Source: Limnohabitans sp. MORI2 (GTDB taxonomy: Bacteria > Pseudomonadota > Gammaproteobacteria > Burkholderiales > Burkholderiaceae_C). Taken from it: a stretch of DNA of 64,000 nt. Shown piece by piece: positions 1-64,000 of the stretch. Both the position numbers and the translations under genes were made by a program. Below the pieces are notes generated by a model. That model ran no database searches. It had not been told where the DNA came from and saw nothing but the letters and a program-made list of their open reading frames with translations. Where the stretch lies: the NCBI RefSeq assembly GCF_027925025.1, contig NZ_AP027058.1:434001-498000 (forward strand), in the 5' to 3' direction. Every line of letters begins with the position of its first letter. The stretch's first letter is position 1.

Positions 1-1418
1 ACACCCAGCTCAGCCATCCATTGCCCCCAGGTGCTGTTGGCCAAGATCATGGCTTCAGCCACCATCAAATCCAAAGGAGCACCGCGCTGGCGGATGCTGA
101 TGTGTACTTGTTCTTGGCCTGTGGGCTCACGGCCCTCGTTGCCGACCAAGCGGAAGTTGTAGTCGGGGCGGTTAAAGGTTTCAGGCTTGCCGCGCACCAC
201 TTCGCGTTGGGCTTTGAGGTGTTTGGCCAAGCGGAATAAAAATGCCAGTTGAGCGCGGGGCATGGCAGGTTCAGTCACATCAGCGGCATGCGTGAATGTG
301 TCGTCGTTCAACCAAGCGTCGGTGACGATGGCATCCAGTTGGTCGTGGCGTAAGTTGGCCGCAATGGGGACACGCTCCACGCGTGTCTCGGTGTGTTGCA
401 ACGCCAGTGTGGCCTCGTCAAATGTGGCGTACAACGACACGGCGGGGCAATCGCGACCTTCTTGCAAGGTGTAGGTTTGCACCACATCGTCGGGCAGCAT
501 GGTGATTTTGTAGCCCGGCATGTAGACGGTGGACAAACGCTGGCGACCGAGTTGGTCAATGGCATCGCCCGGTTTCAAAGCGAGTGCAGGTGCAGCGATG
601 TGAACACCCAGTGTGACCGTGCCAGTGCCCAAGCCTTGCACCGACAAGGCGTCGTCAATCTCGGTGGTTTGTGAGTCGTCGATCGAGTAGGCCTGCACAT
701 TGGCCAGTGGCAATTCGTCCGCAATGGCCGGTGCTTGCAAAGTGGGAAAGCCCGTGCCCTTTGGAAAGTTGTCAAACAAAAAGCGTTGCCAATGGAACTG
801 GTAGGCCGAGGTGATGGCGCCTGCTTTTTGCAGCAGTGCGAGCGGCGCAGTTTGGGTGGCGCGCGCGGCTTCGACCACGGCTTTGTATTCAGGCGCATTC
901 TTGTCGGGCTTGAACAAGATTTTGTAGAGTTGCGTGCGGATGGGTTCAGGGCATGTACCTTGGCCTAACTCAGTCGCCCAACTCTCAATTTGCGCTTGGA
1001 TTTGTTTTTTCTTTTCGATCGCGGCAAGCGCTTGGGCAATCACCTCGGCAGAGGCTTTTTTGAACCGCCCTTTGCCTGCGCGACGAAAGTAATGCGGTGC
1101 GTCGTACAAACGAAACAGCGCCGCAGTTTGTTCGGTGAGTGTGGCTTGCGCACTGAAGTATTCGCGGGCGAGATCGGCAAAGCCAAACTCGTCTTCGGGG
1201 GCGAACTCCCAGGCCAGATCGAGCTCGATGGATGGGCTCAAGGCTTGCGCATCGCGCATGAGGTCGGCAGGCGAGGGCTTCTCAAACTTGAGCAACAAAT
1301 TAGCGGCCTTGACCTTGACCCGTTTGCCGGATTCCAGCTCAATTTGGGCCGAACTTTCAGCTTCAGAAAGGATGCGGCCCGTCTGGAATTTTCCAGCTTC
1401 TTCAAACAATGCGTACAT
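1..1418 (-). CDS. RNB-domain ribonuclease (RNase II family), 3' end cut by window
   Basis: Reverse translation from ATG at 1418 gives about 472 codons open to the window edge, so the C-terminus is missing. The catalytic RNB signature is visible near residues 243-258 (YSIDDSQTTEIDDALS, with the Asp cluster that binds Mg in RNase II/R), followed by an LGVHIAAPAL stretch typical of the family. The N-terminal 240 residues resemble the RNase II-like proteins of Burkholderiales rather than E. coli RNase R. The expected role is processive 3'-5' degradation of RNA in the cytoplasm. An in-frame ATG at 1427 is an alternative start; both starts lie in a perfect inverted repeat. The gene follows yqiA by 16-25 bp on the same strand and is probably co-transcribed with it. 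The family is clear; which member it is (rnb, rnr or a paralogue) is not. Confidence 0.85.
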   Translation of the reverse strand, partial: MYALFEEAGKFQTGRILSEAESSAQIELESGKRVKVKAANLLLKFEKPSPADLMRDAQALSPSIELDLAWEFAPEDEFGFADLAREYFSAQATLTEQTAALFRLYDAPHYFRRAGKGRFKKASAEVIAQALAAIEKKKQIQAQIESWATELGQGTCPEPIRTQLYKILFKPDKNAPEYKAVVEAARATQTAPLALLQKAGAITSAYQFHWQRFLFDNFPKGTGFPTLQAPAIADELPLANVQAYSIDDSQTTEIDDALSVQGLGTGTVTLGVHIAAPALALKPGDAIDQLGRQRLSTVYMPGYKITMLPDDVVQTYTLQEGRDCPAVSLYATFDEATLALQHTETRVERVPIAANLRHDQLDAIVTDAWLNDDTFTHAADVTEPAMPRAQLAFLFRLAKHLKAQREVVRGKPETFNRPDYNFRLVGNEGREPTGQEQVHISIRQRGAPLDLMVAEAMILANSTWGQWMAELG

Positions 1419-1434
1419 GGGACACATTGTCCCA
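1418..1434 (-). other. Inverted repeat over the ribonuclease start codon
   Basis: TGGGACA-CAT-TGTCCCA is a perfect 7-bp inverted repeat with a 3-nt loop. In the mRNA the loop is the upstream AUG, and the second AUG (1418) begins inside the closing arm. The hairpin could hide the start from ribosomes; this is inferred from the sequence only. Confidence 0.5.
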
Positions 1435-1442
1435 CGCTCGAC

Positions 1443-2057
1443 CTAGGGTGCAGGCTGCAAATTGAGAAATTCCAGCAGCTGCGGCAGGTGTTGTGGGAAG
1501 TCGCTGATGGCGTGGTCTCCCCCTTCTAAAACCACTTGTGGTGACGCTGGGTAACGCGCTGTCATTTCGCGCCAGTCCAACACTTCATCGCCCTTGGCGA
1601 TGAGGGCCCAGACGCGTTCGGGATGTGACAGTGGGCCGACTTTCATGGCACGTAATTCTTCGACAAATTCAGGTGCAAAGTAAAAGCGTTCATTTGGATC
1701 GTGCCAAGCGGTTTGTTCGCCAATGTACTTAGCCAAATCGCGGGCAGGGTCAATGGCTGGGTTGAGCAACACTGCTTTGCATCCCTTGTGGGCGGCTAGC
1801 CAAGTAGCGTAAAACCCGCCCAGCGATGAGCCGATGACGGCCGTGCTTTGCGCAGGCCAATGGGTTGTGCCTTTTTCAATCAAGGCTGCCGCCGCTTGCG
1901 GGGAGGGCGGCAGTTGCGGGCACCACCAGGTGATATGCGGAAACTGTTGCGCCATGAGGGCTGCGACTTGTCTTGCTTTGGTGGATTGGGGCGACGAGCG
2001 AAACCCATGCAAATACAGCACATGGGTGGTGGGTAACGAAGGGCTGGGCAAGGTCAT
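1443..2057 (-). CDS. YqiA/YcfP-family alpha/beta hydrolase (esterase)
   Basis: A 204-residue alpha/beta hydrolase. The oxyanion motif LHGF lies at residues 16-19, the nucleophile elbow GSSLGG at 76-81 (Ser78), a likely acid Asp157 (KGDE) and the catalytic His182 (GGDH). Size and motifs match the YqiA/YcfP esterases, small cytoplasmic enzymes of unclear natural substrate. The start at 2057 (MTLPSP) is preferred over a frame extension to 2087, because the domain starts right after it and the extension would crowd the promoter of divergent rodA. It probably forms a two-gene unit with the downstream ribonuclease. Confidence 0.85.
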   Translation of the reverse strand: MTLPSPSLPTTHVLYLHGFRSSPQSTKARQVAALMAQQFPHITWWCPQLPPSPQAAAALIEKGTTHWPAQSTAVIGSSLGGFYATWLAAHKGCKAVLLNPAIDPARDLAKYIGEQTAWHDPNERFYFAPEFVEELRAMKVGPLSHPERVWALIAKGDEVLDWREMTARYPASPQVVLEGGDHAISDFPQHLPQLLEFLNLQPAP

Positions 2058-2113
2058 GGCACATGCTAGCAGTGCCTGGCGGGCCAATGTCTCAACAGGG
2101 GATAATCTCAGGC

Positions 2114-3268
2114 ATGCCCACCGTCATTCACAAACCCAGCCCGTTTCAACGTTTGATGCCTTTGCTCAAAGGCTTTGATGGTCCGCTGGCGTTTGGTATT
2201 TTTTTGCTGGCTTGTGCAGGCATGCTCACCATGTATTCGTCCGGCTTTGCCAACGGTGCGCGCTTCTTTGACCACGGTCGCAATATGTTGATCGCGGGCT
2301 TCATCATGTTTGTGGTGGCGCAGATTCCACCGCAACGTCTGATGGCGTTTGCCGTACCGCTTTACACCGTGGGCGTGGCGCTGTTGGTGGCGGTGGCTTT
2401 GTTTGGCTTGACCAAAAAAGGCGCACGTCGTTGGTTGAATATTGGTGTGGTGATTCAGCCCAGTGAAATCATGAAAATTGCCATGCCACTGATGCTGGCT
2501 TGGTGGTTCCAAAAGCGTGAAGGCCAGTTGCGACCTCTGGACTTTTTGGTGGCTGGTTTGCTGCTAATGGTGCCCGTGGGATTGATTGTTCGACAGCCAG
2601 ATTTGGGGACCGCTATTTTGGTGCTGTCTGCAGGCATGGCCGTGATTTTCTTTGCTGGCTTGAGCTGGTGGCTCATTGTGCCGCCCATCATCCTTGGGGT
2701 GATTGGTGTGGGCTTGGTGGTGGTGTTTGAGCCGACGCTGTGCGCCGATGGCTTTCGCTGGCCTATTCTTCACGACTACCAACAACAACGCATTTGCACC
2801 TTGCTCGATCCAACGCGAGACCCACTGGGCAAAGGCTTTCACATCATCCAAGGCATGATCGCTATTGGCTCGGGCGGTTTTTGGGGTAAGGGCTTTATGC
2901 AAGGCACGCAAACCCATTTGGACTTCATCCCCGAGCGCACCACCGACTTCGTGTTTGCTGCTTACAGCGAAGAGTTTGGCTTTGTAGGCGATGTGATGCT
3001 GATTTTTGGCTTCATCTTTCTCATCATGCGTGGCTTGGCCATTGCAGTGGAAGGCCCCACCTTGTTTGCCCGTTTGCTGGCGGGCAGTGTGACCTTGAGC
3101 TTCTTCATTTACGCCTTCGTGAACATGGGCATGGTCAGCGGCATGTTGCCAGTGGTGGGTGTGCCGTTGCCATTCATTAGTTACGGTGGGACAGCCATGG
3201 TGACACTCGGTTTGGGCCTAGGGATATTGATGTCGGTCGCCAAGGCCAAACAGTTGGTGCAGTCATAA
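2114..3268 (+). CDS. rodA: Rod shape-determining protein RodA (SEDS glycosyltransferase)
   Basis: A 384-residue polytopic membrane protein of the FtsW/RodA/SpoVE (SEDS) family, which polymerises peptidoglycan strands during elongation with PBP2 and MreBCD. The family signature is seen as FIPERTTDFVFAAYSEEFGF near residues 274-293, with about ten hydrophobic segments and the extracellular loop DPTRDPLGKGFH before it. ATG 2114 (MPTVIHKP) is chosen; the frame stays open to 1973 but that part overlaps yqiA and has no family likeness. mrdA (PBP2), often adjacent in other bacteria, is not beside it: yqiA diverges only 56 bp upstream. The stop is 7 bp before tldD. Confidence 0.95.
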   Translation: MPTVIHKPSPFQRLMPLLKGFDGPLAFGIFLLACAGMLTMYSSGFANGARFFDHGRNMLIAGFIMFVVAQIPPQRLMAFAVPLYTVGVALLVAVALFGLTKKGARRWLNIGVVIQPSEIMKIAMPLMLAWWFQKREGQLRPLDFLVAGLLLMVPVGLIVRQPDLGTAILVLSAGMAVIFFAGLSWWLIVPPIILGVIGVGLVVVFEPTLCADGFRWPILHDYQQQRICTLLDPTRDPLGKGFHIIQGMIAIGSGGFWGKGFMQGTQTHLDFIPERTTDFVFAAYSEEFGFVGDVMLIFGFIFLIMRGLAIAVEGPTLFARLLAGSVTLSFFIYAFVNMGMVSGMLPVVGVPLPFISYGGTAMVTLGLGLGILMSVAKAKQLVQS

Positions 3269-3275
3269 TTCGCGC

Positions 3276-4736
3276 ATGATTTCACGCGAACCTACCCTTG
3301 AGCGATTGGCTGTTGCCCGTCAACTGTTGTTAGAGCCTTTTGGTTTAGACGAAACTGATCTGGCCCATACCTTGGCCGAAATCAAGGCGCACAAGGTTGA
3401 CGAAGCCGATTTGTATTTTCAATACACCCGTGCCGAGGGTTGGAGCCTGGAAGAGGGTATTGTCAAAACCGGTTCATTCAGCATTGACCAAGGCGTGGGC
3501 GTGCGTGCCGTGAGTGGTGAAAAAACCGCCTTCGCTTATTCCGACGATATCTCCAAAGCCTCTTTGCTTGACGCTGCACGCACCGTACGCTCGATTGGTG
3601 CAGCTGCCAAAGGCGGGCGTGTCAAAGTGCCTGCGCGCAAAGTTGCTTCGAGCCGTTCGTTGTATGGCGATTTAGATCCCATCGGTTCGCTCAATAGCAC
3701 CGAAAAAGTCGAGCTACTCGGCCGTGTGGAACACATGGCCCGCGCCAAAGACCCTCGCATCATCCAAGTCATGGCGGGTTTGGCCAGCGAATACGACGTG
3801 GTGATGGTGGTGCGTGCCGATGGCACCTTGGCTGCCGATGTGCGCCCGCTGGTGCGCTTGAGCGTGACCGTGATTGCTGAACAAAACGGTCGCCGTGAAA
3901 TGGGGTCTGCTGGCGGCGGTGGCCGCTTCGGCTTGGACCATTTTGATGACGCCTTGGTGCAAGGCTATGTCGATGAAGCTGTGCAATGCGCACTCACCAA
4001 CCTGGATGCACGCCCCGCACCTGCGGGTGAAATGAGTGTGGTGTTGGGCCCAGGCTGGCCCGGCATTTTGTTGCACGAAGCGATTGGCCACGGTTTGGAG
4101 GGAGACTTCAACCGCAAAGGCTCTAGCGCATTCAGTGGTCGCATTGGCCAACGTGTGGCAGCCAAAGGCGTGACCGTGTTGGATGACGGCACGATCCCTG
4201 ATCGTCGCGGTTCACTCAATGTGGACGACGAAGGCAACCCCAGTCAACGCAATGTGTTGATTGAAGATGGCATTTTGAAGGGCTATATCCAAGACGGTAT
4301 GAATGCCCGCTTGATGGGCGTCAAGCCCACAGGCAATGGCCGCCGCGAAAGCTATGCTCATGTGCCCATGCCGCGCATGACCAACACCTACATGTTGGGC
4401 GGTGACAAATCGCCAGAAGAAATTGTGTCGAGCCTGAAAAAAGGTTTGTACGCCGTGAACTTCGGTGGCGGCCAAGTGGACATCACCTCGGGCAAATTTG
4501 TGTTCTCAGCCTCTCAAGCGTTTTGGGTAGAAAACGGCAAGATCCAATACCCCGTCAAGGGCGCTACCCTAGTGGGCAACGGGCCTGACGCATTGACCCG
4601 CGTGAGCTTGATTGGCAACGACATGCAACTCGACCCCGGTGTGGGCACCTGCGGCAAAGAAGGCCAGAGTGTGCCGGTGGGGGTGGGGCAGCCTACTTTG
4701 CGTATTGATGGTTTGACAGTCGGTGGCACAGCCTAA
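3276..4736 (+). CDS. tldD: Metalloprotease TldD
   Basis: A 486-residue protein of the TldD/PmbA (U62) family, the usual length. The zinc site is HEAIGHGLEGD starting at residue 267 (His267, Glu268, His271), and the conserved GVGTCGKEGQSVPVGVG lies near the C-terminus. TldD pairs with TldE/PmbA to degrade unfolded peptides and mature microcins or the CcdA antitoxin in E. coli; the pmbA partner is not in this window. It starts 7 bp after rodA and is probably transcribed with it. A hairpin (CACAGCC-TAAA-GGCTGTG, 4727-4744) spans the stop codon but lacks a T-run. Confidence 0.95.
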   Translation: MISREPTLERLAVARQLLLEPFGLDETDLAHTLAEIKAHKVDEADLYFQYTRAEGWSLEEGIVKTGSFSIDQGVGVRAVSGEKTAFAYSDDISKASLLDAARTVRSIGAAAKGGRVKVPARKVASSRSLYGDLDPIGSLNSTEKVELLGRVEHMARAKDPRIIQVMAGLASEYDVVMVVRADGTLAADVRPLVRLSVTVIAEQNGRREMGSAGGGGRFGLDHFDDALVQGYVDEAVQCALTNLDARPAPAGEMSVVLGPGWPGILLHEAIGHGLEGDFNRKGSSAFSGRIGQRVAAKGVTVLDDGTIPDRRGSLNVDDEGNPSQRNVLIEDGILKGYIQDGMNARLMGVKPTGNGRRESYAHVPMPRMTNTYMLGGDKSPEEIVSSLKKGLYAVNFGGGQVDITSGKFVFSASQAFWVENGKIQYPVKGATLVGNGPDALTRVSLIGNDMQLDPGVGTCGKEGQSVPVGVGQPTLRIDGLTVGGTA

Positions 4737-4812
4737 AGGCTGTGGGTGGAACCGCGTAAACCCTAGCAACTTGTCAGCAAACTGCCAGAATCTCTGTGCT
4801 ACATTCCAATCC

Positions 4813-4881
4813 ATGACTTCAGCACGTTTTTACTTTGCTTACTTTTTTATCTCACGCCCCCACGGCGGTCGAGAGATCTGA
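4813..4881 (+). CDS. Phe/Tyr-rich leader peptide of the aroG attenuator
   Basis: A 22-codon reading frame, ATG 4813 to TGA 4879-4881. Residues 6-12 read FYFAYFF: four Phe and two Tyr in seven codons (TTT TAC TTT GCT TAC TTT TTT). It ends 30 bp before a strong terminator hairpin and 95 bp before aroG. Clustered codons for the end-product amino acids followed by competing hairpins are the hallmark of ribosome-mediated attenuation, as in pheA and pheST leaders. Too short for standard gene callers. No convincing Shine-Dalgarno is visible; only 'attccaatcc' precedes the ATG. Confidence 0.75.
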   Translation: MTSARFYFAYFFISRPHGGREI

Positions 4882-4940
4882 ACGTAGCCCAACGATCTGA
4901 ACTCCAAGCCAACCGCCGGACCTCCCGGCGGTTTTTTTTT
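4864..4940 (+). terminator. Attenuator: terminator hairpin with competing antiterminator
   Basis: The terminator stem AACCGCCGG (4911-4919) pairs with CCGGCGGTT (4925-4933) around a 5-nt loop and runs into T's to 4940. GGCGGT at 4864-4869, just after the Phe/Tyr codons, can pair with ACCGCC at 4912-4917, which would prevent the terminator. CGCC at 4855-4858 can pair with GGCG at 4864-4867, giving the usual 1:2 / 2:3 / 3:4 choice. A ribosome stalled on the Phe/Tyr codons would leave 4864-4869 free and favour read-through. The spacer also holds a direct repeat GATCTGAAC (4875-4883, 4894-4902). Confidence 0.75.
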
Positions 4941-4975
4941 GCCGAATTTGAATTTTGAAACTTGAGGACGAGACC

Positions 4976-6085
4976 ATGAAAACGAACACCCCTTATCCAA
5001 GCCACGTTGAACACACCAGTCAAACCGACGATCAACGTATCAAGGACATCACCGTGCTACCTCCTCCCGAACATTTGATTCGCTTCTTCCCCATTCAAGG
5101 CTCGCCTGTTGAGAAGCTGATTACAAAGACACGCAAAACCATCCACAACATCATGCACGGCAGCGATGACCGCCTGTTGGTGGTGATTGGTCCATGCTCG
5201 ATCCATGACCCCGCTGCTGCGATTGACTACGCACGTCGCTTGCAACCGTTGCGCGAAAGGTACGCCGACACCTTAGAAATCGTGATGCGCGTGTACTTCG
5301 AAAAACCACGCACGACCGTGGGCTGGAAGGGTTTGATTAACGACCCGTACTTGGACGAGAGCTACCGCATTGACGAAGGTTTGCGCATCGCACGTCAGCT
5401 GTTGATTGAAATCAACCGCCTTGGTTTGCCCGCAGGCAGTGAATTTTTGGATGCCATTAGTCCGCAATACATTGGCGACTTGATTTCGTGGGGCGCGATT
5501 GGTGCGCGCACGACCGAGAGCCAAGTGCACCGCGAATTGGCTTCTGGTATTTCTGCGCCCATCGGCTTCAAGAACGGTACTGATGGCAACATCAAAATCG
5601 CCACCGATGCGATTCAAGCGGCTGCTGGCGCTCACCACTTTTTGTCGGTTCACAAAAACGGCCAAGTCGCGATCGTGCAAACCAAGGGCAACAAAGACTG
5701 CCACGTCATCTTGCGCGGCGGCAAAACACCTAACTACGACGCAGCCAGCGTGACCGCTGCTTGTGAAGAGTTGGGTAAAGCCAAACTGCCTGCTTCATTG
5801 ATGGTGGATTGCAGCCACGCGAACAGCAGTAAGCAACACGAGCGTCAGTTGGTAGTGGCCAAAGACATTGCCGAGCAAATCAGCGGTGGTTCACATCAAA
5901 TTTTTGGTGTGATGATTGAAAGCCACATTCACGGTGGTGCTCAAAAGTTCACGCCCGGTAAAGATGATGTATCCAAGCTGGAATACGGCAAGAGCATCAC
6001 CGATGCGTGCTTGGGTTGGGACGACTCGGTCGCTTCGCTGGATGTGTTGTCTCACGCTGTGGCGGCGCGTCGTAAGCGCGGGTAA
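4976..6085 (+). CDS. aroG: 3-deoxy-7-phosphoheptulonate synthase (DAHP synthase, class I)
   Basis: A 369-residue class I (AroAI-beta) DAHP synthase, condensing phosphoenolpyruvate and erythrose 4-phosphate in the first step of the shikimate pathway. Motifs: GPCSIHDP at residues 72-79, then KPRTTVGWKGLINDP, GFKNGTDG, DCSHANSSKQHERQ and ESHIHGGAQ. ATG 4976 has GAGG 8 bp upstream; a TTG-started frame from 4955 is rejected. The leader peptide and attenuator upstream imply control by Phe and Tyr supply, as expected for the feedback-sensitive AroF/AroG isozymes. Which amino acid inhibits the enzyme cannot be told from the sequence. Confidence 0.95.
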   Translation: MKTNTPYPSHVEHTSQTDDQRIKDITVLPPPEHLIRFFPIQGSPVEKLITKTRKTIHNIMHGSDDRLLVVIGPCSIHDPAAAIDYARRLQPLRERYADTLEIVMRVYFEKPRTTVGWKGLINDPYLDESYRIDEGLRIARQLLIEINRLGLPAGSEFLDAISPQYIGDLISWGAIGARTTESQVHRELASGISAPIGFKNGTDGNIKIATDAIQAAAGAHHFLSVHKNGQVAIVQTKGNKDCHVILRGGKTPNYDAASVTAACEELGKAKLPASLMVDCSHANSSKQHERQLVVAKDIAEQISGGSHQIFGVMIESHIHGGAQKFTPGKDDVSKLEYGKSITDACLGWDDSVASLDVLSHAVAARRKRG

Positions 6086-6153
6086 TTGCGTTTTGCTTTC
6101 CTTGCGCTGGGGTTTAGATTCCTAGCGCAAGGTTGAGCTTCTTTGATCCAGTA

Positions 6154-6233
6154 CGCCGAGAGCGCGGTGTCTGACTTGGCTTAGCGTCCCTTTGGGCCGT
6201 GATGGCGCCAAATCAGACACCGCGCTCTCGGCG
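6154..6233 (+). repeat. Structured intergenic repeat, unit A
   Basis: A 21-bp perfect inverted repeat (6154-6174 with 6213-6233) closes a 38-nt loop and is followed by TTTT. The loop holds the core CGTCCCT..GGGCCGTGATGG (about 6184-6206), shared in inverted orientation with unit B at 6350-6425. It lies between convergent aroG and mpl. It may end aroG transcription, but the long conserved loop is more than a terminator needs. Confidence 0.7.
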
Positions 6234-6349
6234 TTTTGTGGTTCGGAAGATTTCGCGCGAACAGATAGGCGTTGATGTTGGCGTTGGTGTCGCCGAACTG
6301 CGTAGCAGGAGCAAGTCCCAAAACGTTTCGATTGCACACGCTCAGCATG

Positions 6350-6425
6350 CAGAGTGGTCAGCGCCTGATACGGCGCCATCACGGCCCGTAGGGACGTTAA
6401 GCCGTGTCAGGTGCTGGCCGCTCTG
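6350..6425 (-). repeat. Structured intergenic repeat, unit B (inverted relative to unit A)
   Basis: Two 25-nt arms (6350-6374 and 6401-6425) pair fully as RNA: 21 Watson-Crick pairs and four G-U wobbles. The 26-nt loop (6375-6400), read on the minus strand, matches the loop of unit A at the GGCTTA, CGTCCCT and GGGCCGTGATGGC blocks. The stem sequences of A and B differ while pairing is kept. Between the units (6234-6349) there is no convincing gene. Confidence 0.65.
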
Positions 6426-6486
6426 TGTGCGTACGAGAGAAACAAGTAGCAACACACACACGAAGCAAGCGATAGAAGAAGAGAAG

Positions 6487-7929
6487 TTAAGCAGCCAGAG
6501 CCGTCAACAACTTAGCGTGAATCCCACCAAAGCCACCATTGCTCATACACAGCACATGGTCCCCCGCCTGCGCAGCCGCCACGACTTGCGCAATGACTTC
6601 ATCCACAGTCGCACCTACGCATGCACGTGCACCCATGGGTGACAAAGCGTCAACAGCATCCCAGTCCAAACCACCTGAGTGACAAAACGCGAGGTTGGCG
6701 TCTTCCAAACTCCAAGGCAATTGCGACTTCATCGTGCCCAGTTTCATCGTGTTGCTGCGTGGCTCAAACACCGCCAAGATGCGCGCGTTCGGACCCACTT
6801 TGCGGCGCAGGCCATCGACCGTGGTGCGAATGGCGGTGGGGTGATGTGCGAAGTCGTCGTACACCGTGATGTCTCCGCCAGCACGATGTACCGTGCCGCG
6901 CACTTCCATGCGTCGGCGCACGTTCTGAAATTCACTGAGCGACGCCGCGGCTTGTGCGGGCGACACCCCCAAGTGCTCCGCAGCGGCAATCGCCGCTAAT
7001 GCGTTGAGTTGGTTGTGCACGCCGGTGATGTCCCATTGCACGCGGCCCACCTCTGTGCCGTGATGCAACACTGTAAAGTTGTCAGGCTCACCTTGAACAG
7101 ACCAACCTTCTTGGCCCGTTGCGTTGGCATTCACGCCAAACTTGGCCACGCCGCTCCAGTAGCCTTGGTCTAGCACGCGTTGCAAGCTGTCTTCGTCCGC
7201 ATTGACCACCACTCGGCCACTGCCTGGCACAGTGCGCACCAAGTGGTGGAATTGGCGTTCGATGGCAGCGAGGTTGTCAAAGATGTCGGCGTGGTCGAAC
7301 TCCAAGTTGTTCAAGATGGCCGTGCGTGGGTGGTAATGCACGAACTTGCTGCGCTTGTCGAAGAAGGCGGTGTCGTACTCATCGGCTTCAATGACGAATG
7401 GCGTGCGTTTGTGTGCGGCCACATCGGCTGGACTGCTCAAACGACCTAAGCGGGCAGACACCCCAAAGTTCATGGGTACACCGCCGACCAAGAAGCCGGG
7501 CTCTAAGCCTGCGGCTTGAAGAATCCAAGCGAGCATGGAGGTGGTGGTGGTTTTGCCATGTGTGCCAGCTACAGCCAGGACGTGGCGAGGTTGGCTAGGG
7601 TGGTGCAGCACATGTTCCGCCAGCCATTGGGGGCCGCTGGTGTAAGTGGCGCCGCTTTCCAAAATGGCTTCCATCAGCGGGAATTTGGGGCTGCCGTCTG
7701 CCAAGCGCGCGCGAGAGACAACGTTGCCAATCACGTACACATCGGGTTTCAAAGCCATTTGGTCTGCGCCAAAGCCTTCAATGAGTTCAATGCCCAAGGC
7801 CCGTAGCTGGTCGCTCATCGGCGGGTAGACGCCCGCATCGCAACCTGTGACCTTATGACCCGCTTCACGCGCCAATGCAGCCAGTCCACCCATGAACGTG
7901 CCGCAAATTCCCAAAATATGTATGTGCAT
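6487..7929 (-). CDS. mpl: UDP-N-acetylmuramate:L-Ala-gamma-D-Glu-meso-DAP ligase (Mpl)
   Basis: A 480-residue Mur-ligase family protein, slightly longer than E. coli Mpl (457). Residues 8-15 (ICGTFMGG) form the N-terminal UDP-binding glycine loop and GTHGKTTTT at 122-130 the ATP-binding P-loop; IEADEYDTAFFDKRSKF is typical of Mpl and MurC. The enzyme re-attaches the tripeptide L-Ala-gamma-D-Glu-mDAP recovered from old wall to UDP-MurNAc, a cytoplasmic recycling step. ampD, another recycling gene, is at 19170-19739 in this window. It is convergent with aroG across the structured repeats and divergent from the gene at 8002. Confidence 0.95.
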   Translation of the reverse strand: MHIHILGICGTFMGGLAALAREAGHKVTGCDAGVYPPMSDQLRALGIELIEGFGADQMALKPDVYVIGNVVSRARLADGSPKFPLMEAILESGATYTSGPQWLAEHVLHHPSQPRHVLAVAGTHGKTTTTSMLAWILQAAGLEPGFLVGGVPMNFGVSARLGRLSSPADVAAHKRTPFVIEADEYDTAFFDKRSKFVHYHPRTAILNNLEFDHADIFDNLAAIERQFHHLVRTVPGSGRVVVNADEDSLQRVLDQGYWSGVAKFGVNANATGQEGWSVQGEPDNFTVLHHGTEVGRVQWDITGVHNQLNALAAIAAAEHLGVSPAQAAASLSEFQNVRRRMEVRGTVHRAGGDITVYDDFAHHPTAIRTTVDGLRRKVGPNARILAVFEPRSNTMKLGTMKSQLPWSLEDANLAFCHSGGLDWDAVDALSPMGARACVGATVDEVIAQVVAAAQAGDHVLCMSNGGFGGIHAKLLTALAA

Positions 7930-8001
7930 CCATGCATTTTAGGAGGGTGTTTCGGCTGCGCTTGAGCGGGCAGGTCTCGGTGGCCTCACAATCGCAACCC
8001 T

Positions 8002-8592
8002 ATGAATACGGTTCAAGAAGAAATTGCAGCCACTGCGGCGCGGATGGTGGTGGAAGAGGGGTTGGAATACGGCCCTGCCAAACGCCGCGCGGTCAAACAG
8101 CTGGGTTTGAATGCCCGTGCCCAGCTGCCCAACAACGACCAAGTGGAAGACGCAGTGCGTGAATACTTGGACTTATTCTGTGCCGATACCCAGCCCGCTG
8201 AACTGCAGGCTTTACGCGAACTGGCGGCAGTGTGGATGGATCGCATGGCGGCTTTCAGGCCGCATTTGACGGGAGCCGTTTGGCGAGGGACGGCCACGCG
8301 TTTGTCCGATATTTATCTACAGTTGTTTTGTGATGACCCCAAATCAGCCGAAATTAGCCTCATCGATCACAATGTGCGTTACGACGTCAGTACTGTCCAG
8401 GGCTTTCAAGGAGATGCCGTGGATGCCTTGAGTGTCTTGAGCGCTTGCCCAGGTTTGTCGCAAAAAGTACTGGTGCATTTGATGATTTATGACTTAGATG
8501 ACTTGCGTGGCGCGTTGAAGCCAGACGGGCAAGGGCGAACCTACCGGGGTGATTTGGCGGCATTAAATCGATTGATGAAGGAAGTTGAATGA
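8002..8592 (+). CDS. Conserved uncharacterised protein with degenerate nucleotidyltransferase-like motif
   Basis: A 196-residue soluble protein whose function I do not recognise. Residues 91-106 (GAVWRGTATRLSDIYL) resemble the nucleotidyltransferase-fold signature G-[SG]-x-x-x-G-x5-S-D-x-D-L, but the second metal-binding Asp is replaced by Tyr105, so catalysis is doubtful. The rest is mostly predicted helical. It overlaps the next gene (TlpA-like) by four bases (ATGA), a strong sign of translational coupling. It diverges from mpl with 72 bp between starts. The assignment to the fold is an inference from one motif. Confidence 0.75.
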   Translation: MNTVQEEIAATAARMVVEEGLEYGPAKRRAVKQLGLNARAQLPNNDQVEDAVREYLDLFCADTQPAELQALRELAAVWMDRMAAFRPHLTGAVWRGTATRLSDIYLQLFCDDPKSAEISLIDHNVRYDVSTVQGFQGDAVDALSVLSACPGLSQKVLVHLMIYDLDDLRGALKPDGQGRTYRGDLAALNRLMKEVE

Positions 8593-9116
8593 CGTTCTAT
8601 GCAAACAGACGTACAGCCATGTACGCAGGTGTGGCAGCACTGGCTGCCCTTGCCGGGGCGGGGGTGGCATGGAAGCGTCAAGCGCTCGGGTCAATTGCGC
8701 CTGAAGCGCTCAATGCTTTTTGGGCGGCAGAGTTCGATACGCCGACTGGAGAGCCCTTGTTGATGAAGACCTTGCAAGGTCGCCCTTTGGTGATCAACTT
8801 TTGGGCCACCTGGTGTACGCCTTGTATTGAGGAAATGCCTTTAATTGATGCTTTTTTTCGTGAAAATGAATCTAAAGGCTGGCAAGTGCTTGGCTTGGCC
8901 ATTGACCAACCGAGCCGTGTGCGTCAGTTTTTGACGCAATTTCCCGTGAGTTACAAGATTGGTCTGGCGGGTATGAACGGCACAGAACTCGGCAAGATGT
9001 TGGGAAATGACGTCGGAGGGCTGCCATTTACTGTTGTTTTAAATGCAGATGGGCAGTTGATTTTGCGGAAATTGGGCAAATTGACAGCAGATGATGTCAA
9101 AAAATGGACTGTTTAA
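8589..9116 (+). CDS. TlpA-like membrane-anchored thioredoxin
   Basis: A 175-residue protein with an N-terminal hydrophobic anchor (about residues 11-27) and a thioredoxin fold. The redox motif WCTPC lies at residues 75-79 in the TlpA/ResA context (VINFWATWCTPCIEEMPL), and the cis-proline loop is GGLPFTVV. It should act in the periplasm as a thiol-disulphide reductant, for example in cytochrome c maturation or oxidative repair. It is translationally coupled to the upstream gene (4-bp overlap). A CcsA-like protein is present elsewhere in the window (19953-20771), but no link is shown. Confidence 0.88.
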   Translation: MTFYANRRTAMYAGVAALAALAGAGVAWKRQALGSIAPEALNAFWAAEFDTPTGEPLLMKTLQGRPLVINFWATWCTPCIEEMPLIDAFFRENESKGWQVLGLAIDQPSRVRQFLTQFPVSYKIGLAGMNGTELGKMLGNDVGGLPFTVVLNADGQLILRKLGKLTADDVKKWTV

Positions 9117-9138
9117 CTGGTTTGGAGAGGTGAAAATC

Positions 9139-9166
9139 TTGAAATTGGTGTAAATTAGCACATTAT
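9139..9166 (+). promoter_or_regulatory. Possible sigma-70 promoter of accBC
   Basis: TTGAAA (9139-9144), a 16-bp gap and CATTAT (9161-9166) lie 23 bp before accB in an AT-rich spacer. It is a moderate match only. Confidence 0.35.
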
Positions 9167-9188
9167 TTACAACAAATAGGATGTAGTT

Positions 9189-9650
9189 ATGGATTTGCGA
9201 AAACTCAAGACGTTGATTGACCTGGTCTCCGACTCCAATGTGTCTGAACTCGAAATCACTGAGGCAGAAGGCACGGTCCGTATCGTTAAGAGTGCACCAG
9301 CCCCAGTGGCGATGGTGACGCAAATGGCTGCACCTGCGCCTGTCGCGGTGGCCGCACCTGTGGCTGCTGCACCTGCGCCCGCTGCTGCGGCTCCTGTAGC
9401 CGAGGCAGCACCCACGGGGCATACGGTTAAATCTCCAATGGTTGGCACGTTCTACCGTGCTTCTAGCCCCGGCGCCAAGGCATTTGCCGAAGTGGGACAA
9501 CAAGTCAAAGAAGGCGACACCATCTGCATCATTGAAGCCATGAAGATCTTGAATGAGATCGAGGCTGACAAGGCGGGCACCATCACCAAAATCTTGGCTG
9601 AAAACGGCCAAGCTGTGGAATACGGCGCACCCCTGTTCATCATTGAATAA
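9189..9650 (+). CDS. accB: Biotin carboxyl carrier protein of acetyl-CoA carboxylase
   Basis: A 153-residue BCCP of typical length. A short N-terminal domain is followed by an Ala/Pro-rich mobile linker (about residues 36-76), then the biotinyl domain with EAMKILNE, in which Lys119 is the biotin attachment site. It carries CO2 from biotin carboxylase to the carboxyltransferase in the first step of fatty acid synthesis. accC follows after 14 bp, the standard accBC pairing. Confidence 0.97.
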
Positions 9651-9664
9651 CAGGCGGACGTTCC

Positions 9665-11014
9665 ATGTTTAAAAAAATCCTGATCGCCAACCGTGGCGAA
9701 ATCGCGCTGCGCATTCAACGCGCTTGTCGCGAGTTGGGTGTCAAAGCGGTGATGGTGTATTCCGAAGCCGACCGAGATGCCAAGTACGTCAAATTGGCTG
9801 ACGAAGCGGTGTGTATTGGCCCAGCCCCTTCTGCCGCAAGCTACCTCAACATGCCCGCCATCATTGCGGCTGCTGAAGTGACAGACGCTGAAGCCATTCA
9901 CCCCGGCTACGGTTTCTTGAGCGAGAACGCAGATTTTGCGGAACGCGTTGAAAAGAGTGGTTTCCAATTCATTGGACCGACCGCTGAATCCATTCGCATC
10001 ATGGGCGACAAGGTATCGGCCAAGCAAGCCATGATCAAAGCAGGTGTGCCTTGCGTGCCCGGCTCCGAAGGTGAGTTGCCTGACGATCCCGCAGTGATCA
10101 AACGTGTGGCGAAGAGTGTGGGTTATCCAGTGATCATCAAGGCCGCTGGCGGTGGTGGTGGTCGCGGCATGCGTGTGGTGCACACCGAAGCTGCGCTGAT
10201 CAACGCCGTGCAAATGACCAAAGCAGAAGCTGGTACAGCGTTTGGCAATCCCGCGGTGTACATGGAAAAGTTCCTTCAAAACCCGCGTCACATCGAAATC
10301 CAAGTCTTGGCTGACAAGCACAAGAATGCGGTGTACTTGGGCGAGCGCGATTGCTCCATGCAACGTCGTCACCAAAAAGTGATTGAGGAAGCGCCAGCGC
10401 CAGGTATTCCTCGCAAACTGATCGATAAGATTGGCGAGCGCTGTGCCAACGCATGTAAAAAGATTGGTTACCGCGGTGCGGGGACGTTCGAATTCTTGTA
10501 TGAGAACGGTGAGTTCTATTTCATTGAGATGAACACCCGCGTGCAGGTGGAGCACCCTGTGACGGAATACATCACTGGCGTGGACATCGTGAAAACACAA
10601 ATCATGGTGGCGGCTGGTTTGAAGTTGCCTTTTGCACAGCGTGACATTCAAGTGCGCGGCCACTCGATTGAGTGCCGTATCAACGCAGAAGACCCCTTCA
10701 AGTTCATCCCATCGCCTGGTCGCATCACCATGTGGCACGCTCCTGGTGGCCCTGGCGTGCGTGTGGATTCACACATCTACACCAACTACTATGTGCCGCC
10801 AAATTACGACTCGATGATCGGCAAGATCATTGTGCATGGCGACACCCGTGACGAAGCCTTGGCACGCATGCGCACGGCCTTGGCTGAGACTTTGGTCGAA
10901 GGTATCAACACCAACATCCCGCTGCATCGCGAGTTGATGGTGGATGCCAAGTTCATGGCCGGTGGCACCAACATCCATTACTTGGAAGAGTGGCTCGCCG
11001 CTCACAAGCGCTGA
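9665..11014 (+). CDS. accC: Biotin carboxylase subunit of acetyl-CoA carboxylase
   Basis: A 449-residue ATP-grasp enzyme, the same length as E. coli AccC. Landmarks: N-terminal [14 protein letters not shown], the glycine loop GGGGGRG at 162-168, [14 protein letters not shown], and the catalytic segment [15 protein letters not shown]. It carboxylates the biotin on AccB using bicarbonate and ATP. Its TGA stop overlaps the ATG of prmA, so the operon runs accB-accC-prmA and on to the zinc-ribbon gene. Confidence 0.98.
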
Positions 11015-11895
11015 TGTTTGAGTTGCGATTGATGTGCCCCGAAGACAGCGTCGAAGCTGTCTGCGAGGCACTGGATGCACTCGACGCTTTGAGTGTGTCC
11101 GTCGAAGACGCTGATGCCCAAACCGATGCCGAGCAGGCGCTGTTTGGCGAGCCCGGCATGCCACCACCCAAAGAGGGGTGGAAGCGTTCGCGCATCGTGG
11201 CCTTGTTTGCTCAACAGGCGCAGGCTCAAGATGCATCGCGTTTACTGGCTTTGCAAGATTTCTTTACTGATAGCCAAGTCTTGGGTATTCAAGCAGTGGC
11301 TGATCAGGACTGGGTGCGTTTGACGCAGTCGCAGTTTGCGCCTGTGGATATCACGCCAGAGTTTTGGATTGTGCCGACATGGCATGAGCCCCCCGCGCAG
11401 GCAAAGAAAGTCATTCGTTTAGATCCGGGTTTGGCTTTCGGAACAGGCACACATCCCACCACGCGCATGTGTTTGCGCTGGATTGCCACGCATGATGTGG
11501 CCAATCAACGTGTGCTCGATTACGGTTGCGGCTCTGGCATTTTGGCGATTGGTGCAGCCTTGCATGGCGCAAGCACGATTGATGCGGTTGACATTGATGA
11601 TGCGGCCGTCACTGCCACGGAACTCAACGCCGATGCGAATAACGTGCGCTTGAATGCAGGCTTGCCTGAAAAAGCCACGGGCCACTACCAAACCGTGTTG
11701 GCTAACATCTTGGCGACGCCACTCAAAGTGTTGGCACCCCTGCTGCGCAGTCATGTGGCGGCAGGTGGCAACTTGGTGTTAGCGGGTATCCTTGAGCGAC
11801 AAGCCCAAGAGCTCAAAGACGCCTATGCGCCGTATTGCACTTTGCAAGTGAGCGACTCTGAAGACGGCTGGATTTTGATGACCGCCCATTGCTGA
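11014..11895 (+). CDS. prmA: Ribosomal protein L11 methyltransferase
   Basis: A 293-residue protein of the expected length. The SAM-binding motif VLDYGCGSGILAIGAAL lies near residues 167-183, and VLANILATPL carries the NILA-type catalytic motif. PrmA trimethylates ribosomal protein L11. The start at 11014 overlaps the accC stop as TGATG; a frame extension to 10990 lies inside accC. The stop in turn overlaps the next gene's ATG, so all four genes are translationally coupled. Confidence 0.95.
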   Translation: MFELRLMCPEDSVEAVCEALDALDALSVSVEDADAQTDAEQALFGEPGMPPPKEGWKRSRIVALFAQQAQAQDASRLLALQDFFTDSQVLGIQAVADQDWVRLTQSQFAPVDITPEFWIVPTWHEPPAQAKKVIRLDPGLAFGTGTHPTTRMCLRWIATHDVANQRVLDYGCGSGILAIGAALHGASTIDAVDIDDAAVTATELNADANNVRLNAGLPEKATGHYQTVLANILATPLKVLAPLLRSHVAAGGNLVLAGILERQAQELKDAYAPYCTLQVSDSEDGWILMTAHC

Positions 11896-12620
11896 TGCAA
11901 ATTACCCACTGCCCCCAATGCGAGACCGCTTTCAAGGTGTCGCCCCAACAGCTAGAGCTGGCCAAAGGGTGGGTGCGGTGCGGTCGCTGTGCGCATGTGT
12001 TTGAGGCGGCGTTGTATTTTGAAACGCCGCCTGAGGTTCCAGTACCGCCTTTGGCGAGCGCGGATGCGCCGTCTTTGTTCCGCTCTGTCATAGCACCTGC
12101 TGTCGCGAAAGATCAGGTCACTACATTCCCAGCGAAAACTGAGGCCCAAGACGATGCAAATGCAAAGCTGCCCATGCCGTGGGTAGTTGGTTCAACCTTG
12201 TTGGCGTTGCTGTTGTGCATGCAGTTCTTGGTGGTTCAGCGTCACTGGCTAGCAGCGGAAGAGCCAGCCTTACGACCCGTTCTTGCCACCTTATGCGCAT
12301 GCCAAGTGACATGGCCTCGTGAGCCTGAAGCGGTGTTGATTGAAAGTAGTAGCTTCACAGAGAACCCGCAGGGTGGCTACACCGTTCAGCTGCGTTTGAA
12401 AAATACCCAGCATCATCCAGTGGCAATGCCTGCTTTGGAACTGAGCTTGACGGACTTGCAAGATCAAGTACTGGTGCGACGCGTGTTCACAGCAGAAGAG
12501 CTTTCTGGCAAAGACCATGTGCAGGCCCTGCGTGATGTGCGTTCGACTTTGAATTTTGATTTAGACGAGAAGGTGAGCAAGCGCATCACTGGTTTTCGCG
12601 CCATTGTTTTTTATCCTTAA
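11895..12620 (+). CDS. Zinc-ribbon membrane protein (MJ0042 / DUF3426)
   Basis: A 241-residue protein with an N-terminal MJ0042 zinc ribbon (Cys6, Cys9, Cys29, Cys32: CPQC and CGRC). A Pro/Ala-rich linker and one membrane segment (about residues 95-115) follow, then a C-terminal domain of the DUF3426 type. It is commonly found after prmA in betaproteobacteria; its function is unknown. ATG 11895 overlaps the prmA TGA stop; an earlier TTG (11889) is less likely. Confidence 0.88.
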   Translation: MQITHCPQCETAFKVSPQQLELAKGWVRCGRCAHVFEAALYFETPPEVPVPPLASADAPSLFRSVIAPAVAKDQVTTFPAKTEAQDDANAKLPMPWVVGSTLLALLLCMQFLVVQRHWLAAEEPALRPVLATLCACQVTWPREPEAVLIESSSFTENPQGGYTVQLRLKNTQHHPVAMPALELSLTDLQDQVLVRRVFTAEELSGKDHVQALRDVRSTLNFDLDEKVSKRITGFRAIVFYP

Positions 12621-12649
12621 TTTTTCTTTTTGTTTTAGAAAGTAGTTGT

Positions 12650-13549
12650 ATGGCATCGCTGATTTGCGGCTCACTCGCGTTTGACACCATCATGGACTTT
12701 GAAGGCCGATTTGCTGAGCAAATCTTGCCCGATCAATTGCACATATTGAATGTGTCATTTTTGGTTCCCGCCTTGCGTCGTGACTTTGGCGGTTGTGCAG
12801 GCAATATCGCCTACAGCTTGAAGGTGTTGGGCGGCACGCCCTTGCCGATGGCGACTTTGGGTACTGATGCCGCAGACTACTTGCAACGACTGAAAACGCT
12901 GGGTATTTCAACCGAGTATGTGCGTCAAGTTGAAGGTAGCTATACCGCTCAGGCCATGATCATGACAGACCGTGACAACAACCAAATCACGGCCTTTCAC
13001 CCGGGCGCCATGATGCAAGCGCACATCACCCAGGTTGAGAAGCGTGCTGACATCAAATTGGCCATCATTTCTCCCGATGGTCGTGATGCCATGGTGCAAC
13101 ATGCTGAGCAACTCAAAGCTGCGGACATTCCATTTGTGTTTGACCCAGGTCAGGGCTTGCCCATGTTTGATGGCGCTGATTTGATGCGTTTCATCGATCA
13201 AGCGACTTGGGTGACGGTGAATGACTACGAAGGCAAGATGCTCAGTGATCGTACGGGCCTGAGTCATGCAGACATTTCGCGCCGTGTCCAAGGCCTTATC
13301 GTGACCTTGGGAGCTGAAGGTTGCGAAGTATGGGTCGATGGCGAGAAAACGCTGGTGCCACCTGTCAAACCCTCGGCTGTGGTGGACCCCACAGGTTGCG
13401 GTGACGCTTGGCGCGGTGCGTTGTTGTTTGGTTTGGAACAAGGCTGGTCATTGGCCAAGTGTGCAGCTTTGGGTAACCAAGTGGGCGCACTCAAAATTGC
13501 GCAGCGCGGACCACAGAATTACAACGTGGATGGTTTGACCATCGCGTAA
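12650..13549 (+). CDS. PfkB-family carbohydrate kinase (adenosine kinase-like)
   Basis: A 299-residue ribokinase-family sugar or nucleoside kinase. N-terminal GGCAGNIAYSL is the PfkB substrate-binding motif, and DPTGCGDAWRGAL at residues 246-258 is signature 2 with the catalytic base Asp252. The overall pattern (ICGSLAFDTIMDF start, FDPGQGLPMF) resembles the adenosine kinase-type PfkB proteins annotated in Burkholderiales; the substrate cannot be fixed from sequence. It starts 29 bp after the DUF3426 gene and could belong to the same transcript. It converges with yggU, 10 bp away. Confidence 0.88.
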   Translation: MASLICGSLAFDTIMDFEGRFAEQILPDQLHILNVSFLVPALRRDFGGCAGNIAYSLKVLGGTPLPMATLGTDAADYLQRLKTLGISTEYVRQVEGSYTAQAMIMTDRDNNQITAFHPGAMMQAHITQVEKRADIKLAIISPDGRDAMVQHAEQLKAADIPFVFDPGQGLPMFDGADLMRFIDQATWVTVNDYEGKMLSDRTGLSHADISRRVQGLIVTLGAEGCEVWVDGEKTLVPPVKPSAVVDPTGCGDAWRGALLFGLEQGWSLAKCAALGNQVGALKIAQRGPQNYNVDGLTIA

Positions 13550-13559
13550 TTCAACGCGT

Positions 13560-13868
13560 TTAACGCGCTAAAGCCGACCAGTCGGCTTTGTCACCAGCAG
13601 CTGCGCTGACCCGCAGCTGTTTTCGTTTGGACGTTTGTCCACGAATGAGTTCTACATCGCGTTTGGCAATTCCCAACGCATCAGCTAGCCAAGCTGCCAA
13701 AGCCAAGTTGGCCTTGCCGTCGACTGGCGGTGCGTGTAGGCGCACACGCAATGCGCCATCGTGTTCGCCATCTGTTTGCGTACGAGAGGCATTGGGAATG
13801 ACATGGATGTCCACGATCACAGCACCTGTTTTTTCGAGGCGAAGGTACGTTTTGGCAGGGAGTGTCAT
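13560..13868 (-). CDS. DUF167 / YggU family protein
   Basis: A 102-residue protein of the YggU family, small cytoplasmic proteins of unknown role. The signature VHVIPNASRT-like segment (IPNASRTQTD) is followed by LRVRLHAPPVDGKANLAL and VELIRGQTSKRKQLRV. The start at 13868 (MTLPAKT) gives the family length; the frame extends to 13979, but that part overlaps the end of the histone-like gene and its terminator. A 9-bp inverted repeat (AAAGCCGAC-CA-GTCGGCTTT, 13570-13589) lies at the 3' end of the gene. Confidence 0.85.
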   Translation of the reverse strand: MTLPAKTYLRLEKTGAVIVDIHVIPNASRTQTDGEHDGALRVRLHAPPVDGKANLALAAWLADALGIAKRDVELIRGQTSKRKQLRVSAAAGDKADWSALAR

Positions 13869-13884
13869 GAATTGGGCCAAGAAA

Positions 13885-13912
13885 AAGCCCGAGGCCTTAC
13901 GACATCGGGCTT
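13885..13912 (-). terminator. Intrinsic terminator of the histone H1-like gene
   Basis: Read on the minus strand, AAGCCCGA (13912-13905) and TCGGGCTT (13892-13885) pair around a 12-nt loop and are followed by TTTC. It lies 37 bp after the histone-like stop. Confidence 0.7.
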
Positions 13913-13948
13913 GAGTTAACGGTAAACCGTTGCCTAGATCTTTACAGA

Positions 13949-14419
13949 TTAAGGCTTGCTTGCTGTTGGGAAAGGCCAAGCAGCTTGCGGGTTCAACGTG
14001 GTCTGTGCACGGGCAGCGGGTGCTTTCGCAGCTTTCTTAGCAGCAGGCTTTTTAGCGGCTTTTTTAGCAGCTGGTTTTTTAGCAGCAGGCTTTTTAGCGA
14101 CTGCTTTTTTCGCTACTTTTTTAGCAGCGGTTTTCTTAGCAGCAGGCTTTTTAGCGGCAGCTTTTTTAACGGCTGGCTTCTTAGCTGCTACTTTTTTAGC
14201 TGCTGGCTTTTTAGCCGCAACTTTCTTAGCAGCTGGCTTCTTGGCCGCTACTTTTTTAGCTGCTGGCTTTTTAGCTGCAACTTTTTTAGCAGCTGGCTTC
14301 TTAGCCGCTACTTTTTTAGCTGCTGGCTTTTTAGCCGCGACTTTCTTTGCTGCTGGCTTTTTAGCGACAGCTTTCTTTACAGTGGCCTTTTTGGCGGCCG
14401 GTTTTTTTGCAGTTGCCAT
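13949..14419 (-). CDS. Histone H1-like Ala/Lys/Pro-repeat protein
   Basis: A 156-residue, very basic, low-complexity protein resembling the C-terminus of eukaryotic H1, bacterial HctB/BpH1 and AlgP. Residues 20-99 are eight tandem decapeptides, six of them exactly [10 protein letters not shown], followed by looser KKPAAKK units and a non-repetitive tail. Such proteins bind DNA without strict sequence preference and shape the nucleoid; repeat number varies between strains. It has a good Shine-Dalgarno (AGGAG) before ATG 14419 and its own terminator. The long antisense open frame here is a by-product of the repeat. Confidence 0.88.
14123..14362 (-). repeat. Eight 30-bp tandem repeats encoding [10 protein letters not shown] units
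   Basis: Codons 20-99 of the histone-like gene repeat every 30 bp. Copies differ at third positions (GCA/GCT/GCG/GCC), so they are older than a recent slippage event but could still recombine. Confidence 0.85.
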
Positions 14420-14493
14420 TTCTGTTCTCCTAGATCGAATTTAGATCATTGGGTGAAAAACGCTTTGCACGGTTTTTTGTGTGCGCAAAACGA

Positions 14494-14527
14494 TTCATGG
14501 CGCTGGACCCGGGTCCAACGCCATGAA
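14494..14527. repeat. 34-bp near-perfect palindrome between nrdB and the histone-like gene
   Basis: Two 17-bp arms meet without a loop: TTCATGGCGCTGGACCC (14494-14510) and its complement (14511-14527), with one mismatch (14503 against 14518). The central 14 bp (TGGACCCGGGTCCA) are perfect. It lies 75 bp before the histone-like start. It could be an operator, or the end of nrdB transcription (TCGTTTT follows on the minus strand). Confidence 0.7.
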
Positions 14528-14611
14528 CAGGGTAAGTCCACCACCACACCTCGTGAACGGGTGTTTGTTGGGGTGGTGAACAAGTTCGGTGACATGTGTG
14601 TATTTAAGCTA

Positions 14612-15814
14612 TCAATCCCAAGACAGAGCACCACCAGATTGGTACTCAATCACACGGGTCTCGAAGAAGTTGCGTTCTTTCTTGAGGTCAATCATCTCGC
14701 TCATCCAAGGGAAGGGATTCTCTTCGTTGGGGAAGAGGGCCTCCAAGCCAATTTGGGTGGCGCGACGATTGGCAATGTAGCGCAAGTAGCCTTTGAACAT
14801 TGAGGCGTTCAAGCCGAGCACGCCACGAGGCATGGTGTCTTCGGCGTAGCGGTACTCAAGCTCAACAGCGTGCATGAACAAGGCTTTGATCTCTTCTTTG
14901 AACTCGGCGGTCCACAGCTGTGGGTTTTCGAGTTTGATTTGGTTGATCAAGTCAATGCCAAAGTTGCAATGCATGGACTCGTCACGCAAGATGTACTGGT
15001 ACTGCTCGGCAGCACCCGTCATTTTGTTTTGACGACCCAAGGCCAAAATTTGTGTGAAGCCTACGTAGAAGAACAAGCCTTCCATCAAGCAAGCAAACAC
15101 GATCAACGACTTCAACAGCGTTTGGTCGTTTTGCAAAGTGCCTGTGTGGAAGTTGGGGTCCATGATGGCGTCAATGAACGGGATCAGGAACTCGTCTTTG
15201 TCTCGGATGGATTGAACTTCGTGGTACGCGTTGAAAATTTCAGACTCATCCAAGCCCAAAGATTCAACGATGTATTGGTAAGCGTGGGTGTGAATCGCTT
15301 CTTCAAACGCTTGGCGCAGCAAGAACTGACGGCACTCAGGCGCAGTGATGTGGCGGTATGTGCCCAACACAATGTTGTTGGCCGCCAAAGAGTCGGCAGT
15401 CACAAAGAAGCCGAGGTTGCGTTTGATGATGCGGCGCTCGTCTTCGCTCAAGCCATTGGGGTCTTTCCACAACGCGATGTCGCGCGTCATGTTCACCTCT
15501 TGGGGCATCCAGTGATTGGCACAAGTGGCGAGGTATTTTTCCCAAGCCCATTTGTATTTGAACGGCACCAACTGGTTCACGTCGGTTTGGCCGTTGATGA
15601 TGCGCTTGTCCGCAGCATTCACGCGACGTTCGCTGGTGGCAGCTGCAGAGGTGGTTTGTGCGGGGGCCGCACCATCATTCAGAGGGCGAGCAGCAGCGAC
15701 AGGCTGCATGGCAGGTGTCGCAGAAAGAGGTGGGAGTTCCATCGAGCGGCTAGGTGTGCCGCTTGCAAAAGGTGATGGCGATGAGGGCTTGACTTCTTCG
15801 TCCCAGGTCAACAT
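14612..15814 (-). CDS. nrdB: Ribonucleoside-diphosphate reductase, class Ia beta subunit
   Basis: A 400-residue R2 protein carrying the diiron-tyrosyl radical used for deoxyribonucleotide synthesis. Iron-ligand motifs are [13 protein letters not shown] and [12 protein letters not shown]. Residues 1 to about 70 are an Ala/Pro/Ser-rich extension absent from E. coli NrdB (376 aa). It lies 84 bp downstream of nrdA on the same strand, so both share the NrdR-type promoter at 18896-18943. The Shine-Dalgarno before ATG 15814 is weak. Confidence 0.96.
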
Positions 15815-15898
15815 AAAAAATTATCCAATGTGCGAATTATGAATGCAACGAAGACAAACGCAAAGCATTCGTGAACTTCGTTGCCGAATTTTGTTGTA

Positions 15899-18817
15899 TC
15901 ACTGACACGATTCGCAGGTGGGATCATCCACACCGCAGAACTTGATGTCAGTCGCAGGGATCGCATTCATCTGCGCTTGTGCTGCAGCTGCAGCTGCTTC
16001 AAGTGCACTCATGCCACCTGCTGCAGGGCCTGCAGACACCGCGTTGTGTGAGCCTGCTTGCACAGTTGATTTCTCAACTTGCTGTGCGCTGGATGTGCGG
16101 AGGTAATACGTGGTCTTCAAGCCGCGCAACCAAGCGAGCTTGTAAGTCTCATCGAGTTTTTTGCCCGATGCACCTGCCATGTAGATGTTGAGTGACTGTG
16201 CTTGGTCAATCCACTTTTGGCGACGTGACGCAGCTTCCACCAACCACTGTGGCTCCACTTCAAACGCGGTGGCATACAAGGCTTTGATCTCTTGTGGCAC
16301 GCGGTCGATGGGGCGCAGTGAGCCATCGAAATGCTTCAGGTCCATGACCATCACGTCATCCCACAAGCCCAAGCGTTTCAAGTCGCGCACCAAGTAGCTG
16401 TTGATGATGGTGAACTCACCTGACAAGTTGGACTTCACCGACAAGTTGCCAAAGCAAGGCTCAATCGAGGCATCCACACCAATGATGTTGGAGATGGTGG
16501 CTGTGGGTGCAATGGCCACACAGTTGGAGTTACGCATGCCGTCTTTGGCGATCTTGGCGCGCAAGGCGTCCCAGTCCATGGTCTTGCTGCGATCCACTTC
16601 AAGGTAGCCGCCACGTGCTTGTGACAACAGGTCCAGTGAGTCGATGGGCAAGATGCCTTTGTCCCACAGCGAGCCTTTGTAGCTGGCGTACTGACCGCGC
16701 TCTTTGGCCAACTCAGACGATGCCCAGTAAGCGTAGTAGCACACCGCTTCCATGGAGCGATCGGCGAACTCGACGGCTTCTTGTGAAGCGTAAGGCACGC
16801 GCATCTCGTACAAGCTGTCTTGGAAAGCCATGATGCCCATGCCCACAGGGCGGTGGCGCAGGTTGGAGTCGCGCGCTTTCTTGACGGCGTAGTAGTTGAT
16901 GTCGATCACGTTGTCGAGCATGCGCATTGCCACGGCGATGGTGCGCTTGAGCTTATCGTGGTCGAGTTCTTTGCCGTTGGGGCCGTCTTTCAAGTGTTGA
17001 GACAGGTTGACGGAGCCCAGGTTACACACCGCAGTTTCGGTGTCGCTGGTGTTCAAGGTGATTTCGGTACACAGGTTGGACGAGTGCACCACGCCCACGT
17101 GCTGCTGGGGTGAGCGCACGTTGCAGGGGTCCTTGAACGTGATCCATGGATGGCCAGTTTCGAAGAGCATGGTCAGCATCTTGCGCCACATGTCAGTCGC
17201 TTGCACGGTTTTGCAAGGCTTGATTTCACCGCGCTTGGCTTTGGCTTCGTAGGCCACGTAGGCTTTTTCGAAGTCGGCGCCGAACAAATCGTGCAAGTCA
17301 GGCACGTCGGAGGGGGAAAACAACGTCCATTCGCCTTTTTCCATGACGCGACGCATGAACAAGTCTGGAATCCAGTTGGCGGTGTTCATGTCGTGGGTAC
17401 GACGGCGGTCATCACCGGTGTTCTTGCGCAATTCCAAGAACTCTTCGATGTCCAAGTGCCAAGTTTCAAGGTAGGTACACACCGCACCTTTGCGCTTGCC
17501 GCCTTGGTTCACCGCCACGGCGGTGTCGTTGACCACTTTCAAGAATGGCACCACGCCTTGTGATTCGCCATTGGTGCCCTTGATGTGGCTGCCCAAAGCG
17601 CGCACACGAGTCCAGTCGTTGCCCAAGCCGCCAGCAAATTTAGACAGCAAAGCGTTTTCTTTGATCAACTCGTAGATGCCGTCCAAGTGGTCAGGCACAG
17701 TCGACAAGTAGCAGCTCGAGAGCTGTGAACGCAAGGTGCCGCTGTTGAACAGTGTGGGTGTGCTCGACATGAAGTCGAACGACGACAACACTTCGTAGAA
17801 CTCAATGGCGCGTGCTTCGCGATCCACTTCGTTCAAGGCCAAGCCCATCGCCACGCGCATGAAGAAGGCTTGTGGCAATTCGATGCGAGTCTTGCGCACG
17901 TGCAAGAAGTAGCGGTCATACAAGGTTTGCAGGCCGAGGTAATCAAACTTCAAGTCGCGGTCGGCCTTGAGGGCTGCGCCCAAACGGTTCAAATCGAACT
18001 GCAACATGGCGTGGTCGAGCAACTCGTTTTCTACGCCTTTTTTGATGAACTGAGGGAAGTACTCGGCGTAGTGTTGGGCCATGTCGGCGTGCACCACTTC
18101 TTTGCCCAACACTTCTTTGACGATGGTGTGCATCAACAAACGTGCTGTGGCGTAGGTGTAGTCGGGGTCTTTTTCGATGAGTGTGCGGGTGGCCAAGATG
18201 GCGGCCTTGTACACCTCGTCCATAGGCACGCCGTCATACAGGTTACGCATGGTTTCAGCCAAGATGGGGTCGGGTTTGACGTCTGCGCCCAAGCCAGCGC
18301 ATGAATCTTGGATCAGGCGTTGCAGGTGGTTCAAGTCCAAAGCCACGCGTTGGCCGTTGTCAATCACGTGCAAAGCGGGTGCGGCAGGCGTTTGTTCTTC
18401 TTTGATGTGGGCGCGCTCTTGGTTGCGACGTTCGCGGTACAGCACATAAGCGCGGGCGATTTCGTGGTGGCCACCACGCATCAAACCCAATTCCACTTGG
18501 TCTTGCACATCTTCAATGTGGAAGGTGCCGCCGCCTGGACGTGAACGCATCAAAGCGCGTACCACGCCTTGCGTGAGTGCTTCGACCATTTCGCGCACGC
18601 TGGCCGATGCTGCACCTTGTGTGCCGTGCACAGCCAAGAAGGCTTTCATCATGGCCACTGCGATTTTGGCGGGTTCAAAGGGAACCACAGCGCCGTTACG
18701 GCGAATGATTTGGTAGTGGGTCAGCATGGTGGGGTTTTCTTGCGCGGCGCGATCGTGCGCAAGTGTTGGGTTTGCCATAGGAGAGGTGGCGTGCACAGAG
18801 GTCTCAGCTGTTTGCAT
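15899..18817 (-). CDS. nrdA: Ribonucleoside-diphosphate reductase, class Ia alpha subunit
   Basis: A 972-residue R1 protein, longer than E. coli NrdA (761). An N-terminal ATP-cone (IIRRNGAVVPFEPAKIAVAMMKAF) senses ATP/dATP. Active-site cysteine segments are LSSCYLSTV, NLCTEITLN and AVCNLGSVNLS, and the C-terminal redox pair is in PTCESCQ. It reduces ribonucleoside diphosphates together with NrdB. Extra length lies in the first 170 residues and in an Ala-rich stretch just before the C-terminal tail. The start at 18817 is tentative; M14 and M31 are in-frame alternatives. Confidence 0.96.
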   Translation of the reverse strand: MQTAETSVHATSPMANPTLAHDRAAQENPTMLTHYQIIRRNGAVVPFEPAKIAVAMMKAFLAVHGTQGAASASVREMVEALTQGVVRALMRSRPGGGTFHIEDVQDQVELGLMRGGHHEIARAYVLYRERRNQERAHIKEEQTPAAPALHVIDNGQRVALDLNHLQRLIQDSCAGLGADVKPDPILAETMRNLYDGVPMDEVYKAAILATRTLIEKDPDYTYATARLLMHTIVKEVLGKEVVHADMAQHYAEYFPQFIKKGVENELLDHAMLQFDLNRLGAALKADRDLKFDYLGLQTLYDRYFLHVRKTRIELPQAFFMRVAMGLALNEVDREARAIEFYEVLSSFDFMSSTPTLFNSGTLRSQLSSCYLSTVPDHLDGIYELIKENALLSKFAGGLGNDWTRVRALGSHIKGTNGESQGVVPFLKVVNDTAVAVNQGGKRKGAVCTYLETWHLDIEEFLELRKNTGDDRRRTHDMNTANWIPDLFMRRVMEKGEWTLFSPSDVPDLHDLFGADFEKAYVAYEAKAKRGEIKPCKTVQATDMWRKMLTMLFETGHPWITFKDPCNVRSPQQHVGVVHSSNLCTEITLNTSDTETAVCNLGSVNLSQHLKDGPNGKELDHDKLKRTIAVAMRMLDNVIDINYYAVKKARDSNLRHRPVGMGIMAFQDSLYEMRVPYASQEAVEFADRSMEAVCYYAYWASSELAKERGQYASYKGSLWDKGILPIDSLDLLSQARGGYLEVDRSKTMDWDALRAKIAKDGMRNSNCVAIAPTATISNIIGVDASIEPCFGNLSVKSNLSGEFTIINSYLVRDLKRLGLWDDVMVMDLKHFDGSLRPIDRVPQEIKALYATAFEVEPQWLVEAASRRQKWIDQAQSLNIYMAGASGKKLDETYKLAWLRGLKTTYYLRTSSAQQVEKSTVQAGSHNAVSAGPAAGGMSALEAAAAAAQAQMNAIPATDIKFCGVDDPTCESCQ

Positions 18818-18855
18818 GTTTTTTTCTTTCGATTGAGCAGGTCGATAGTGCGAAC

Positions 18856-18881
18856 AAAAAGCGGTGCTTGGACCGCTTTTT
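18856..18881. other. Stem-loop at the predicted 5' end of the nrdAB mRNA
   Basis: AAAAAGCGGT (18856-18865) and ACCGCTTTTT (18872-18881) form a perfect 10-bp stem with a 6-nt loop. It begins about 10 nt after the predicted nrdA transcription start, too near to be an ordinary terminator. A 5' stabiliser or an early attenuator are both possible. Confidence 0.55.
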
Positions 18882-18895
18882 TGAAATTCAGGTCG

Positions 18896-18943
18896 ACACT
18901 ATATCTGGTGTTCGGTTGTGTGCCAACACGCTACAGGTAGTGT
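18896..18943 (-). promoter_or_regulatory. nrdA promoter covered by two NrdR-like boxes
   Basis: On the minus strand TTGGCA (18926-18921), a 17-bp gap and TATAGT (18903-18898) form a near-consensus sigma-70 promoter. The box ACACTATATCTGGTGT (18896-18911) matches the NrdR consensus ACACwATATATwGTGT at 14 of 16 positions and covers the -10. A second palindrome, ACAC..GTGT (18926-18943), covers the -35; centres are 31 bp apart, three helical turns as in known NrdR pairs. Repression by NrdR-(d)ATP is inferred; nrdR is not in this window. Confidence 0.7.
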
Positions 18944-19169
18944 TTTGGTAGGAAATGCTTACATTTTAAATTTCACTAAATGAAGTGTTTGACTGGTGCG
19001 ATTTTTGACAGTGCTTTGAGGGCCGTGACTGCGGGAGTTTGAGTTGAAAATTGAGTGCTGACGCCACATTCCAAGTTCTTTGAGGCGCTGATGCGCATGG
19101 CGTCTGAGTATGAAATTGAGATGCACAAACTCTGTGCAAAACAAATTTTTTTTCGCAAATGATGAAAAA
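18944..19169. other. Intergenic spacer with no recognised gene
   Basis: This is the AT-rich gap between the nrdA promoter and the ampD stop. Short reading frames on the minus strand (for example 18959-19144) have no start context or recognisable composition. GAAAAATTAATTTTTC (19163-19178) overlaps the ampD stop and may help end its transcription. Confidence 0.5.
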
Positions 19170-19739
19170 TTAATTTTTCTGCGGGAACTGTGCGTCGCCC
19201 CAGCCTAAAGATTGCTGCAAAAGTATCCAGTCGAATCCTGCGCCCGGATCTTGTTTGCGATCGGGCGCCACATGTTCGTGGCCAGCAATGCGATGCAGTT
19301 GGTAGTGTTGTGAGATGGCAGCACACAAGGAGCTTAAAGTTTCGTACTGTGGCGCTTCAAAGGTGTGTCCCTCTAAACCTTCGAGTTCAATGCCAATCGA
19401 AAAATCGTTGCAGTTGTCGCGCCCTTGGTAGCTCGAGCGTCCTGCGTGCCATGCTCGGTCATCGCAGCTGACAAATTGAATCAGCGCGCCATCTCGACGA
19501 ATCAAAAAGTGGGCGGAGACCTCCGCGCCACGAATTTGTTGGAAATAAGGGTGTGCATCCCAATCGAGTGTGTTGGTGAACAACGCTTCAATTTCGGGGC
19601 CGCCGTATTCGCCTGGAGGCAGGCTGATGGAGTGCAACACCACCAAGTCGATGGCGACACCAATTGGACGTGGCCCAAAGTTAGGCGAGGGCGTGTGTTT
19701 GGCAAAGCGGTACCAGCCATCGCGCCACAGAGAAGTCAT
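19170..19739 (-). CDS. ampD: 1,6-anhydro-N-acetylmuramyl-L-alanine amidase AmpD
   Basis: A 189-residue cytoplasmic amidase that strips peptides from anhydroMurNAc in wall recycling. The predicted zinc ligands His36 (VVLHSISL), His154 (AGHEH) and Asp164 (KQDPG) sit at nearly the same positions as in E. coli AmpD (34, 154, 164). The start at 19739 (MTSLWRDGWY) is chosen over 19808, since the extension overlaps the upstream gene. It starts 4 bp after the stop of the PP0621-like gene. mpl, at 6487, acts on the tripeptide AmpD releases. Confidence 0.96.
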   Translation of the reverse strand: MTSLWRDGWYRFAKHTPSPNFGPRPIGVAIDLVVLHSISLPPGEYGGPEIEALFTNTLDWDAHPYFQQIRGAEVSAHFLIRRDGALIQFVSCDDRAWHAGRSSYQGRDNCNDFSIGIELEGLEGHTFEAPQYETLSSLCAAISQHYQLHRIAGHEHVAPDRKQDPGAGFDWILLQQSLGWGDAQFPQKN

Positions 19740-19743
19740 CGGG

Positions 19744-19956
19744 TCAGCCTTCGTGTGCATCGCGGTGTGCAGCGCTGCAGTAGGTGCCTTGGGTGCCACG
19801 AACTGCATCGCTTTCAGGTGTGTGTGTGCCGCAATGTGCGCAGGGCACCATCACCTGTGGGCCTGAGGGCTTATTGGTGTGGGTGTGTGGGCGACGTTGT
19901 TGGCGAATCCACCAAATGCCGCCGACAACGATGAGCAGCAGCACCAAGTACTTCAT
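19744..19956 (-). CDS. Small PP0621-like protein with membrane segment and CxxC motif
   Basis: A 70-residue protein with an N-terminal membrane segment (about residues 3-18), a short basic linker and a C-terminal metal-binding-like motif CAHCG...YCSAAHRDAH. This matches the PP0621 family of unknown function. Its start overlaps the end of the CcsA-like gene by four bases (ATGA-type) and its stop is 4 bp before ampD, so the three genes form a tight operon. Confidence 0.75.
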   Translation of the reverse strand: MKYLVLLLIVVGGIWWIRQQRRPHTHTNKPSGPQVMVPCAHCGTHTPESDAVRGTQGTYCSAAHRDAHEG

Positions 19957-20771
19957 GCCACACGTCCCAAAATGACTTCCAACACAAAGCGAGAGCCTGC
20001 GTAGCCCAAGAGCAGCAAGCCTGTGCCAATGTAGAGCACACGCACAGCTTTACGGCCTCGCCAACCAAAGCGCCACCGTCCGATGAGCAACAGCGCAAAC
20101 GTGAGCCACGAGAGCAACGAGAACACAGTTTTGTGATCCCAGCGCCATGCGGCTTGTGCGCCGTAAAGCAAATCACCAAATACCCAGCCCGCCAATAACG
20201 TGGCGGTCAGTAGCGCAAAGCCTGCGGTGACAAAGCGAAAGGTCAAGCGCTCGAGCGTGAGCAAGGGCAAGCCTACATGCGTGTCAGCACCCATGCGCAT
20301 GTTTTTTTCTGCACGGCTCATCAGCCATGCGTGCACCACGGCCGCGGCAAACAAGCCATAAGACGCCACGCCCAAGGCCAAGTGCAGCGGCAGCATGGGC
20401 GATGTCTGGGTGTGCAGCACTGTGCCCGGAAACGCCGCCGCCAGCAGCACAACAGCGGCCCCCACCATGGCCAAGGTCCAGCGTGTGCGCAACTGCGGGA
20501 ACCAGTGGTGCTCCAGCACATAAAACGTCAGCATCAGCCAAGCTGTGACTGAGAGCGCTGGCGCAAAACCGAATCGCAAGCCACCGTCTTGCGGGGCGAA
20601 GAGCGCAAATATCAAACCCAAACCGTGCAATGCCCAAGGCACACTGAGCAGTCGGTGACCCATCTCGGGTGCCACACGTGGCCCCATCAGCGCTGTCAAT
20701 GTGTACGCCGCCGCTGTGGGCAGTGCGAGCCAAAGGTTGAGCGGGATGTCGCTGGCTAAAATCATGTCCAA
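19953..20771 (-). CDS. CcsA/HemX-like cytochrome c assembly membrane protein (YpjD type)
   Basis: A 272-residue protein with about eight membrane segments. The core LPLHLALGVASYGLFAAAVVHAWLM and the later WRWDHKTVFSLLSWLTFALLL (with WDHK) match the CcsA/CcmF-related haem-handling family (COG4137, YpjD), often found next to ffh. A role in haem delivery or inner membrane protein assembly is proposed for relatives, not proven. It diverges from ffh with 52 bp between starts. Confidence 0.85.
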   Translation of the reverse strand: MDMILASDIPLNLWLALPTAAAYTLTALMGPRVAPEMGHRLLSVPWALHGLGLIFALFAPQDGGLRFGFAPALSVTAWLMLTFYVLEHHWFPQLRTRWTLAMVGAAVVLLAAAFPGTVLHTQTSPMLPLHLALGVASYGLFAAAVVHAWLMSRAEKNMRMGADTHVGLPLLTLERLTFRFVTAGFALLTATLLAGWVFGDLLYGAQAAWRWDHKTVFSLLSWLTFALLLIGRWRFGWRGRKAVRVLYIGTGLLLLGYAGSRFVLEVILGRVA

Positions 20772-20823
20772 CAGTTTAGCGTTTCGCTACACACGAAAAA
20801 CCAAGCCCTATCAAGGGGTACCT

Positions 20824-22209
20824 ATGGCCTCAGCCCTTACCGACAAACTCTCGCGCCTCGTCAAACACATCAGCGGACAGGCCCGCATCACCGAAAGCAA
20901 CGTGGCCGATATGTTGCGCGAGGTGCGCATGGCCTTGCTCGAAGCCGACGTGGCTTTGCCCGTGGTGCGCGACTTCATTGCACGCGTCAAAGATAAAGCC
21001 CTTGGCCAAGAAGTGATTGGCTCCTTGCAGCCCGGTCAAGCCTTGGTGGCCATCGTCAACCAAGAGTTGGCCGCCACCATTGGCGAGGGGGTGAGCGACT
21101 TGAACCTCGCCGCCCAGCCGCCTGCCGTGGTGTTGATGGCGGGTTTGCAAGGTGCTGGTAAAACCACCACCACCGCCAAGCTGGCGCGTTGGTTGATTAA
21201 CCAGCGCAAGAAAAAAGTGCTGACGGTGTCCGGCGACGTGTATCGCCCTGCTGCGATTGAGCAGCTCAAAACTGTCACCGCGCAAGCGGGTGCCGAGTGG
21301 TTCCCCAGTTCGCCCGACCAAAAACCCGCCGACATTGCCCGCGCTGCGCTGGACTACGCACGCAAACATTACTTTGATGTCTTGCTGGTCGACACCGCCG
21401 GTCGTTTGGCGATTGACGAAGCCTTGATGGCCGAAATCAAACAACTGCACAGTGTGTTGAACCCTGTTGAAACCTTGTTTGTGGTCGATGCCATGCAAGG
21501 TCAAGACGCGGTGAACACAGCCAAGGCTTTTAGCGATGCGCTGCCTTTGACGGGCATTGTGCTGACCAAGCTCGATGGCGACTCACGTGGTGGTGCGGCC
21601 TTGTCGGTCAAGCAAATCACGGGTGCGCCCATTAAATTTGCCGGTACCAGTGAGAAGCTGGATGGCTTGGAGTTGTTCGATGCCAACCGCCATGCAGGCC
21701 GCGTGCTCGGTATGGGCGACATCGTGGCCTTGGTCGAGCAAGTCACCGCCGGCGTGGACATGGCGGCTGCGCAAAAGCTGGCCGAGAAGGTCAAGCGCGG
21801 CGACAGCTTTGACCTCAACGACTTTTTGGCGCAAATTCAACAAATGCGCTCGATGGGCGGCTTGTCCACCATCATGGATAAATTACCCACACAGATGGCG
21901 GCCAAAGCCGGCCAAGTCGATATGGACAAGGCCGAGAAAGACATTGGCCGCAAGCAAGGCATCATCCACAGTATGACACCCAAAGAGCGCGCCAAGCCCG
22001 AGCTCATCAAAGCCACGCGCAAGCGCCGCATTGCCGCTGGTGCGGGTGTGCAGGTGCAAGACGTGAACCGTCTGCTCAAAGAATTTGAGCAAATGCAAAC
22101 CATGATGAAGAAGATGAGTGGCGGCGGCATGATGAAGATGATGAAAAAGCTCGGCGCCATGAAAGGCATGGGCGGTTTTGGCGGCGGTGGTTTTCCAGGC
22201 ATGCGCTGA
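20824..22209 (+). CDS. ffh: Signal recognition particle protein Ffh
   Basis: A 461-residue SRP54 GTPase. After the N-terminal helical bundle comes the P-loop GLQGAGKTTTT (Gly107 to Lys113), then DTAGRLAIDEALM (G3) and TKLDGDSRGGAAL (G4/G5). The C-terminal M domain is methionine-rich and ends in a Gly/Met tail. It binds 4.5S RNA and signal sequences and targets inner membrane proteins through FtsY. ATG 20824 has AAGGGG 5 bp upstream. An upstream extension to 20701 is a shadow over the CcsA-like gene. Confidence 0.98.
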   Translation: MASALTDKLSRLVKHISGQARITESNVADMLREVRMALLEADVALPVVRDFIARVKDKALGQEVIGSLQPGQALVAIVNQELAATIGEGVSDLNLAAQPPAVVLMAGLQGAGKTTTTAKLARWLINQRKKKVLTVSGDVYRPAAIEQLKTVTAQAGAEWFPSSPDQKPADIARAALDYARKHYFDVLLVDTAGRLAIDEALMAEIKQLHSVLNPVETLFVVDAMQGQDAVNTAKAFSDALPLTGIVLTKLDGDSRGGAALSVKQITGAPIKFAGTSEKLDGLELFDANRHAGRVLGMGDIVALVEQVTAGVDMAAAQKLAEKVKRGDSFDLNDFLAQIQQMRSMGGLSTIMDKLPTQMAAKAGQVDMDKAEKDIGRKQGIIHSMTPKERAKPELIKATRKRRIAAGAGVQVQDVNRLLKEFEQMQTMMKKMSGGGMMKMMKKLGAMKGMGGFGGGGFPGMR

Positions 22210-22223
22210 GCTTCTTGCACGTC

Positions 22224-22265
22224 AAAAAAAATCCCTGATGCTTTGCAGCTTCAGGGATTTTTTTT
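22224..22265. terminator. Bidirectional terminator between ffh and miaB
   Basis: AAAAAAAATCCCTGA and TCAGGGATTTTTTTT-type arms (22224-22238 with 22251-22265) flank a 12-nt loop, with T-runs in both directions. It serves the convergent genes ffh and miaB. Confidence 0.9.
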
Positions 22266-22325
22266 CATGGCGCATGCCCACTGGTGGATGGCAACCTTGG
22301 TCGCATGTGGCCGCTGAATGTGGCG

Positions 22326-23669
22326 TTAAGCTGACTCTTTCACAAACACCTCGCCGCGCAAGGAGTGCGGGTTGGCTTCTGTGATCTTCACGTCAATCAG
22401 TTGGTTCATCAGGCGCTCAGGGTTAGGGCCTGCTTTGAAGTTGACGATGCGGTTGCACTCGGTGCGGGCGCGCAGTTCGGTGGCGTCTTTCTTAGAGTAG
22501 CCGTCCACCAACACGCGTTGTACCGTACCCACGCGCTGCACATTGATGTCGCGCATATTGTCTTCAATGATTTTTTGCACCTCTTGCAAACGGCGCAGCT
22601 TCACCTCGTGCGGTGTGTCGTCGTGCAAGTTGGCCGCAGGCGTGCCGGGGCGGGGGCTGAAGATGAAGCTGAACGAGTTGTCAAAGTACACATCGTGCAT
22701 GAGCTTGATGAGTTTTTGGTGGTCCTCTTCGGTCTCGCCGGGAAATCCCACGATGAAGTCTGAGCTCATCGCCATGTCGGGGCGGATGGCGCGCAACTTC
22801 TTCACTGTGCTTTTGTATTCCATGGCGGTGTAGCCGCGTTTCATGGCCATCAAAATGCGGTCGCTGCCGTGCTGCACGGGCAGGTGCAAGTGGCTGACCA
22901 GTTGCGGCACTTTGGCGTACACATCAATCAAGCGCTGCGTGAACTCGTTGGGGTGGCTGGTGGTGTAGCGAATGCGCTCGATGCCGGGAATCTCGGCCAC
23001 GTATTCGATGAGCAAGGCAAAGTCGGCAATCTCAGCCGTGCCGCCCATGGCCCCACGGTAGGCGTTGACGTTTTGGCCCAAGAGTGTGACTTCTTTCACG
23101 CCTTGCGCGGCCAAGCCCGCGACTTCGACCAACACGTCGTCAAACGGACGGCTCACTTCTTCGCCGCGGGTGTAGGGCACCACGCAGTAGCTGCAATATT
23201 TGCTGCAGCCTTCCATGATGCTCACAAAGGCGCTGCCACCTTCCACGCGAGCAGGCGGCAAGTGATCAAACTTTTCGATTTCAGGAAAGCTGATGTCCAC
23301 CTGTGGCTTGGCCAAGCTTTCGCGTTGGTTCAGCAAATCGGGCAAGCGATGCAGGGTTTGGGGCCCAAACACCACATCGACATAAGGCGCGCGGGCAATG
23401 ATGGTGTCACCCTCTTGGCTGGCCACACAGCCGCCCACGGCAATCTTGACGCCCTTGGCTTTCAAGTGTTGGATACGGCCGAGGTCAGAAAACACCTTTT
23501 CTTGCGCTTTCTCGCGCACCGAGCAGGTGTTGAAGACGATCAAATCGGCTTCTTCGACGTCGTTGGTTTTTTCGTAACCCTGGGCCTCGCCCAGCACATC
23601 GGCCATCTTGTCCGAGTCGTACTCGTTCATTTGGCAGCCGAAGGTTTTAATAAAGACTTTGCGGCTCAT
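22326..23669 (-). CDS. miaB: tRNA-2-methylthio-N6-dimethylallyladenosine synthase MiaB
   Basis: A 447-residue radical SAM methylthiotransferase. Three N-terminal cluster cysteines are in [10 protein letters not shown] (Cys12), NTCSVREKA and GGCVASQEG; the radical SAM motif is [17 protein letters not shown]; a TRAM domain closes the protein. It adds the 2-methylthio group to i6A37 of tRNAs. ATG 23669 has GGGAGG 7-12 bp upstream; the frame stays open to 23939 but that part overlaps the carbonic anhydrase start and has no likeness. Confidence 0.97.
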
Positions 23670-23787
23670 GATTGAGCCTCCCAGTGGGGGCAAGTGCAGC
23701 GTTTCATGGTGTTCATCCAGAGGCTGTTGAAGAAGTCCGTCATTGTAGTGTCGGCTTCTTTTGCGTACGTTTCTTGCTTTTATCATT

Positions 23788-23807
23788 TGCGGCAATAATT
23801 TGCCGAC
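23788..23807. promoter_or_regulatory. Diverged copy of the AGCGGCAA-N4-TTGCCGCT palindrome
   Basis: TGCGGCAA-TAAT-TTGCCGAC keeps the inner 6-bp arms exactly and differs at three outer positions from the three exact copies at 29800, 36033 and 46309. It lies between miaB and the carbonic anhydrase gene. Confidence 0.5.
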
Positions 23808-23819
23808 ATCTGTGGTGAT

Positions 23820-23847
23820 TAAAGCTTGTGTCAAATCGAGCCGATAC
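23820..23847 (+). promoter_or_regulatory. Possible sigma-28 promoter of the carbonic anhydrase gene
   Basis: TAAAGCTT (23820-23827), a 12-bp gap and GCCGATAC (23840-23847). Element sequences are close to the sigma-28 consensus, but the gap is one base longer than in the other six sites of this window. Confidence 0.4.
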
Positions 23848-23921
23848 CCACTGACTTGCCCGAATAGGCGCGTGCGCTGTGCGTGCCTGTTTGGCTTTAT
23901 CCAATGCACCCACTCAAGTGA

Positions 23922-25124
23922 ATGGCCATGAAAAAACATTTAAGACTGATCATTGAAATCGTCATGGGTCTGCTGCTCGCAGGCGCCTTGGCGTTTGGTT
24001 ACTGGAGCTACTCTGGTAAGAACCACATCATGAGCGAGCTCACAGAAGCCAGTGAAGGCGCCACTGAGGCGCAAGAAGAACTCGAAAAGCTGACCAAGGA
24101 ATTGGAAGAAGCCAAAGAGCATCTCGAGGAATACGAGCCAGCCGCCAAACAGTTCGCGGCGGTCAAAGAGTCGTTTGCCAACGGCGTGGTCTTGCAAGAC
24201 TATGAAGCCTTCATCAAGGCGCAAAAAGGCCCAACCACCAGCGAACGCCAATTGGGCTTAGGCGCCTTGCGTTTGTTGACCAAAGGTGCTGAAGATCCAG
24301 AGACTGTGAGCGCATTCCAAAAAGCATTGGAAATGGCTGAGTGGTCATCACGCGTGAAGTCGATTTGTGCAGCGCAAAACGCATTGGCCGCTGCCGGTCA
24401 AAAAGTGAAAGTTTTGGCTGATTGCGTGGTTGAGAAAGAAGACAAAGCCCACAAAAAAGGCCATGCTGTTCATTGGGATTACGCGGGTGACATGGGCCCA
24501 GAAAACTGGGGTGACGAGTTCCCTACCTGCGGCAAAGGTCAAAAACAATCACCTTTGAACATCACCGGTCCTTTCGAGAAATCCAAAGACGTGTTGGTGG
24601 TGAACTACAAAGAAGGTCCGCTCAAAATCTTGAACAACGGCCACACCATCCAAGTGAACGTGGAGCCAGGTAGCACATTGAAGATCAACAAGGACGTGTA
24701 TAACTTGTTGCAATTCCACTTCCACCGTCCCAGCGAAGAGCAAATCGACGGCAAACCCATGGCCATGGTGGCGCACTTTGTGCACAAGAACGCCGATGGC
24801 AAGTTGGCCGTGTTGGGCGTGTTGCTCAACGATGGCAAAGACAACGCCGCCATTCAGACATTGTGGGACAACGCCCCGAAAGCTGAAGGCCCTGAAGTTG
24901 TGGTGGATAAGGTCAAGTTTGACCCCAGTAGCTTGGTGCCTGCAGCATTGACTCACTACAGCTACGAAGGCTCATTGACCACGCCACCTTGTACCGAAGG
25001 TGTGAACTTCTACATCTTGAAGACACCGGTGGACATTGGTAAGAAGCAAGTGATTGAGTTCCCCTTCAAGCGTAATGCGCGTCCAGTGCAGCCATTGAAT
25101 GGTCGCAAGATCAACGCAAATTGA
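23922..25124 (+). CDS. Membrane-anchored alpha-carbonic anhydrase with coiled-coil region
   Basis: A 400-residue protein with three parts. An N-terminal membrane anchor (about residues 5-27) is followed by a Glu/Lys-rich predicted coiled coil (about 33-75) and a helical middle part. An alpha-carbonic anhydrase domain runs from about residue 183 (HWDYAG). Zinc ligands are His266 and His268 ([10 protein letters not shown]) and His285 (AHFVH); [10 protein letters not shown] and the final RPVQPLNGR are family hallmarks. It should hydrate CO2 on the periplasmic side. Usual bacterial alpha-CAs are about 250 residues with a simple signal peptide. ATG 23928 is an equal start candidate. Confidence 0.9.
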
Positions 25125-25153
25125 TGCACTGATATAACGTCATCTTCCAAGTC

Positions 25154-25190
25154 AAAACGCCTGCTCTGAATAGAGCAGGCGTTTTTTTTT
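25154..25190 (+). terminator. Intrinsic terminator after the carbonic anhydrase gene
   Basis: AAAACGCCTGCTCT (25154-25167) pairs with AGAGCAGGCGTTTT (25172-25185), loop GAAT, followed by further T's to 25190. With A-runs on the other side it could also act on the minus-strand gene at 25238. Confidence 0.92.
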
Positions 25191-25237
25191 ATGTCATCCA
25201 CAAAAAGCCCTGATATCAGGAGCCTTGAGGTGATGCG

Positions 25238-25675
25238 TTACACCAACTTTGGGGGAGGGGATGGCAAGGTGTAGAGCAAAGGCATGGCGACAGCAACCAG
25301 CAAGAACACCATCACCACAAAAATCAAAAGCAATTTGAAGAACTCAGGTGAGTCAGGAAATTTTTGCTTAGGCGCTGCGGGCGTTTCAATGCGAAAAGCC
25401 GGCAAAACGCTTCCCATGTGATCTGTTGTGGCGTGTGATCGAAAGACATTGATCACTGGCATGCCGTTGGGCTGAGAGCCACTCAGCGTGATGGCGACTT
25501 TCAAGGCAGCTTGGACCTTGGCGTCGCGATGACTAAATTGGCTGTAGCCACCATCTTCTAGCTCGCGAACCTGTGACTCGCTCAGTCCACACAGCTGTGC
25601 GACGCGCGCATGGCTGAGTTTGCAAAGCACCCGAAGGCGAAGCATGGCTTGTGGATCAATCAGGTCTGCGTGCAT
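25238..25675 (-). CDS. Small helix-turn-helix protein with C-terminal membrane anchor
   Basis: A 145-residue protein of unrecognised function. Residues about 10-60 look like an HTH (LSHARVAQLCGLSESQVRELEDG, as in XRE or RodZ N-termini), and residues about 113-136 form one membrane segment (FFKLLLIFVVMVFLLVAVAM). The layout is HTH in the cytoplasm, linker, tail anchor. It diverges from bactofilin with 177 bp between starts, so it may be a membrane-bound regulator or cytoskeletal adaptor of that gene; this is a guess from layout alone. Confidence 0.7.
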   Translation of the reverse strand: MHADLIDPQAMLRLRVLCKLSHARVAQLCGLSESQVRELEDGGYSQFSHRDAKVQAALKVAITLSGSQPNGMPVINVFRSHATTDHMGSVLPAFRIETPAAPKQKFPDSPEFFKLLLIFVVMVFLLVAVAMPLLYTLPSPPPKLV

Positions 25676-25852
25676 GGCGTATCTCTTCTGAGTTGCGTCA
25701 ACAGGACGGTCTGTACACCCTGTGGCGTATAGACCATGAACTAAGTTCTCTTGACAATATCGACAGATTTGTCAATTACTCAACCTCGAATTCAAACTGT
25801 TTGAAGCTTTTGCAGCTTGAGGTCAGAACTGAATGCAGCCCAGAAAGTCACT

Positions 25853-26188
25853 ATGAACGATCAAAACAATATGACCAAAGAAAACAGCATCTACATCGGA
25901 GAAGGTGTCGTCTTCAGTGGGACGATCAAAGCGCCCAATCAAGCTGTCATTTCAGGCAAGTTTGAGGGGGAGTTAGATGCGCGCGACGTGTTGATTGGCG
26001 CTTCTGGCGTAGTCACAGGAAAAACCACGGCCCAGTTTGTGGATGTCAAAGGTGAGCTGAATGAGTCAGTCACCAGCCGTGAATTGTTGATTGTTCGAGC
26101 CACAGGCCGTGTGAACGGCACTGTGACATACGGAGAAATTGAGATTGAACGTGGTGGTCAAGTCAAAGGTGACATGATCCAGCGTTAA
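25853..26188 (+). CDS. Bactofilin-family protein
   Basis: A 111-residue single-domain bactofilin (DUF583/PF04519). The beta-helix register is seen in repeated hydrophobic/Gly steps: SIYIGEGVVFSG, AVISGKFEGEL, VLIGASGVVTGK, FVDVKGELNESV, LLIVRATGRVNG. Bactofilins polymerise without nucleotides and scaffold wall enzymes or, in some species, flagellar and polar structures. The ATG at 25853 follows GAAAG poorly, but starts the family consensus. A TTGACA (25751) lies 100 bp upstream as a possible -35. The TAA stop overlaps the fliN stop tail to tail by 4 bp. Confidence 0.88.
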   Translation: MNDQNNMTKENSIYIGEGVVFSGTIKAPNQAVISGKFEGELDARDVLIGASGVVTGKTTAQFVDVKGELNESVTSRELLIVRATGRVNGTVTYGEIEIERGGQVKGDMIQR

Positions 26189-26604
26189 ATCATCTTGAGG
26201 CGCTCTGAAGAGGGCACCACACGCGTCAGGCGTACACCATAGCGGTCGTTGACCAAAACGATTTCGCCTTGCGCCACCACCGAGTTGTTGACCAACAAGT
26301 CCAGCGGCTCACCTGCAATGCGATCGAGTTCGACCACACTGCCTTGGGTCAAACGCATCAAGTCTTTGATCTTGATTTGTGCACGGCCCACTTCGATGGA
26401 CAAGTTCACCACAATGTTTTGCAACACTTCTGGGTTAATGTTGCCTGGCATGGTGGGCTTGAAGTCTTCCAAACTTGGCTCGACTTCCTCAGCGGGATGC
26501 GCGGCTACTTCTTCGTGGCTTTCTTGCTCAGTCGCTTCGACGGCTGTGGCTTCGACTTCAGTGTCGTCGTGCTCGGGGGTTGGGTTTTCTTTTTCGTCTG
26601 TCAT
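26185..26604 (-). CDS. fliN: Flagellar motor switch protein FliN
   Basis: A 139-residue C-ring protein. An acidic N-terminal half (Glu-rich, about residues 1-50) is followed by the SpoA/SpoIIIAA domain, IVVNLSIEVGRAQIKIKDLM...GSVVELDRIAGEPLDLLVNN. FliN forms the base of the switch complex with FliM and FliG and docks FliH. It is the last gene of the minus-strand fliK-L-M-N unit; fliO, P, Q and R do not follow here, unlike in many other genomes, because bactofilin ends against it. Confidence 0.95.
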   Translation of the reverse strand: MTDEKENPTPEHDDTEVEATAVEATEQESHEEVAAHPAEEVEPSLEDFKPTMPGNINPEVLQNIVVNLSIEVGRAQIKIKDLMRLTQGSVVELDRIAGEPLDLLVNNSVVAQGEIVLVNDRYGVRLTRVVPSSERLKMI

Positions 26605-26618
26605 GATGGTTTCCTGTT

Positions 26619-27611
26619 TCAGGGTTTGCCGTGAACGTGTTCGTGGTCAATTTGCACTGCCACTTGTGAGCCTCGTGTACCTACATTCACATGGAAGGCG
26701 GGGACACCATTGGCTGTCATCAGGGCGGTATCGTCTTTCTTGAAGAACAACAAATCGCCTTCTTGTAAATGGTTCAAGTGATGCAAGGTGGTTTTGATCT
26801 CACCCATCGTGACTTGCAATTCGAGCTTGGCATCGCCAACAGCAGCAGCCAAGTCTTTGCGCCACTTGCGGTCGGATTCTTCGTTGCCTTCGCCACTCTG
26901 TACACGGCTGCTGAGCAGTTCGCGCACAGGCTTCAATGTGGCATAGGGGTAGACCAAGTCTATAAAGCCCTTGCCACCGCTGGCAGTAGCGTCAGCTTCA
27001 AAGCGGCTTAAAACCACCAAATCGTTTTCATCTGCAATTTGTGCGAACTGAGGGTTGATCTCAGAGCTCACATGTTCGCATTCGATGGGCATCAAGGGTC
27101 CCCACGCTTCTGTGAGCGAGCGAAAGAACACTTCCAAAATGATTTTGATGATGCGTGATTCTGTTGGGGTGAACAGGCGACCGGGTGGGAGCTCGCCCAC
27201 GCCTTTGCCGAAACCACCGAAGAAGCTATCGAGTGAGCTGAACACCACGTTGGGGTCGATGATGATCACAGAGTTGCCGCGAAGCGGACTCATGCGAACC
27301 ATGTTCACGGACAACGGAGGGCGTAAGCCTTTGAGGTAATCACCAAACTTCAAAATTTGCACGCGTGTGGGGTTCACGCGTGGACTGGTACGCAGCACTT
27401 CGAGCAGGCCAAGACGGAACAGTCGGATGAAACGCTCGTTGATCATGTCGATCGACGAAACGTTCACACCCAAGCTGCTGTCTTCGCTGGCGAGGTCGTG
27501 CTTGCGCACCCGCACGCTGTTGTTGAAGCCAGTGTCGGTCTCGATCGAACCGTCGCGCACGCCTTCCGACAGCGCGGCCAGTTCTTCGTCCGAGAGCAGG
27601 TTTGATTTCAT
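26619..27611 (-). CDS. fliM: Flagellar motor switch protein FliM
   Basis: A 330-residue switch protein. The N-terminal LLSDEELAALSEG resembles the CheY-P binding helix, the middle domain begins near RFIRLFRLGLLEVLR, and a C-terminal SpoA domain (LQVTMGEIKTTLHHLNHLQEGDLL) pairs with FliN. It sets motor direction in response to phosphorylated CheY. It lies 11 bp after fliL and 14 bp before fliN. Confidence 0.96.
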   Translation of the reverse strand: MKSNLLSDEELAALSEGVRDGSIETDTGFNNSVRVRKHDLASEDSSLGVNVSSIDMINERFIRLFRLGLLEVLRTSPRVNPTRVQILKFGDYLKGLRPPLSVNMVRMSPLRGNSVIIIDPNVVFSSLDSFFGGFGKGVGELPPGRLFTPTESRIIKIILEVFFRSLTEAWGPLMPIECEHVSSEINPQFAQIADENDLVVLSRFEADATASGGKGFIDLVYPYATLKPVRELLSSRVQSGEGNEESDRKWRKDLAAAVGDAKLELQVTMGEIKTTLHHLNHLQEGDLLFFKKDDTALMTANGVPAFHVNVGTRGSQVAVQIDHEHVHGKP

Positions 27612-27622
27612 GGTTTAAGTGC

Positions 27623-28216
27623 TTACTGCATCACAAAAGAGGTGAAGAACACGTCTTCAATGCCACCGAAGTCTTCGTACTTCATCAGCATGTCGTTCAT
27701 CACGACCTTGATCTTGGCTGCCAATTCGACGCGGAAGTCAGACTTGGCCACATCTGCTTCAGTGCTTTGGCGCATGACGTCCAAAACAGCCGAACGAATG
27801 GCAAATTCATGCTTTTTCACGTTGTCGAAAACGCGTGAGTCGTAGTGAGTCATCACGGCCACTTTGACCACCATGATTTTTTTCGAGTTCGTGATGTTGG
27901 TCATGAACTCTTTGTCAATTTCCAAGTACGTGTTTTCAAAACGCGTGGCCTCGGCTTCTTTCTTGACTTTCGATGGGCCTTCGGGGGTGGCGTTGTGCGC
28001 GTTCTCGGCCTCTTTCTCTAACTCGTCCACTTTTTCGTGGGCGGCGGCTTCGCTCTTGTGTTCAAAGAAGCCTGAGAAATACAACGTACCGAACATCACG
28101 GACATGATCAAGACGATCACGGACAACACGATGACCAAGATTAAAAGAATCGGTTTCTTTTTCTTGGGTTCGCCTTCGACAACTTCTTCTGCCGGTGCTG
28201 CTTCTGCTTCTGCCAT
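27623..28216 (-). CDS. fliL: Flagellar basal body-associated protein FliL
   Basis: A 197-residue single-pass protein: short acidic N-terminus, membrane segment about residues 21-46 (ILLILVIVLSVIVLIMSVMF), a Glu/Lys/Ala-rich linker, then the periplasmic FliL domain ending DVFFTSFVMQ. FliL forms a ring around the stator units and supports torque. Longer than E. coli FliL (154) mainly in the linker. Confidence 0.95.
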   Translation of the reverse strand: MAEAEAAPAEEVVEGEPKKKKPILLILVIVLSVIVLIMSVMFGTLYFSGFFEHKSEAAAHEKVDELEKEAENAHNATPEGPSKVKKEAEATRFENTYLEIDKEFMTNITNSKKIMVVKVAVMTHYDSRVFDNVKKHEFAIRSAVLDVMRQSTEADVAKSDFRVELAAKIKVVMNDMLMKYEDFGGIEDVFFTSFVMQ

Positions 28217-28251
28217 ATCGTTCTCCTAATGTTCAGATTGTCATGCGTAAT

Positions 28252-29991
28252 TTATGCATAGAGGTCAAGCAAGGACGCATTGGCCTTGTTACGGGTTGAG
28301 GTGGCACCAGAAGGGCTGCCTGTACCGCTGACTTGCGATGATGAATTGTCTCTAACTTGGGTATTCCTGTTGGAATTTCCAGAGCTGTTGTGTTGGGTGT
28401 TACCACCACCTTGACCGACGTTGACTTGGCCGGCGTTAATGCCAAAGTTTCCAAGTGCTTCACGCAAACGCTGGCTACTGTTTTGCAGCAAGTCGCGGGT
28501 CAGAGGGTTGTCGGCATGGAAAACGGCATCAAGTTGGCCATCTTTCATTTCGAGATGGATTTCAACGCCGCCTAAATTAGAGGGACGCAGTGCAAACTTC
28601 ATCTTCCATTCGCCATCACTCAGCTGCTTGTGCATGCGTGCTGCCATCTCGGTGGCCAGCTTGTCGCTGAGTTGGTCATAGACCTCGCTCATATGAGCGC
28701 TGGTGGCCTGTGCTGCGTTTGTAGGGCTTGCACTTGCGGCATTTTTGTTCGTGCTCAGCGCTTGAGCAAAGCTGCTGAAATGTTGGTCTTCGCCTTGTGA
28801 CGACGGCTGATCTTGGCCGCTGCTGGTTTCTTCTGAGAAGCGAGACAGGAGGGCGCTCACATCGTTTTCATCAATACCCGTGCCAAAGAGCGACAACATC
28901 TCTATCGTGCTGGGTGCAGGTGTGTTGACTGCGTGGGTGTTGATGGGCAACACGGCGGCAGGCAAGACGGTGATTTGCAATTGTTGGATCGCTGCCATGT
29001 CAGTGGGCGTCAAGCCTGGTACTGAGGGGGTCGTCAAGGTGGTCGCGGGTGCTGCCAAGCCTGCGCCAGAAATCACCGCAGGTTGCGCGGTGGTGGCGGT
29101 CATGGCTGCCATTTGTGTGGCAATGTCGCTGTCGGTGGGGACGATGCCTTGTATCTGACTATTGAGCGTGGCATTTAGACCTGCTTGCAACGTAGGGGAG
29201 GGCGTCAGTCCTGAACCCGTCGCTGTCACGCCAGCGTTTGTTGCACTGGTCATCAGTGTGGCTGAGGTCGCAGGCTGTTGGGCGAGCAAATCTTGAATAG
29301 CGGATTCATCGATGCCCATGGATTGGGCAAAAGCGATCAGGCTCTCAGGACTGGGTGCCGCTTTGGGGTCTGTGATGATGCGCATCTGCGAACTTAACGC
29401 GACAGTTTGTAACGATGCGGCGTTGGCGGTGAGTTCGGAGCCATCTGATGCGGGTGCTGGAGTGGGTGCGACAACTGAGCTGACCTCTGCAACCTTCAAA
29501 GAGACGGTGACTTCGGCCGTAGTCACGGCTTGCGGGGCTGGGGCTGGTGTGATGGGCGCACCTTGCATCAAGCCTTCGAGCAACGCATCGACGTCTGTGT
29601 TGACTGTTTTTGTAGTGTTGCTTTGTTTGCGAGGGCGAGTTTGGGTCGTGGGGCGATCTTCGCTGTCTTGAGCGTTTGCCTCGTCTTCAGTCCGTGTGTT
29701 GCGTGCTTGCTGATCTGGTCGATCGATGCTGTGGCGATCGTGCACCACTGGGCGCGAATCTTGTGTGTCTGAGGCTGTCTGAGCCTCGTGAGGCGCGTCA
29801 GCGGCAATAGTTTGCCGCTGCTGGGGCACTAAGCGTTGTAGTTGACGCGCCATGACATCTGCGAAATCAAACCCCAAACTGTTGCCCGTAGACGGGCTCA
29901 CACCTGCGCTGGCGCCTTGCGCCGCCGCGTTGCTGGTGTTGTTTGGCACCAGCGGGGCTGGTGGCATTTGAAGGTAACTGGACAGGTTCAT
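28252..29991 (-). CDS. fliK: Flagellar hook-length control protein FliK
   Basis: A 579-residue FliK. The first ~430 residues are Ala/Thr/Gln/Ser-rich and weakly conserved, as expected of the molecular ruler part; the C-terminal domain (EWKMKFALRPSNLGGVEIHLEMKDGQLDAVF...LREALGNFGINAGQVNV) is canonical and switches FlhB specificity. A Gly/Asn/Ser-rich tail follows. It is the first gene of the minus-strand unit and diverges from flhA. Codons 58-64 overlap one of the regulatory palindromes (29800-29819). A second FliK-like gene is at 41998. Confidence 0.93.
   Translation of the reverse strand: MNLSSYLQMPPAPLVPNNTSNAAAQGASAGVSPSTGNSLGFDFADVMARQLQRLVPQQRQTIAADAPHEAQTASDTQDSRPVVHDRHSIDRPDQQARNTRTEDEANAQDSEDRPTTQTRPRKQSNTTKTVNTDVDALLEGLMQGAPITPAPAPQAVTTAEVTVSLKVAEVSSVVAPTPAPASDGSELTANAASLQTVALSSQMRIITDPKAAPSPESLIAFAQSMGIDESAIQDLLAQQPATSATLMTSATNAGVTATGSGLTPSPTLQAGLNATLNSQIQGIVPTDSDIATQMAAMTATTAQPAVISGAGLAAPATTLTTPSVPGLTPTDMAAIQQLQITVLPAAVLPINTHAVNTPAPSTIEMLSLFGTGIDENDVSALLSRFSEETSSGQDQPSSQGEDQHFSSFAQALSTNKNAASASPTNAAQATSAHMSEVYDQLSDKLATEMAARMHKQLSDGEWKMKFALRPSNLGGVEIHLEMKDGQLDAVFHADNPLTRDLLQNSSQRLREALGNFGINAGQVNVGQGGGNTQHNSSGNSNRNTQVRDNSSSQVSGTGSPSGATSTRNKANASLLDLYA
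29800..29819. promoter_or_regulatory. Palindrome AGCGGCAA-N4-TTGCCGCT inside fliK
   Basis: AGCGGCAA-TAGT-TTGCCGCT, an exact copy within the fliK 5' coding part, about 200 bp after the fliK start of transcription and 300 bp before that of flhA. Its left flank CGCGTC is shared with the copy at 46309. Confidence 0.6.
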
Positions 29992-30022
29992 GGTGGTCTT
30001 TAAACGAGTTTGCCAAGGAGTT

Positions 30023-30039
30023 AAGCAAGAACCGTGACA
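30023..30039 (-). promoter_or_regulatory. Probable sigma-54 promoter of fliKLMN
   Basis: On the minus strand TGTCAC-N5-TTGCTT. The -12 GC is intact and spacing is exact, but the -24 GG is GT, so the site may be weak. It lies 32 bp before the fliK ATG. Confidence 0.45.
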
Positions 30040-30056
30040 GGTTAGTTCTTGCCGCT
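30037..30056. promoter_or_regulatory. Half-copy of the palindrome between the fliK and flhA promoters
   Basis: The right arm TTGCCGCT (30049-30056) is exact; the left arm ACAGGTTA matches at four of eight positions. It sits between the two divergent sigma-54 sites. Confidence 0.3.
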
Positions 30057-30090
30057 TTCACTCAGCAGGCACATCAGTGTCAGTTTGACT

Positions 30091-30107
30091 TGGCACATCG
30101 ATTGCTT
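30091..30107 (+). promoter_or_regulatory. Sigma-54 promoter of flhA
   Basis: TGGCAC-ATCGA-TTGCTT is a full match to TGGCAC-N5-TTGCW. Transcription should begin near 30117, 64 bp before flhA, and could extend through flhF, flhG, fliA and the gene at 35276. Confidence 0.85.
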
Positions 30108-30180
30108 AACAAACATGCCTCGAATCTGTTTTCAAGGCAAAAAGAAACCAAAACGTTCCACTTCAAACTGGATTTTCCAA

Positions 30181-32277
30181 ATGAGCACTCTCACTCTGTC
30201 AACGATTCGACACAACTTGTCGAAATTTGACCTCTCCGGACTCAGTATTCCGGTGGTGGTGCTCGTCATCATGGCAATGTTGGTCTTGCCATTGCCTCCA
30301 GTTTTATTGGACTTTTTGTTTACTTTTAATATTCTTTGCAGCTTGGTGGTGATCATGATCGCCATCGGCACCCGTAAACCACTCGAGTTTTCATCCTTCC
30401 CCACAGTGTTGTTGTTTGCCACCATGTTGCGCTTGGCGCTGAACGTGGCATCCACCCGTGTGGTGCTGGTTAATGGTCACGAAGGGTCGCATGCCGCAGG
30501 ACGTGTGGTGCAGGCCTTTGGTGAATTCGTGATTGCAGGGAACTATGTGGTGGGCTTCATCATCTTCGCGATTTTGATGATCATCAACTTTGTGGTGGTG
30601 ACCAAAGGTGCAGGCCGCGTCTCGGAAGTGAACGCCCGTTTCACCTTGGACGCCATGCCTGGTAAACAAATGTCGATCGACGCCGACTTGAACGCCGGCA
30701 TCATCGACCAAGAGACCGCCAAACAACGCCGCGCTGAATTGGCCCAAGAATCTGACTTCTTCGGTTCGATGGACGGTGCTTCCAAATTCGTGAGCGGCGA
30801 CGCCATGGCCGGTTTGTTGATTCTGTTGATCAACATGGTCGGTGGTCTGATCATTGGCGTGGCACAGCATGATTTGCCTGTGGCTGAAGCTGGCCGCATT
30901 TACACCCTGCTCACCATCGGTGACGGCTTGGTGGCGCAAATTCCTTCGTTGCTCTTGTCACTGGCCACCGCCATCATCGTGACGCGTGTGACCACGGCCG
31001 AATCGATTTCTGAACAAGCTTCGGTTCAGTTGGCCAACCCCAGCGCACTCTTTATCTCTGCTGTTATTTTGTTGATTTTGGGCATGGTGCCCGGCATGCC
31101 TCATCTGATGTTCATCACCTTGGCCCTCGCGTCTGCAGGCTTGGGTTTGATGATCATCACCCGCGAAGTTCAGGAAGAGCAAGCCGAACAAGCCGAAAAA
31201 GATGCCACCCCCACCGACGCACCCAAAGAACTCGATTGGGACGATGTGGACCAAGTCGACCTCATTGGCTTGGAAATTGGCTATGGCCTGATTCCCTTGG
31301 TCAACGCCGAAACCGGCGGTGAGCTGATGACACGCGTCAAGGGCGTGCGTAAAAAATTGTCTGCCGAGTTGGGCTTTTTGGTTCAACCCGTGCGTATCCG
31401 CGATGACCTGAACATCGATCCAGATGCCTACAACATCGTCCTCAAAGGTGTGGTGCGTGGCAAGGGTGAAGTCAAAGTCGGTCGTGAATTGGCCATCAAC
31501 CCCGGCCATGTGTATGGCCACTTAGAAGGCATTCCGACTCGCGAACCCGCCTTCGGTTTAGAAGCCGTCTGGATTGAACCCTCGCAACGCGATCAAGCTC
31601 GTACGCTCGGTTACACCGTGGTCGATGCTGCGACAGCTATTTCTACCCACCTCAACAAAGTGTTGCGTGAAAACGCCTCTGACTTGTTGAGCCATGACGA
31701 AACCCAGCAGTTGCTCGACAAATTAGCAGCCAAGTCACCCAAGATCGTCGAAGACTTGGTGCCTGGCAAGTTGTCGCTCGGCATCTTGACCCGTACTTTG
31801 CAAAACTTGTTGTCTGAGTCAGTGTCCATTCGTGACATGCGCACGATTGCCGAAGCCTTGACCGAAGCCAGCACGCGCACCCAAGACCCAGAACAACTGA
31901 CAGCCATGGTCCGACCCAAGCTTGGTCGCATGATCATGCAAAGCTTGATTGATGCAGACAACAGCTTGCAAGTGATGACGCTGGAACCTTCCTTAGAGCA
32001 ATTGCTGCACAACGTACTGCAACAAAGCCAACCTGGTCAAGCTGTGGTGCTTGAGCCTGGTTTGTCAGAAAACTTATTTGCCGGTTTGCGCGAAGGATCG
32101 CGCACCGTAGAAGACATGGGCCACCCCGCTGTGTTGGTGGTGTCCCCCGTGATTCGTGGATGGCTCTCCAAAGCCGCACGATTCCGCGTGAACGATTTGA
32201 CTGTGCTGTCTTACAGCGAAATTCCGGACGATCAGGCCGTCAAAGTGATCCACACCGTGGACGCCAAAGCCCGATAA
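30181..32277 (+). CDS. flhA: Flagellar type III export apparatus protein FlhA
   Basis: A 698-residue export gate protein. The N-terminal half has about eight membrane segments and the FHIPEP-family signature GRVSEVNARFTLDAMPGKQM near residues 145-164; the C-terminal half is the cytoplasmic ring that receives chaperone-substrate complexes. ATG 30181 (MSTLTLST) is chosen. The frame is open from 30049, but that start lies upstream of the sigma-54 site and could not be in its transcript. flhB is not beside it in this window. Confidence 0.97.
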   Translation: MSTLTLSTIRHNLSKFDLSGLSIPVVVLVIMAMLVLPLPPVLLDFLFTFNILCSLVVIMIAIGTRKPLEFSSFPTVLLFATMLRLALNVASTRVVLVNGHEGSHAAGRVVQAFGEFVIAGNYVVGFIIFAILMIINFVVVTKGAGRVSEVNARFTLDAMPGKQMSIDADLNAGIIDQETAKQRRAELAQESDFFGSMDGASKFVSGDAMAGLLILLINMVGGLIIGVAQHDLPVAEAGRIYTLLTIGDGLVAQIPSLLLSLATAIIVTRVTTAESISEQASVQLANPSALFISAVILLILGMVPGMPHLMFITLALASAGLGLMIITREVQEEQAEQAEKDATPTDAPKELDWDDVDQVDLIGLEIGYGLIPLVNAETGGELMTRVKGVRKKLSAELGFLVQPVRIRDDLNIDPDAYNIVLKGVVRGKGEVKVGRELAINPGHVYGHLEGIPTREPAFGLEAVWIEPSQRDQARTLGYTVVDAATAISTHLNKVLRENASDLLSHDETQQLLDKLAAKSPKIVEDLVPGKLSLGILTRTLQNLLSESVSIRDMRTIAEALTEASTRTQDPEQLTAMVRPKLGRMIMQSLIDADNSLQVMTLEPSLEQLLHNVLQQSQPGQAVVLEPGLSENLFAGLREGSRTVEDMGHPAVLVVSPVIRGWLSKAARFRVNDLTVLSYSEIPDDQAVKVIHTVDAKAR

Positions 32278-32315
32278 CCCGAAAACCTATAACAAAAGAC
32301 AGAGTGAGCTGACCT

Positions 32316-33704
32316 ATGGAACTCAAACGCATCCTTGCCCGCGACATCCGCGCTGCCAACGAAAAGGCCGTGGCCCAATACGGCCCTGACGTGCTTGTCA
32401 TCTCAAGCGGCCAAGTCAATGGATTGACTGAGCTGATCGTGGCTGTTGATTTGGCACCTCTGTCGCCAGAAGAAGCGGATCCCCATGTGAAGCCAGAGTT
32501 CGCGCAAGTAGGCAAACCCAGTGGCAAGTTTGATGTGCTCCTAGGCCAAACCATTGAGCAAAACAAACGCCAAGCCCGCGAGCGTCAAGCCACCAAGGTG
32601 GCTAAACCCATCGTGGAAGTGGCTGCCAAATCAACTGCACCCAAAGTCAAGGCCGCGCAAAAAGTGCAAGCCTCAGCGATGGACGAATCAGCCAAGCAGG
32701 CCGCCGAAGAGCACGACACTTTGCGCGGTCGCGAAATCGTGGCGCTGGTACGTGAAGAGCTCAACTCTTTGCGCCGCGAATTTAAGCTCGGCCAACAAAT
32801 GGCAGCTTGGCAACAAGGCGGTATGCCATTGCCTGCCGCTGTCCTGCCTTTGCGCGATGCCCTGAACGATGCACCGATTCCTGTCGCTTTGCGTGCTTTG
32901 CTGATTGACAACATCAAAGACCACGACAACATGGCAGACGCCATGGGTGCTTTGAGCCGCCAATTGGCGCACTCTGTGGAGCAAGAACAAGCGCAAACGC
33001 CTGTGTCTGGCATTCATGCTTTGGCTGGCCCATCAGGCGCTGGCAAGTCCATGATGGTGGCCCGCTTGGCACAACATGCCGCGCAATTGCATGGCAGCGA
33101 AAAAGTCATGGTCATCAGCTTCCAGGACCAGCGTGCTGGCGCTTGGAACCAAACCCAATTGCTGTGCGCACAGTCTGGCGTGGATTCCTTCCGCGCCACC
33201 AACGCTTCCACCTTGAAGCTGTTGTTGGATGAGCACACCGATCGCAAACTCATCTTGATTGACACCGCCGGTGTGCAAATGAACGAACGCCTGGCTGAGA
33301 TTCGCGCCATGAACCTGAATGTTCAGTGCCATGCTGTGATTCCCGCTGATGCATCAGCGGCCAACATCCGTCGTGTGTTTGACAACACCGACAACGTTTG
33401 GGCATCCTTGATGCTGAGCAAGTTGGACGAATCCACCCAGCCTTGGGCCTTGTTGCAGTTCTTGACCGACAAATCGTTGAGCGTGTCTGTGGCCAGCCAC
33501 GGTGACCGCACCAGCGATTTGGTGCAAGACGTGTCATTGGCCGGCTTGGTTCAATGTGCATTGGACAACTTGCCATTGCCTGAGACCGAAGAACAAGCTC
33601 AACAAAATGCACGCGATGCCGCAGTGAACGACATCGCATCTTCCAAATTGGCACAAATTGCCGCGAAATTTAAAACCGAAACCACAGGCTTGACCCATGA
33701 GTAA
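32316..33704 (+). CDS. flhF: Flagellar biosynthesis SRP-like GTPase FlhF
   Basis: A 462-residue SIMIBI GTPase related to Ffh/FtsY. The N-terminal B domain (MELKRILARDIRAANEKAV) and an Ala/Lys-rich linker precede the NG domain, whose P-loop GPSGAGKS is Gly238-Ser245; LILIDTAGVQMNERLAEI holds G3 and LSKLDES G4. FlhF fixes the place of polar flagella and works with FlhG, whose ATG overlaps its 3' end by 8 bp. Its presence suggests polar flagellation. Confidence 0.95.
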   Translation: MELKRILARDIRAANEKAVAQYGPDVLVISSGQVNGLTELIVAVDLAPLSPEEADPHVKPEFAQVGKPSGKFDVLLGQTIEQNKRQARERQATKVAKPIVEVAAKSTAPKVKAAQKVQASAMDESAKQAAEEHDTLRGREIVALVREELNSLRREFKLGQQMAAWQQGGMPLPAAVLPLRDALNDAPIPVALRALLIDNIKDHDNMADAMGALSRQLAHSVEQEQAQTPVSGIHALAGPSGAGKSMMVARLAQHAAQLHGSEKVMVISFQDQRAGAWNQTQLLCAQSGVDSFRATNASTLKLLLDEHTDRKLILIDTAGVQMNERLAEIRAMNLNVQCHAVIPADASAANIRRVFDNTDNVWASLMLSKLDESTQPWALLQFLTDKSLSVSVASHGDRTSDLVQDVSLAGLVQCALDNLPLPETEEQAQQNARDAAVNDIASSKLAQIAAKFKTETTGLTHE

Positions 33705-34524
33705 TACACGTAGAACAGAAGTCATCGGCATTGCCAGCGGCAAGGGTGGCGTCGGTAAAACCACCACCTCTATCAACTTGGCTGTGGCGCTGACGCAGCT
33801 GGGCCACAGCGTCATGCTGTTCGATGCCGACCTCGGCTTGGCCAACGCGCAAATTGCTTTGGGTGCCCGTGCGGAATACAACTTGGGACACTTCTTGGCA
33901 GGACAAAAGTCGTTGCAAGAAATTCTCGTGACAACTCGCCAAGGCGTGAAGCTCATCCCCGGCGCTTCGGGTATGCAAGAGTTGGCAGGCCTGAGCGACG
34001 TACAAGCGGCCAGCATCGTGCAGTCGTTTGGTGTGTTGTCTGACGACGTAGATTATTTGATCGTTGACGTGGCTGCTGGTATTTCGCCCTCCGTGTTGTC
34101 TTTCTTGGCAGCCTGCCAGCGCCGCTTCATCGTGGTCAAAGACGATCCATCGTCTATTGCTGACGCCTATGGCACCATCAAAATCTTGAGCAAAGAGATG
34201 GGCTTGGATGAAATCTATCTCTTGCCCAACATGGTCAAGAGCCAGTCAGAAGGCTGGAAACTTTATAAAAAGCTCAACGACGTCTGTGTGCGTTTCTTGG
34301 GCGAATCGGTGCACTACCTGACCTCGATCGAAGAAGATGAGATGGTCTTGCGTGCACTCAAAAAATACCAGTCGGTGATGGAACTCGCCCCCGGTACGGC
34401 AGCCGCTCGTGACTACATGCGCTTAGCTGAGGCATGCACGCACTTGCGTCCGATTGATCACCCCTCGGGTGGTCTTCAATTTTTCATGGAGCGACTGATG
34501 CAAAACAGTTCGTCTGACACATGA
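33697..34524 (+). CDS. flhG: Flagellar number regulator FlhG (FleN/YlxH, MinD-like ATPase)
   Basis: A 275-residue ParA/MinD ATPase. The deviant Walker A KGGVGKT is at residues 16-22, and LFDADLGLANAQIALG and DYLIVDVAAGISPSVLSF carry the nucleotide-sensing aspartates. FlhG limits flagellar number by acting on FlhF and, in Pseudomonas and Vibrio, on the FleQ/FlrA activator; a FleQ-like protein is encoded at 38748. It overlaps flhF by 8 bp and fliA by 4 bp. Confidence 0.95.
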   Translation: MSNTRRTEVIGIASGKGGVGKTTTSINLAVALTQLGHSVMLFDADLGLANAQIALGARAEYNLGHFLAGQKSLQEILVTTRQGVKLIPGASGMQELAGLSDVQAASIVQSFGVLSDDVDYLIVDVAAGISPSVLSFLAACQRRFIVVKDDPSSIADAYGTIKILSKEMGLDEIYLLPNMVKSQSEGWKLYKKLNDVCVRFLGESVHYLTSIEEDEMVLRALKKYQSVMELAPGTAAARDYMRLAEACTHLRPIDHPSGGLQFFMERLMQNSSSDT

Positions 34525-35279
34525 GAACACTATCCCCCGTACAAATGTACGAATCTTGCAAGCCTAAAGGCGAAGATTTGGTCATGGCCCATTTGGGCTT
34601 GGTCAAACGTGTGGCTTTGCACTTGAAGGCTCGTATTCCTGCATTCATGGAGCTCGATGAGCTGGTTCAAGTGGGCATGATTGGTCTGCTCGAAGCTTCT
34701 CGTGCTTTTGATCCCACCAAGGGCATCGAGTTTGAAAACTTCGCACACAGCCGTGTGCGTGGTGCGATGCTGGATGAAGTGCGGCGATTGTCGTTTTTGC
34801 CTCGCTCTGCAGTGGCTTTCAACAAAGAGCACAACACCACGGTGCATGCGCTAGCAGCTGAGTTGGGTCGCACGCCGACCCAATCAGAAATTGCCGAGTA
34901 CATGGGCAAAGATCTTGAAGAGTTTCACAAAGAGCGCGGCAAAGCCAAGCGCTTTGAGACTTATTCGATGGAAGTGGTGACCGAAGAGGTGATGACCATT
35001 GCCGATGACAGCTCGCAGCAACCAGAAGTGATTGTGGAAGAGGCCGAATTCATGGACGCGGTGACGGATGCGATTGCGCAGTTGCCTGAACGTGAGCAGC
35101 TCGTCATGCAGCTTTACTACGTTGAAGAGTTCAACCTCAAAGAGATTGGCGAGACACTGGGCGTGAGTGAATCGCGCGTGAGTCAAATCTTGTCCTCCGT
35201 AGTCAAGAAGTTGCGTGGCACTCTCAAGGTTGACAACGCTGCCGAAACCGAGAAGGTTGAGACAAGGAGACGCGCATGA
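34521..35279 (+). CDS. fliA: RNA polymerase sigma-28 factor for flagellar genes
   Basis: A 252-residue sigma-70 family group 3 factor. Region 2 is DELVQVGMIGLLEASRAFDPTKGIEFENFAHSRVRGAML, region 3 follows and region 4 ends LGVSESRVSQILSSVVKKLR. It directs late flagellar genes; seven sites that fit its consensus are marked in this window. The anti-sigma factor FlgM is encoded at 43823. The ATG overlaps the flhG TGA and its own stop overlaps the next ATG. Confidence 0.97.
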   Translation: MRTLSPVQMYESCKPKGEDLVMAHLGLVKRVALHLKARIPAFMELDELVQVGMIGLLEASRAFDPTKGIEFENFAHSRVRGAMLDEVRRLSFLPRSAVAFNKEHNTTVHALAAELGRTPTQSEIAEYMGKDLEEFHKERGKAKRFETYSMEVVTEEVMTIADDSSQQPEVIVEEAEFMDAVTDAIAQLPEREQLVMQLYYVEEFNLKEIGETLGVSESRVSQILSSVVKKLRGTLKVDNAAETEKVETRRRA

Positions 35280-36151
35280 GTAACTTCATGATGAACATGA
35301 TCTCGTGGATCTTGCTCCTTTTGGTGATTTTGACGCTGTATTTGATTGACAAAATCAACAACTTGGCCAAGATGTACGAGGCGCCTAAGCCAGATGTGCC
35401 CGCTCTGCCAGAGTTGGGGGCTGAAATTCCTGGCGATTTGCTGTTTTCAGGACTCGAGGGCAAAAAGCTATGGGATGCCATGAACGGCAAACAGGTCGAA
35501 GGCTTTGATGCCAGCATGATCGATGCTTTACGCCCGCACTACGAGCCTATCTTGCGTGAACACATTGTGGCCACCTTCAAAGATGGGTTGGAGGAAGTGG
35601 GCGGAGATGAAAGCAAAGTTCCGAGTTCTACACGAAAGATTCCAACTGTGCGTGGGCACATCGTGTCTTGGTTGCCACCACAGCATTTGGGCAGCGTTTA
35701 TCGCTCCGCCCTAGAGTTTGCGGGTAGCTATGCCAACAATCCCAACCCTGATGTCTTGGTTCGTTTGAAGCAGACGGTAGACAGCGTGGTGGATATGCTT
35801 TACCAACGTGTTGGCATCACCAATGAAGTGCCGTTTTCTGACTTCTTGTTTGAAGAAGCGCCCATCCATGAAGAGGCGTCACACGACGACAGCACTTTGC
35901 TGGCACTGACGGATGAGTCAGCTCAAATCAGCACTTTGGGTGAGGGCTTGGTTGAGAACAGCACAGAGCGCGAGATCACGCCAGAGGAGTTGGCTCAAGG
36001 GCTCGAGCATGTTCAAGCCTACGAGGACGAGCAGCGGCAAGAAATTGCCGCTGAAACGGTTGAGGCTGTGATGTATTCCGAGCCTGAGGCAGAAGTTTTG
36101 GCCGAAGAAGCCCCTGAGCAAGAGGCTGAGCTTGAAGTGAAACCTGCCTGA
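35276..36151 (+). CDS. Unknown single-pass membrane protein in the fliA operon
   Basis: A 291-residue protein I cannot assign. It has an N-terminal membrane segment (about residues 8-25), then a soluble domain to about residue 185 with a compact helical feel (REHIVATFKDGLEEVGGD, RGHIVSWLPPQHLGSVYRSALEFAGSY, LKQTVDSVVDMLYQRVG), and a long acidic Glu-rich tail (about 195-291). ATG overlaps the fliA stop by four bases, so expression with flhA-flhF-flhG-fliA is expected. No chemotaxis or stator family fits. One of the regulatory palindromes lies in its tail codons (36033-36052). Confidence 0.8.
   Translation: MSNFMMNMISWILLLLVILTLYLIDKINNLAKMYEAPKPDVPALPELGAEIPGDLLFSGLEGKKLWDAMNGKQVEGFDASMIDALRPHYEPILREHIVATFKDGLEEVGGDESKVPSSTRKIPTVRGHIVSWLPPQHLGSVYRSALEFAGSYANNPNPDVLVRLKQTVDSVVDMLYQRVGITNEVPFSDFLFEEAPIHEEASHDDSTLLALTDESAQISTLGEGLVENSTEREITPEELAQGLEHVQAYEDEQRQEIAAETVEAVMYSEPEAEVLAEEAPEQEAELEVKPA
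36033..36052. promoter_or_regulatory. Palindrome AGCGGCAA-N4-TTGCCGCT upstream of fliS
   Basis: AGCGGCAA-GAAA-TTGCCGCT, an exact copy in the 3' coding part of the unknown gene, about 145 bp before the fliS sigma-28 site. Confidence 0.55.
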
Positions 36152-36163
36152 TATGAATGAGGC

Positions 36164-36190
36164 TCAAGTTTGCTGGCACGCTTCCGATAC
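36164..36190 (+). promoter_or_regulatory. Sigma-28 promoter of fliS
   Basis: TCAAGTTT-N11-TCCGATAC, 37 bp before the fliS ATG. Both elements and the spacing fit the FliA consensus TAAAGTTT-N11-GCCGATAA. Confidence 0.75.
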
Positions 36191-36227
36191 TGCTTGTGTA
36201 CGCTAAGAAATACACAGGAGTTATCAA

Positions 36228-36650
36228 ATGCGAGCCAATTCACGAGCCATTCAAAGTTACGGCGATGTCAAAGTCAGCAGTGGTGTTGCCACGGCTAACA
36301 ATGTGCAATTGATTCAGATGTTGTTTGATGGCTTGTTGGAGAGTTTGTCCACTGCGCGTGGTCATATCCAGCATAAAAATATCAATGAAAAATCCAAAGC
36401 CATTGCGCGTGCCAGCCGTATCGTGATTGGTTTGCAAGGCGCCTTGGATTTTGAAAAAGGTGGTGATCTGGCGAACAACCTCAATGAGTTGTACAGCTAT
36501 GTGACCCGTCGTTTGTTCCACGCCAACGCCCACAATGATTTGGCGGTGTTGGATGAGATTTATGGTTTGATGCGCGAAATTCGCGACGCTTGGGAAGGTA
36601 TGCCTTCTCTGGTGCCGGCAAGTAACCGCCCAGCCAGCATGATGAACTGA
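36228..36650 (+). CDS. fliS: Flagellin export chaperone FliS
   Basis: A 140-residue helical protein. The FliS pattern is seen throughout: SYGDVKVSSGVATANNVQLIQMLFDGLLESLSTA at the start, then IVIGLQGALDFEKGGDLANNLNELYSYVTRRLFHAN and EIRDAWEG. FliS binds the C-terminus of flagellin in the cytoplasm and prevents early assembly. It usually follows fliD; here it stands alone between fliA and motA with its own sigma-28 site. A 7-bp hairpin (36659-36676) follows the stop. Confidence 0.85.
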   Translation: MRANSRAIQSYGDVKVSSGVATANNVQLIQMLFDGLLESLSTARGHIQHKNINEKSKAIARASRIVIGLQGALDFEKGGDLANNLNELYSYVTRRLFHANAHNDLAVLDEIYGLMREIRDAWEGMPSLVPASNRPASMMN

Positions 36651-36724
36651 TCAAGCTTTTCCGCTTTTTAGCGGAATTGGCTGATTTATCAGTTAATCTA
36701 GCAGGCTGTACGGGAAAGTTTTAA

Positions 36725-36754
36725 GGCGCATCCAAGTTTGGACTTGGGTGCGCC
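36725..36754 (+). other. Stem-loop in the motA 5' leader
   Basis: Arms 36725-36737 and 36742-36754 pair over 13 positions (12 Watson-Crick, one G-U) with a TTGG loop, 23 nt before the motA ATG. A weak sigma-28-like pair (CCAAGTTT 36732, GCCGACCT 36752, 12-bp gap) overlaps it, so it may instead be promoter DNA. Confidence 0.45.
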
Positions 36755-36777
36755 GACCTGCATGGGGAGAGAGTTAG

Positions 36778-37638
36778 ATGTCAGCAATTATTGGTTTGGT
36801 CGTTTTGTTCATTTGCGTGTTCGGCGGTTTCGTGATCGCCGGCGGTAGCTTGGCGCCCATTATCAAAGCCACCCCATTCGAGATGTTCATTATTGGTGGT
36901 GCTGGCGTTGGCGGCATGATCACCGGTAACTCTGGCGCGATTTTTAAAGGTGCTTGGGGAGGTATGGGGCGTGTGCTCAAAGGCCCTCGCTACCACAAGG
37001 AAGACTACATCGGCATCATTGCGGTTATCTCTAAACTGATGAAAACCTTGAAGGCTGAAGGTGCTGTGGCGATGGAATCGCACGTGGAGAACCCCGAGGC
37101 CAGTGCCATTTTTGGTGAATGTCCCAAGATGTTGGCCGACCATGGCTTGGTGGGCTTGGTGTGTGACACCATCCGTTTGATGGTGGTGTCTTCAGGTACC
37201 TTGAGTCCCTATGCGGTGGAAGACGTGATGACTGCCTCTATCAAGCACCACCACCACAGCGAAATGCAAAACGCAGACGCACTCTCTACACTGGCTGGCG
37301 CTTTGCCAGCGCTGGGTATTGTAGCTTGTGTGTTGGGTGTGGTGAAGACCATGGGCGCGATTGACCAACCTCCTCCTGTACTGGGTGCCCTGATTGGTGG
37401 CGCGTTGGTGGGTACGTTCTTGGGGGTGTTCTTGGCCTACGGTATTTTTGAACCCTTTGGCAAACGTTTGGTGCAAATCATTGATGAAGACAGCGAAGCT
37501 TTGAAGGTGGCACAACAGGTGATCATTGGCAATATGCATGGGTATCCTGTTCCATTGATCATCGAAGCGGCGCGCGTGTGTATCAACCATCATGCACAAC
37601 CCACCTTTGGTGAACTCTTTGATGCGTTGAGGAAATAA
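36778..37638 (+). CDS. motA: Flagellar motor stator protein MotA
   Basis: A 286-residue stator subunit with four membrane segments: N-terminal IGLVVLFICVFGGFVIAGG, a second near residues 34-50, and two near 160-225 (ALPALGIVACVLGVVKTMG, ALIGGALVGTFLGVFLAYGI). The cytoplasmic loop meets FliG. With MotB it forms the ion channel that drives rotation. The Shine-Dalgarno GGGGAGAGAG precedes ATG 36778. Its stop overlaps the motB ATG. Confidence 0.97.
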   Translation: MSAIIGLVVLFICVFGGFVIAGGSLAPIIKATPFEMFIIGGAGVGGMITGNSGAIFKGAWGGMGRVLKGPRYHKEDYIGIIAVISKLMKTLKAEGAVAMESHVENPEASAIFGECPKMLADHGLVGLVCDTIRLMVVSSGTLSPYAVEDVMTASIKHHHHSEMQNADALSTLAGALPALGIVACVLGVVKTMGAIDQPPPVLGALIGGALVGTFLGVFLAYGIFEPFGKRLVQIIDEDSEALKVAQQVIIGNMHGYPVPLIIEAARVCINHHAQPTFGELFDALRK

Positions 37639-38663
37639 TGGCTGACGAAAAAGACGCGGCCGCCGCGCCCGAAGACGCCGAAAAGGCAGCAGCAGAAGCC
37701 GCAGCAGCGGCTGCAGCTGCGCCTGAGAAAACGGAAGAAGAAAAAGACGAAGCACCTGCGCCCGTCATTGTCATCAAAAAAATCATTGATGACGGCCATG
37801 GCGGTGCACACGGCGGTGCTTGGAAGATCGCGTTGGCCGACATGATGACGGCGATGATGGCCTTCTTCTTGTTGATGTGGCTGTTAGGCGCTTCCAACGA
37901 AGATCAGCGTAAAAGTATTGCGGATTACTTCAAACCCACTTCACAAAGTTTGGTGGCCATTGGTCAGTTGGCTGGTTCCAATGGTGTGTTGGGTGGTCGC
38001 TCCATCATCGATCCCGATGGCTTTCCCTTTGCAGCCAAGCAAACGGCATTGCTCGAACGTTTGACACCTCGCTCAGAAGGTGGTCCCAACCCCAGCACGG
38101 ATCCCGGACAGGAAAACAACAACCCCTATTCAGACCCTGACAAGCTGACGCCTGAGCAAAAGAAAGAAATTGCCCAAGCGCAAGAGAAGGCTGACTTTGA
38201 CAAACTCGAAAAAGAGATTGAACAAAAGCTGTCTGAAAATAAAAAACTCGGTGGCTTGAAAGATCAAGTGTCCGTGACGCGCGACAAGCAAGGCTTGCGC
38301 ATTGAGATCATCGATAAAGCTGATTTTGCGATGTTCCCAAGTGGCGGCATTGGCATGCAAGGCAAAGCCTCTAGTTTGATCAGTGAAATCGCCGCATCTT
38401 TGGCCGAAATGCCCAACAAGATTGCGATCCGAGGTCATACCGACAGTGTGCCGTTTAACAACAAAGAAGGTCGCAATAACTGGTCCTTGTCTGCAGAGCG
38501 TGCCGAGGCAACGCGTGCATTGCTCGAAAGAAGCGGTATCAAAGAAAGTCGCTTTGCACGTATTGAGGGTGTGGCCGATACCGACCCCTTCAATCCCAAA
38601 GATCCTCGCGATCCGAGAAACCGCAGGATGAGTATCACGGTGCTCTACAACGACCAAGATTAA
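37638..38663 (+). CDS. motB: Flagellar motor stator protein MotB (proton type)
   Basis: A 341-residue stator subunit. The first ~55 residues are an Ala/Glu/Asp-rich extension longer than in E. coli MotB. The single membrane segment WKIALADMMTAMMAFFLLMWLL holds the ion-binding Asp68 in the context typical of proton-driven MotB. The C-terminal OmpA-like domain (IAIRGHTDSVPFNN...LSAERAEATRALLERSGI) anchors it to peptidoglycan. It overlaps motA by one base. Confidence 0.96.
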   Translation: MADEKDAAAAPEDAEKAAAEAAAAAAAAPEKTEEEKDEAPAPVIVIKKIIDDGHGGAHGGAWKIALADMMTAMMAFFLLMWLLGASNEDQRKSIADYFKPTSQSLVAIGQLAGSNGVLGGRSIIDPDGFPFAAKQTALLERLTPRSEGGPNPSTDPGQENNNPYSDPDKLTPEQKKEIAQAQEKADFDKLEKEIEQKLSENKKLGGLKDQVSVTRDKQGLRIEIIDKADFAMFPSGGIGMQGKASSLISEIAASLAEMPNKIAIRGHTDSVPFNNKEGRNNWSLSAERAEATRALLERSGIKESRFARIEGVADTDPFNPKDPRDPRNRRMSITVLYNDQD

Positions 38664-38678
38664 GCCCCGCGATGGCGT

Positions 38679-38710
38679 AAAAAAAGGCAGCTCACAGAGC
38701 TGCCTTTTTT
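38679..38710. terminator. Bidirectional terminator between motB and the FleQ-like gene
   Basis: GGCAGCTC (38686-38693) and GAGCTGCC (38697-38704) pair around ACA, with an A-run before and a T-run after. It ends motAB and may also end the convergent minus-strand activator gene. Confidence 0.92.
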
Positions 38711-38747
38711 CTTGCATGGACCGCAGTGTTGTGTCAGGCGCCTTGGC

Positions 38748-39848
38748 TTATGCCGCTGGACGCAGCTCGTACTTGTTGATCTTTTCAATCAAGGTGGTGC
38801 GTTGCAAATTCAATAACTTAGCGGTACGAGACACATTGCCCGAGTTGCGATTGAGCGCCTGCTCAATGATGCTGCGCTCAATCTGAGCCATGCGCTCTTT
38901 GAGCGACAGGCCCTCTGGTGGTAATTGAGGCATGCCTTGCGCCAGCATGATGAGGCCTTCGATCTCGTTTTCCTCTTCTTCCGGCTCCTCGTTCATCTCG
39001 GCCAGCACCTCGGGAGGTGGCGTCATTTCGAGCTTGGCCAACAAAGGGGCTTGCGCTTGCAACTCGGCCTGAGCAGAGACCAACCCTTTGGGCAGCAGGG
39101 TAGGTGGGATCGCGCGTAAGTCGAGTTCTTGGCCTGCATAGAGCGTGCTGAAGCGATCAACCACGTTGGAGAGTTCACGCACATTGCCTGGCCATGGGTA
39201 CTTTTGCAAAGCCGCCAAGAAGTCGGGTTTGAAGCGAATGGGTTGCTTGCCAAAGTTGGCGCATTTTTTTGCGAAAAATGCCAACAATTCGGGGATGTCA
39301 GTGTTGCGTTCGCGCAACGGAGGCGTCACCATGGGCAGCACATTGAGTCGGTAATACAAGTCTTCACGGAAACGACCCGCCGCAATTTCGTTTTCCAAAT
39401 CGCGGTGAGTCGCTGCCACCACGCGTACATCCACCTGTACTTGGCGGGTGCTACCAATGGGATCGACCGTGCGTTCTTGCAAGACACGCAGCAGCTTGAC
39501 TTGCATGTCGAGCGACATGTCGCCAATTTCGTCTAAGAAGATCGTGCCGCCATGGGCTAGCTCAAATCGTCCGATTCGATCGGCGACAGCCCCTGTGAAA
39601 GCGCCTTTGCGGTGGCCAAACAGCTCGCTTTCCAGCAAATCCTTAGGAATTGCCGCACAGTTAATTGGCACAAAGTTGGCGCCACAGCGGTCTGATTGCT
39701 CATGCAGCAGCCTGGCCAAAAGTTCTTTGCCCGTGCCGCTTTCGCCCGTGATCATCACCGTGGCGTTGGAGTTGGCCATGGTTGCGACCAGTTGGCGCAA
39801 AGAGACCGCTGACTCGCTGGAGCCGATGAAGTTTGTCGTGGATGTCAT
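38748..39848 (-). CDS. Sigma-54 activator without receiver domain (FleQ-like flagellar regulator)
   Basis: A 366-residue enhancer-binding protein that starts almost directly with the AAA+ domain. Walker A GESGTGKE is at 35-42, the sigma-54 contact loop GAFTGA at 82-87, Walker B FLDEIGD at 104-110. The C-terminal Fis-type HTH (NSGNVSRTAKLLNLQRTTLIEKINKYEL) resembles FleQ/FlrA, where RTT..EK.RKY is typical. A Glu-rich linker lies before it. FleQ-like proteins switch on class II flagellar genes with sigma-54; at least three sigma-54 sites are in this window. The missing N-terminal domain means it cannot be controlled by phosphorylation there; FlhG or c-di-GMP acting on the AAA+ part is possible. 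Confidence 0.88.
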   Translation of the reverse strand: MTSTTNFIGSSESAVSLRQLVATMANSNATVMITGESGTGKELLARLLHEQSDRCGANFVPINCAAIPKDLLESELFGHRKGAFTGAVADRIGRFELAHGGTIFLDEIGDMSLDMQVKLLRVLQERTVDPIGSTRQVQVDVRVVAATHRDLENEIAAGRFREDLYYRLNVLPMVTPPLRERNTDIPELLAFFAKKCANFGKQPIRFKPDFLAALQKYPWPGNVRELSNVVDRFSTLYAGQELDLRAIPPTLLPKGLVSAQAELQAQAPLLAKLEMTPPPEVLAEMNEEPEEEENEIEGLIMLAQGMPQLPPEGLSLKERMAQIERSIIEQALNRNSGNVSRTAKLLNLQRTTLIEKINKYELRPAA

Positions 39849-39926
39849 GTCAAAAATTCCTACACATGATTGTCGGCGACTCTGCCTATTTCACAAGACA
39901 GAAAAAGTATTCGTATTTAGATTTGT

Positions 39927-39953
39927 TAAAGATGCCCGAGTCGGTGCCGAATC
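39927..39953 (+). promoter_or_regulatory. Sigma-28 promoter of the flgP/flgT-like block
   Basis: TAAAGATG-N11-GCCGAATC, 28 bp before the lipoprotein ATG. The -10 resembles that of fliC (ACCGAATC). Confidence 0.65.
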
Positions 39954-39981
39954 ATGGGGGAGACCTCTCAAGGACATAGAT

Positions 39982-40464
39982 ATGAACCGCACCACCTTTT
40001 GGGCTGCCACAGCCTCCGCCCTCTTGCTGACCGCTTGCGCTAACACGCCTCCACCCATGCCCGCGCAAGCCCGCTTGGACGAGAGCGCCAACATGATCAC
40101 ACCCATGACACAAAAGCGTGAGACGCTGGTGGCTACGGGTTATGCGGTGATTAGTATTCAAAATCACCGTAATCCTGCGCAGCAACGCTTGCTTGCGATC
40201 CGCGCATCCAAGCTTGACGCCTACCGTGCTTTGACTGAGCAGGTCTACGGACAGCAATTGGACGCCAGTACCACCGTGGCAGATATGACGGTGATGAGCG
40301 ATACCTTCCGCGCGCGCGTCGAGGGCGTGATCTACGGTGCCGTCTTGGTCAGCATCACGCCTGTTGGGGATGACACGTACGAGACCACCATGTCGCTGGA
40401 CCGTAATGTGGTCAATGACTTGCGTGCTTTGTACATTGCTAGCTTGAGCGCCAAACGTAACTGA
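39982..40464 (+). CDS. LPP20-family lipoprotein, FlgP-like
   Basis: A 160-residue lipoprotein. The signal peptide ends in the lipobox LTAC with Cys19. The mature part has the LPP20 fold pattern (VATGYAVISIQ...LAIRASKLDAYRALTEQVYGQQL...YETTMSLD). In Vibrio, FlgP of this family forms the outer-membrane basal disk around the flagellum together with FlgO and FlgT; the next gene is FlgT-like. Start 39982 is set by the lipobox and GGA 11 bp upstream; the frame extends into the activator promoter but that is a shadow. Confidence 0.8.
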   Translation: MNRTTFWAATASALLLTACANTPPPMPAQARLDESANMITPMTQKRETLVATGYAVISIQNHRNPAQQRLLAIRASKLDAYRALTEQVYGQQLDASTTVADMTVMSDTFRARVEGVIYGAVLVSITPVGDDTYETTMSLDRNVVNDLRALYIASLSAKRN

Positions 40465-40481
40465 GCGAATGTGACGAGATT

Positions 40482-41564
40482 GTGAAGATGTGGACTTCGT
40501 TGCGCCAGCACCTCTGCTTGACGGTTCTTTGGGGGCTGGCAGGTGTCAATTTTTCCGTCGCTGCGGCTGACTTGAGTGCAGAAGAGCGCTTAAAGGCCAT
40601 TCGCAGAGCCATGGTTGAGGTAGCCATGAAGTCCAACACCCGCGTCAGTGCCACGAGCTGGATGGAGAGCGATGGCAAGTTGCGAGAGCTCAATCGGTTT
40701 TCATCTGAAATCAAATTGCGTGACTTGCAAGTTGCGCAATACGTGCGTGACGCAGGGCAACAACCACAAGCAGAGTTGGTCGCGGCCAACCAAGTTGAGT
40801 CCGTGCAACCAGGCCGCTGTGAGGCGCCTCAGGCGAAAGCGCCTTTGCGTCAAGTCATGACGGTGGGCATGGATTTATCTCCTGGGTTGGTTCCCACCCA
40901 ACGCTATCTTGCGCAACAGCTCGGATTTGCGGCACGCACGCGGCTCATTCAATCTGCGGCACGTTCAGAGCGTTGGCGGTTGGTCAGCACACAAGCGCAG
41001 GCGCGTACGTATGACCGTTTGATTCATGGTCATGGGGAAGAACACATTCAATGGCACGCCCAGCTCACTGTGACGCCAGTGCCATTGAGCGGCGTCTCTG
41101 ATGATTACTCTGCTTTTGGTTTGACCTTGCAAGTCAGTGGCCCAGGCCAGCGTCAGGGATGGTTCCTTGCCGAAGAGGTGGTGGTGCCTAGCCTCACCAC
41201 GCAAGCGTATGGCACACCAAAAATGGATACCGATACCAATGCTGCCATCTCGCGTGCAGTGTCAGCCATGACAGCGCAGCTCGAGAAACAATTGGCATGT
41301 GAGCCTCAAACGTTTGCGGTTGAACAAACCAACGGACGTTTGGCACTCAATGCAGGCAGTAACGCAGGACTGCGTGTGGGCGACAAACTCATGATCGCCG
41401 ATCCGTCGGTTCTGCCTCGCCATACGCTTGAACCTAGCGCACTTGACGCTGCGGTGTTGGCCGAAGTTAAATCGGTGACGCCTTATCAAGCTGAAATCAA
41501 GCAAGTGGCAGGACGAAAACAAAAATTCAAAGGGGCTTGGGTTGCTTGGCCTTACACGTACTAA
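40482..41564 (+). CDS. FlgT-like flagellar H-ring protein
   Basis: A 360-residue periplasmic protein. Residues 1 to about 28 are a signal peptide (hydrophobic LTVLWGLAGVNFSVAAA). The start of the mature part (AEERLKAIRRAMVEVAMKSNTRVSATSWM) and the C-terminal domain (LALNAGSNAGLRVGDKLMIADPSV...AEVKSVTPYQAEIKQV) match FlgT N- and C-terminal domains. In Vibrio FlgT builds the H ring around the LP ring and helps hold the stators. It follows the FlgP-like gene by 17 bp. Confidence 0.75.
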   Translation: MKMWTSLRQHLCLTVLWGLAGVNFSVAAADLSAEERLKAIRRAMVEVAMKSNTRVSATSWMESDGKLRELNRFSSEIKLRDLQVAQYVRDAGQQPQAELVAANQVESVQPGRCEAPQAKAPLRQVMTVGMDLSPGLVPTQRYLAQQLGFAARTRLIQSAARSERWRLVSTQAQARTYDRLIHGHGEEHIQWHAQLTVTPVPLSGVSDDYSAFGLTLQVSGPGQRQGWFLAEEVVVPSLTTQAYGTPKMDTDTNAAISRAVSAMTAQLEKQLACEPQTFAVEQTNGRLALNAGSNAGLRVGDKLMIADPSVLPRHTLEPSALDAAVLAEVKSVTPYQAEIKQVAGRKQKFKGAWVAWPYTY

Positions 41565-41586
41565 ACCATCAACGGGAGAACCGACC

Positions 41587-41988
41587 ATGAAAACGCCTAT
41601 GACTTCCGTTCGCGCTTTGCTGTGCTGCATGATTGCGAGCGCACCCATGCTTTGTCTAGCAGCCAAACCGGTTGCGCATGCCACGTATGTGGTTGAGTCG
41701 GGTGACACGTTAGACAAAGTGATTCGCAAGACCATGCCCGACAGCCCCTTGCGCGTTGATATTTTGCGCAATGCGTTTGTGCAACAAAATCCACAAGCCT
41801 TCACCAAGGCGCCACCTCGCTCATTGATGGCTGGGGCTGTTTTGAATGTGCCCAACCATGACGATCTGCTTCGCAGCTATATGGTGCCTGGTCATGCCCC
41901 CGGCAACAGCGGCATGCACCGTGGCGGCGGTTATTCGACGGCCGATATGAATATGAACGAGCGCAAGAACTGGGTGCGATTCCCCTAA
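41587..41988 (+). CDS. Small secreted LysM/FimV-N-like protein
   Basis: A 133-residue protein with a signal peptide (cleavage near CLAAKPVA) and one LysM-like segment with the FimV flavour: YVVESGDTLDKVIRKTMPDSPLRVDILRNAFVQQNPQAF...GAVLNVPN. The C-terminus is Gly/Met/Asn-rich. It may bind peptidoglycan around the basal body. GGGAGA lies 8 bp before ATG 41587. It is in the same run as the FlgP- and FlgT-like genes; I know no named counterpart. Confidence 0.72.
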   Translation: MKTPMTSVRALLCCMIASAPMLCLAAKPVAHATYVVESGDTLDKVIRKTMPDSPLRVDILRNAFVQQNPQAFTKAPPRSLMAGAVLNVPNHDDLLRSYMVPGHAPGNSGMHRGGGYSTADMNMNERKNWVRFP

Positions 41989-41997
41989 GGGGCCGCT

Positions 41998-43086
41998 GTG
42001 TCAATCTTGGGTCCTGAGGGCGTCCACGCGATTCCGCGTGTGGCGCCTGTTCATTTGGAAATGCGCACGGCCTATGTTGAGGCGCCAGTGGCACGTCAGC
42101 TGGGTCTACACGATGGTCAGGTGGTGCAGGCGGTCGCGGCCATGCGCAATGAGCATCTCAAGTTGGTGCTGAATGAGCACAGCTTTAATGTGCCACTGTT
42201 TCCCTACATCAAAGATGGCGACGTGGTGCAGCTGCGTGCACACTTGTTACCCACGGGTAAATGGGCTTTGCAACTCTTGCATACCGGCAGTTTTGCAGGA
42301 ACGGAGCCATTGCCTACTGGCCTCCCTACCCGCTTGAATACCTTGCTGTTTCAACCACCAGGGTTTACAAACCTCATGGCTTTGTTGCGCCCTGGCGTGT
42401 TGGAAGCTTTGATTCCACCGGTTCAAGATGCAGCAGAACTGAAGAAACGCATCGGTGCGCAGCGCTTGAGCATGAGTAGTTTGCAACCTCAAGCACTGAA
42501 GCGTTTTATCTTGGGGCATGCCAGATCGAGCGAAGCAAGTTTGGCGGATGGTGAGCCTGTGGCAGACAACACCAAGGTGTTGTTGCGCTTGCTCATGGCC
42601 GAACGTGAGCGTGTCGAAGAACAAGACAGCGTAGAGACCCAAGACTCACTCAAGCATGCGTTGGATGAGTTAGAGGCGGCGCAGTTGCAGGCCAGTCCAG
42701 CGGTCAACAAAGGTGACTTGAGTTTCGCTTTTGTCATTCCCTTTCGAGACGCAGATCCGGTGGAGCTGCATTTTGAGCAAAAGGGCAATCAGCCCGGGCA
42801 ACCCAAATCGCCTTTGGTGGTCAATATGCACACACAAAGTCGCGTGTTGGGCGAGGTGTGGCTTAAAACCACCATCAGCGCAAATGCGCAAGTGGATTTG
42901 ACCATGTGGGCGTTGCGTAAAGACGTGGCCGATCTGGCCAAGTTCAATGCCACCGAACTGACCGATGAGCTCGAAAGTGCAGGCTTGCACATGGGCAGTT
43001 TTCAGGTTTACAACGCACCACGTCCAGATGCGACACCAGACCATCCTCCACCAGAACACGGCAGCGTGGTGGACACACGCGTATGA
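41998..43086 (+). CDS. Second FliK-like (hook-length control domain) protein
   Basis: A 362-residue protein starting at GTG 41998, 9 bp after the previous stop. The C-terminal third (VELHFEQKGNQ...SPLVVNMHTQSRVLGEVWLKTTISANAQVDLTMWAL...LTDELESAGLHMGSFQVYNAP) has the beta-rich pattern of the FliK C-terminal domain, while the N-terminal part is unlike the true FliK ruler (28252-29991). It overlaps the FlhB-like gene by 4 bp. The pair resembles Bacillus ylqG-ylqH next to flagellar genes. Function is inferred from these likenesses. Confidence 0.7.
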   Translation: MSILGPEGVHAIPRVAPVHLEMRTAYVEAPVARQLGLHDGQVVQAVAAMRNEHLKLVLNEHSFNVPLFPYIKDGDVVQLRAHLLPTGKWALQLLHTGSFAGTEPLPTGLPTRLNTLLFQPPGFTNLMALLRPGVLEALIPPVQDAAELKKRIGAQRLSMSSLQPQALKRFILGHARSSEASLADGEPVADNTKVLLRLLMAERERVEEQDSVETQDSLKHALDELEAAQLQASPAVNKGDLSFAFVIPFRDADPVELHFEQKGNQPGQPKSPLVVNMHTQSRVLGEVWLKTTISANAQVDLTMWALRKDVADLAKFNATELTDELESAGLHMGSFQVYNAPRPDATPDHPPPEHGSVVDTRV

Positions 43087-43370
43087 ACGACAAACACTAC
43101 ACCCAAGCAGTGGCGTTGGAGTATGGCCGCAACAAAGTGCCTGTACTCACAGCCAAAGGCGATGACGAGCTTGCACGTCGCATCGTGGCCGAAGCCAAAA
43201 AGCAAGGCGTGTATGTGGCCGAAGATCCACGTCTGTTAGCGATGTTGAGCCGACTCGATATCGGGCAAGAAATCCCAGAAGATATGTTCACCGCGGTCGC
43301 CGTGATTTTGGCGTGGGTGTATTGGCTCAAGGGCATGCAGCCTGGGGATGAAAAGCCCCAAAAAGCCTAG
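43083..43370 (+). CDS. FlhB C-terminal domain paralogue (FhlB/YlqH-like)
   Basis: A 95-residue cytoplasmic protein matching only the C-terminal part of FlhB after the NPTH cleavage site: ALEYGRNKVPVLTAKGDDELARRIVAEAKKQGVYVAEDPRLLAMLSRLDIGQEIPEDMFTAVAVILAWVYWL. No membrane domain and no NPTH motif are present. In Helicobacter, FhlB can replace the natural C-terminal fragment of FlhB. The full flhB is not in this window. It is coupled to the FliK-like gene, the partner class that talks to FlhB. Confidence 0.85.
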   Translation: MNDKHYTQAVALEYGRNKVPVLTAKGDDELARRIVAEAKKQGVYVAEDPRLLAMLSRLDIGQEIPEDMFTAVAVILAWVYWLKGMQPGDEKPQKA

Positions 43371-43374
43371 TGGG

Positions 43375-43806
43375 TTACGCCTCTGCGTAACCTCGACCGC
43401 CACCGCGTCGTCCGCCACGCGAGACTTTGCCCAAACGGTCATAAATCTCAACGGAGCTTGCAGGGTCTTGAATTTGCAAACTTTGTAATGCGCCGCGAAT
43501 GGCGTCAATTTTTCGAACAATCAACACTTCGTTGCGGCGATGCATGTCGCGGCAATGTGCCATGTGTTCTTTGAAACCATCCCACTCTGGGCCTAGGGCG
43601 TCAGCAGACTCTGGGCCATCAATCCCAGCCAACTGCGCGAGCTGTTGCAACAGCTCAGTTTTAGATGTTTGCGACGCTTCGAATGCGTCAAGGTTTTGCG
43701 CTTTCAGGTGCTCGAACTCTTGTTCGAGCATATCTTCCAGCGTTTTCACCAAAGCCAAAGCCTGCTCAAGTGAGGAGGCTTGTGTGTCCGTGGCGAGTGA
43801 TGTCAT
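43375..43806 (-). CDS. flgN: Flagellar export chaperone FlgN
   Basis: A 143-residue, mostly helical protein matching FlgN: LEQALALVKTLEDMLEQEFEHLKAQNLDAFEASQTSKTELLQQL at the N-terminus. It carries FlgK and FlgL to the export gate. The C-terminus is Gly/Arg-rich (GGRRGGGRG), unusual for the family. ATG 43806 is preferred over a TTG at 43815. It follows flgM by 16 bp and converges with the FlhB-like gene (4-bp gap). Confidence 0.85.
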   Translation of the reverse strand: MTSLATDTQASSLEQALALVKTLEDMLEQEFEHLKAQNLDAFEASQTSKTELLQQLAQLAGIDGPESADALGPEWDGFKEHMAHCRDMHRRNEVLIVRKIDAIRGALQSLQIQDPASSVEIYDRLGKVSRGGRRGGGRGYAEA

Positions 43807-43822
43807 GCGAGTCAACGAACGA

Positions 43823-44143
43823 TCAGTTACCGATCATTTTTTCCAACGCCACAAAGTTTTCGGCGATGCGGCGTGGATTCACAGGATAGTTACCGTCTTT
43901 GATGGCTTGCTTGATCGCTTCAACCTTGGAGCGGTCAAAGTCTGGCTGTGCCATGACTTTTTGGGCAACGTTGCTCAAGCTCACTTTGTCTGCTCCTGCG
44001 GAAGATGCTTTATCCATGGACGGAGCCAAGTCCTCTTTGGCTTGCGCGGCAGAAGGGCTTCGTTTTTCGACTTTATCGATGGCGCTGCGAATGGCAGCGT
44101 TCGATTGCGTCATACGACCGTAGTTTGAAATAGCGTCATTCAT
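43823..44143 (-). CDS. flgM: Anti-sigma-28 factor FlgM
   Basis: A 106-residue protein. The C-terminal half (DKVSLSNVAQKVMAQPDFDRSKVEAIKQAIKDGNYPVNPRRIAENFVALEK) is the FliA-binding region of FlgM. It holds FliA inactive until it is exported after hook completion. It has its own sigma-28 site at 44197-44223, giving feedback, and can also be read from the flgA sigma-54 promoter. Confidence 0.95.
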   Translation of the reverse strand: MNDAISNYGRMTQSNAAIRSAIDKVEKRSPSAAQAKEDLAPSMDKASSAGADKVSLSNVAQKVMAQPDFDRSKVEAIKQAIKDGNYPVNPRRIAENFVALEKMIGN

Positions 44144-44196
44144 GATGTTTTCACTTTCTTAGCCCATTGAGTGGGCCAAACTTTTTCACAACACTT

Positions 44197-44223
44197 CAAT
44201 CGACCCCAAATTTTAGAACTTGA
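44197..44223 (-). promoter_or_regulatory. Sigma-28 promoter of flgM
   Basis: On the minus strand TCAAGTTC (44223-44216), N11, GTCGATTG (44204-44197). It lies 53 bp before the flgM ATG, between flgA and flgM. Confidence 0.7.
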
Positions 44224-44257
44224 GCGTTTTTTTGAAATATTTTTTAAATACCACTTT

Positions 44258-45025
44258 TCACTTCACTTTCGCGGCATTCGGTCCAGTAATCACGCCATAG
44301 AGTGATCGACCCGACTCCGAATTTTTTAAGCGAATTTGTTCACCCAAACCACCGTCTTGCAACGCTTCCGCACGCATTGTGATGGAAAAGCCTTGTCCTT
44401 CGCCTGCTGTGACCAAAACCTCTTGTCCGCGCTTGACCAACACAGCGGTCTTCACGTCATACGAACGCAGAGGGGTGTTGGGCGTGAGGTCGCGCACCAA
44501 CTCCATGTTTTTTAATAAATTTGCATCAGAAATGATTTGGTTTTCCATGCCGGCAGCTGGCATTTCCGCGTAGCTGAACATGGAAGGGGAAATCACCGTA
44601 CCGCGCTTGAGCAGCTCTTTGGACACCAAGACTCTGTGCAGAGCTTGGCCGGATGTTGTGTCGCGTGAAGGCGTCGGCCCAGCCGTCAGATTGACGAAAA
44701 GCTGCCAAGCCGGTTGGGCGCAGCGCACGCGTACGGCCGGTTGGTTTGGAAAAGGGTGCTCAAACTGCAGGTTTTGTTGACAGTTTTGAACCGTAATGCG
44801 TGGGTCAACAGGCGCAACCTGCACCTGTTTACCGCGAAAAGAGGGGTGCGAGCTGGCCCATTGTTGAGCTTGTTTTTGCAAGGCCTCAAAACCACTGTCC
44901 ATTGACGCTGAATCGGCTGCAAAACCAAGCTGGGCGTGGCTTAGCACGCATGCGGCCAGCGCCATGCCCCAGCGCTTCAAGCGTTGGGTGTCGGCATTTT
45001 TTAGGCACAGCATTTGCATAGTCAT
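44258..45025 (-). CDS. flgA: Flagellar P-ring assembly chaperone FlgA
   Basis: A 255-residue periplasmic protein: signal peptide ending near LGFAADSA, then the SAF-like domain (VLVSKELLKRGTVISPSMFSYAEM) and the C-terminal VKRGQEVLVTAGEGQGFSITMRAEALQDGGLGEQIRLKNSESGRSLYGVITGP typical of FlgA. It assists FlgI polymerisation into the P ring. Met1, Met3 and Met5 are close alternatives for the start. The gene is first in flgA-flgM-flgN. Confidence 0.95.
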   Translation of the reverse strand: MTMQMLCLKNADTQRLKRWGMALAACVLSHAQLGFAADSASMDSGFEALQKQAQQWASSHPSFRGKQVQVAPVDPRITVQNCQQNLQFEHPFPNQPAVRVRCAQPAWQLFVNLTAGPTPSRDTTSGQALHRVLVSKELLKRGTVISPSMFSYAEMPAAGMENQIISDANLLKNMELVRDLTPNTPLRSYDVKTAVLVKRGQEVLVTAGEGQGFSITMRAEALQDGGLGEQIRLKNSESGRSLYGVITGPNAAKVK

Positions 45026-45071
45026 TCGGGTCAGTGTTGATGTTTTGACATTTGTTTAGACACAACCCTTT

Positions 45072-45088
45072 ATGCAAGAACGAAGCCA
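45072..45088 (-). promoter_or_regulatory. Sigma-54 promoter of flgAMN
   Basis: On the minus strand TGGCTT-CGTTC-TTGCAT. The -24 GG and -12 GC are correctly spaced; CAC of the -24 is CTT. It lies 46 bp before the flgA start. Confidence 0.65.
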
Positions 45089-45120
45089 ACTTTTCAAGGA
45101 CCGATTAAACGGAGCAGCCC

Positions 45121-46299
45121 ATGCAACTCGACCCGTCCTATAGCCCACAGGTGAACACCACCGACGCCTCCGGCATGCCAAAGCTGCCACGGAGCCAGTT
45201 GGCGTACGCCCGTACGGCGCCTGCCTTCGCGCGTGCGTTGGCCAGCGCCAATCAATCAGGTGCTTTGGCACCAGAGGGCAGTACGACTCCTTGGAGCACG
45301 TCGGTTCGGTCGGGGCAAACGTTGACGGGCATCGTGCGTGAGCAAATGGCCTCGCGTGGTGTAACTATTTCGAACAACGAAGCCATGCGTTTGGCGCAAA
45401 CCTTGGCGCGTTCAAACAATATTGCCAATCCCAACATGATCCATCCAGGTCAACAGCTGAACCTGGAAAGTTTGAATTTCTCGCTTCAACAAGCGCAGGC
45501 GGTGAACCAAGCCATCGCAGCGAACAAAGCGGCTGTGGCCGCCGCCGCCGCACCTGCGGTGACGCCCGCTGCCAATGTGAACACCCTCAACACCAATACA
45601 CCCATGGGTGCAACAGCTTTGGCGGGCACTGCACAAGTGCAGTTGCTGACACGCTCAGATCGCAGTGGCAATGTGGTGTTAGAAAAAACCATTGATCGTG
45701 CGATTGAAAAAGGCTTCATTCCCGCCCAAGATAAACAAGCGGTGATGAACAAAATTGTTCAACTCTCCCAAGAGCACCGCTTTGCCCCCGATGACTTTGC
45801 TCGCCTCACTTTGATGGAAAGTGATGGCATGAACCCCAAGGCCACCAATAATCGTTGCCACGGCATCATTCAGTTTTGTGATGGTCCTGATCGCGGTGCG
45901 GCCAGTGCTGGGTTTGGCGCCAACCCCAAAGCGATCTTGGGTCATAGCGTGTTGCAGCAGCTCGACATGGTGGGGAAGTATTTTGACGACACAGGTCTGA
46001 AGAACTTTGGACCAGTTGGTTTGGATGATCTGTACTTGACCGTGCTCACGCCCGCTGCGCGAAGTGAGACAAGGCCCAATGCAGCATTGAATATTCCAGG
46101 TCAACAAGCGGCTTACTTGCACGTGAACCGCGACACCCGTGCACCCATCACGCGTAACTCCATACTTGCTGGGTTACACCAAAACGCCAATGAACGATTG
46201 GGCAAAGATGTGTTGGCACAACAGCAACCACGCACAACCCTGCAGGCCGCTCGCTTGAGCGCCTATGCCGCACAAGCGGCCGTGACGGAATCACGTTAA
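45121..46299 (+). CDS. LysM and lytic transglycosylase-like protein, candidate rod muramidase
   Basis: A 392-residue protein without a Sec signal peptide. A LysM domain lies at about residues 59-115 (WSTSVRSGQTLTGIVREQM...NPNMIHPGQQLNLESL), an Ala-rich linker follows (140-180), then a domain that looks like a transglycosylase: FARLTLMESDGMNPKATNNRCHGIIQF, with Glu233 in the ES position. FlgJ in this window (55273) lacks the muramidase domain, so this may open the wall for the rod, possibly exported through the flagellar gate like FlgJ. GGAG precedes the ATG; TTGACA (45045) is a possible -35. It diverges from flgA and precedes flgB. Confidence 0.7.
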   Translation: MQLDPSYSPQVNTTDASGMPKLPRSQLAYARTAPAFARALASANQSGALAPEGSTTPWSTSVRSGQTLTGIVREQMASRGVTISNNEAMRLAQTLARSNNIANPNMIHPGQQLNLESLNFSLQQAQAVNQAIAANKAAVAAAAAPAVTPAANVNTLNTNTPMGATALAGTAQVQLLTRSDRSGNVVLEKTIDRAIEKGFIPAQDKQAVMNKIVQLSQEHRFAPDDFARLTLMESDGMNPKATNNRCHGIIQFCDGPDRGAASAGFGANPKAILGHSVLQQLDMVGKYFDDTGLKNFGPVGLDDLYLTVLTPAARSETRPNAALNIPGQQAAYLHVNRDTRAPITRNSILAGLHQNANERLGKDVLAQQQPRTTLQAARLSAYAAQAAVTESR

Positions 46300-46308
46300 T
46301 TTCGCGTC

Positions 46309-46328
46309 AGCGGCAAAAGTTTGCCGCT
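46309..46328. promoter_or_regulatory. Palindrome AGCGGCAA-N4-TTGCCGCT upstream of the flgB promoter
   Basis: AGCGGCAA-AAGT-TTGCCGCT, an exact copy centred about 43 bp before the -12 of the flgB sigma-54 site. No T-run follows, so a terminator role is less likely. Confidence 0.65.
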
Positions 46329-46347
46329 TCCACCGTCAAAACCGCCG

Positions 46348-46364
46348 TGGCACGGCTCTTGCAT
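46348..46364 (+). promoter_or_regulatory. Sigma-54 promoter of the flgB-L operon
   Basis: TGGCAC-GGCTC-TTGCAT, a full match to the consensus, 58 bp before flgB. Confidence 0.9.
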
Positions 46365-46421
46365 TAATCGACACGAGGTCTCACAACTTGAGGCCATGTG
46401 TCAATAAACAGGAGTCTAGTA

Positions 46422-46805
46422 ATGGACGTTTTCAACTCAGCTTTCGGAATACACGAGCGTGCGCTTGGCGTCAGAAGCCAGCGCATGGAAGTATTGGCGC
46501 GCAACATCGCCAACGCTGACACGCCTAACTACAAAGCCCAAGACGTTGATTTCAAGGCCATGCTCAAAGAGGCCAAGACCGAATATTTGACAGCCACCAA
46601 CGAGAAGCACTATGCCGGCCTGACCGAAGCGCCAGACAACGGCATGCGCTATCGCACACCTTTTAACAGCTCATTCGACGGCAACACCGTTGAAATGAAC
46701 GTCGAACAAGCCCAATACGGTAAGGCGGCGGGTGACTATCAAGCCACCTTGCAGTTCTTGCAAAACCGCATTGGCGGCTTGCGTAAAGCCATGCGCGGGG
46801 AGTAA
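46422..46805 (+). CDS. flgB: Flagellar proximal rod protein FlgB
   Basis: A 127-residue rod protein with the axial-protein N-terminal motif LGVRSQRMEVLARNIANADTPNYKAQDVDF and a helical C-terminus (GDYQATLQFLQNRIGGLRKAMRG). It builds the rod with FlgC, FlgF and FlgG. ATG 46422 has AGGAG 9 bp upstream; an earlier ATG (46398) in the frame is less well placed. It is the first gene of the operon. Confidence 0.96.
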   Translation: MDVFNSAFGIHERALGVRSQRMEVLARNIANADTPNYKAQDVDFKAMLKEAKTEYLTATNEKHYAGLTEAPDNGMRYRTPFNSSFDGNTVEMNVEQAQYGKAAGDYQATLQFLQNRIGGLRKAMRGE

Positions 46806-46811
46806 TAAACC

Positions 46812-47237
46812 ATGCAACTCGATAACGTCTTTGGTATTGCAGGCACTGCGCTGAACGCGCAAGCCATTCGCATGAACACCACGGCCTCTAACTTGGCTAA
46901 CGCCAACTCAGTGGCTGGTTCGGAGGAAGAGGCCTACCGTGGCCGCCGTCCACTCTTCAAAGCTTTGATGCAAGAAGAAATGACCCACGCTGGCGCGCAG
47001 TTCGTCGGTGGCGTCAAGGTAGACCGCATCGTCAACGACCCAGCCCCGATTCGCAAGACTTGGGAGCCAGGCAACCCACTCGCCGACAAAGAAGGCTATG
47101 TCTTTCACTCCAACGTGAATGAAATGTCTGAGATGGTCGACATGATGGCCGCCTCTCGCTCTTATCAAAACAACGTTGAAGTGGTGAACACCGCACGTCA
47201 GCTGATGATGCGCACCCTCGAAATCACCAAGAGCTAA
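46812..47237 (+). CDS. flgC: Flagellar basal-body rod protein FlgC
   Basis: A 141-residue rod protein: GIAGTALNAQAIRMNTTASNLANANSVAGSEEEAYRGRRP at the N-terminus and MVDMMAASRSYQNNVEVVNTARQLMMRTLEI at the C-terminus, the usual FlgC pattern and length. It starts 6 bp after flgB. Confidence 0.97.
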   Translation: MQLDNVFGIAGTALNAQAIRMNTTASNLANANSVAGSEEEAYRGRRPLFKALMQEEMTHAGAQFVGGVKVDRIVNDPAPIRKTWEPGNPLADKEGYVFHSNVNEMSEMVDMMAASRSYQNNVEVVNTARQLMMRTLEITKS

Positions 47238-47250
47238 TTAGGAGTCTCAC

Positions 47251-47940
47251 ATGGCTATCGATACCTCGTCTTCTATTAGCGGCATCATGACCACGGCGCA
47301 GTACAACGCGCAAAAAGCGGCCACGCCTCAAAAAACAAGCATGGGACAAACAGAGTTTTTGACACTGTTCACGACACAGCTGAAAAATCAAGACCCCACC
47401 GATCCAGTGAAAAACGAAGCCTTTGTGGCGCAACTGGCTCAGTTCTCTCAACTCGAAGCGACCACCGCGATGAAGACCAGCATGGAAAGTTTGGTCAGCA
47501 GCTTGGCGAACGATCGTTTGTTGGGTGCGACATCTCTGATTGGCAAAACTGTGGGCGTACCTGATGGTCCTGTCGAAGTGACCGACACCACAGTTTCTCA
47601 AGGTGTGATGAATTTGCCAACTGGTGCCGATGGCATCAAGCTGCAAGTCTTCAACGACAAAGGTATTTTGGTTCGCACCCAAATCATGGGCGCACAACCT
47701 GTGGGTGATGTGACGTTGTCTTGGGACGGTATGACAGACGGCGGAACCGCCGCTGCCAATGGTATCTATCGCTATGTGGCCTCCGTCAATAGCAATGGCA
47801 CCGTCACCAAACCCACGATCAACACCTATGCCACGGTCAAGGGCGTCAGCAGCGCAGGCACGTCAGATGGCACCATGTTGTTGGAAGTCACGGGTGGCAA
47901 GACCGTCAATTTGGCAGATGTCAAACGCATCAGCAACTAA
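47251..47940 (+). CDS. flgD: Flagellar hook-capping protein FlgD
   Basis: A 229-residue hook scaffold. The conserved N-terminal part is MGQTEFLTLFTTQLKNQDPTDPVKNEAFVAQLAQFSQLE. The C-terminal half holds the FlgD Ig-like and tudor-like domains (LQVFNDKGILVRTQIMGAQPVGDVTLSWDG). It caps the growing hook and guides FlgE subunits. TTAGGAG precedes the ATG. Confidence 0.96.
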   Translation: MAIDTSSSISGIMTTAQYNAQKAATPQKTSMGQTEFLTLFTTQLKNQDPTDPVKNEAFVAQLAQFSQLEATTAMKTSMESLVSSLANDRLLGATSLIGKTVGVPDGPVEVTDTTVSQGVMNLPTGADGIKLQVFNDKGILVRTQIMGAQPVGDVTLSWDGMTDGGTAAANGIYRYVASVNSNGTVTKPTINTYATVKGVSSAGTSDGTMLLEVTGGKTVNLADVKRISN

Positions 47941-47979
47941 TTTTCAAATACAAGAATTTCTCTCAGGAGCTAAAGCACC

Positions 47980-50900
47980 ATGTCTTTCTATACCGCACTC
48001 ACAGGTTTGAACGCTGCCACTGCCCAAATGGGTGTCACATCCAACAACATTGCCAACGTTTCCACCACCGGTTTTAAGCGAAGCCGTACTGACTTTGGCG
48101 ATATTTTTGCGACTTCACCCCTCCAAAAAGCCTCGGCCACGATTGGTCAAGGTGTGGCTTTGAAAAAGGTGACACAAGAATTTGGTCAAGGTAACTTGGT
48201 GTTCTCATCAAACACTTTGGACTTGGCGATCAGCGGTGACGGTTTCTTCCCACTGAAGTCCCAAGACGGTTTCCAAGACATCTTCACGCGTAACGGTGTG
48301 TTCATGATGAACGACCAAAACAACGTGGTGAACTCAGCAGGACAGAAATTGATGGCAGCGTCAGTTGACTCGTCCGGCAAAGCGAATTTGGATGACATGA
48401 ACGTGCTCACCATCCCGCAAAAAACCACGGGCATGGCCAAACAAACCAGCAAAGTGTCTTTGGGTTTGAACTTCCCCGCTGATGCCGCTGTGATTACCAA
48501 AGATTTCAACCGCAACGATCCAGAAACATACAACAAGAGTACAGCTCTTACGGTGTATGACGCTGGCGGTAACTCTTATTTGGCTTCTGTTTATTACGTG
48601 AAGACCCAAAACGCAAGTCAAGAAACACCCAACAACAAATGGCAAACCTATGTGTATGTGGGTGACAAGTTGGTGAACGCTTCTTTGCAGCAAGCAACCA
48701 ACAACTTGGGCGAAGAGATGTACGTCAACAAGTACGGTGAGCTCAAAGCTAAAAGTGACTTCAAAACACCAGAACAAATTGCTGAATTGAACAGTAGTTT
48801 TTCGAAGAAAACCATCAAGTTCTCGTTGGACCAATTGACGGATGTGCGTGTATCTAAGCCTGCGACCGTCAACGGCGGCATGGCCACCGATTTGGGTACA
48901 GGTTCCAACGACGGCATTGATTTCGCCAATTACCTCAACATCAGTAAGTCTGATTTGCTGCGTCAACAAGGTAGCAGTGCTGTCACCTACACCTTGGATT
49001 CCAATGTGGTCGGTGCGCGTTCAATTGAGTTCGGCCCCAATGCTGCACGCGTGACGGTTGATATTCCCGCCACAGGATCTACGCCCCCCACCGTGGAGCA
49101 GGTGGCTTCGACCTTGAACCTCAACGCCAGCTTTGCGTCAACTTATGTCGCACAGGCCGCAAAACCAGCGGTCGCGTTTGAGGGCATTAATTTTGGCGCC
49201 ACTGCGCCGACGACCAACCCCTTTGCCAGCTTCAGCATCAACATTGGCGGCAAACAAATGGACTTGACTTCCTTGTCGGTGAATACCGTTTCCGGGGTTG
49301 ATATGGCCACTGAGTTGCAAACCAAATTGCAAGCCATGGACGAAGGTCGTTCAAACATTTCCGTGGCCTGGGATGATGCCACCAAAAGCTTGACCATCAC
49401 CGATTCGGCACAACGCAACATCAGTGGCGCAACTCTGACCAAGGTCACCTCTGCAGCTTCTGATGTATCCACTGGCAATGCCATTAAATATGCGGATTCA
49501 ATTCTGAAGATCACGGCCTTAGACCCCAACGTCTCAGCTTCCGATATCAAGGGCACGACATCTGCCAAAGGTGTGGTCGTGACGCAAGGCACAGCCGTTG
49601 TCGCTGCAGACAAAATTGCTTTGCAAGAGACACCGTACACACGTGCCACGGCGGCGTTCACATTTGCCGACGCGGCCGTCGGGTTTAAAGCCACTTTTGG
49701 CACAGCAACACCGCCGCTGTTTGAAGAAGCGACATCTGGCTCAGACTTGGCCGACAAGCTGAACAAGAACGCCACCTTTGTGGCGGACTACATTGCCACG
49801 TATTCAGCTGCCGACAAGTCCCTCACCATCACCGCAAAAGACCCATCGAGCGCAAGCGCTCAAACCATTGCCAACTCGGTCAAGGTTTTGCAAAGCGTGA
49901 CGGAAGCTACGGGCCCATTTGTTCAAATCGAAGACATTGATGCAACAACGGGCGTATCCAACAATCCCGTGTTGACAACCGGTGTTGCCTCTGCCTTGGA
50001 CAGCAGCAAACGAAGCATTGATGATTTGAAAAATCTGTTCACAGTTAATGTGGATAACTCGATCGACTCCGTCACCGTGGGCTTGGATCACTTGATTGAG
50101 AGCATGAGCAAGCTGCCAGCCAGTGCCAGCAAAAAGCTCTCAGGTACCCAAATTGCCGCTGAATTGACCAATGTGATTGCGCGTGCCTATGGTGACGAAA
50201 AGCCTTTCAATTTTTCAACGGTCGGCGCACCGACGTTCTCGTTGTCCTTGACTCGCGCAGACAAATCCACACTTCCTAAGTTGCCGATTGATTTGTCGAC
50301 GTTGAAAGATTTGCGCAATGAGGATTTGGTGCGTGAAGTTCAAAAACAAATCGATGATGATCCTCAATACAGTGGCAACTTGGTCGTGAGCTATGACACG
50401 GCCAAGCAGCAGCTGGTTTTCACGCCTACGAACAATGCCAAAGTCACGGTGTCCAGCGATCAAACGGCTATGAATTTGGCAGATCCTTTAGTGCAGGGCG
50501 TCAATGATTCATCCGTTGGCTTGCCTTTGTCGCCCTCTGTTTCTACATCGCCGTTCCGTGCGCTCAACGATCAACGCTACGGCATGAAGGTTGAATACGA
50601 CGCCGTCAAGCAATCCTTTGTTTTCCAGTCTGGTACGACAGGCGATGCCTCTGGCTTGTCCATCACGGGCATTCGTCCCGGCAGTTTGGCAACACAAATT
50701 TCCAAAGGTTTGGGCATGACGGGTGACCCCGCCAACTACATCATCACGCCTTCGACGGTCGATGCCCTACGCGGCGTCGCTTCTAAGCCCGCGGTGCTCA
50801 CAGGCAACCCATTGGCAGTGAACGTCGATAACAACTTCTCGGTCGACAGCACCAACAACCAGTTTGTGGTGTCCGTTAACGGCATCACTGGAACCGTGAT

Positions 50901-51822
50901 CATTCCACCCAAGGACACATACACCCTGGGTACGTTCATGGAGGCTTTGCAAAACGGCATCAACAACCTGCAAGGTCCATCAAAGAATGGTTTAACACCT
51001 GAGTCTGTCAACGGCGTGAAGGTGAGCTACAACAGCAAGAGCAACGCGCTTGAATTCACCACAGGAACGGCATCGACCAGCTCTTATGTGAAGATCACTG
51101 GCGATGCACGTTGGGGCTTGGATGGTTTGGATGCCAAGTTTGGTTCCACCACCACATGGATCAAACCAACGCCTTTCAAAGATGACAAAGGCGCAACGGT
51201 CTACATCGACGGCTTTGGTGCCGAATCCTCCACCGCCACTGGTTTTGATACGCTGCCTGCATGGTCACCGGTTTACTTTGACAAAGGTGAGCTGACGTTT
51301 GACACCGCTGGTAATTTGATTTCACCAAAGCAAGGTGCTCAGTTAGACACCGTGTACTTGCCAAACGGTAAAGGCGCTTTGACCATGAACATCGACTACG
51401 CCAAGTCAACGCAGTTCGCGTCTCCCTTCTCCGTGTTGTCACAGTCGCAAGATGGTGCGCCTGAAGGTGACTTGGTGGGCTTGGCCATTGCCGACGATGG
51501 TTTGGTTTCTGCCAGTTTCTCGAATGGTTCACAGAAGTCTTTGGGCAAAGTGGTGTTGGTGAACTTCTCAAACCCCTCTGGTTTGCGCCAGATCGGCGAC
51601 ACCAACTACTACAAAACATCTGATTCAGGTGTGCCTAAGTACGGCGAAGCCGGTTCTGCAGGTTTCGGTACGGTGCGCTCAGGCGCGACCGAGCGTGCCA
51701 ACGTCGACTTGACCCAAGAATTGGTGGACTTGATCACCGAGCAACGTAACTTCCAAGCCAACGCCAAGGCCATGGAAACCAGCACCTCGATGACCAACAC
51801 CATCATTCAGATCCGTAACTAA
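47980..51822 (+). CDS. flgE: Flagellar hook protein FlgE, unusually large
   Basis: A 1280-residue hook protein, about three times E. coli FlgE (402). Ends are canonical: MSFYTALTGLNAATAQMGVTSNNIANVSTTGFKRSRTDFGD and RANVDLTQELVDLITEQRNFQANAKAMETSTSMTNTIIQIRN. The middle (about residues 370-1040) holds several units like the flagellin IN motif, a short helix then paired strands: near 425-486 (LQTKLQAMDEG...ISVAWDDATKSLTITD), 580-630 (LADKLNKNATF...TYSAADKSLTITAK), 767-824 (VQKQIDDDPQYSGNLVVSYDTAKQQLVFT) and 950-1040. The frame is intact, so the growth is not an assembly error that breaks the gene. It has a good Shine-Dalgarno (AGGAG). Confidence 0.95.
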   Translation: MSFYTALTGLNAATAQMGVTSNNIANVSTTGFKRSRTDFGDIFATSPLQKASATIGQGVALKKVTQEFGQGNLVFSSNTLDLAISGDGFFPLKSQDGFQDIFTRNGVFMMNDQNNVVNSAGQKLMAASVDSSGKANLDDMNVLTIPQKTTGMAKQTSKVSLGLNFPADAAVITKDFNRNDPETYNKSTALTVYDAGGNSYLASVYYVKTQNASQETPNNKWQTYVYVGDKLVNASLQQATNNLGEEMYVNKYGELKAKSDFKTPEQIAELNSSFSKKTIKFSLDQLTDVRVSKPATVNGGMATDLGTGSNDGIDFANYLNISKSDLLRQQGSSAVTYTLDSNVVGARSIEFGPNAARVTVDIPATGSTPPTVEQVASTLNLNASFASTYVAQAAKPAVAFEGINFGATAPTTNPFASFSINIGGKQMDLTSLSVNTVSGVDMATELQTKLQAMDEGRSNISVAWDDATKSLTITDSAQRNISGATLTKVTSAASDVSTGNAIKYADSILKITALDPNVSASDIKGTTSAKGVVVTQGTAVVAADKIALQETPYTRATAAFTFADAAVGFKATFGTATPPLFEEATSGSDLADKLNKNATFVADYIATYSAADKSLTITAKDPSSASAQTIANSVKVLQSVTEATGPFVQIEDIDATTGVSNNPVLTTGVASALDSSKRSIDDLKNLFTVNVDNSIDSVTVGLDHLIESMSKLPASASKKLSGTQIAAELTNVIARAYGDEKPFNFSTVGAPTFSLSLTRADKSTLPKLPIDLSTLKDLRNEDLVREVQKQIDDDPQYSGNLVVSYDTAKQQLVFTPTNNAKVTVSSDQTAMNLADPLVQGVNDSSVGLPLSPSVSTSPFRALNDQRYGMKVEYDAVKQSFVFQSGTTGDASGLSITGIRPGSLATQISKGLGMTGDPANYIITPSTVDALRGVASKPAVLTGNPLAVNVDNNFSVDSTNNQFVVSVNGITGTVIIPPKDTYTLGTFMEALQNGINNLQGPSKNGLTPESVNGVKVSYNSKSNALEFTTGTASTSSYVKITGDARWGLDGLDAKFGSTTTWIKPTPFKDDKGATVYIDGFGAESSTATGFDTLPAWSPVYFDKGELTFDTAGNLISPKQGAQLDTVYLPNGKGALTMNIDYAKSTQFASPFSVLSQSQDGAPEGDLVGLAIADDGLVSASFSNGSQKSLGKVVLVNFSNPSGLRQIGDTNYYKTSDSGVPKYGEAGSAGFGTVRSGATERANVDLTQELVDLITEQRNFQANAKAMETSTSMTNTIIQIRN

Positions 51823-51844
51823 TAAGTTGCATTAAGAGCCTGAT

Positions 51845-52609
51845 ATGGACCGCTTATCTTTCAACGCGATGGCGGCGATCAACGAAGATCGCTTGATTCG
51901 ACAACAACTGTCGAACGACTTGGCCAACGTGACCACTGTAGGTTTCAAGCGCACGTTTGAAGCCACCATCCAGCCGCATCAAGCGGTGGGTGAGGGCTTT
52001 GACTCACGTCTGCAACCTCGTCTGTACACCACAGACCGCGTTCGTTTGGATGCGGGCCCCCTGATGGTCACGGGGCGTGATTTAGACATCTCTCTGAACC
52101 ACAAAACCGTGATGGGCGTGATGGGTAATGACGGAAAACTGGCATTTACCCGCCGAGGTGACCTGCATGTCAATAACAACGGTGTTTTAGAAACCGGTTC
52201 GGGCCACATTGTCCAAGGCCAAGACGGCGGCCCGATCACGATTCCTGTCGGTGCAACCGTCAACATTACGAACACGGGGCAAATTTTTGCCGCTGACCCG
52301 ACTCAACAAGGTGTCCCTCAAGAACAGCTGATCGGCACGCTGATGCTGCGTGACGCCAGTACTACCAACCTTATCAAGCGTGAAGACGGTTTGTTTCGGG
52401 TTGACGAAAAACCACTTGGCACGGACTTTGCAACAGGTCCAGAGCCAGTTTCTTTGACACCGAAGGCCCTAGAGGGTAGCAGTGTCAATCCAATGGCATC
52501 GATGGTGAAGCTGATTGAACAGAGTCGCTCGTTTGAGCATCAGATTCGAATGATCAAGGAAAGCAAATCCAACGATGAGTCGGGCGCCTCCATGATGAAG
52601 GTGTCCTAA
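51845..52609 (+). CDS. flgF: Flagellar rod protein FlgF
   Basis: A 254-residue rod protein. The N-terminal segment is AAINEDRLIRQQLSNDLANVTTVGFKRTFEATI, the C-terminal NPMASMVKLIEQSRSFEHQIRMIKESKSNDESGASMM. Compared with FlgG it has the diverged N-terminus typical of FlgF. It starts 22 bp after flgE. Confidence 0.94.
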   Translation: MDRLSFNAMAAINEDRLIRQQLSNDLANVTTVGFKRTFEATIQPHQAVGEGFDSRLQPRLYTTDRVRLDAGPLMVTGRDLDISLNHKTVMGVMGNDGKLAFTRRGDLHVNNNGVLETGSGHIVQGQDGGPITIPVGATVNITNTGQIFAADPTQQGVPQEQLIGTLMLRDASTTNLIKREDGLFRVDEKPLGTDFATGPEPVSLTPKALEGSSVNPMASMVKLIEQSRSFEHQIRMIKESKSNDESGASMMKVS

Positions 52610-52637
52610 TTTGACAGTTTAAAAGGGGCTTAAAGCC

Positions 52638-53423
52638 ATGGACGCATCATTGTGGGTAGCCAAAACGGGTCTTGACGCGCAGCAAACGCGTATGAACGTG
52701 ATCTCGAACAACTTGGCCAACGTGAATACGACTGGCTTCAAGCGCGACCGTGCTGTGTTTGAGGACTTGCTCTATCAAAACGTCAAACAGCCCGGCGGTC
52801 AAACGACCAACAACACCTTGTCCCCCACCGGCTTGATGCTGGGTACGGGTGTGAAGATCAATGCCACTGAAAAGCTCCACTTGCAAGGCAACTTGGTCAA
52901 CACCCAATCGCCACTCGATTTGGCGATCATGGGCAACGGCATGTTCCAAATTCAAATGCCAGACGGCACCACGTCGTACACACGCGACGGTAACTTCAAG
53001 ATCAGCAACACCGGTCAAGTCGTGACCGCATCCGGCTTTCCGCTGATTCCAGCCATCACCATTCCAGCCAACACGGCCGCTGTGACCTTTGGTCAAGATG
53101 GCACTGTGTCTGCTGAGTTAGATGCGGGCGCTGGCTCTCAAAACATTGGCCAAATTCAAATTGCACGATTCGTCAATCCCAGTGGCTTAAAGCCCATTGG
53201 CAACAACTTGTTCGAAGCGTCACAAGCCAGTGGTGTAGCTCAAATTCTCACGCCAGGCCTCAACGGGGCAGGGGCGCTGAAGCAAGGCTCGCTCGAAGCA
53301 TCTAACGTGAACGTGGTGGAAGAAATGGTCAACATGATCGAAACCCAACGCGCTTACGAAATCAACTCCAAGGCCATCTCTGCAGTGGACGGCATGTTGA
53401 AGTTCTTGAATCAAAACATCTGA
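52638..53423 (+). CDS. flgG: Flagellar distal rod protein FlgG
   Basis: A 261-residue protein of standard length: SLWVAKTGLDAQQTRMNVISNNLANVNTTGFKRDRAVFEDLLYQ at the N-terminus and EMVNMIETQRAYEINSKAISAVDGMLKFLNQNI at the C-terminus. It forms the distal rod that passes through the P and L rings. Confidence 0.98.
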   Translation: MDASLWVAKTGLDAQQTRMNVISNNLANVNTTGFKRDRAVFEDLLYQNVKQPGGQTTNNTLSPTGLMLGTGVKINATEKLHLQGNLVNTQSPLDLAIMGNGMFQIQMPDGTTSYTRDGNFKISNTGQVVTASGFPLIPAITIPANTAAVTFGQDGTVSAELDAGAGSQNIGQIQIARFVNPSGLKPIGNNLFEASQASGVAQILTPGLNGAGALKQGSLEASNVNVVEEMVNMIETQRAYEINSKAISAVDGMLKFLNQNI

Positions 53424-53435
53424 GCGAGGTTCACC

Positions 53436-54119
53436 ATGATTGCTCTTCGTCTTCTCGCTCTGGTCGCCATTGTTTATTTGCTGCAGGGCTGCGCCACAGA
53501 ACCTGTCGATATGGTTCTGCGTCCTTCGCCCGATTTCCAGCCGGTCTATCCCTTGGCCAGCGACCGGCAAAAAGTTGCCACCGGCGGCATTTACAGCAAC
53601 CGTCAAAGTGACGCTTGGTTTGGCCGTGGTCGCAATTACCAAGTCGGCGACATCATCACCGTGTTGTTGAACGAATCGACACAAGCCGCACGCACACAAA
53701 ACACTGATGTGAGCCGTGAGTCTAAAAACTCATTGCCATCAGGCTTCAATACCAAGATCGGCAGCATCAACCCATTCTTTAATGGGGTTGACATCAATAA
53801 CAACAACAACAGTTCCAAAGGCGCTGGAAAAGCCGATCAACAAGCGTCACTGTCAGGCTCCGTAGCTGTGACGGTGGTTGAAATTCTGGCCAACGGCAAT
53901 TTGGTCATCCGTGGCGAGAAAAAACTCGGCCTGTCTGAAGGCACCGAAGTCATTCAAGTCTCTGGCGTGATTCGTCCAGAAGACGTGGGCCCCAACAGCA
54001 CGGTTCAATCACGCCGCTTGGCCAATGCACAAATCGCGTACCGCGGTTCAGGTGACTTGGCCAACGCCACCAAAGCAGGCTGGGGTACCAGCTTGATGCA
54101 CAAATACTGGCCGTTTTAA
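53436..54119 (+). CDS. flgH: Flagellar L-ring lipoprotein FlgH
   Basis: A 227-residue outer-membrane lipoprotein. The signal peptide ends in the lipobox LLQGC (Cys19). Family hallmarks are YQVGDIITVLLNESTQAARTQNT, VAVTVVEILANGNLVIRGEKKLGLSEGTEVIQVSGVIRPEDV and the C-terminal ADLAN-like GSGDLANATKAGWGTSLMHKYWPF. Confidence 0.97.
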   Translation: MIALRLLALVAIVYLLQGCATEPVDMVLRPSPDFQPVYPLASDRQKVATGGIYSNRQSDAWFGRGRNYQVGDIITVLLNESTQAARTQNTDVSRESKNSLPSGFNTKIGSINPFFNGVDINNNNNSSKGAGKADQQASLSGSVAVTVVEILANGNLVIRGEKKLGLSEGTEVIQVSGVIRPEDVGPNSTVQSRRLANAQIAYRGSGDLANATKAGWGTSLMHKYWPF

Positions 54120-54121
54120 TC

Positions 54122-55261
54122 ATGAACACGATGTCTAAATTTCTTCGCTTCGCGTTAGTCAGCTTGTGCCTTGTGGCGACAAGTGCTGCGCAGGCTGATC
54201 GCGTCAAAGATTTGGCCACACTGGCTGCCCAACGTCCCAACCAATTGATTGGTTACGGTTTGGTGGTCGGTTTACAAGGCACGGGTGATGACGCTTCGGT
54301 GCCGTTCACCACACAAAGCATGAAAGCCATGCTCTCGCAAATGGGTGTGCGCATTGACGGCCCATTAACCGACTTTGAACAAGCCGCCACGGCAGCGCGT
54401 GTGGACATCAAAAACACCGCCGCGGTGTTGGTGACGGCTGATTTGCCAGGTTTTTCTAAGCCCGGCCAACGCATTGACGTCAATGTGTCCGCCATCGGCA
54501 AAGCTTCTAACTTGCGTGGTGGTAGCTTGATCATGACCGCCATGCGCGGTGTGGACGGCGAAATTTACGCGTTGGCGCAAGGTGCTTTGACAGCCACCGG
54601 CATTGACGCCAGTGCGGCCGGATCGAAAGTACAAATTGGGGTGCCTACCTCGGCCCGCATTCCCGGTGGTGCGATTGTGGAACGCATTGTGGATACGCCG
54701 TTTGAAACATCTGAAAACGTGATCTACAACATCCGTGAAAACGATTTTTCGACCACGACTGCCATCGTCAATGCGATCAATAAAAAATTTGGCGGTGATG
54801 TTGCACAAGCCATTGACGGTACTTCGGTATCGGTACGTGCCCCCCAAAACTTGAATCAACGCGTTGCTTTTATGAGCATGGTGGAGAGCTTGGAAGTTAC
54901 TCCCGGTGAACCACCTGCACGTGTGGTCATCAACTCTCGCACAGGCACAGTGGTCATCAACCGTTCCGTACGTGTCACAGCCGCGGCCGTGTCACACGGC
55001 ACCATTTCCGTGGCCATCACAGCCACCAACGAAGTCTCTCAACCCAATGCACTCGCGGGTGGGCAAACCACCGAGGTGCAAAACGCTGACATCAAAGTGG
55101 CGGAGCCCAACAAGCCCATGTTCTTGTTCCAGCCCGGCGTCGAGTTGCGTCAAATTGTGGATGCCGTCAACCAAGTGGGTGCCACGCCTTCTGCTTTGAT
55201 TGCCATTCTTGAAGCCTTGAAGAGCTCTGGCAGCTTACGCGCCGAGTTGGTCATCATCTAA
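54122..55261 (+). CDS. flgI: Flagellar P-ring protein FlgI
   Basis: A 379-residue periplasmic protein with a Sec signal (cleavage near SAAQAD). RVKDLATLAAQRPNQLIGYGLVVGLQGTGDD and the C-terminal LFQPGVELRQIVDAVNQVGATPSALIAILEALKSSGSLRAELVII are canonical. Its assembly needs FlgA (44258-45025). It starts 2 bp after the flgH stop. Confidence 0.98.
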   Translation: MNTMSKFLRFALVSLCLVATSAAQADRVKDLATLAAQRPNQLIGYGLVVGLQGTGDDASVPFTTQSMKAMLSQMGVRIDGPLTDFEQAATAARVDIKNTAAVLVTADLPGFSKPGQRIDVNVSAIGKASNLRGGSLIMTAMRGVDGEIYALAQGALTATGIDASAAGSKVQIGVPTSARIPGGAIVERIVDTPFETSENVIYNIRENDFSTTTAIVNAINKKFGGDVAQAIDGTSVSVRAPQNLNQRVAFMSMVESLEVTPGEPPARVVINSRTGTVVINRSVRVTAAAVSHGTISVAITATNEVSQPNALAGGQTTEVQNADIKVAEPNKPMFLFQPGVELRQIVDAVNQVGATPSALIAILEALKSSGSLRAELVII

Positions 55262-55272
55262 GCGAGCATGTC

Positions 55273-55773
55273 ATGAATAGCCCAGTCGATACCTCTACCG
55301 CCAAGTCCTATATGGACTTCTCGGCGCTGGGCGAATTACGTGGCAAAGCTCAGCAAAACCAAGACAAGGCTCTGAAAGAGTCGGCACAACAGTTTGAGGG
55401 CCTCTTCATCCAAATGATGATGAAGTCCATGCGTGAGGCCAATGCGCCCATGAAGGACGAAGACAACCAGTCGCACGCGATGGAAACCTTTGAGGGCATG
55501 TTTGACAAAGAAGTGTCTTTGCAAATGGCCAAGCGAGGCGCCATTGGCGTGGGTGCATTCATGGAACGCGCGGTCAAGCAACAAAGTTCGCCGCCCCCCA
55601 CGGCTGCGGCCATGTTGGGTGCACGTCAGAAATCGATTCCTTTGAATCCTAAGCAAGAGCCTATGCGCTTGCCTACCGCGGCAGACCTGTATAAAGGTCT
55701 TGCACTGGAAAAAGAACTGCCACTCAAGAGCTTGCAAGAGTTCAAGATGCCTTTCTCTGGAGGTGTTAAATGA
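55273..55773 (+). CDS. flgJ: Rod-capping protein FlgJ, single-domain (no muramidase)
   Basis: A 166-residue protein with only the N-terminal rod-cap domain: KALKESAQQFEGLFIQMMMKSMREANAPM...ETFEGMFDKEVSLQMAKRGAIGVGAFMERAV. E. coli FlgJ is 313 residues with a C-terminal glucosaminidase domain; here the tail after residue 105 is a short Pro/Lys/Leu-rich stretch. The frame ends cleanly and overlaps flgK by 4 bp, so it is not a broken gene. The missing wall-cutting activity may come from the gene at 45121. Confidence 0.93.
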   Translation: MNSPVDTSTAKSYMDFSALGELRGKAQQNQDKALKESAQQFEGLFIQMMMKSMREANAPMKDEDNQSHAMETFEGMFDKEVSLQMAKRGAIGVGAFMERAVKQQSSPPPTAAAMLGARQKSIPLNPKQEPMRLPTAADLYKGLALEKELPLKSLQEFKMPFSGGVK

Positions 55774-58700
55774 GTGACATGCTCGGCATCGCCAGCGGCG
55801 GCATTGGTGCTTATCAACGTGCGCTGACCACGGTCAGTAACAACATTGCAAACGTCAACACCGAGGGGTACTCGCGTCAAGACGTGGTGCTCAAAGACTC
55901 TGCGCCTAAAAAGATGGCCAGCATGTACGTTGGTACTGGCGTCATGTTGGAGACGGTCAAGCGCCAGTTTGATGCATTCGCAGAATCCAATCTGCGCAAC
56001 AGCACCAGCGACCTCTCAAGCCAAAAACCGATGGTGGATTACGCCAAGCGCGTGATGGACATCATGGGTGACAAAAGCATTGGTCTGAGTTCTGCGTTTG
56101 ACAATTTCTTTGCTGCAGCCAGTTCTTTGTCTGCCGATCCCGCTTCATCGGTACAACGTACCAGCTTCATGCGCACAGCAGATGGCGTGGCCTCTCGTTT
56201 TGGTGAGCTCAACACGCAGCTGGACCTGATTGCGACCGAAACCCGCACTGGCATTGAAGGTGTCGCCAAGCAGGTCAACACCCTGACATCGCAATTGGCA
56301 CTGATCAACCAGAGTCTGTCTAAATCGCCCACGCTGGAGGGGCAAGCGCCTGAGCTGTTGGATCGTCGCGATCTCACCTTGCGTCAGTTGTCTGACTTGG
56401 TGCGCATCAAAACCAGCTTCACCACCAATGGCACCGTGAATGTCAGCTTGGGCACCACGATGACTCAAGGCTTGGTGGTCAATGGCAATAAGCCTCGTCC
56501 CATTGGTTTGGATACCAGCGTTCCAGGCAAAACGGAACTGATTTTGGATCCGTACGGCAAAACTGAATCATTGGCAAGTGCCAGCGGCGGTCAGCTGGGT
56601 GGCTACCAGAGCTTCATCAGCCAAGTGTTAGAGCCTGCACAAAAAAACCTGAGTGCACTGGCGCAGACCTTTGTGGCTGAAACCAATGCGATTCAAAAAA
56701 ATGGCATTGATGGTTATGGCCAAATGGGTCAGGACTTGTTTGCTTTCGACCCCAAAGCCAGCAGCCCTGCTGCAGGTATGCGCTTGGCCATGAACGATGG
56801 CATGCGAGTCGCGACGGCTGCGCAGTTCCGTGTGAGCGAAGGTAATACCAACATCACCACCACACGCGCCACCGTCAAGTTCACAGGTACCACGCCCAGC
56901 ACAGCGCTGAGTAACCCCAATTTGGTCAACAACCCCAACCCCACAGCCGGCGTGAGCTTCAAGGTTGACGGGGCACGCGTGTATTCGCCCGTGACTACTT
57001 TGTCCGCTGGCGTTGGGGCGACCTTTTACTTAGACGAAGCTGGTCCTGGTCAACAGTTGCAAGTGATGACCCGTGATGGGCGCTTGTTGATGGGTGAATC
57101 ACTCGATGAGACAGCCAAGCATCAGCTGTTCACAACAGACAACGGATTTGCAGCCAATGCCACCTACAGCGAAGCGTATTTGAACAAAACCGGCTCCGCT
57201 GCATACCGCAACTTAGATTTGTTCTATGGAGCGAAGGCAACCGTTTTGTATGGTCAAAATTTTGATCAATACGGCGCAGCAGGCAAACCGATTCCACTGC
57301 CAGCTGTGATGGAAACAGCTCGCATTCCTGGTACCGGTGACTACATCCCAGAAGGCGCGCTATCCCTCAATGGCGTGAAGATGGGCGAGCTCAAGGCCTT
57401 GGCCACACCCGCCGATGTGGCGAAGTGGGTCAATGACAAAACTTCAGAAACCGATATTCGCGCTGAGGTGTTCAGCGAGATTCGTGTTCCCACAGGTCAA
57501 ATCGATTTGAAGAAAAGCCTCACCATCAATGGTGAAGTCATTCAAGGCTACCAAGACCTCAAAGGCTTGGTCGATGCCATCAATCACACATTGAATCCGG
57601 ATGTGGGTTCGGCCTTGGACGCCAGCAAACACGTCGAAGCTTCACTCACTTCGTCGGGCGAGTTGATTTTGAAAAATGCGGATGGCAACCCCATTCAAAT
57701 CAATGCCAACGTGGGTGCTTTAGAGCCAGGCGCGAATGCTTTGAATTTGGCCCTGGGGACCTACAACGGTCAAGTCCGCATGACCCAAATTGTGCGTGAC
57801 ATGCACATCTCAAGTGGTGATTTGCAATATTCGAAACCCTTGCAAATCAATGGTGTCAATTTGAACCAAGCTAGTTATGGCTTGGGGCAAGATGTGTCCT
57901 ACACCGTGAACTTCGGATATCCACAGCAGACTTTTGTCGGAACACCCGAAGAGCTGATGGCTGCGATGAGTGATCGTACGAAGGCTTCTATCTCGGATGT
58001 GAACTTTGGCAACGCGCCTGCTGATCAAGCCTTTTCTTCGTTCGGCATCGAGATCGATGGGGTTCATGTTCAGTTAGATAACTTGCATCCCGCGACCGCT
58101 GATTTGACAGGTTTGGCCTCCGAGTTGGAATCCCGCCTGAATGGGGCTGATGCCAACCGCAACGCCTTACATGTGACGGTGTCGGGCAATCAGCTGATCT
58201 TCTCGGATGATTTGGGTCGCAATTTGACACAAGTCAGTTTGACCACCAGTGACGAGGCCTACAAAGCGGGTGCACGTGTAGGTAATGTGGATCAACGTTT
58301 TGCAGATGAATACCAAGCCTCCTATGTGGATGGTGAATTCGTTATCACTGCTTTTGATGCCAAGATGGGTGATGCTGACATTGCCAACAAGTTCAACATC
58401 AAGTTGGGAACCTTGACGGTCGATGCAAAGCCAGGCATGTCATCGATGAATGATCTGATCGCTCGCATCAACAGCAAACAAGCCGACACAGGCGTGACCG
58501 CTTCATTGGACAGCAATTTAGATTTGCAGTTGACGGTGACTGACGAAAAGGGGGTGCGCAGCATCTCCATCGGTCCAGGCAAAAACACAGACGGTAGCTA
58601 CACCACCAACGCTTTGGGCGTAGAGCCCATGGATTACTCGGCCACCGAGCGCCTCAAGCGCATGCTGGCCGAAGACCCCACCAAAACAGACATCCGTTTC

Positions 58701-59414
58701 TCATTCAGCACCTATACCTATGGCGACCCTAAAGTAGACACGTTTGGCAACCCTGCCGACTTGGCTAAATTGGGTTTGCGTACAGGCGCGTACATCGAGG
58801 GTGGCTGCCCCGATGATTTGTTGTTGTTCGTCACGGGCAAGGGCGCGGCCAAGGTGGCAGCTACCTACAGCGGAGAACCAGACAACGCACGCGACAACTT
58901 GCGTAGCCAAAAGCTGGAAGTCAAGTTCACAGCTGCCGATCGATACAGTATTTTCGATGCCAAAACAGGGACCGAACTGGCCAGTCGTCAGTACGACCCA
59001 ACGGCCTTAGAGCCTGTCATCGAATTTCAAGGGCTGAACATCAAGCTGACCCATGCAGCTTCGGTGGGCGATAGCTTCACGATTGATGGCAACTACGATG
59101 GCTTGGCCAACAACGTCAATATGTTGGACATGGTCGATCTGAACAAGAAGCCCGTGGCCAATGGCAAAACCATTGCCAACACCTACATCGACCAAATCAA
59201 CAACGTCGGTAACTTGGCGCAGCAGGCCATCATCACGCAACAAGCGTTGACGGTGGTGAATGACCAAGCCATTGCCGCTCGTGACAAAGTTTCTGGCGTC
59301 AATCTCGATGATGAAGCCGCTGCGTTGATCCGTTACCAACAGGCTTATCAAGCTTGTGCCAAAGCATTGCAAGTCTCGGGCACCTTGTTTGACACGATTG
59401 CAAATATCCGCTGA
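55770..59414 (+). CDS. flgK: Hook-filament junction protein FlgK, unusually large
   Basis: A 1214-residue HAP1, more than twice E. coli FlgK (547). The N-terminus (IASGGIGAYQRALTTVSNNIANVNTEGYSRQDVVLKD) and C-terminus (VSGVNLDDEAAALIRYQQAYQACAKALQVSGTLFDTIANIR) are canonical. The extra middle part holds flagellin-IN-like units near residues 596-645 (LVDAINHTLNPDVG...ELILKNADG), 757-824 (LASELESRLNGAD...NQLIFSDDLG) and 875-934 (LIARINSKQADTGVTASL...LQLTVTDEKG). No frame break is seen. Its chaperone FlgN is encoded at 43375. Confidence 0.95.
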   Translation: MSDMLGIASGGIGAYQRALTTVSNNIANVNTEGYSRQDVVLKDSAPKKMASMYVGTGVMLETVKRQFDAFAESNLRNSTSDLSSQKPMVDYAKRVMDIMGDKSIGLSSAFDNFFAAASSLSADPASSVQRTSFMRTADGVASRFGELNTQLDLIATETRTGIEGVAKQVNTLTSQLALINQSLSKSPTLEGQAPELLDRRDLTLRQLSDLVRIKTSFTTNGTVNVSLGTTMTQGLVVNGNKPRPIGLDTSVPGKTELILDPYGKTESLASASGGQLGGYQSFISQVLEPAQKNLSALAQTFVAETNAIQKNGIDGYGQMGQDLFAFDPKASSPAAGMRLAMNDGMRVATAAQFRVSEGNTNITTTRATVKFTGTTPSTALSNPNLVNNPNPTAGVSFKVDGARVYSPVTTLSAGVGATFYLDEAGPGQQLQVMTRDGRLLMGESLDETAKHQLFTTDNGFAANATYSEAYLNKTGSAAYRNLDLFYGAKATVLYGQNFDQYGAAGKPIPLPAVMETARIPGTGDYIPEGALSLNGVKMGELKALATPADVAKWVNDKTSETDIRAEVFSEIRVPTGQIDLKKSLTINGEVIQGYQDLKGLVDAINHTLNPDVGSALDASKHVEASLTSSGELILKNADGNPIQINANVGALEPGANALNLALGTYNGQVRMTQIVRDMHISSGDLQYSKPLQINGVNLNQASYGLGQDVSYTVNFGYPQQTFVGTPEELMAAMSDRTKASISDVNFGNAPADQAFSSFGIEIDGVHVQLDNLHPATADLTGLASELESRLNGADANRNALHVTVSGNQLIFSDDLGRNLTQVSLTTSDEAYKAGARVGNVDQRFADEYQASYVDGEFVITAFDAKMGDADIANKFNIKLGTLTVDAKPGMSSMNDLIARINSKQADTGVTASLDSNLDLQLTVTDEKGVRSISIGPGKNTDGSYTTNALGVEPMDYSATERLKRMLAEDPTKTDIRFSFSTYTYGDPKVDTFGNPADLAKLGLRTGAYIEGGCPDDLLLFVTGKGAAKVAATYSGEPDNARDNLRSQKLEVKFTAADRYSIFDAKTGTELASRQYDPTALEPVIEFQGLNIKLTHAASVGDSFTIDGNYDGLANNVNMLDMVDLNKKPVANGKTIANTYIDQINNVGNLAQQAIITQQALTVVNDQAIAARDKVSGVNLDDEAAALIRYQQAYQACAKALQVSGTLFDTIANIR

Positions 59415-59429
59415 TGAAGGCGAGTTTTT

Positions 59430-60353
59430 ATGAAAATCTCCACCACTCTTTACTTTGACCGTGCCACCCAGCAAATGGGAAACGTGCAAGCCAATTTGTC
59501 CAAAGTCCAAGAGCAAATGTCGACGGGCCTGCAAATTGTCAAGCCAAGCGATGCACCTGACAAAGCAGCCTTGGTGACCCGTATGGAGTCGGAGTTGTCG
59601 CGTCAAACCAGCTACCAAGAGACCTTGAAGGCGGTGAACGTGCGTTTAACAGCGCAGGAAACGGCGCTGAAAAACACCAGCGATGTGCTGTATCGCATCA
59701 AAGAGTTGGCGACCCAAGCCGCCAACGACACCTTGAGTAGTGCAGATCGCCAAAGCGTTGCCTTGGAATTGGGCGCTTTGCGTGAGCAAATCATGAGTCT
59801 CGGTAATAGCCAAGACAGCAATGGCAACTACCTCTTTTCCGGCAGTAAAGCCAGCACACCGCCTTATGCCAAAGACAGTGCAGGTGTGGTGTATTACCAA
59901 GGCGATCAAGCACGGATGAAAGTCAACGTGGGCGACAGCCGCCGCATGAACCTTAATATGCCAGGCTCAGATGCCTATGTGCGCGTTGTCCGCGATGACG
60001 GTAAAGGTGGCAAAACGGGCGTGGACTTTTTCCAAGCCTTAGATGATTTGGTGACTGCTGTGAAATCGAGCGATCACACCAACATTCAGCGCGGTATTTC
60101 TGAGGTCGATGCATTGCAACAAGGCGTCAGTGATGGCTTGGCTCAAGTGGGTACCGACTTGACGGTGGTCGACATGCAAAACAGCGTCCTAGATGAAGTG
60201 GTTTTGCGCTTGAAGGCCACCCGTTCGGATGTGGAGGATTTGGATTACACCGAAGCCATTACCCGCATGAACAAAGACCAACTCGCTTTACAAGCTGCAC
60301 AGAGTGGCTTTTCAAAAATCTCTCAGTTGAGCTTGTTCAACTACATCAAGTGA
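59430..60353 (+). CDS. flgL: Hook-filament junction protein FlgL
   Basis: A 307-residue HAP3 of ordinary size. The flagellin-like N-terminus is STTLYFDRATQQMGNVQANLSKVQEQMSTGLQIVKPSDAPDKAA; the C-terminus is DLDYTEAITRMNKDQLALQAAQSGFSKISQLSLFNYIK. It is the last gene of the flgB operon and forms the second junction ring below the filament. Confidence 0.96.
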   Translation: MKISTTLYFDRATQQMGNVQANLSKVQEQMSTGLQIVKPSDAPDKAALVTRMESELSRQTSYQETLKAVNVRLTAQETALKNTSDVLYRIKELATQAANDTLSSADRQSVALELGALREQIMSLGNSQDSNGNYLFSGSKASTPPYAKDSAGVVYYQGDQARMKVNVGDSRRMNLNMPGSDAYVRVVRDDGKGGKTGVDFFQALDDLVTAVKSSDHTNIQRGISEVDALQQGVSDGLAQVGTDLTVVDMQNSVLDEVVLRLKATRSDVEDLDYTEAITRMNKDQLALQAAQSGFSKISQLSLFNYIK

Positions 60354-60359
60354 TGCGAC

Positions 60360-60386
60360 TCAAGTTTTTCTAACTCCTGTCGATCA
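60360..60386 (+). promoter_or_regulatory. Sigma-28 promoter of fliD
   Basis: TCAAGTTT-N11-GTCGATCA, 34 bp before the fliD ATG. Confidence 0.7.
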
Positions 60387-60420
60387 CTCCACCGATTAGC
60401 CCACATAAAGCATCGCAACC

Positions 60421-61983
60421 ATGGCCACCTCCGCAGTTTCATCGACCAGTACGAGTGCCTCATCAACGGCCGCTAAGACTGCTACTAGTAGTGCCGCCAA
60501 TATTGCGGCAGCCAACCGTGCTGCAGCCCAAAAGCTACTGACATCATTGAATGCTGGTTCAGGTGTCGATGTTGCCTCATTGGCTCAGAACTTGGTTGAT
60601 GCAGAAAGCGTTCCCCAGAAGAATGCAATCAACGCAAAAATCACAAAAAACGAGGCGCGTATTTCTGGCTACGCCGCTGTTTCATTTGTCGCCTCTGAGT
60701 TGAACAACGCATTCACGGCACTCAAAGACCAAAACAGCTTCAGCTCCCTGGCCGCAACCAACACGCAGCCCAACGCATTTTCAGTCACCACCACTGCCTC
60801 AGCAGTGGCAGGATCGCATGACATCGAGGTGCTGCAACTCGCCAAATCCCAGCGCACCATCAGTGCAGGTTTTGCTTCTGCCAGTGCTTCAGTCAACGGT
60901 GGCAACCCCATGTCGTTGACACTGACCGTGGGTGGCGTCGCCAAACCTGCCATCAATTTGGCTGAAGGCAAAGACACACCGCAGAACATTGTCGATGCCA
61001 TCAATTTGGCCAAAACAGGTGTCACCGCAACGTTGGTGAACACGGGTGACACGTCCGGACCCGCTTTTCAAATTGTGCTCACGGGGCCCAAAGGCGCGGC
61101 GGGTGCTTTTTCGTTGTCGAGCAGCTATACGCAAGTCGGGGGCGCCGTCAGCAGCACGCCGAATGCGGGTTCTTCAGGTTTGTCGTTTCCAGCCAATACG
61201 GCCAACCAAGTGGCTACCGATGCCATGGTCAAAGTTGATGGCATCACGATCAAACGAAGCAGCAATACCTTGACCGATGTTTTGGCAGGTGTCACGATTG
61301 ACTTGAAAGCGCCAACCTCTGCCACTGAGGGTGCTGCCAATTTGAGCTTGGTGCGCGATACCACTGCGTTGAAAGAAAAATTCAAAACGCTGGTCACCAC
61401 CTACAACGATGCAGCCTCCATGTTGAATGTGGTGTCTGACCCTAAATCAACGGTTGACACCTATGGCGCCACATTGGTCGGAGACTCCACCACGCGCAGC
61501 GTGAAGTCTTTGATGCGCAATTTGGTGCAAGGTGAATCCAACACCCCCGGCACCAAGATCACAGCCATGTGGCAAATGGGGTTGAGCATCGATCGATCCG
61601 GCGTGATGACGTTGGACGAAGCCAAATTGGATGCCGCTTTGACTGACAACTTCGACGATGTCGTCAAGACCATGACTGGTAATACCAATGGTCTCAGTGC
61701 GTACAGCGTACAGCCTGCAGGTTTTGCTGGCGAGGCCATGCGTAAGTTGTCCAAGTTGATTGGCCCCAACGGACCTTTGCTCAGCAATAGCCAAAACGCT
61801 GAAACCCAAAATACCAAATACCAAGCTGATTTGTCCAAGCTTGAAACCCGCATGACCACGTTGTTGGCCCGCTATAACAAGCAATTCGCCAGCATGGAAA
61901 GCATTGTGGGCAGCGTCAATAGCCAGAAAACAAGCCTTAAATCTAGTTTTGACGGCATGATGTCCGTCTACACAAATAAATAA
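60421..61983 (+). CDS. fliD: Flagellar filament cap protein FliD
   Basis: A 520-residue HAP2. Residues 1 to about 42 are an Ser/Thr/Ala-rich extension before the usual start (SLNAGSGVDVASLAQNLVDAESVPQKNAINAKITKNEARISGYA). A flagellin IN unit lies near residues 175-230 (DTPQNIVDAINLAKTGVTATLVNTGDTSGPAFQIVLTG) and the C-terminus is MTTLLARYNKQFASMESIVGSVNSQKTSLKSSFDGMMS. It caps the filament and folds incoming flagellin. It has its own sigma-28 promoter, and the Shine-Dalgarno is weak. Confidence 0.95.
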   Translation: MATSAVSSTSTSASSTAAKTATSSAANIAAANRAAAQKLLTSLNAGSGVDVASLAQNLVDAESVPQKNAINAKITKNEARISGYAAVSFVASELNNAFTALKDQNSFSSLAATNTQPNAFSVTTTASAVAGSHDIEVLQLAKSQRTISAGFASASASVNGGNPMSLTLTVGGVAKPAINLAEGKDTPQNIVDAINLAKTGVTATLVNTGDTSGPAFQIVLTGPKGAAGAFSLSSSYTQVGGAVSSTPNAGSSGLSFPANTANQVATDAMVKVDGITIKRSSNTLTDVLAGVTIDLKAPTSATEGAANLSLVRDTTALKEKFKTLVTTYNDAASMLNVVSDPKSTVDTYGATLVGDSTTRSVKSLMRNLVQGESNTPGTKITAMWQMGLSIDRSGVMTLDEAKLDAALTDNFDDVVKTMTGNTNGLSAYSVQPAGFAGEAMRKLSKLIGPNGPLLSNSQNAETQNTKYQADLSKLETRMTTLLARYNKQFASMESIVGSVNSQKTSLKSSFDGMMSVYTNK

Positions 61984-61999
61984 TTTTTTAAATTTTTCC

Positions 62000-62026
62000 T
62001 AAAGTTCTTCCTGCTGGCGCCGATTG
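62000..62026 (+). promoter_or_regulatory. Sigma-28 promoter of flaG
   Basis: TAAAGTTC-N11-GCCGATTG, one of the best matches in the window, 41 bp before the flaG ATG. Confidence 0.75.
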
Positions 62027-62067
62027 AAGGCGAACCCCGCTATTTCTATGGGGTAAAGGCGGTTCTT

Positions 62068-62463
62068 ATGGGAAATGAAATTCAACCGAAAGTACCTCAG
62101 CCAGCGCTAGCTCGGCCTGAGGTGGCTGTCATGGCGATGGGCTCTAAAGCGCCTGTGGGTACAACGCCGTCTGAACATCCCAAAGACAAAGAAGTGCCAA
62201 GCATTCCTAAGCCTGTCATCAAATTTGATGAAGAGCACGCACGCAAGAATTTAGAAGAGGCACTGCAAAAGCTCAATGACATGATGAAAGACAGCGGTCG
62301 CATGTTGAGCTTCACGATGGACGTCAAGTTAGGTCGTCCCATCGTCTTCGTCAAAAACATGGCCAATGGCGAAGTGGTGCGCCAAATCCCCAATGAAGTG
62401 GTGGTGCGTGTTGCACATGGCATTGAAGATTTCAAAGGCATGCTGCACAACGCGGCTGCTTAA
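62068..62463 (+). CDS. flaG: FlaG-family protein
   Basis: A 131-residue FlaG: a variable Pro/Lys-rich first half, then NLEEALQKLNDMMKDSGRMLSFTMDVKLGRPIVFVKNMANGEVVRQIPNEVVVRVAHGIEDFKGML, matching the FlaG domain. FlaG affects filament length in several species; mechanism unknown. It usually sits between flagellin and fliD genes, as here. Confidence 0.92.
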   Translation: MGNEIQPKVPQPALARPEVAVMAMGSKAPVGTTPSEHPKDKEVPSIPKPVIKFDEEHARKNLEEALQKLNDMMKDSGRMLSFTMDVKLGRPIVFVKNMANGEVVRQIPNEVVVRVAHGIEDFKGMLHNAAA

Positions 62464-62519
62464 GCCATACGCCAAGTGGTGTATTGCCCATTTTTTACAA
62501 AATTTTTTCAGAAAACCAC

Positions 62520-62546
62520 TCAAGTAATTTCCCAGCATACCGAATC
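62520..62546 (+). promoter_or_regulatory. Sigma-28 promoter of fliC
   Basis: TCAAGTAA-N11-ACCGAATC, with an AT-rich stretch (62490-62515) just upstream that could act as an UP element. It lies 67 bp before fliC. Confidence 0.65.
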
Positions 62547-62613
62547 ACTGGCTATCAGGAAATGAAATTCTTGAAATCTTTAACCCTCTCTCTGGACTTT
62601 TAGGAGAAACACC

Positions 62614-64000
62614 ATGTCCGTTATCAACACCAACGTCAAAGCATTGACAGCGCAAGCATCTATGAGCAATGTCGAGAAATTGACTGCAACGACCATGGAG
62701 CGTCTCTCCACAGGTCTGCGCATCAACAGCGCCAAAGACGACGCTGCTGGCCTTGCTATCACCAACCGCATGACATCGCAAATCCGTGGTTACGCAGTTG
62801 CCATCCGCAACTCTAACGACGGTATCTCGATGGCTCAAACCGCTGAAGGCGCGATGGGTCAAGTCACCAACATGCTGCAACGCATGCGTGAACTGTCTGT
62901 GCAAGCTGCTACCGGTTCTGTGAACGACCAAGACCGCGTGTCGATCCAACAAGAAGTGGATCAACTCAAGGCCGAAATCGACAACGTCGCGAACAAGACC
63001 AACCACAACAACATCAAGTTGTTGGACGGCAGCGCCGGCAAGATCGTCTTGCAAACTGGCACCAACGCCAACGACACCATGAACATCGCTTTCGGTTCTG
63101 TGAAGACCAAAGACATCGGTATGGGCTCACGTGCTTCGTTGTCTTCTGTGGCAACAAACTATGACGCTGCCTCCACTGCTGCGCCAGCATTGGCCGATGG
63201 CGACCTGATCTTGAACGGCGTGGTGGTCGGTGCCTCTTTGGCCACTGACGACACCAAGTCTTTCGACAGCAATGCCTCTAGCGCGATTTCTAAAGCTGCT
63301 GCTATCAACCGCGTGTCTGCCCAAAGCGGCGTGACAGCCACTGTCAACCAAACGACCGTTCACGGTAGCGTGATGACTGCGGCCGCAACAACTGGCATCA
63401 CAGTCAAGATCAACGGTGTAGATACCGCTGCATTCGCCACATCGGATGATGCAGAACTCTCACGTGCTTCAGTTGTGACAGCGATCAACAACATTTCCGG
63501 TCAAACGGGTGTGAAAGCAATCAACACACACGACGACAGCAAAGGCGTGGTGTTGGTGGCGGAAGATGGTCGCAACATCACCATCACAACAACCACATCC
63601 GAAGCTGTGACAGGTTTGGCTGTGACTGGTAAGACTTACGAAGGTACTTATGAGTTGAACACTCAAGATGGTCGTGCCATCAATGTGTCTAGCAATGTGT
63701 CAGGTACCTTGTCTAACTCTGGTTTGAACTTTGGCAGCTTCAAAGCCGATACAGCTCAAGCAGTGACATTGACACGCGCTGGCCACACTGGCACAGCAGG
63801 CCCAGTCAGCGGTGACGCAGCAGGCGCCTTGAAAGGCAACACCTTGGTGATCAACGGTGTGGGTATCGATGCAGCCAATGCCAACGACGATCAAGCGTCT
63901 GTGGATGAGTCTGTGGTTGGTTCCTCTTCTAAATCAGCTAGCGCGATTGCAATCGCTGCAGCGATCAACAAGAAAACTGGCATGACTGGCGTGACAGCAA
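62614..64000 (+). CDS. fliC: Flagellin FliC, 3' end cut by window
   Basis: At least 462 residues are present and the frame is open at the edge. The N-terminal D0/D1 part is canonical (MSVINTNVKALTAQASMSNVEKLTATTMERLSTGLRINSAKDDAAGLAI, ending QLKAEIDNVANKTNHNNIKLLDG). From about residue 170 a variable central region begins, with flagellin IN-like units such as VVTAINNISGQTGVKAIN...VVLVAEDGRNITI. A filament subunit of well over 550 residues is likely once the C-terminal D1/D0 is added. AGGAG precedes ATG 62614; expression is from the sigma-28 site. Confidence 0.97.
   Translation, partial: MSVINTNVKALTAQASMSNVEKLTATTMERLSTGLRINSAKDDAAGLAITNRMTSQIRGYAVAIRNSNDGISMAQTAEGAMGQVTNMLQRMRELSVQAATGSVNDQDRVSIQQEVDQLKAEIDNVANKTNHNNIKLLDGSAGKIVLQTGTNANDTMNIAFGSVKTKDIGMGSRASLSSVATNYDAASTAAPALADGDLILNGVVVGASLATDDTKSFDSNASSAISKAAAINRVSAQSGVTATVNQTTVHGSVMTAAATTGITVKINGVDTAAFATSDDAELSRASVVTAINNISGQTGVKAINTHDDSKGVVLVAEDGRNITITTTTSEAVTGLAVTGKTYEGTYELNTQDGRAINVSSNVSGTLSNSGLNFGSFKADTAQAVTLTRAGHTGTAGPVSGDAAGALKGNTLVINGVGIDAANANDDQASVDESVVGSSSKSASAIAIAAAINKKTGMTGVTA

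Follow-up and report, generated by a model that had tools for sequence, protein, structure and literature searches.

A 20-bp palindrome, AGCGGCAA-N4-TTGCCGCT, that recurs in the flagellar cluster of Limnohabitans sp. MORI2 is quite probably the enhancer (operator) of this genus' FlrC/FleR-type sigma-54 activator, a protein of 486 aa whose gene (G000:C1:530229) lies before the fliF operon, ~56 kb away and outside the window, i.e., the 64,000-nucleotide stretch of DNA that was analysed. In the mechanism envisaged, activator dimers would bind the palindrome via a Fis-type helix-turn-helix, the bound dimers would assemble into an AAA+ ring, and this ring would contact the sigma-54 polymerase at -24/-12 promoters of middle (class III) operons. 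The operons targeted in this way would be those of flgB, fliK and flagellin; flgG and a small gene at 677.7 kb are probable further targets.

That the palindrome is a dimer-binding operator tied to motility genes, as an earlier note on this DNA had predicted, is strongly supported by its fixed arms and free loops, nearby sigma-54 promoters, flagellar neighbours and helical phasing. Three exact copies, all flagellar and confined to 17 kb of the flagellar cluster, are present in the 2.65-Mb genome, and they begin at 29800, 36033 and 46309, as the note had reported. The genome-wide scan that it had proposed returned 42 places (3 exact, and 1, 6 and 32 at one, two and three mismatches) versus 16 for a reversed control. 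Its claim that the recurrence is far beyond chance also held, as 0.0008 exact copies are expected from the base composition of the window, and seven window places match at up to three mismatches versus a mean of 0.55 and a maximum of 4 in 100 shuffles. Among dyads with arms of 8 bp separated by 0-12 bp, it alone is present three times in the window. Fifteen matches (the 10 with no more than two mismatches, plus 5 of the 32 three-mismatch ones) were examined for a sigma-54 promoter (at least 10/12 consensus positions) within 400 bp, and five had one: those at flgB, fliK, flgF/flgG and flagellin, and one at a small gene next to a YcgR-type gene.

The copy of the flgB operon, with the loop AAGT, is a predicted enhancer-like site at 46309..46328. 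It lies 39 bp upstream, start to start, of the -24/-12 element TGGCACGGCTCTTGCA (46348..46363, + strand), which matches all 12 of 12 consensus positions and precedes the target gene flgB, encoding a rod protein (46398..46805, + strand; TIGR01396; the ATG may be 46422). The palindrome begins 10 bp past a stop codon. At up to three mismatches, it was found at the orthologous place in all 13 genus genomes, own included, whose fetched stretch contained flgB.

A second exact copy (29800..29819) lies in the 5' part of the fliK coding sequence; the gene's sigma-54 promoter, TGTCACGGTTCTTGCT (30024..30039, - strand; 11/12), is 224 bp upstream of it. The gene (28252..29991, - strand; hook-length control) was assigned from weak YscP/HpaP matches and synteny in relatives. 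Among 23 genus genomes (27 sequences minus 4 at contig edges), the internal palindrome is present in 16, own included, with a spacing to the promoter of 223-224 bp in 16/16; it is missing in six, and a seventh has a promoter-proximal copy only. The in-frame Arg codon of the palindrome is CGG in 16/16 copies, a rare codon, used for 13 of 460 arginines in 27 genes of the window. In the comparison of orthologous flagellar regions suggested in the earlier note, the arms are conserved throughout the genus and the loop is variable. The sigma-54 promoter of flhA (30091..30106, + strand; 11/12) diverges from that of fliK, and the distance from the fliK palindrome to the flhA start is not fixed. A half-site (TTGCCGCT) reported between the two promoters does exist at 30037..30056, but it shares bases with the fliK promoter at that promoter's upstream edge; three relatives have matches with three mismatches at the same spacing, 236 bp, from their fliK site.

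The third exact copy (36033..36052), 195 bp before fliS, is not intergenic: it occupies the 3'-terminal part of an ORF of 291 aa after fliA (35276..36151, + strand) that has no family match. No sigma-54 promoter (at least 10/12) was found within 400 bp of this copy, which is conserved at up to three mismatches in 9/23 genus genomes; protein coding could contribute to that conservation. A copy with two mismatches in flgF (52275..52294) is followed, 142 bp on, by a sigma-54 promoter that matches the consensus perfectly, TGGCACGGACTTTGCA (52417..52432, + strand; 12/12), which is inside flgF, ahead of flgG. This promoter is identical in two of five relatives, differs by one base in a third and is weaker in the other two, and none of the five relatives examined conserves the palindrome copy at this position. 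The diverged copy at 23788..23807, a match with three mismatches, lies inside miaB with no sigma-54 promoter (at least 10/12) within 400 bp, and is probably a chance match. No sigma-54 promoter lies within 400 bp of the copies at 12830 and 53563 either, and the latter, in flgH, is found at up to three mismatches in one of five relatives.

Weaker copies stand upstream of flagellin, in 10/13 genus loci at up to four mismatches and in 7/13 at up to three, and in four loci they are paired, 20-23 bp apart. These copies, like that of flgB, are intergenic; the flagellin site of the own genome is at 525657. The second flagellin of the own genome has no site, and relative G010 has an exact copy 135 bp before its second flagellin, with no sigma-54 match there. 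The sole copy with one mismatch (677600), ~200 kb away, lies 7 bp before a sigma-54 promoter that serves the small gene at 677.7 kb, beside the YcgR-type gene.

The same word emerged from gammaproteobacteria. Thirty flgB loci were collected, of which five were set apart before counting (the second copies L251-L254, and the top hit in Vibrio, L249, where neither a palindrome nor a sigma-54 match is present), and a dyad scan upstream of flgB in the remaining 25 genomes ranked this word first at up to one or two mismatches. At up to one mismatch, the de novo dyads GCGGCA-N6-TGCCGC and CGGCAA-N4-TTGCCG occurred in 10/25 and 9/25 regions, versus 2 in the best of three mononucleotide shuffles; at up to three mismatches, the sigma-54 element leads instead. 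In three of four Pseudomonas genomes, near-copies precede the sigma-54 promoter of flgB by 81-82 bp; both Shewanella flgB regions have just a copy with three mismatches, at -249 or -278. Nothing within four mismatches was found from -300 to +40 in 9/25 regions, namely those of Pseudoalteromonas, P. fulva, Photobacterium, Rheinheimera, Dyella, Rhodanobacter, one Cellvibrionales and two unclassified genomes. In Photobacterium, a copy with one mismatch lies ~240 bp before a flagellin. Of the Vibrio flgB-like places, three in all, two were inspected and neither has a sigma-54 promoter. A loose scan of 10 whole gammaproteobacterial genomes with the 18-bp core at up to two mismatches was set aside as too unspecific (25-124 places per genome versus 9-124 for the reversed control), and three of eight strict matches in 20 such genomes are not recognisably flagellar.

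The palindrome stands near -24/-12 promoters of class III-type operons at flgB, fliK and flagellin, but not at 36033, and the distances between site and promoter hold a 10.5-bp phase. In collapsed sets, for which the sites to be pooled or collapsed were our choice and related genomes are not independent, the phasing gave P = 5e-5 (n=20) and 0.003 (n=16); a set of n=34 excludes the copies in fliK and the far ones of Shewanella, and inclusion of far copies and copies with four mismatches (n=44) gave R 0.70. Class II-type promoters differ. Upstream of the flrC-like gene, the best match has at least five mismatches in 23/23 genus genomes, own included (17 of these regions have a sigma-54 match of at least 11, and one is just 76 bp long), and none of 17 gammaproteobacterial fliE regions following flrC (9 with a sigma-54 match of at least 10) comes within two mismatches of the 12-bp core, versus 15/25 gammaproteobacterial flgB regions with the word.

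In a quick tree, the 486-aa protein is grouped on the FlrC/FleR side (split SH-aLRT 100), and its gene stands in the order flagellin, 486 aa, fliE-like, fliF, fliG, where fliE, fliF and fliG were named by eye. Its recognition helix, LGISPRTLRYKLAQMR, equals that of the FleR proteins of three Pseudomonas (L117, L122 and L130), whose genomes have flgB promoters with near-copies of the palindrome. Pseudoalteromonas FlrC has the identical helix, yet there is no word before its flgB, and the proteins nearest to the 486-aa protein (the pair L102 and L103) come from genomes with no clear copy before flgB. Pseudoalteromonas and the nine gammaproteobacterial flgB regions that lack the word lower the confidence in this protein as the binder. 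The protein gave no match to the PF00072 receiver at E up to 10 and lacks the phospho-acceptor, as the VVSD acceptor motif aligns with VIRL. A search for a FleS-type kinase with a single FleS query (L117), which would miss kinases too unlike FleS, produced 17 matches and no clear candidate; the best reached 32% over the kinase core, and the nearest is at 585412, 54 kb from the 486-aa gene.

The earlier note had favoured as binder the FleQ-like activator encoded at 38748..39848 (- strand), an FlrA/FleQ-type sigma-54 activator of 366 aa with the HTH LQRTTLIEKINKY and without the N-terminal FleQ domain. Matches from flrABC loci had made this protein appear to be the FlrC homologue, and gene order and the tree showed the reverse. 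A master regulator's operator bound by this protein would fit the location of its gene within the flagellar cluster and its DNA-binding HTH, and FleQ ChIP peaks in Pseudomonas include flgB, fliK and flhA, according to the portion of PMC6120874 consulted; because FleQ also occupies Pseudomonas flgB, neighbourhood alone does not pick the binder. However, the palindrome is missing from the class II-type promoters at which FlrA/FleQ would act (0/23 genus flrC-like and 0/17 gammaproteobacterial fliE regions), the distance between the fliK site and flhA is not constant, and the FleQ consensus GTCaNTAAAtTGAC is unlike the palindrome. Because the site sits at class III-type and not class II-type promoters, the 38748 protein is probably the wrong candidate, and its role as binder is judged unlikely. 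Slightly less likely again is that the palindrome serves another dimeric regulator acting at the same flagellar promoters. Its shape would fit many regulators, no sigma-54 promoter is near the 36033 copy, and the word is missing before flgB in some genomes that share the FlrC helix; against it stand the helical phasing relative to -24/-12 elements, the downstream position in fliK, and the word at class III-type promoters in both beta- and gammaproteobacteria.

That the palindrome is a REP-like repeat, the stem of a terminator or a coincidence of protein coding is highly improbable. The arms are able to form a stem-loop, the flgB copy follows closely on a stop codon, and two copies are in coding sequence, where they read Arg-Gln-x-x-Ala-Ala. 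These readings were nevertheless rejected on copy number, with three exact copies in the genome as opposed to the tens to hundreds of intergenic copies of REP/BIME elements, on the lack of a T-run after the stem, and on the use of the rare CGG codon in every fliK copy; the loops vary, and the flgB and flagellin copies are outside genes. A search of the window against Rfam at gathering thresholds gave no match.

The FlrC/FleR-type reading has parallels in known systems. FlrC enhancers of V. cholerae are likewise at sigma-54 class III flagellar promoters (flaA, flgB) and are true enhancers, typically downstream of the transcription start like the fliK site here, as described in the review PMC6504787. 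V. cholerae FlrC requires phosphorylation by FlrB, in contrast to the 486-aa protein with its receiver devoid of a phospho-acceptor, and Pseudomonas FleR, despite the shared helix, has a canonical receiver and an adjacent kinase gene (FleS/FleR), whereas the 486-aa protein has no recognisable receiver match. Caulobacter FlbD is a sigma-54 flagellar activator that is likewise without a known kinase in the sections seen of PMC3930126 and PMC7064773; it acts at ftr sites and is regulated by FliX, a difference from the 486-aa protein. The FleQ box also belongs to a flagellar sigma-54 activator and has, as here, been proposed to be palindromic, but its sequence differs, and direct comparison with the consensus, which is quoted and called unreliable in the passages available from PMC6120874, agrees with the earlier note on this point. 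No FlrC/FleR consensus was found in titles and abstracts or in the accessible text of the review PMC6504787, and an HT-SELEX motif of P. syringae FleR is given in a figure of PMC7532196.

A defined FlrC/FleR word common to beta- and gammaproteobacterial polar flagellates would make class III genes readable from sequence and would help to tell FlrA/FleQ from FlrC/FleR regulons, as FleQ has no reliable consensus according to the excerpted text of PMC6120874. The gene at 677.7 kb is a predicted new regulon member and offers a direct test. It is evenly balanced, in our estimation, whether the genus and a Porticoccaceae/Cellvibrionales pair possess a two-step FlrA-to-FlrC cascade without both classical sensory domains (FlrA lacking its FleQ domain, FlrC having a dead receiver and no FlrB) that has kept the old FlrC/FleR DNA word, even written into the fliK coding sequence with a rare codon and constant spacing. 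If so, the assembly checkpoint on class III transcription must use the pseudo-receiver or another partner, and the findings point to a lineage with an activator that would work without a phosphorylatable receiver, in which this checkpoint could be studied without a two-component kinase.

The palindrome AGCGGCAA-N4-TTGCCGCT described in the earlier note is present as exact copies at 29800-29819, 36033-36052 and 46309-46328, and a motif scan of the whole genome (2,649,037 bp) returned three exact copies, all within this same 17-kb stretch. The claim that such recurrence is beyond chance held up, with 0.0008 exact copies expected from the base composition of the window versus three observed. Among dyads whose 8-bp arms are 0-12 bp apart, this palindrome alone reaches three occurrences in the window, and reversing its 18-bp core yields no match anywhere in the genome. 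Among 61 genomes, own included, the core occurs in 18 of 37 genus members and in 5 of 24 genomes from elsewhere in the order, and its reversed control in two of each.

Flagellar stretches of relatives were compared by anchoring sites on flhA, fliS and flgB, with the own genome counted in. The palindrome precedes flgB with 0-3 mismatches in all 13 genomes having flgB inside the fetched stretch, and the flgB sigma-54 promoter follows after 38-39 bp in six and 89-91 bp in seven. The copy inside fliK is kept with 0-2 mismatches in 16 of 23 genomes (four further sequences at contig edges were left out of this fliK/flhA set); in one relative, G019, a copy with two mismatches sits next to the promoter at fliK/flhA, and in six of the 23 the best match there has only 5 or 6 mismatches. 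A copy in a 291-aa ORF has 0-3 mismatches in nine of 23 genomes and at least four in 14, and none of the nine has a sigma-54 match of at least 10 of 12 consensus positions nearby. In each of these three regions, the real arm order gave a lower mean mismatch than 299 of 300 shuffled orders, the sole tie being the real arm drawn again. A 392-aa LysM-containing ORF between flgA and flgB (45121-46299), its synteny kept in relatives, ends 10 bp before the flgB site.

The fliK copy lies 223-224 bp from the fliK promoter, on the opposite strand, in 16 of 16 genomes, while its distance to the flhA start varies from 239 to 296 bp in the same genomes; the site was therefore assigned to fliK, downstream of its promoter. 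Its offset from the fliK ATG is 172, 166 or 163 nt (two of the genomes were counted visually, taking MNLS as the start), so that leader length varies while site-promoter distance stays constant; this constancy despite leader change may reflect only a few events in the tree. The copy is read in a single frame as Arg-Gln-x-x-Ala-Ala in most genomes and Arg-Pro in four. Its Arg codon is CGG in 16 of 16, and CGG makes up 13 of 460 Arg codons across 27 window genes. The 291-aa ORF copy has the letters CGG at the corresponding place in nine of nine genomes, with the frame judged by eye in the own genome only. In the coding copies it seems to be the DNA word that is conserved. Vibrio fliK is a member of the FlrC-controlled class III. 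Class III genes known to be driven by FlrC with sigma-54 encode rod, FliMN, export and FlaA flagellin proteins, and action of FlrC sites from downstream positions is also known (PMC6504787).

Fifteen of 42 genome-wide matches were inspected (all ten with up to two mismatches and five of the 32 with three), and five of these have a sigma-54 promoter (at least 10/12) inside 400 bp: those at fliK (with flhA), flgB, flgF/flgG (52275; promoter 52417), a flagellin gene (525657; promoter 525770) and 677600, the sole 1-mismatch match of the genome. Seven bases beyond the last is the sigma-54 promoter TGGCACGCCTTATGCA, then a 128-aa ORF adjoining a YcgR-type PilZNR-domain gene. In the relative G009, a 97%-identical gene start is preceded by this promoter and by a site with identical arms but a different loop; the more distant matches (27-40% alike) do not have both site and promoter. 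The small ORF in the stretch G000:C1:677600-678109 (L183:9601-10110), with a sigma-54 promoter and the 1-mismatch predicted FlrC-type site just upstream, is a candidate new flagellar-regulon gene. Of 13 flagellin upstream regions from the genus, counting the own genome, 10 hold a single copy or two at a limit of four mismatches (7 of 13 at a limit of three), 79-138 bp ahead of the promoter, and three have none; paired copies are 20-23 bp apart at four loci and 49 bp apart at one. The flagellin sigma-54 promoter is at -60 to -64 in all 13.

Several flagellar proteins here are very large: a flagellin of 1332 aa (L182:7832-11830, outside the window), an ORF of 1280 aa in the flgE position (47980-51822) and a FlgK of 1214 aa (55770-59414), the flagellin and FlgK retaining their family domains at the ends. 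Adjoining the flagellin on the opposite strand is a 2046-aa ORF (L182:1401-7541) with 55 matched ALTTAQ repeat stretches (PF20080). The window also encodes a protein whose FliK-like Flg_hook match falls slightly under the Pfam threshold, with a 95-aa protein resembling the FlhB C-terminus after it (41998-43370), and a eukaryotic-type carbonic anhydrase (PF00194; 23922-25124) with ~190 extra N-terminal residues, divergent from miaB.

Gammaproteobacterial genomes were obtained through matches to the 366-aa activator at 38748, and 26 of 27 have a flgB match. Dyads built from every possible 6-bp half-site, at spacings of 0-12, were counted in the 250 bp before flgB at 25 loci, a single locus per genome and with Vibrio kept separate. 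When one mismatch was allowed, the top dyads were GCGGCA-N6-TGCCGC (10/25) and CGGCAA-N4-TTGCCG (9/25), the best of three mononucleotide shuffles reaching 2; both lead at up to two mismatches as well (14/25, shuffles at most 5), and at up to three the sigma-54 element ranks first (23/25), with CGGCAA-N4-TTGCCG at 19 and shuffles at 10. From -300 to +40 of flgB, a copy with at most three mismatches is present at 12 of the 25 loci, one with four mismatches at four loci and none at nine; 10 of the 12 copies lie 59-93 bp upstream of the sigma-54 promoter, the two from Shewanella 220 and 250 bp upstream of it. Strict GCGGNAANNNNTTGCCGCT matches are rare in 20 gamma genomes, with eight distinct places: three before flgB, one inside a fliK, one before a flagellin-type gene (slightly below the Pfam cut-off) adjoining flaF, and three whose neighbouring ORFs, inspected by eye, are non-flagellar. 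In the flrA/flrC neighbourhood of Photobacterium, AGCGGCAATGATTAGCCGCT lies ~240 bp upstream of a flagellin.

The genome encodes two flagellar sigma-54 activators, the 366-aa protein, which the earlier note had favored as binder, and a 486-aa protein at G000:C1:530229. In a quick tree of 40 proteins, in which the program flagged long branches, they fall on the FlrA/FleQ and FlrC/FleR sides, respectively, of a split with SH-aLRT 100. Nearest to both is a Porticoccaceae/Cellvibrionales pair with likewise reduced architecture; the N-terminal FleQ domain is missing from the FlrA/FleQ-type activators of the genus (38748-39848) and of this pair (L102:10001-11149). The palindrome is absent from the promoters where FlrA/FleQ would be expected to act. 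Upstream of the flrC-like gene, covered over 400 bp at 22 genus loci and 76 bp at one, the best match has at least five mismatches at all 23, of which 17 have a sigma-54 promoter there, and after flrC, the expected place of the fliE promoter, no site was found in 17 gamma regions (nine with a sigma-54 match); by the same measure, 15 of 25 flgB regions have one. The 486-aa protein, of FlrC/FleR type, probably binds the palindrome. Its HTH, LGISPRTLRYKLAQMR, is identical in three Pseudomonas proteins (L117, L122, L130) and also in Pseudoalteromonas (L128), although the flgB region of the latter lacks the word. No printed FlrC/FleR consensus was found in those parts of the literature searched.

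Site-promoter distances from flgB, flagellin, flgG and 677600, with the fliK copies (223-224 bp downstream) left out, concentrate at a single phase of a 10.5-bp period (n=34, R 0.74), also when collapsed (n=20, R 0.65, P 5e-5), further collapsed (n=16, R 0.61, P 0.003) or limited to gamma flgB (n=10, R 0.76, P 0.001). Of the periods tried between 8 and 14, 10.5 gives the maximum. Such phasing is expected if the site-bound protein must face the sigma-54 polymerase.

In V. cholerae, FlrB phosphorylates D54 of FlrC, and phospho-FlrB is required for class III promoters (PMC12607845; PMC6504787). Matching the N-terminal part of the 486-aa protein to response regulators found nothing, even at E 10; the alignment has VIRL in place of the acceptor motif VVSD, with the Thr and Lys positions altered too. 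The receiver of this protein is predicted to be dead. A single FleS query returned 17 kinase-like matches in the genome; the strongest is 32% alike across the kinase core and the nearest lies 54 kb from the 486-aa gene, so that no clear kinase partner emerges. The nearest parallel in this respect is FlbD of Caulobacter, whose activity is apparently kinase-independent (PMC3930126). A putative flagellar cascade with a missing receiver would be a more novel reading than the site itself.
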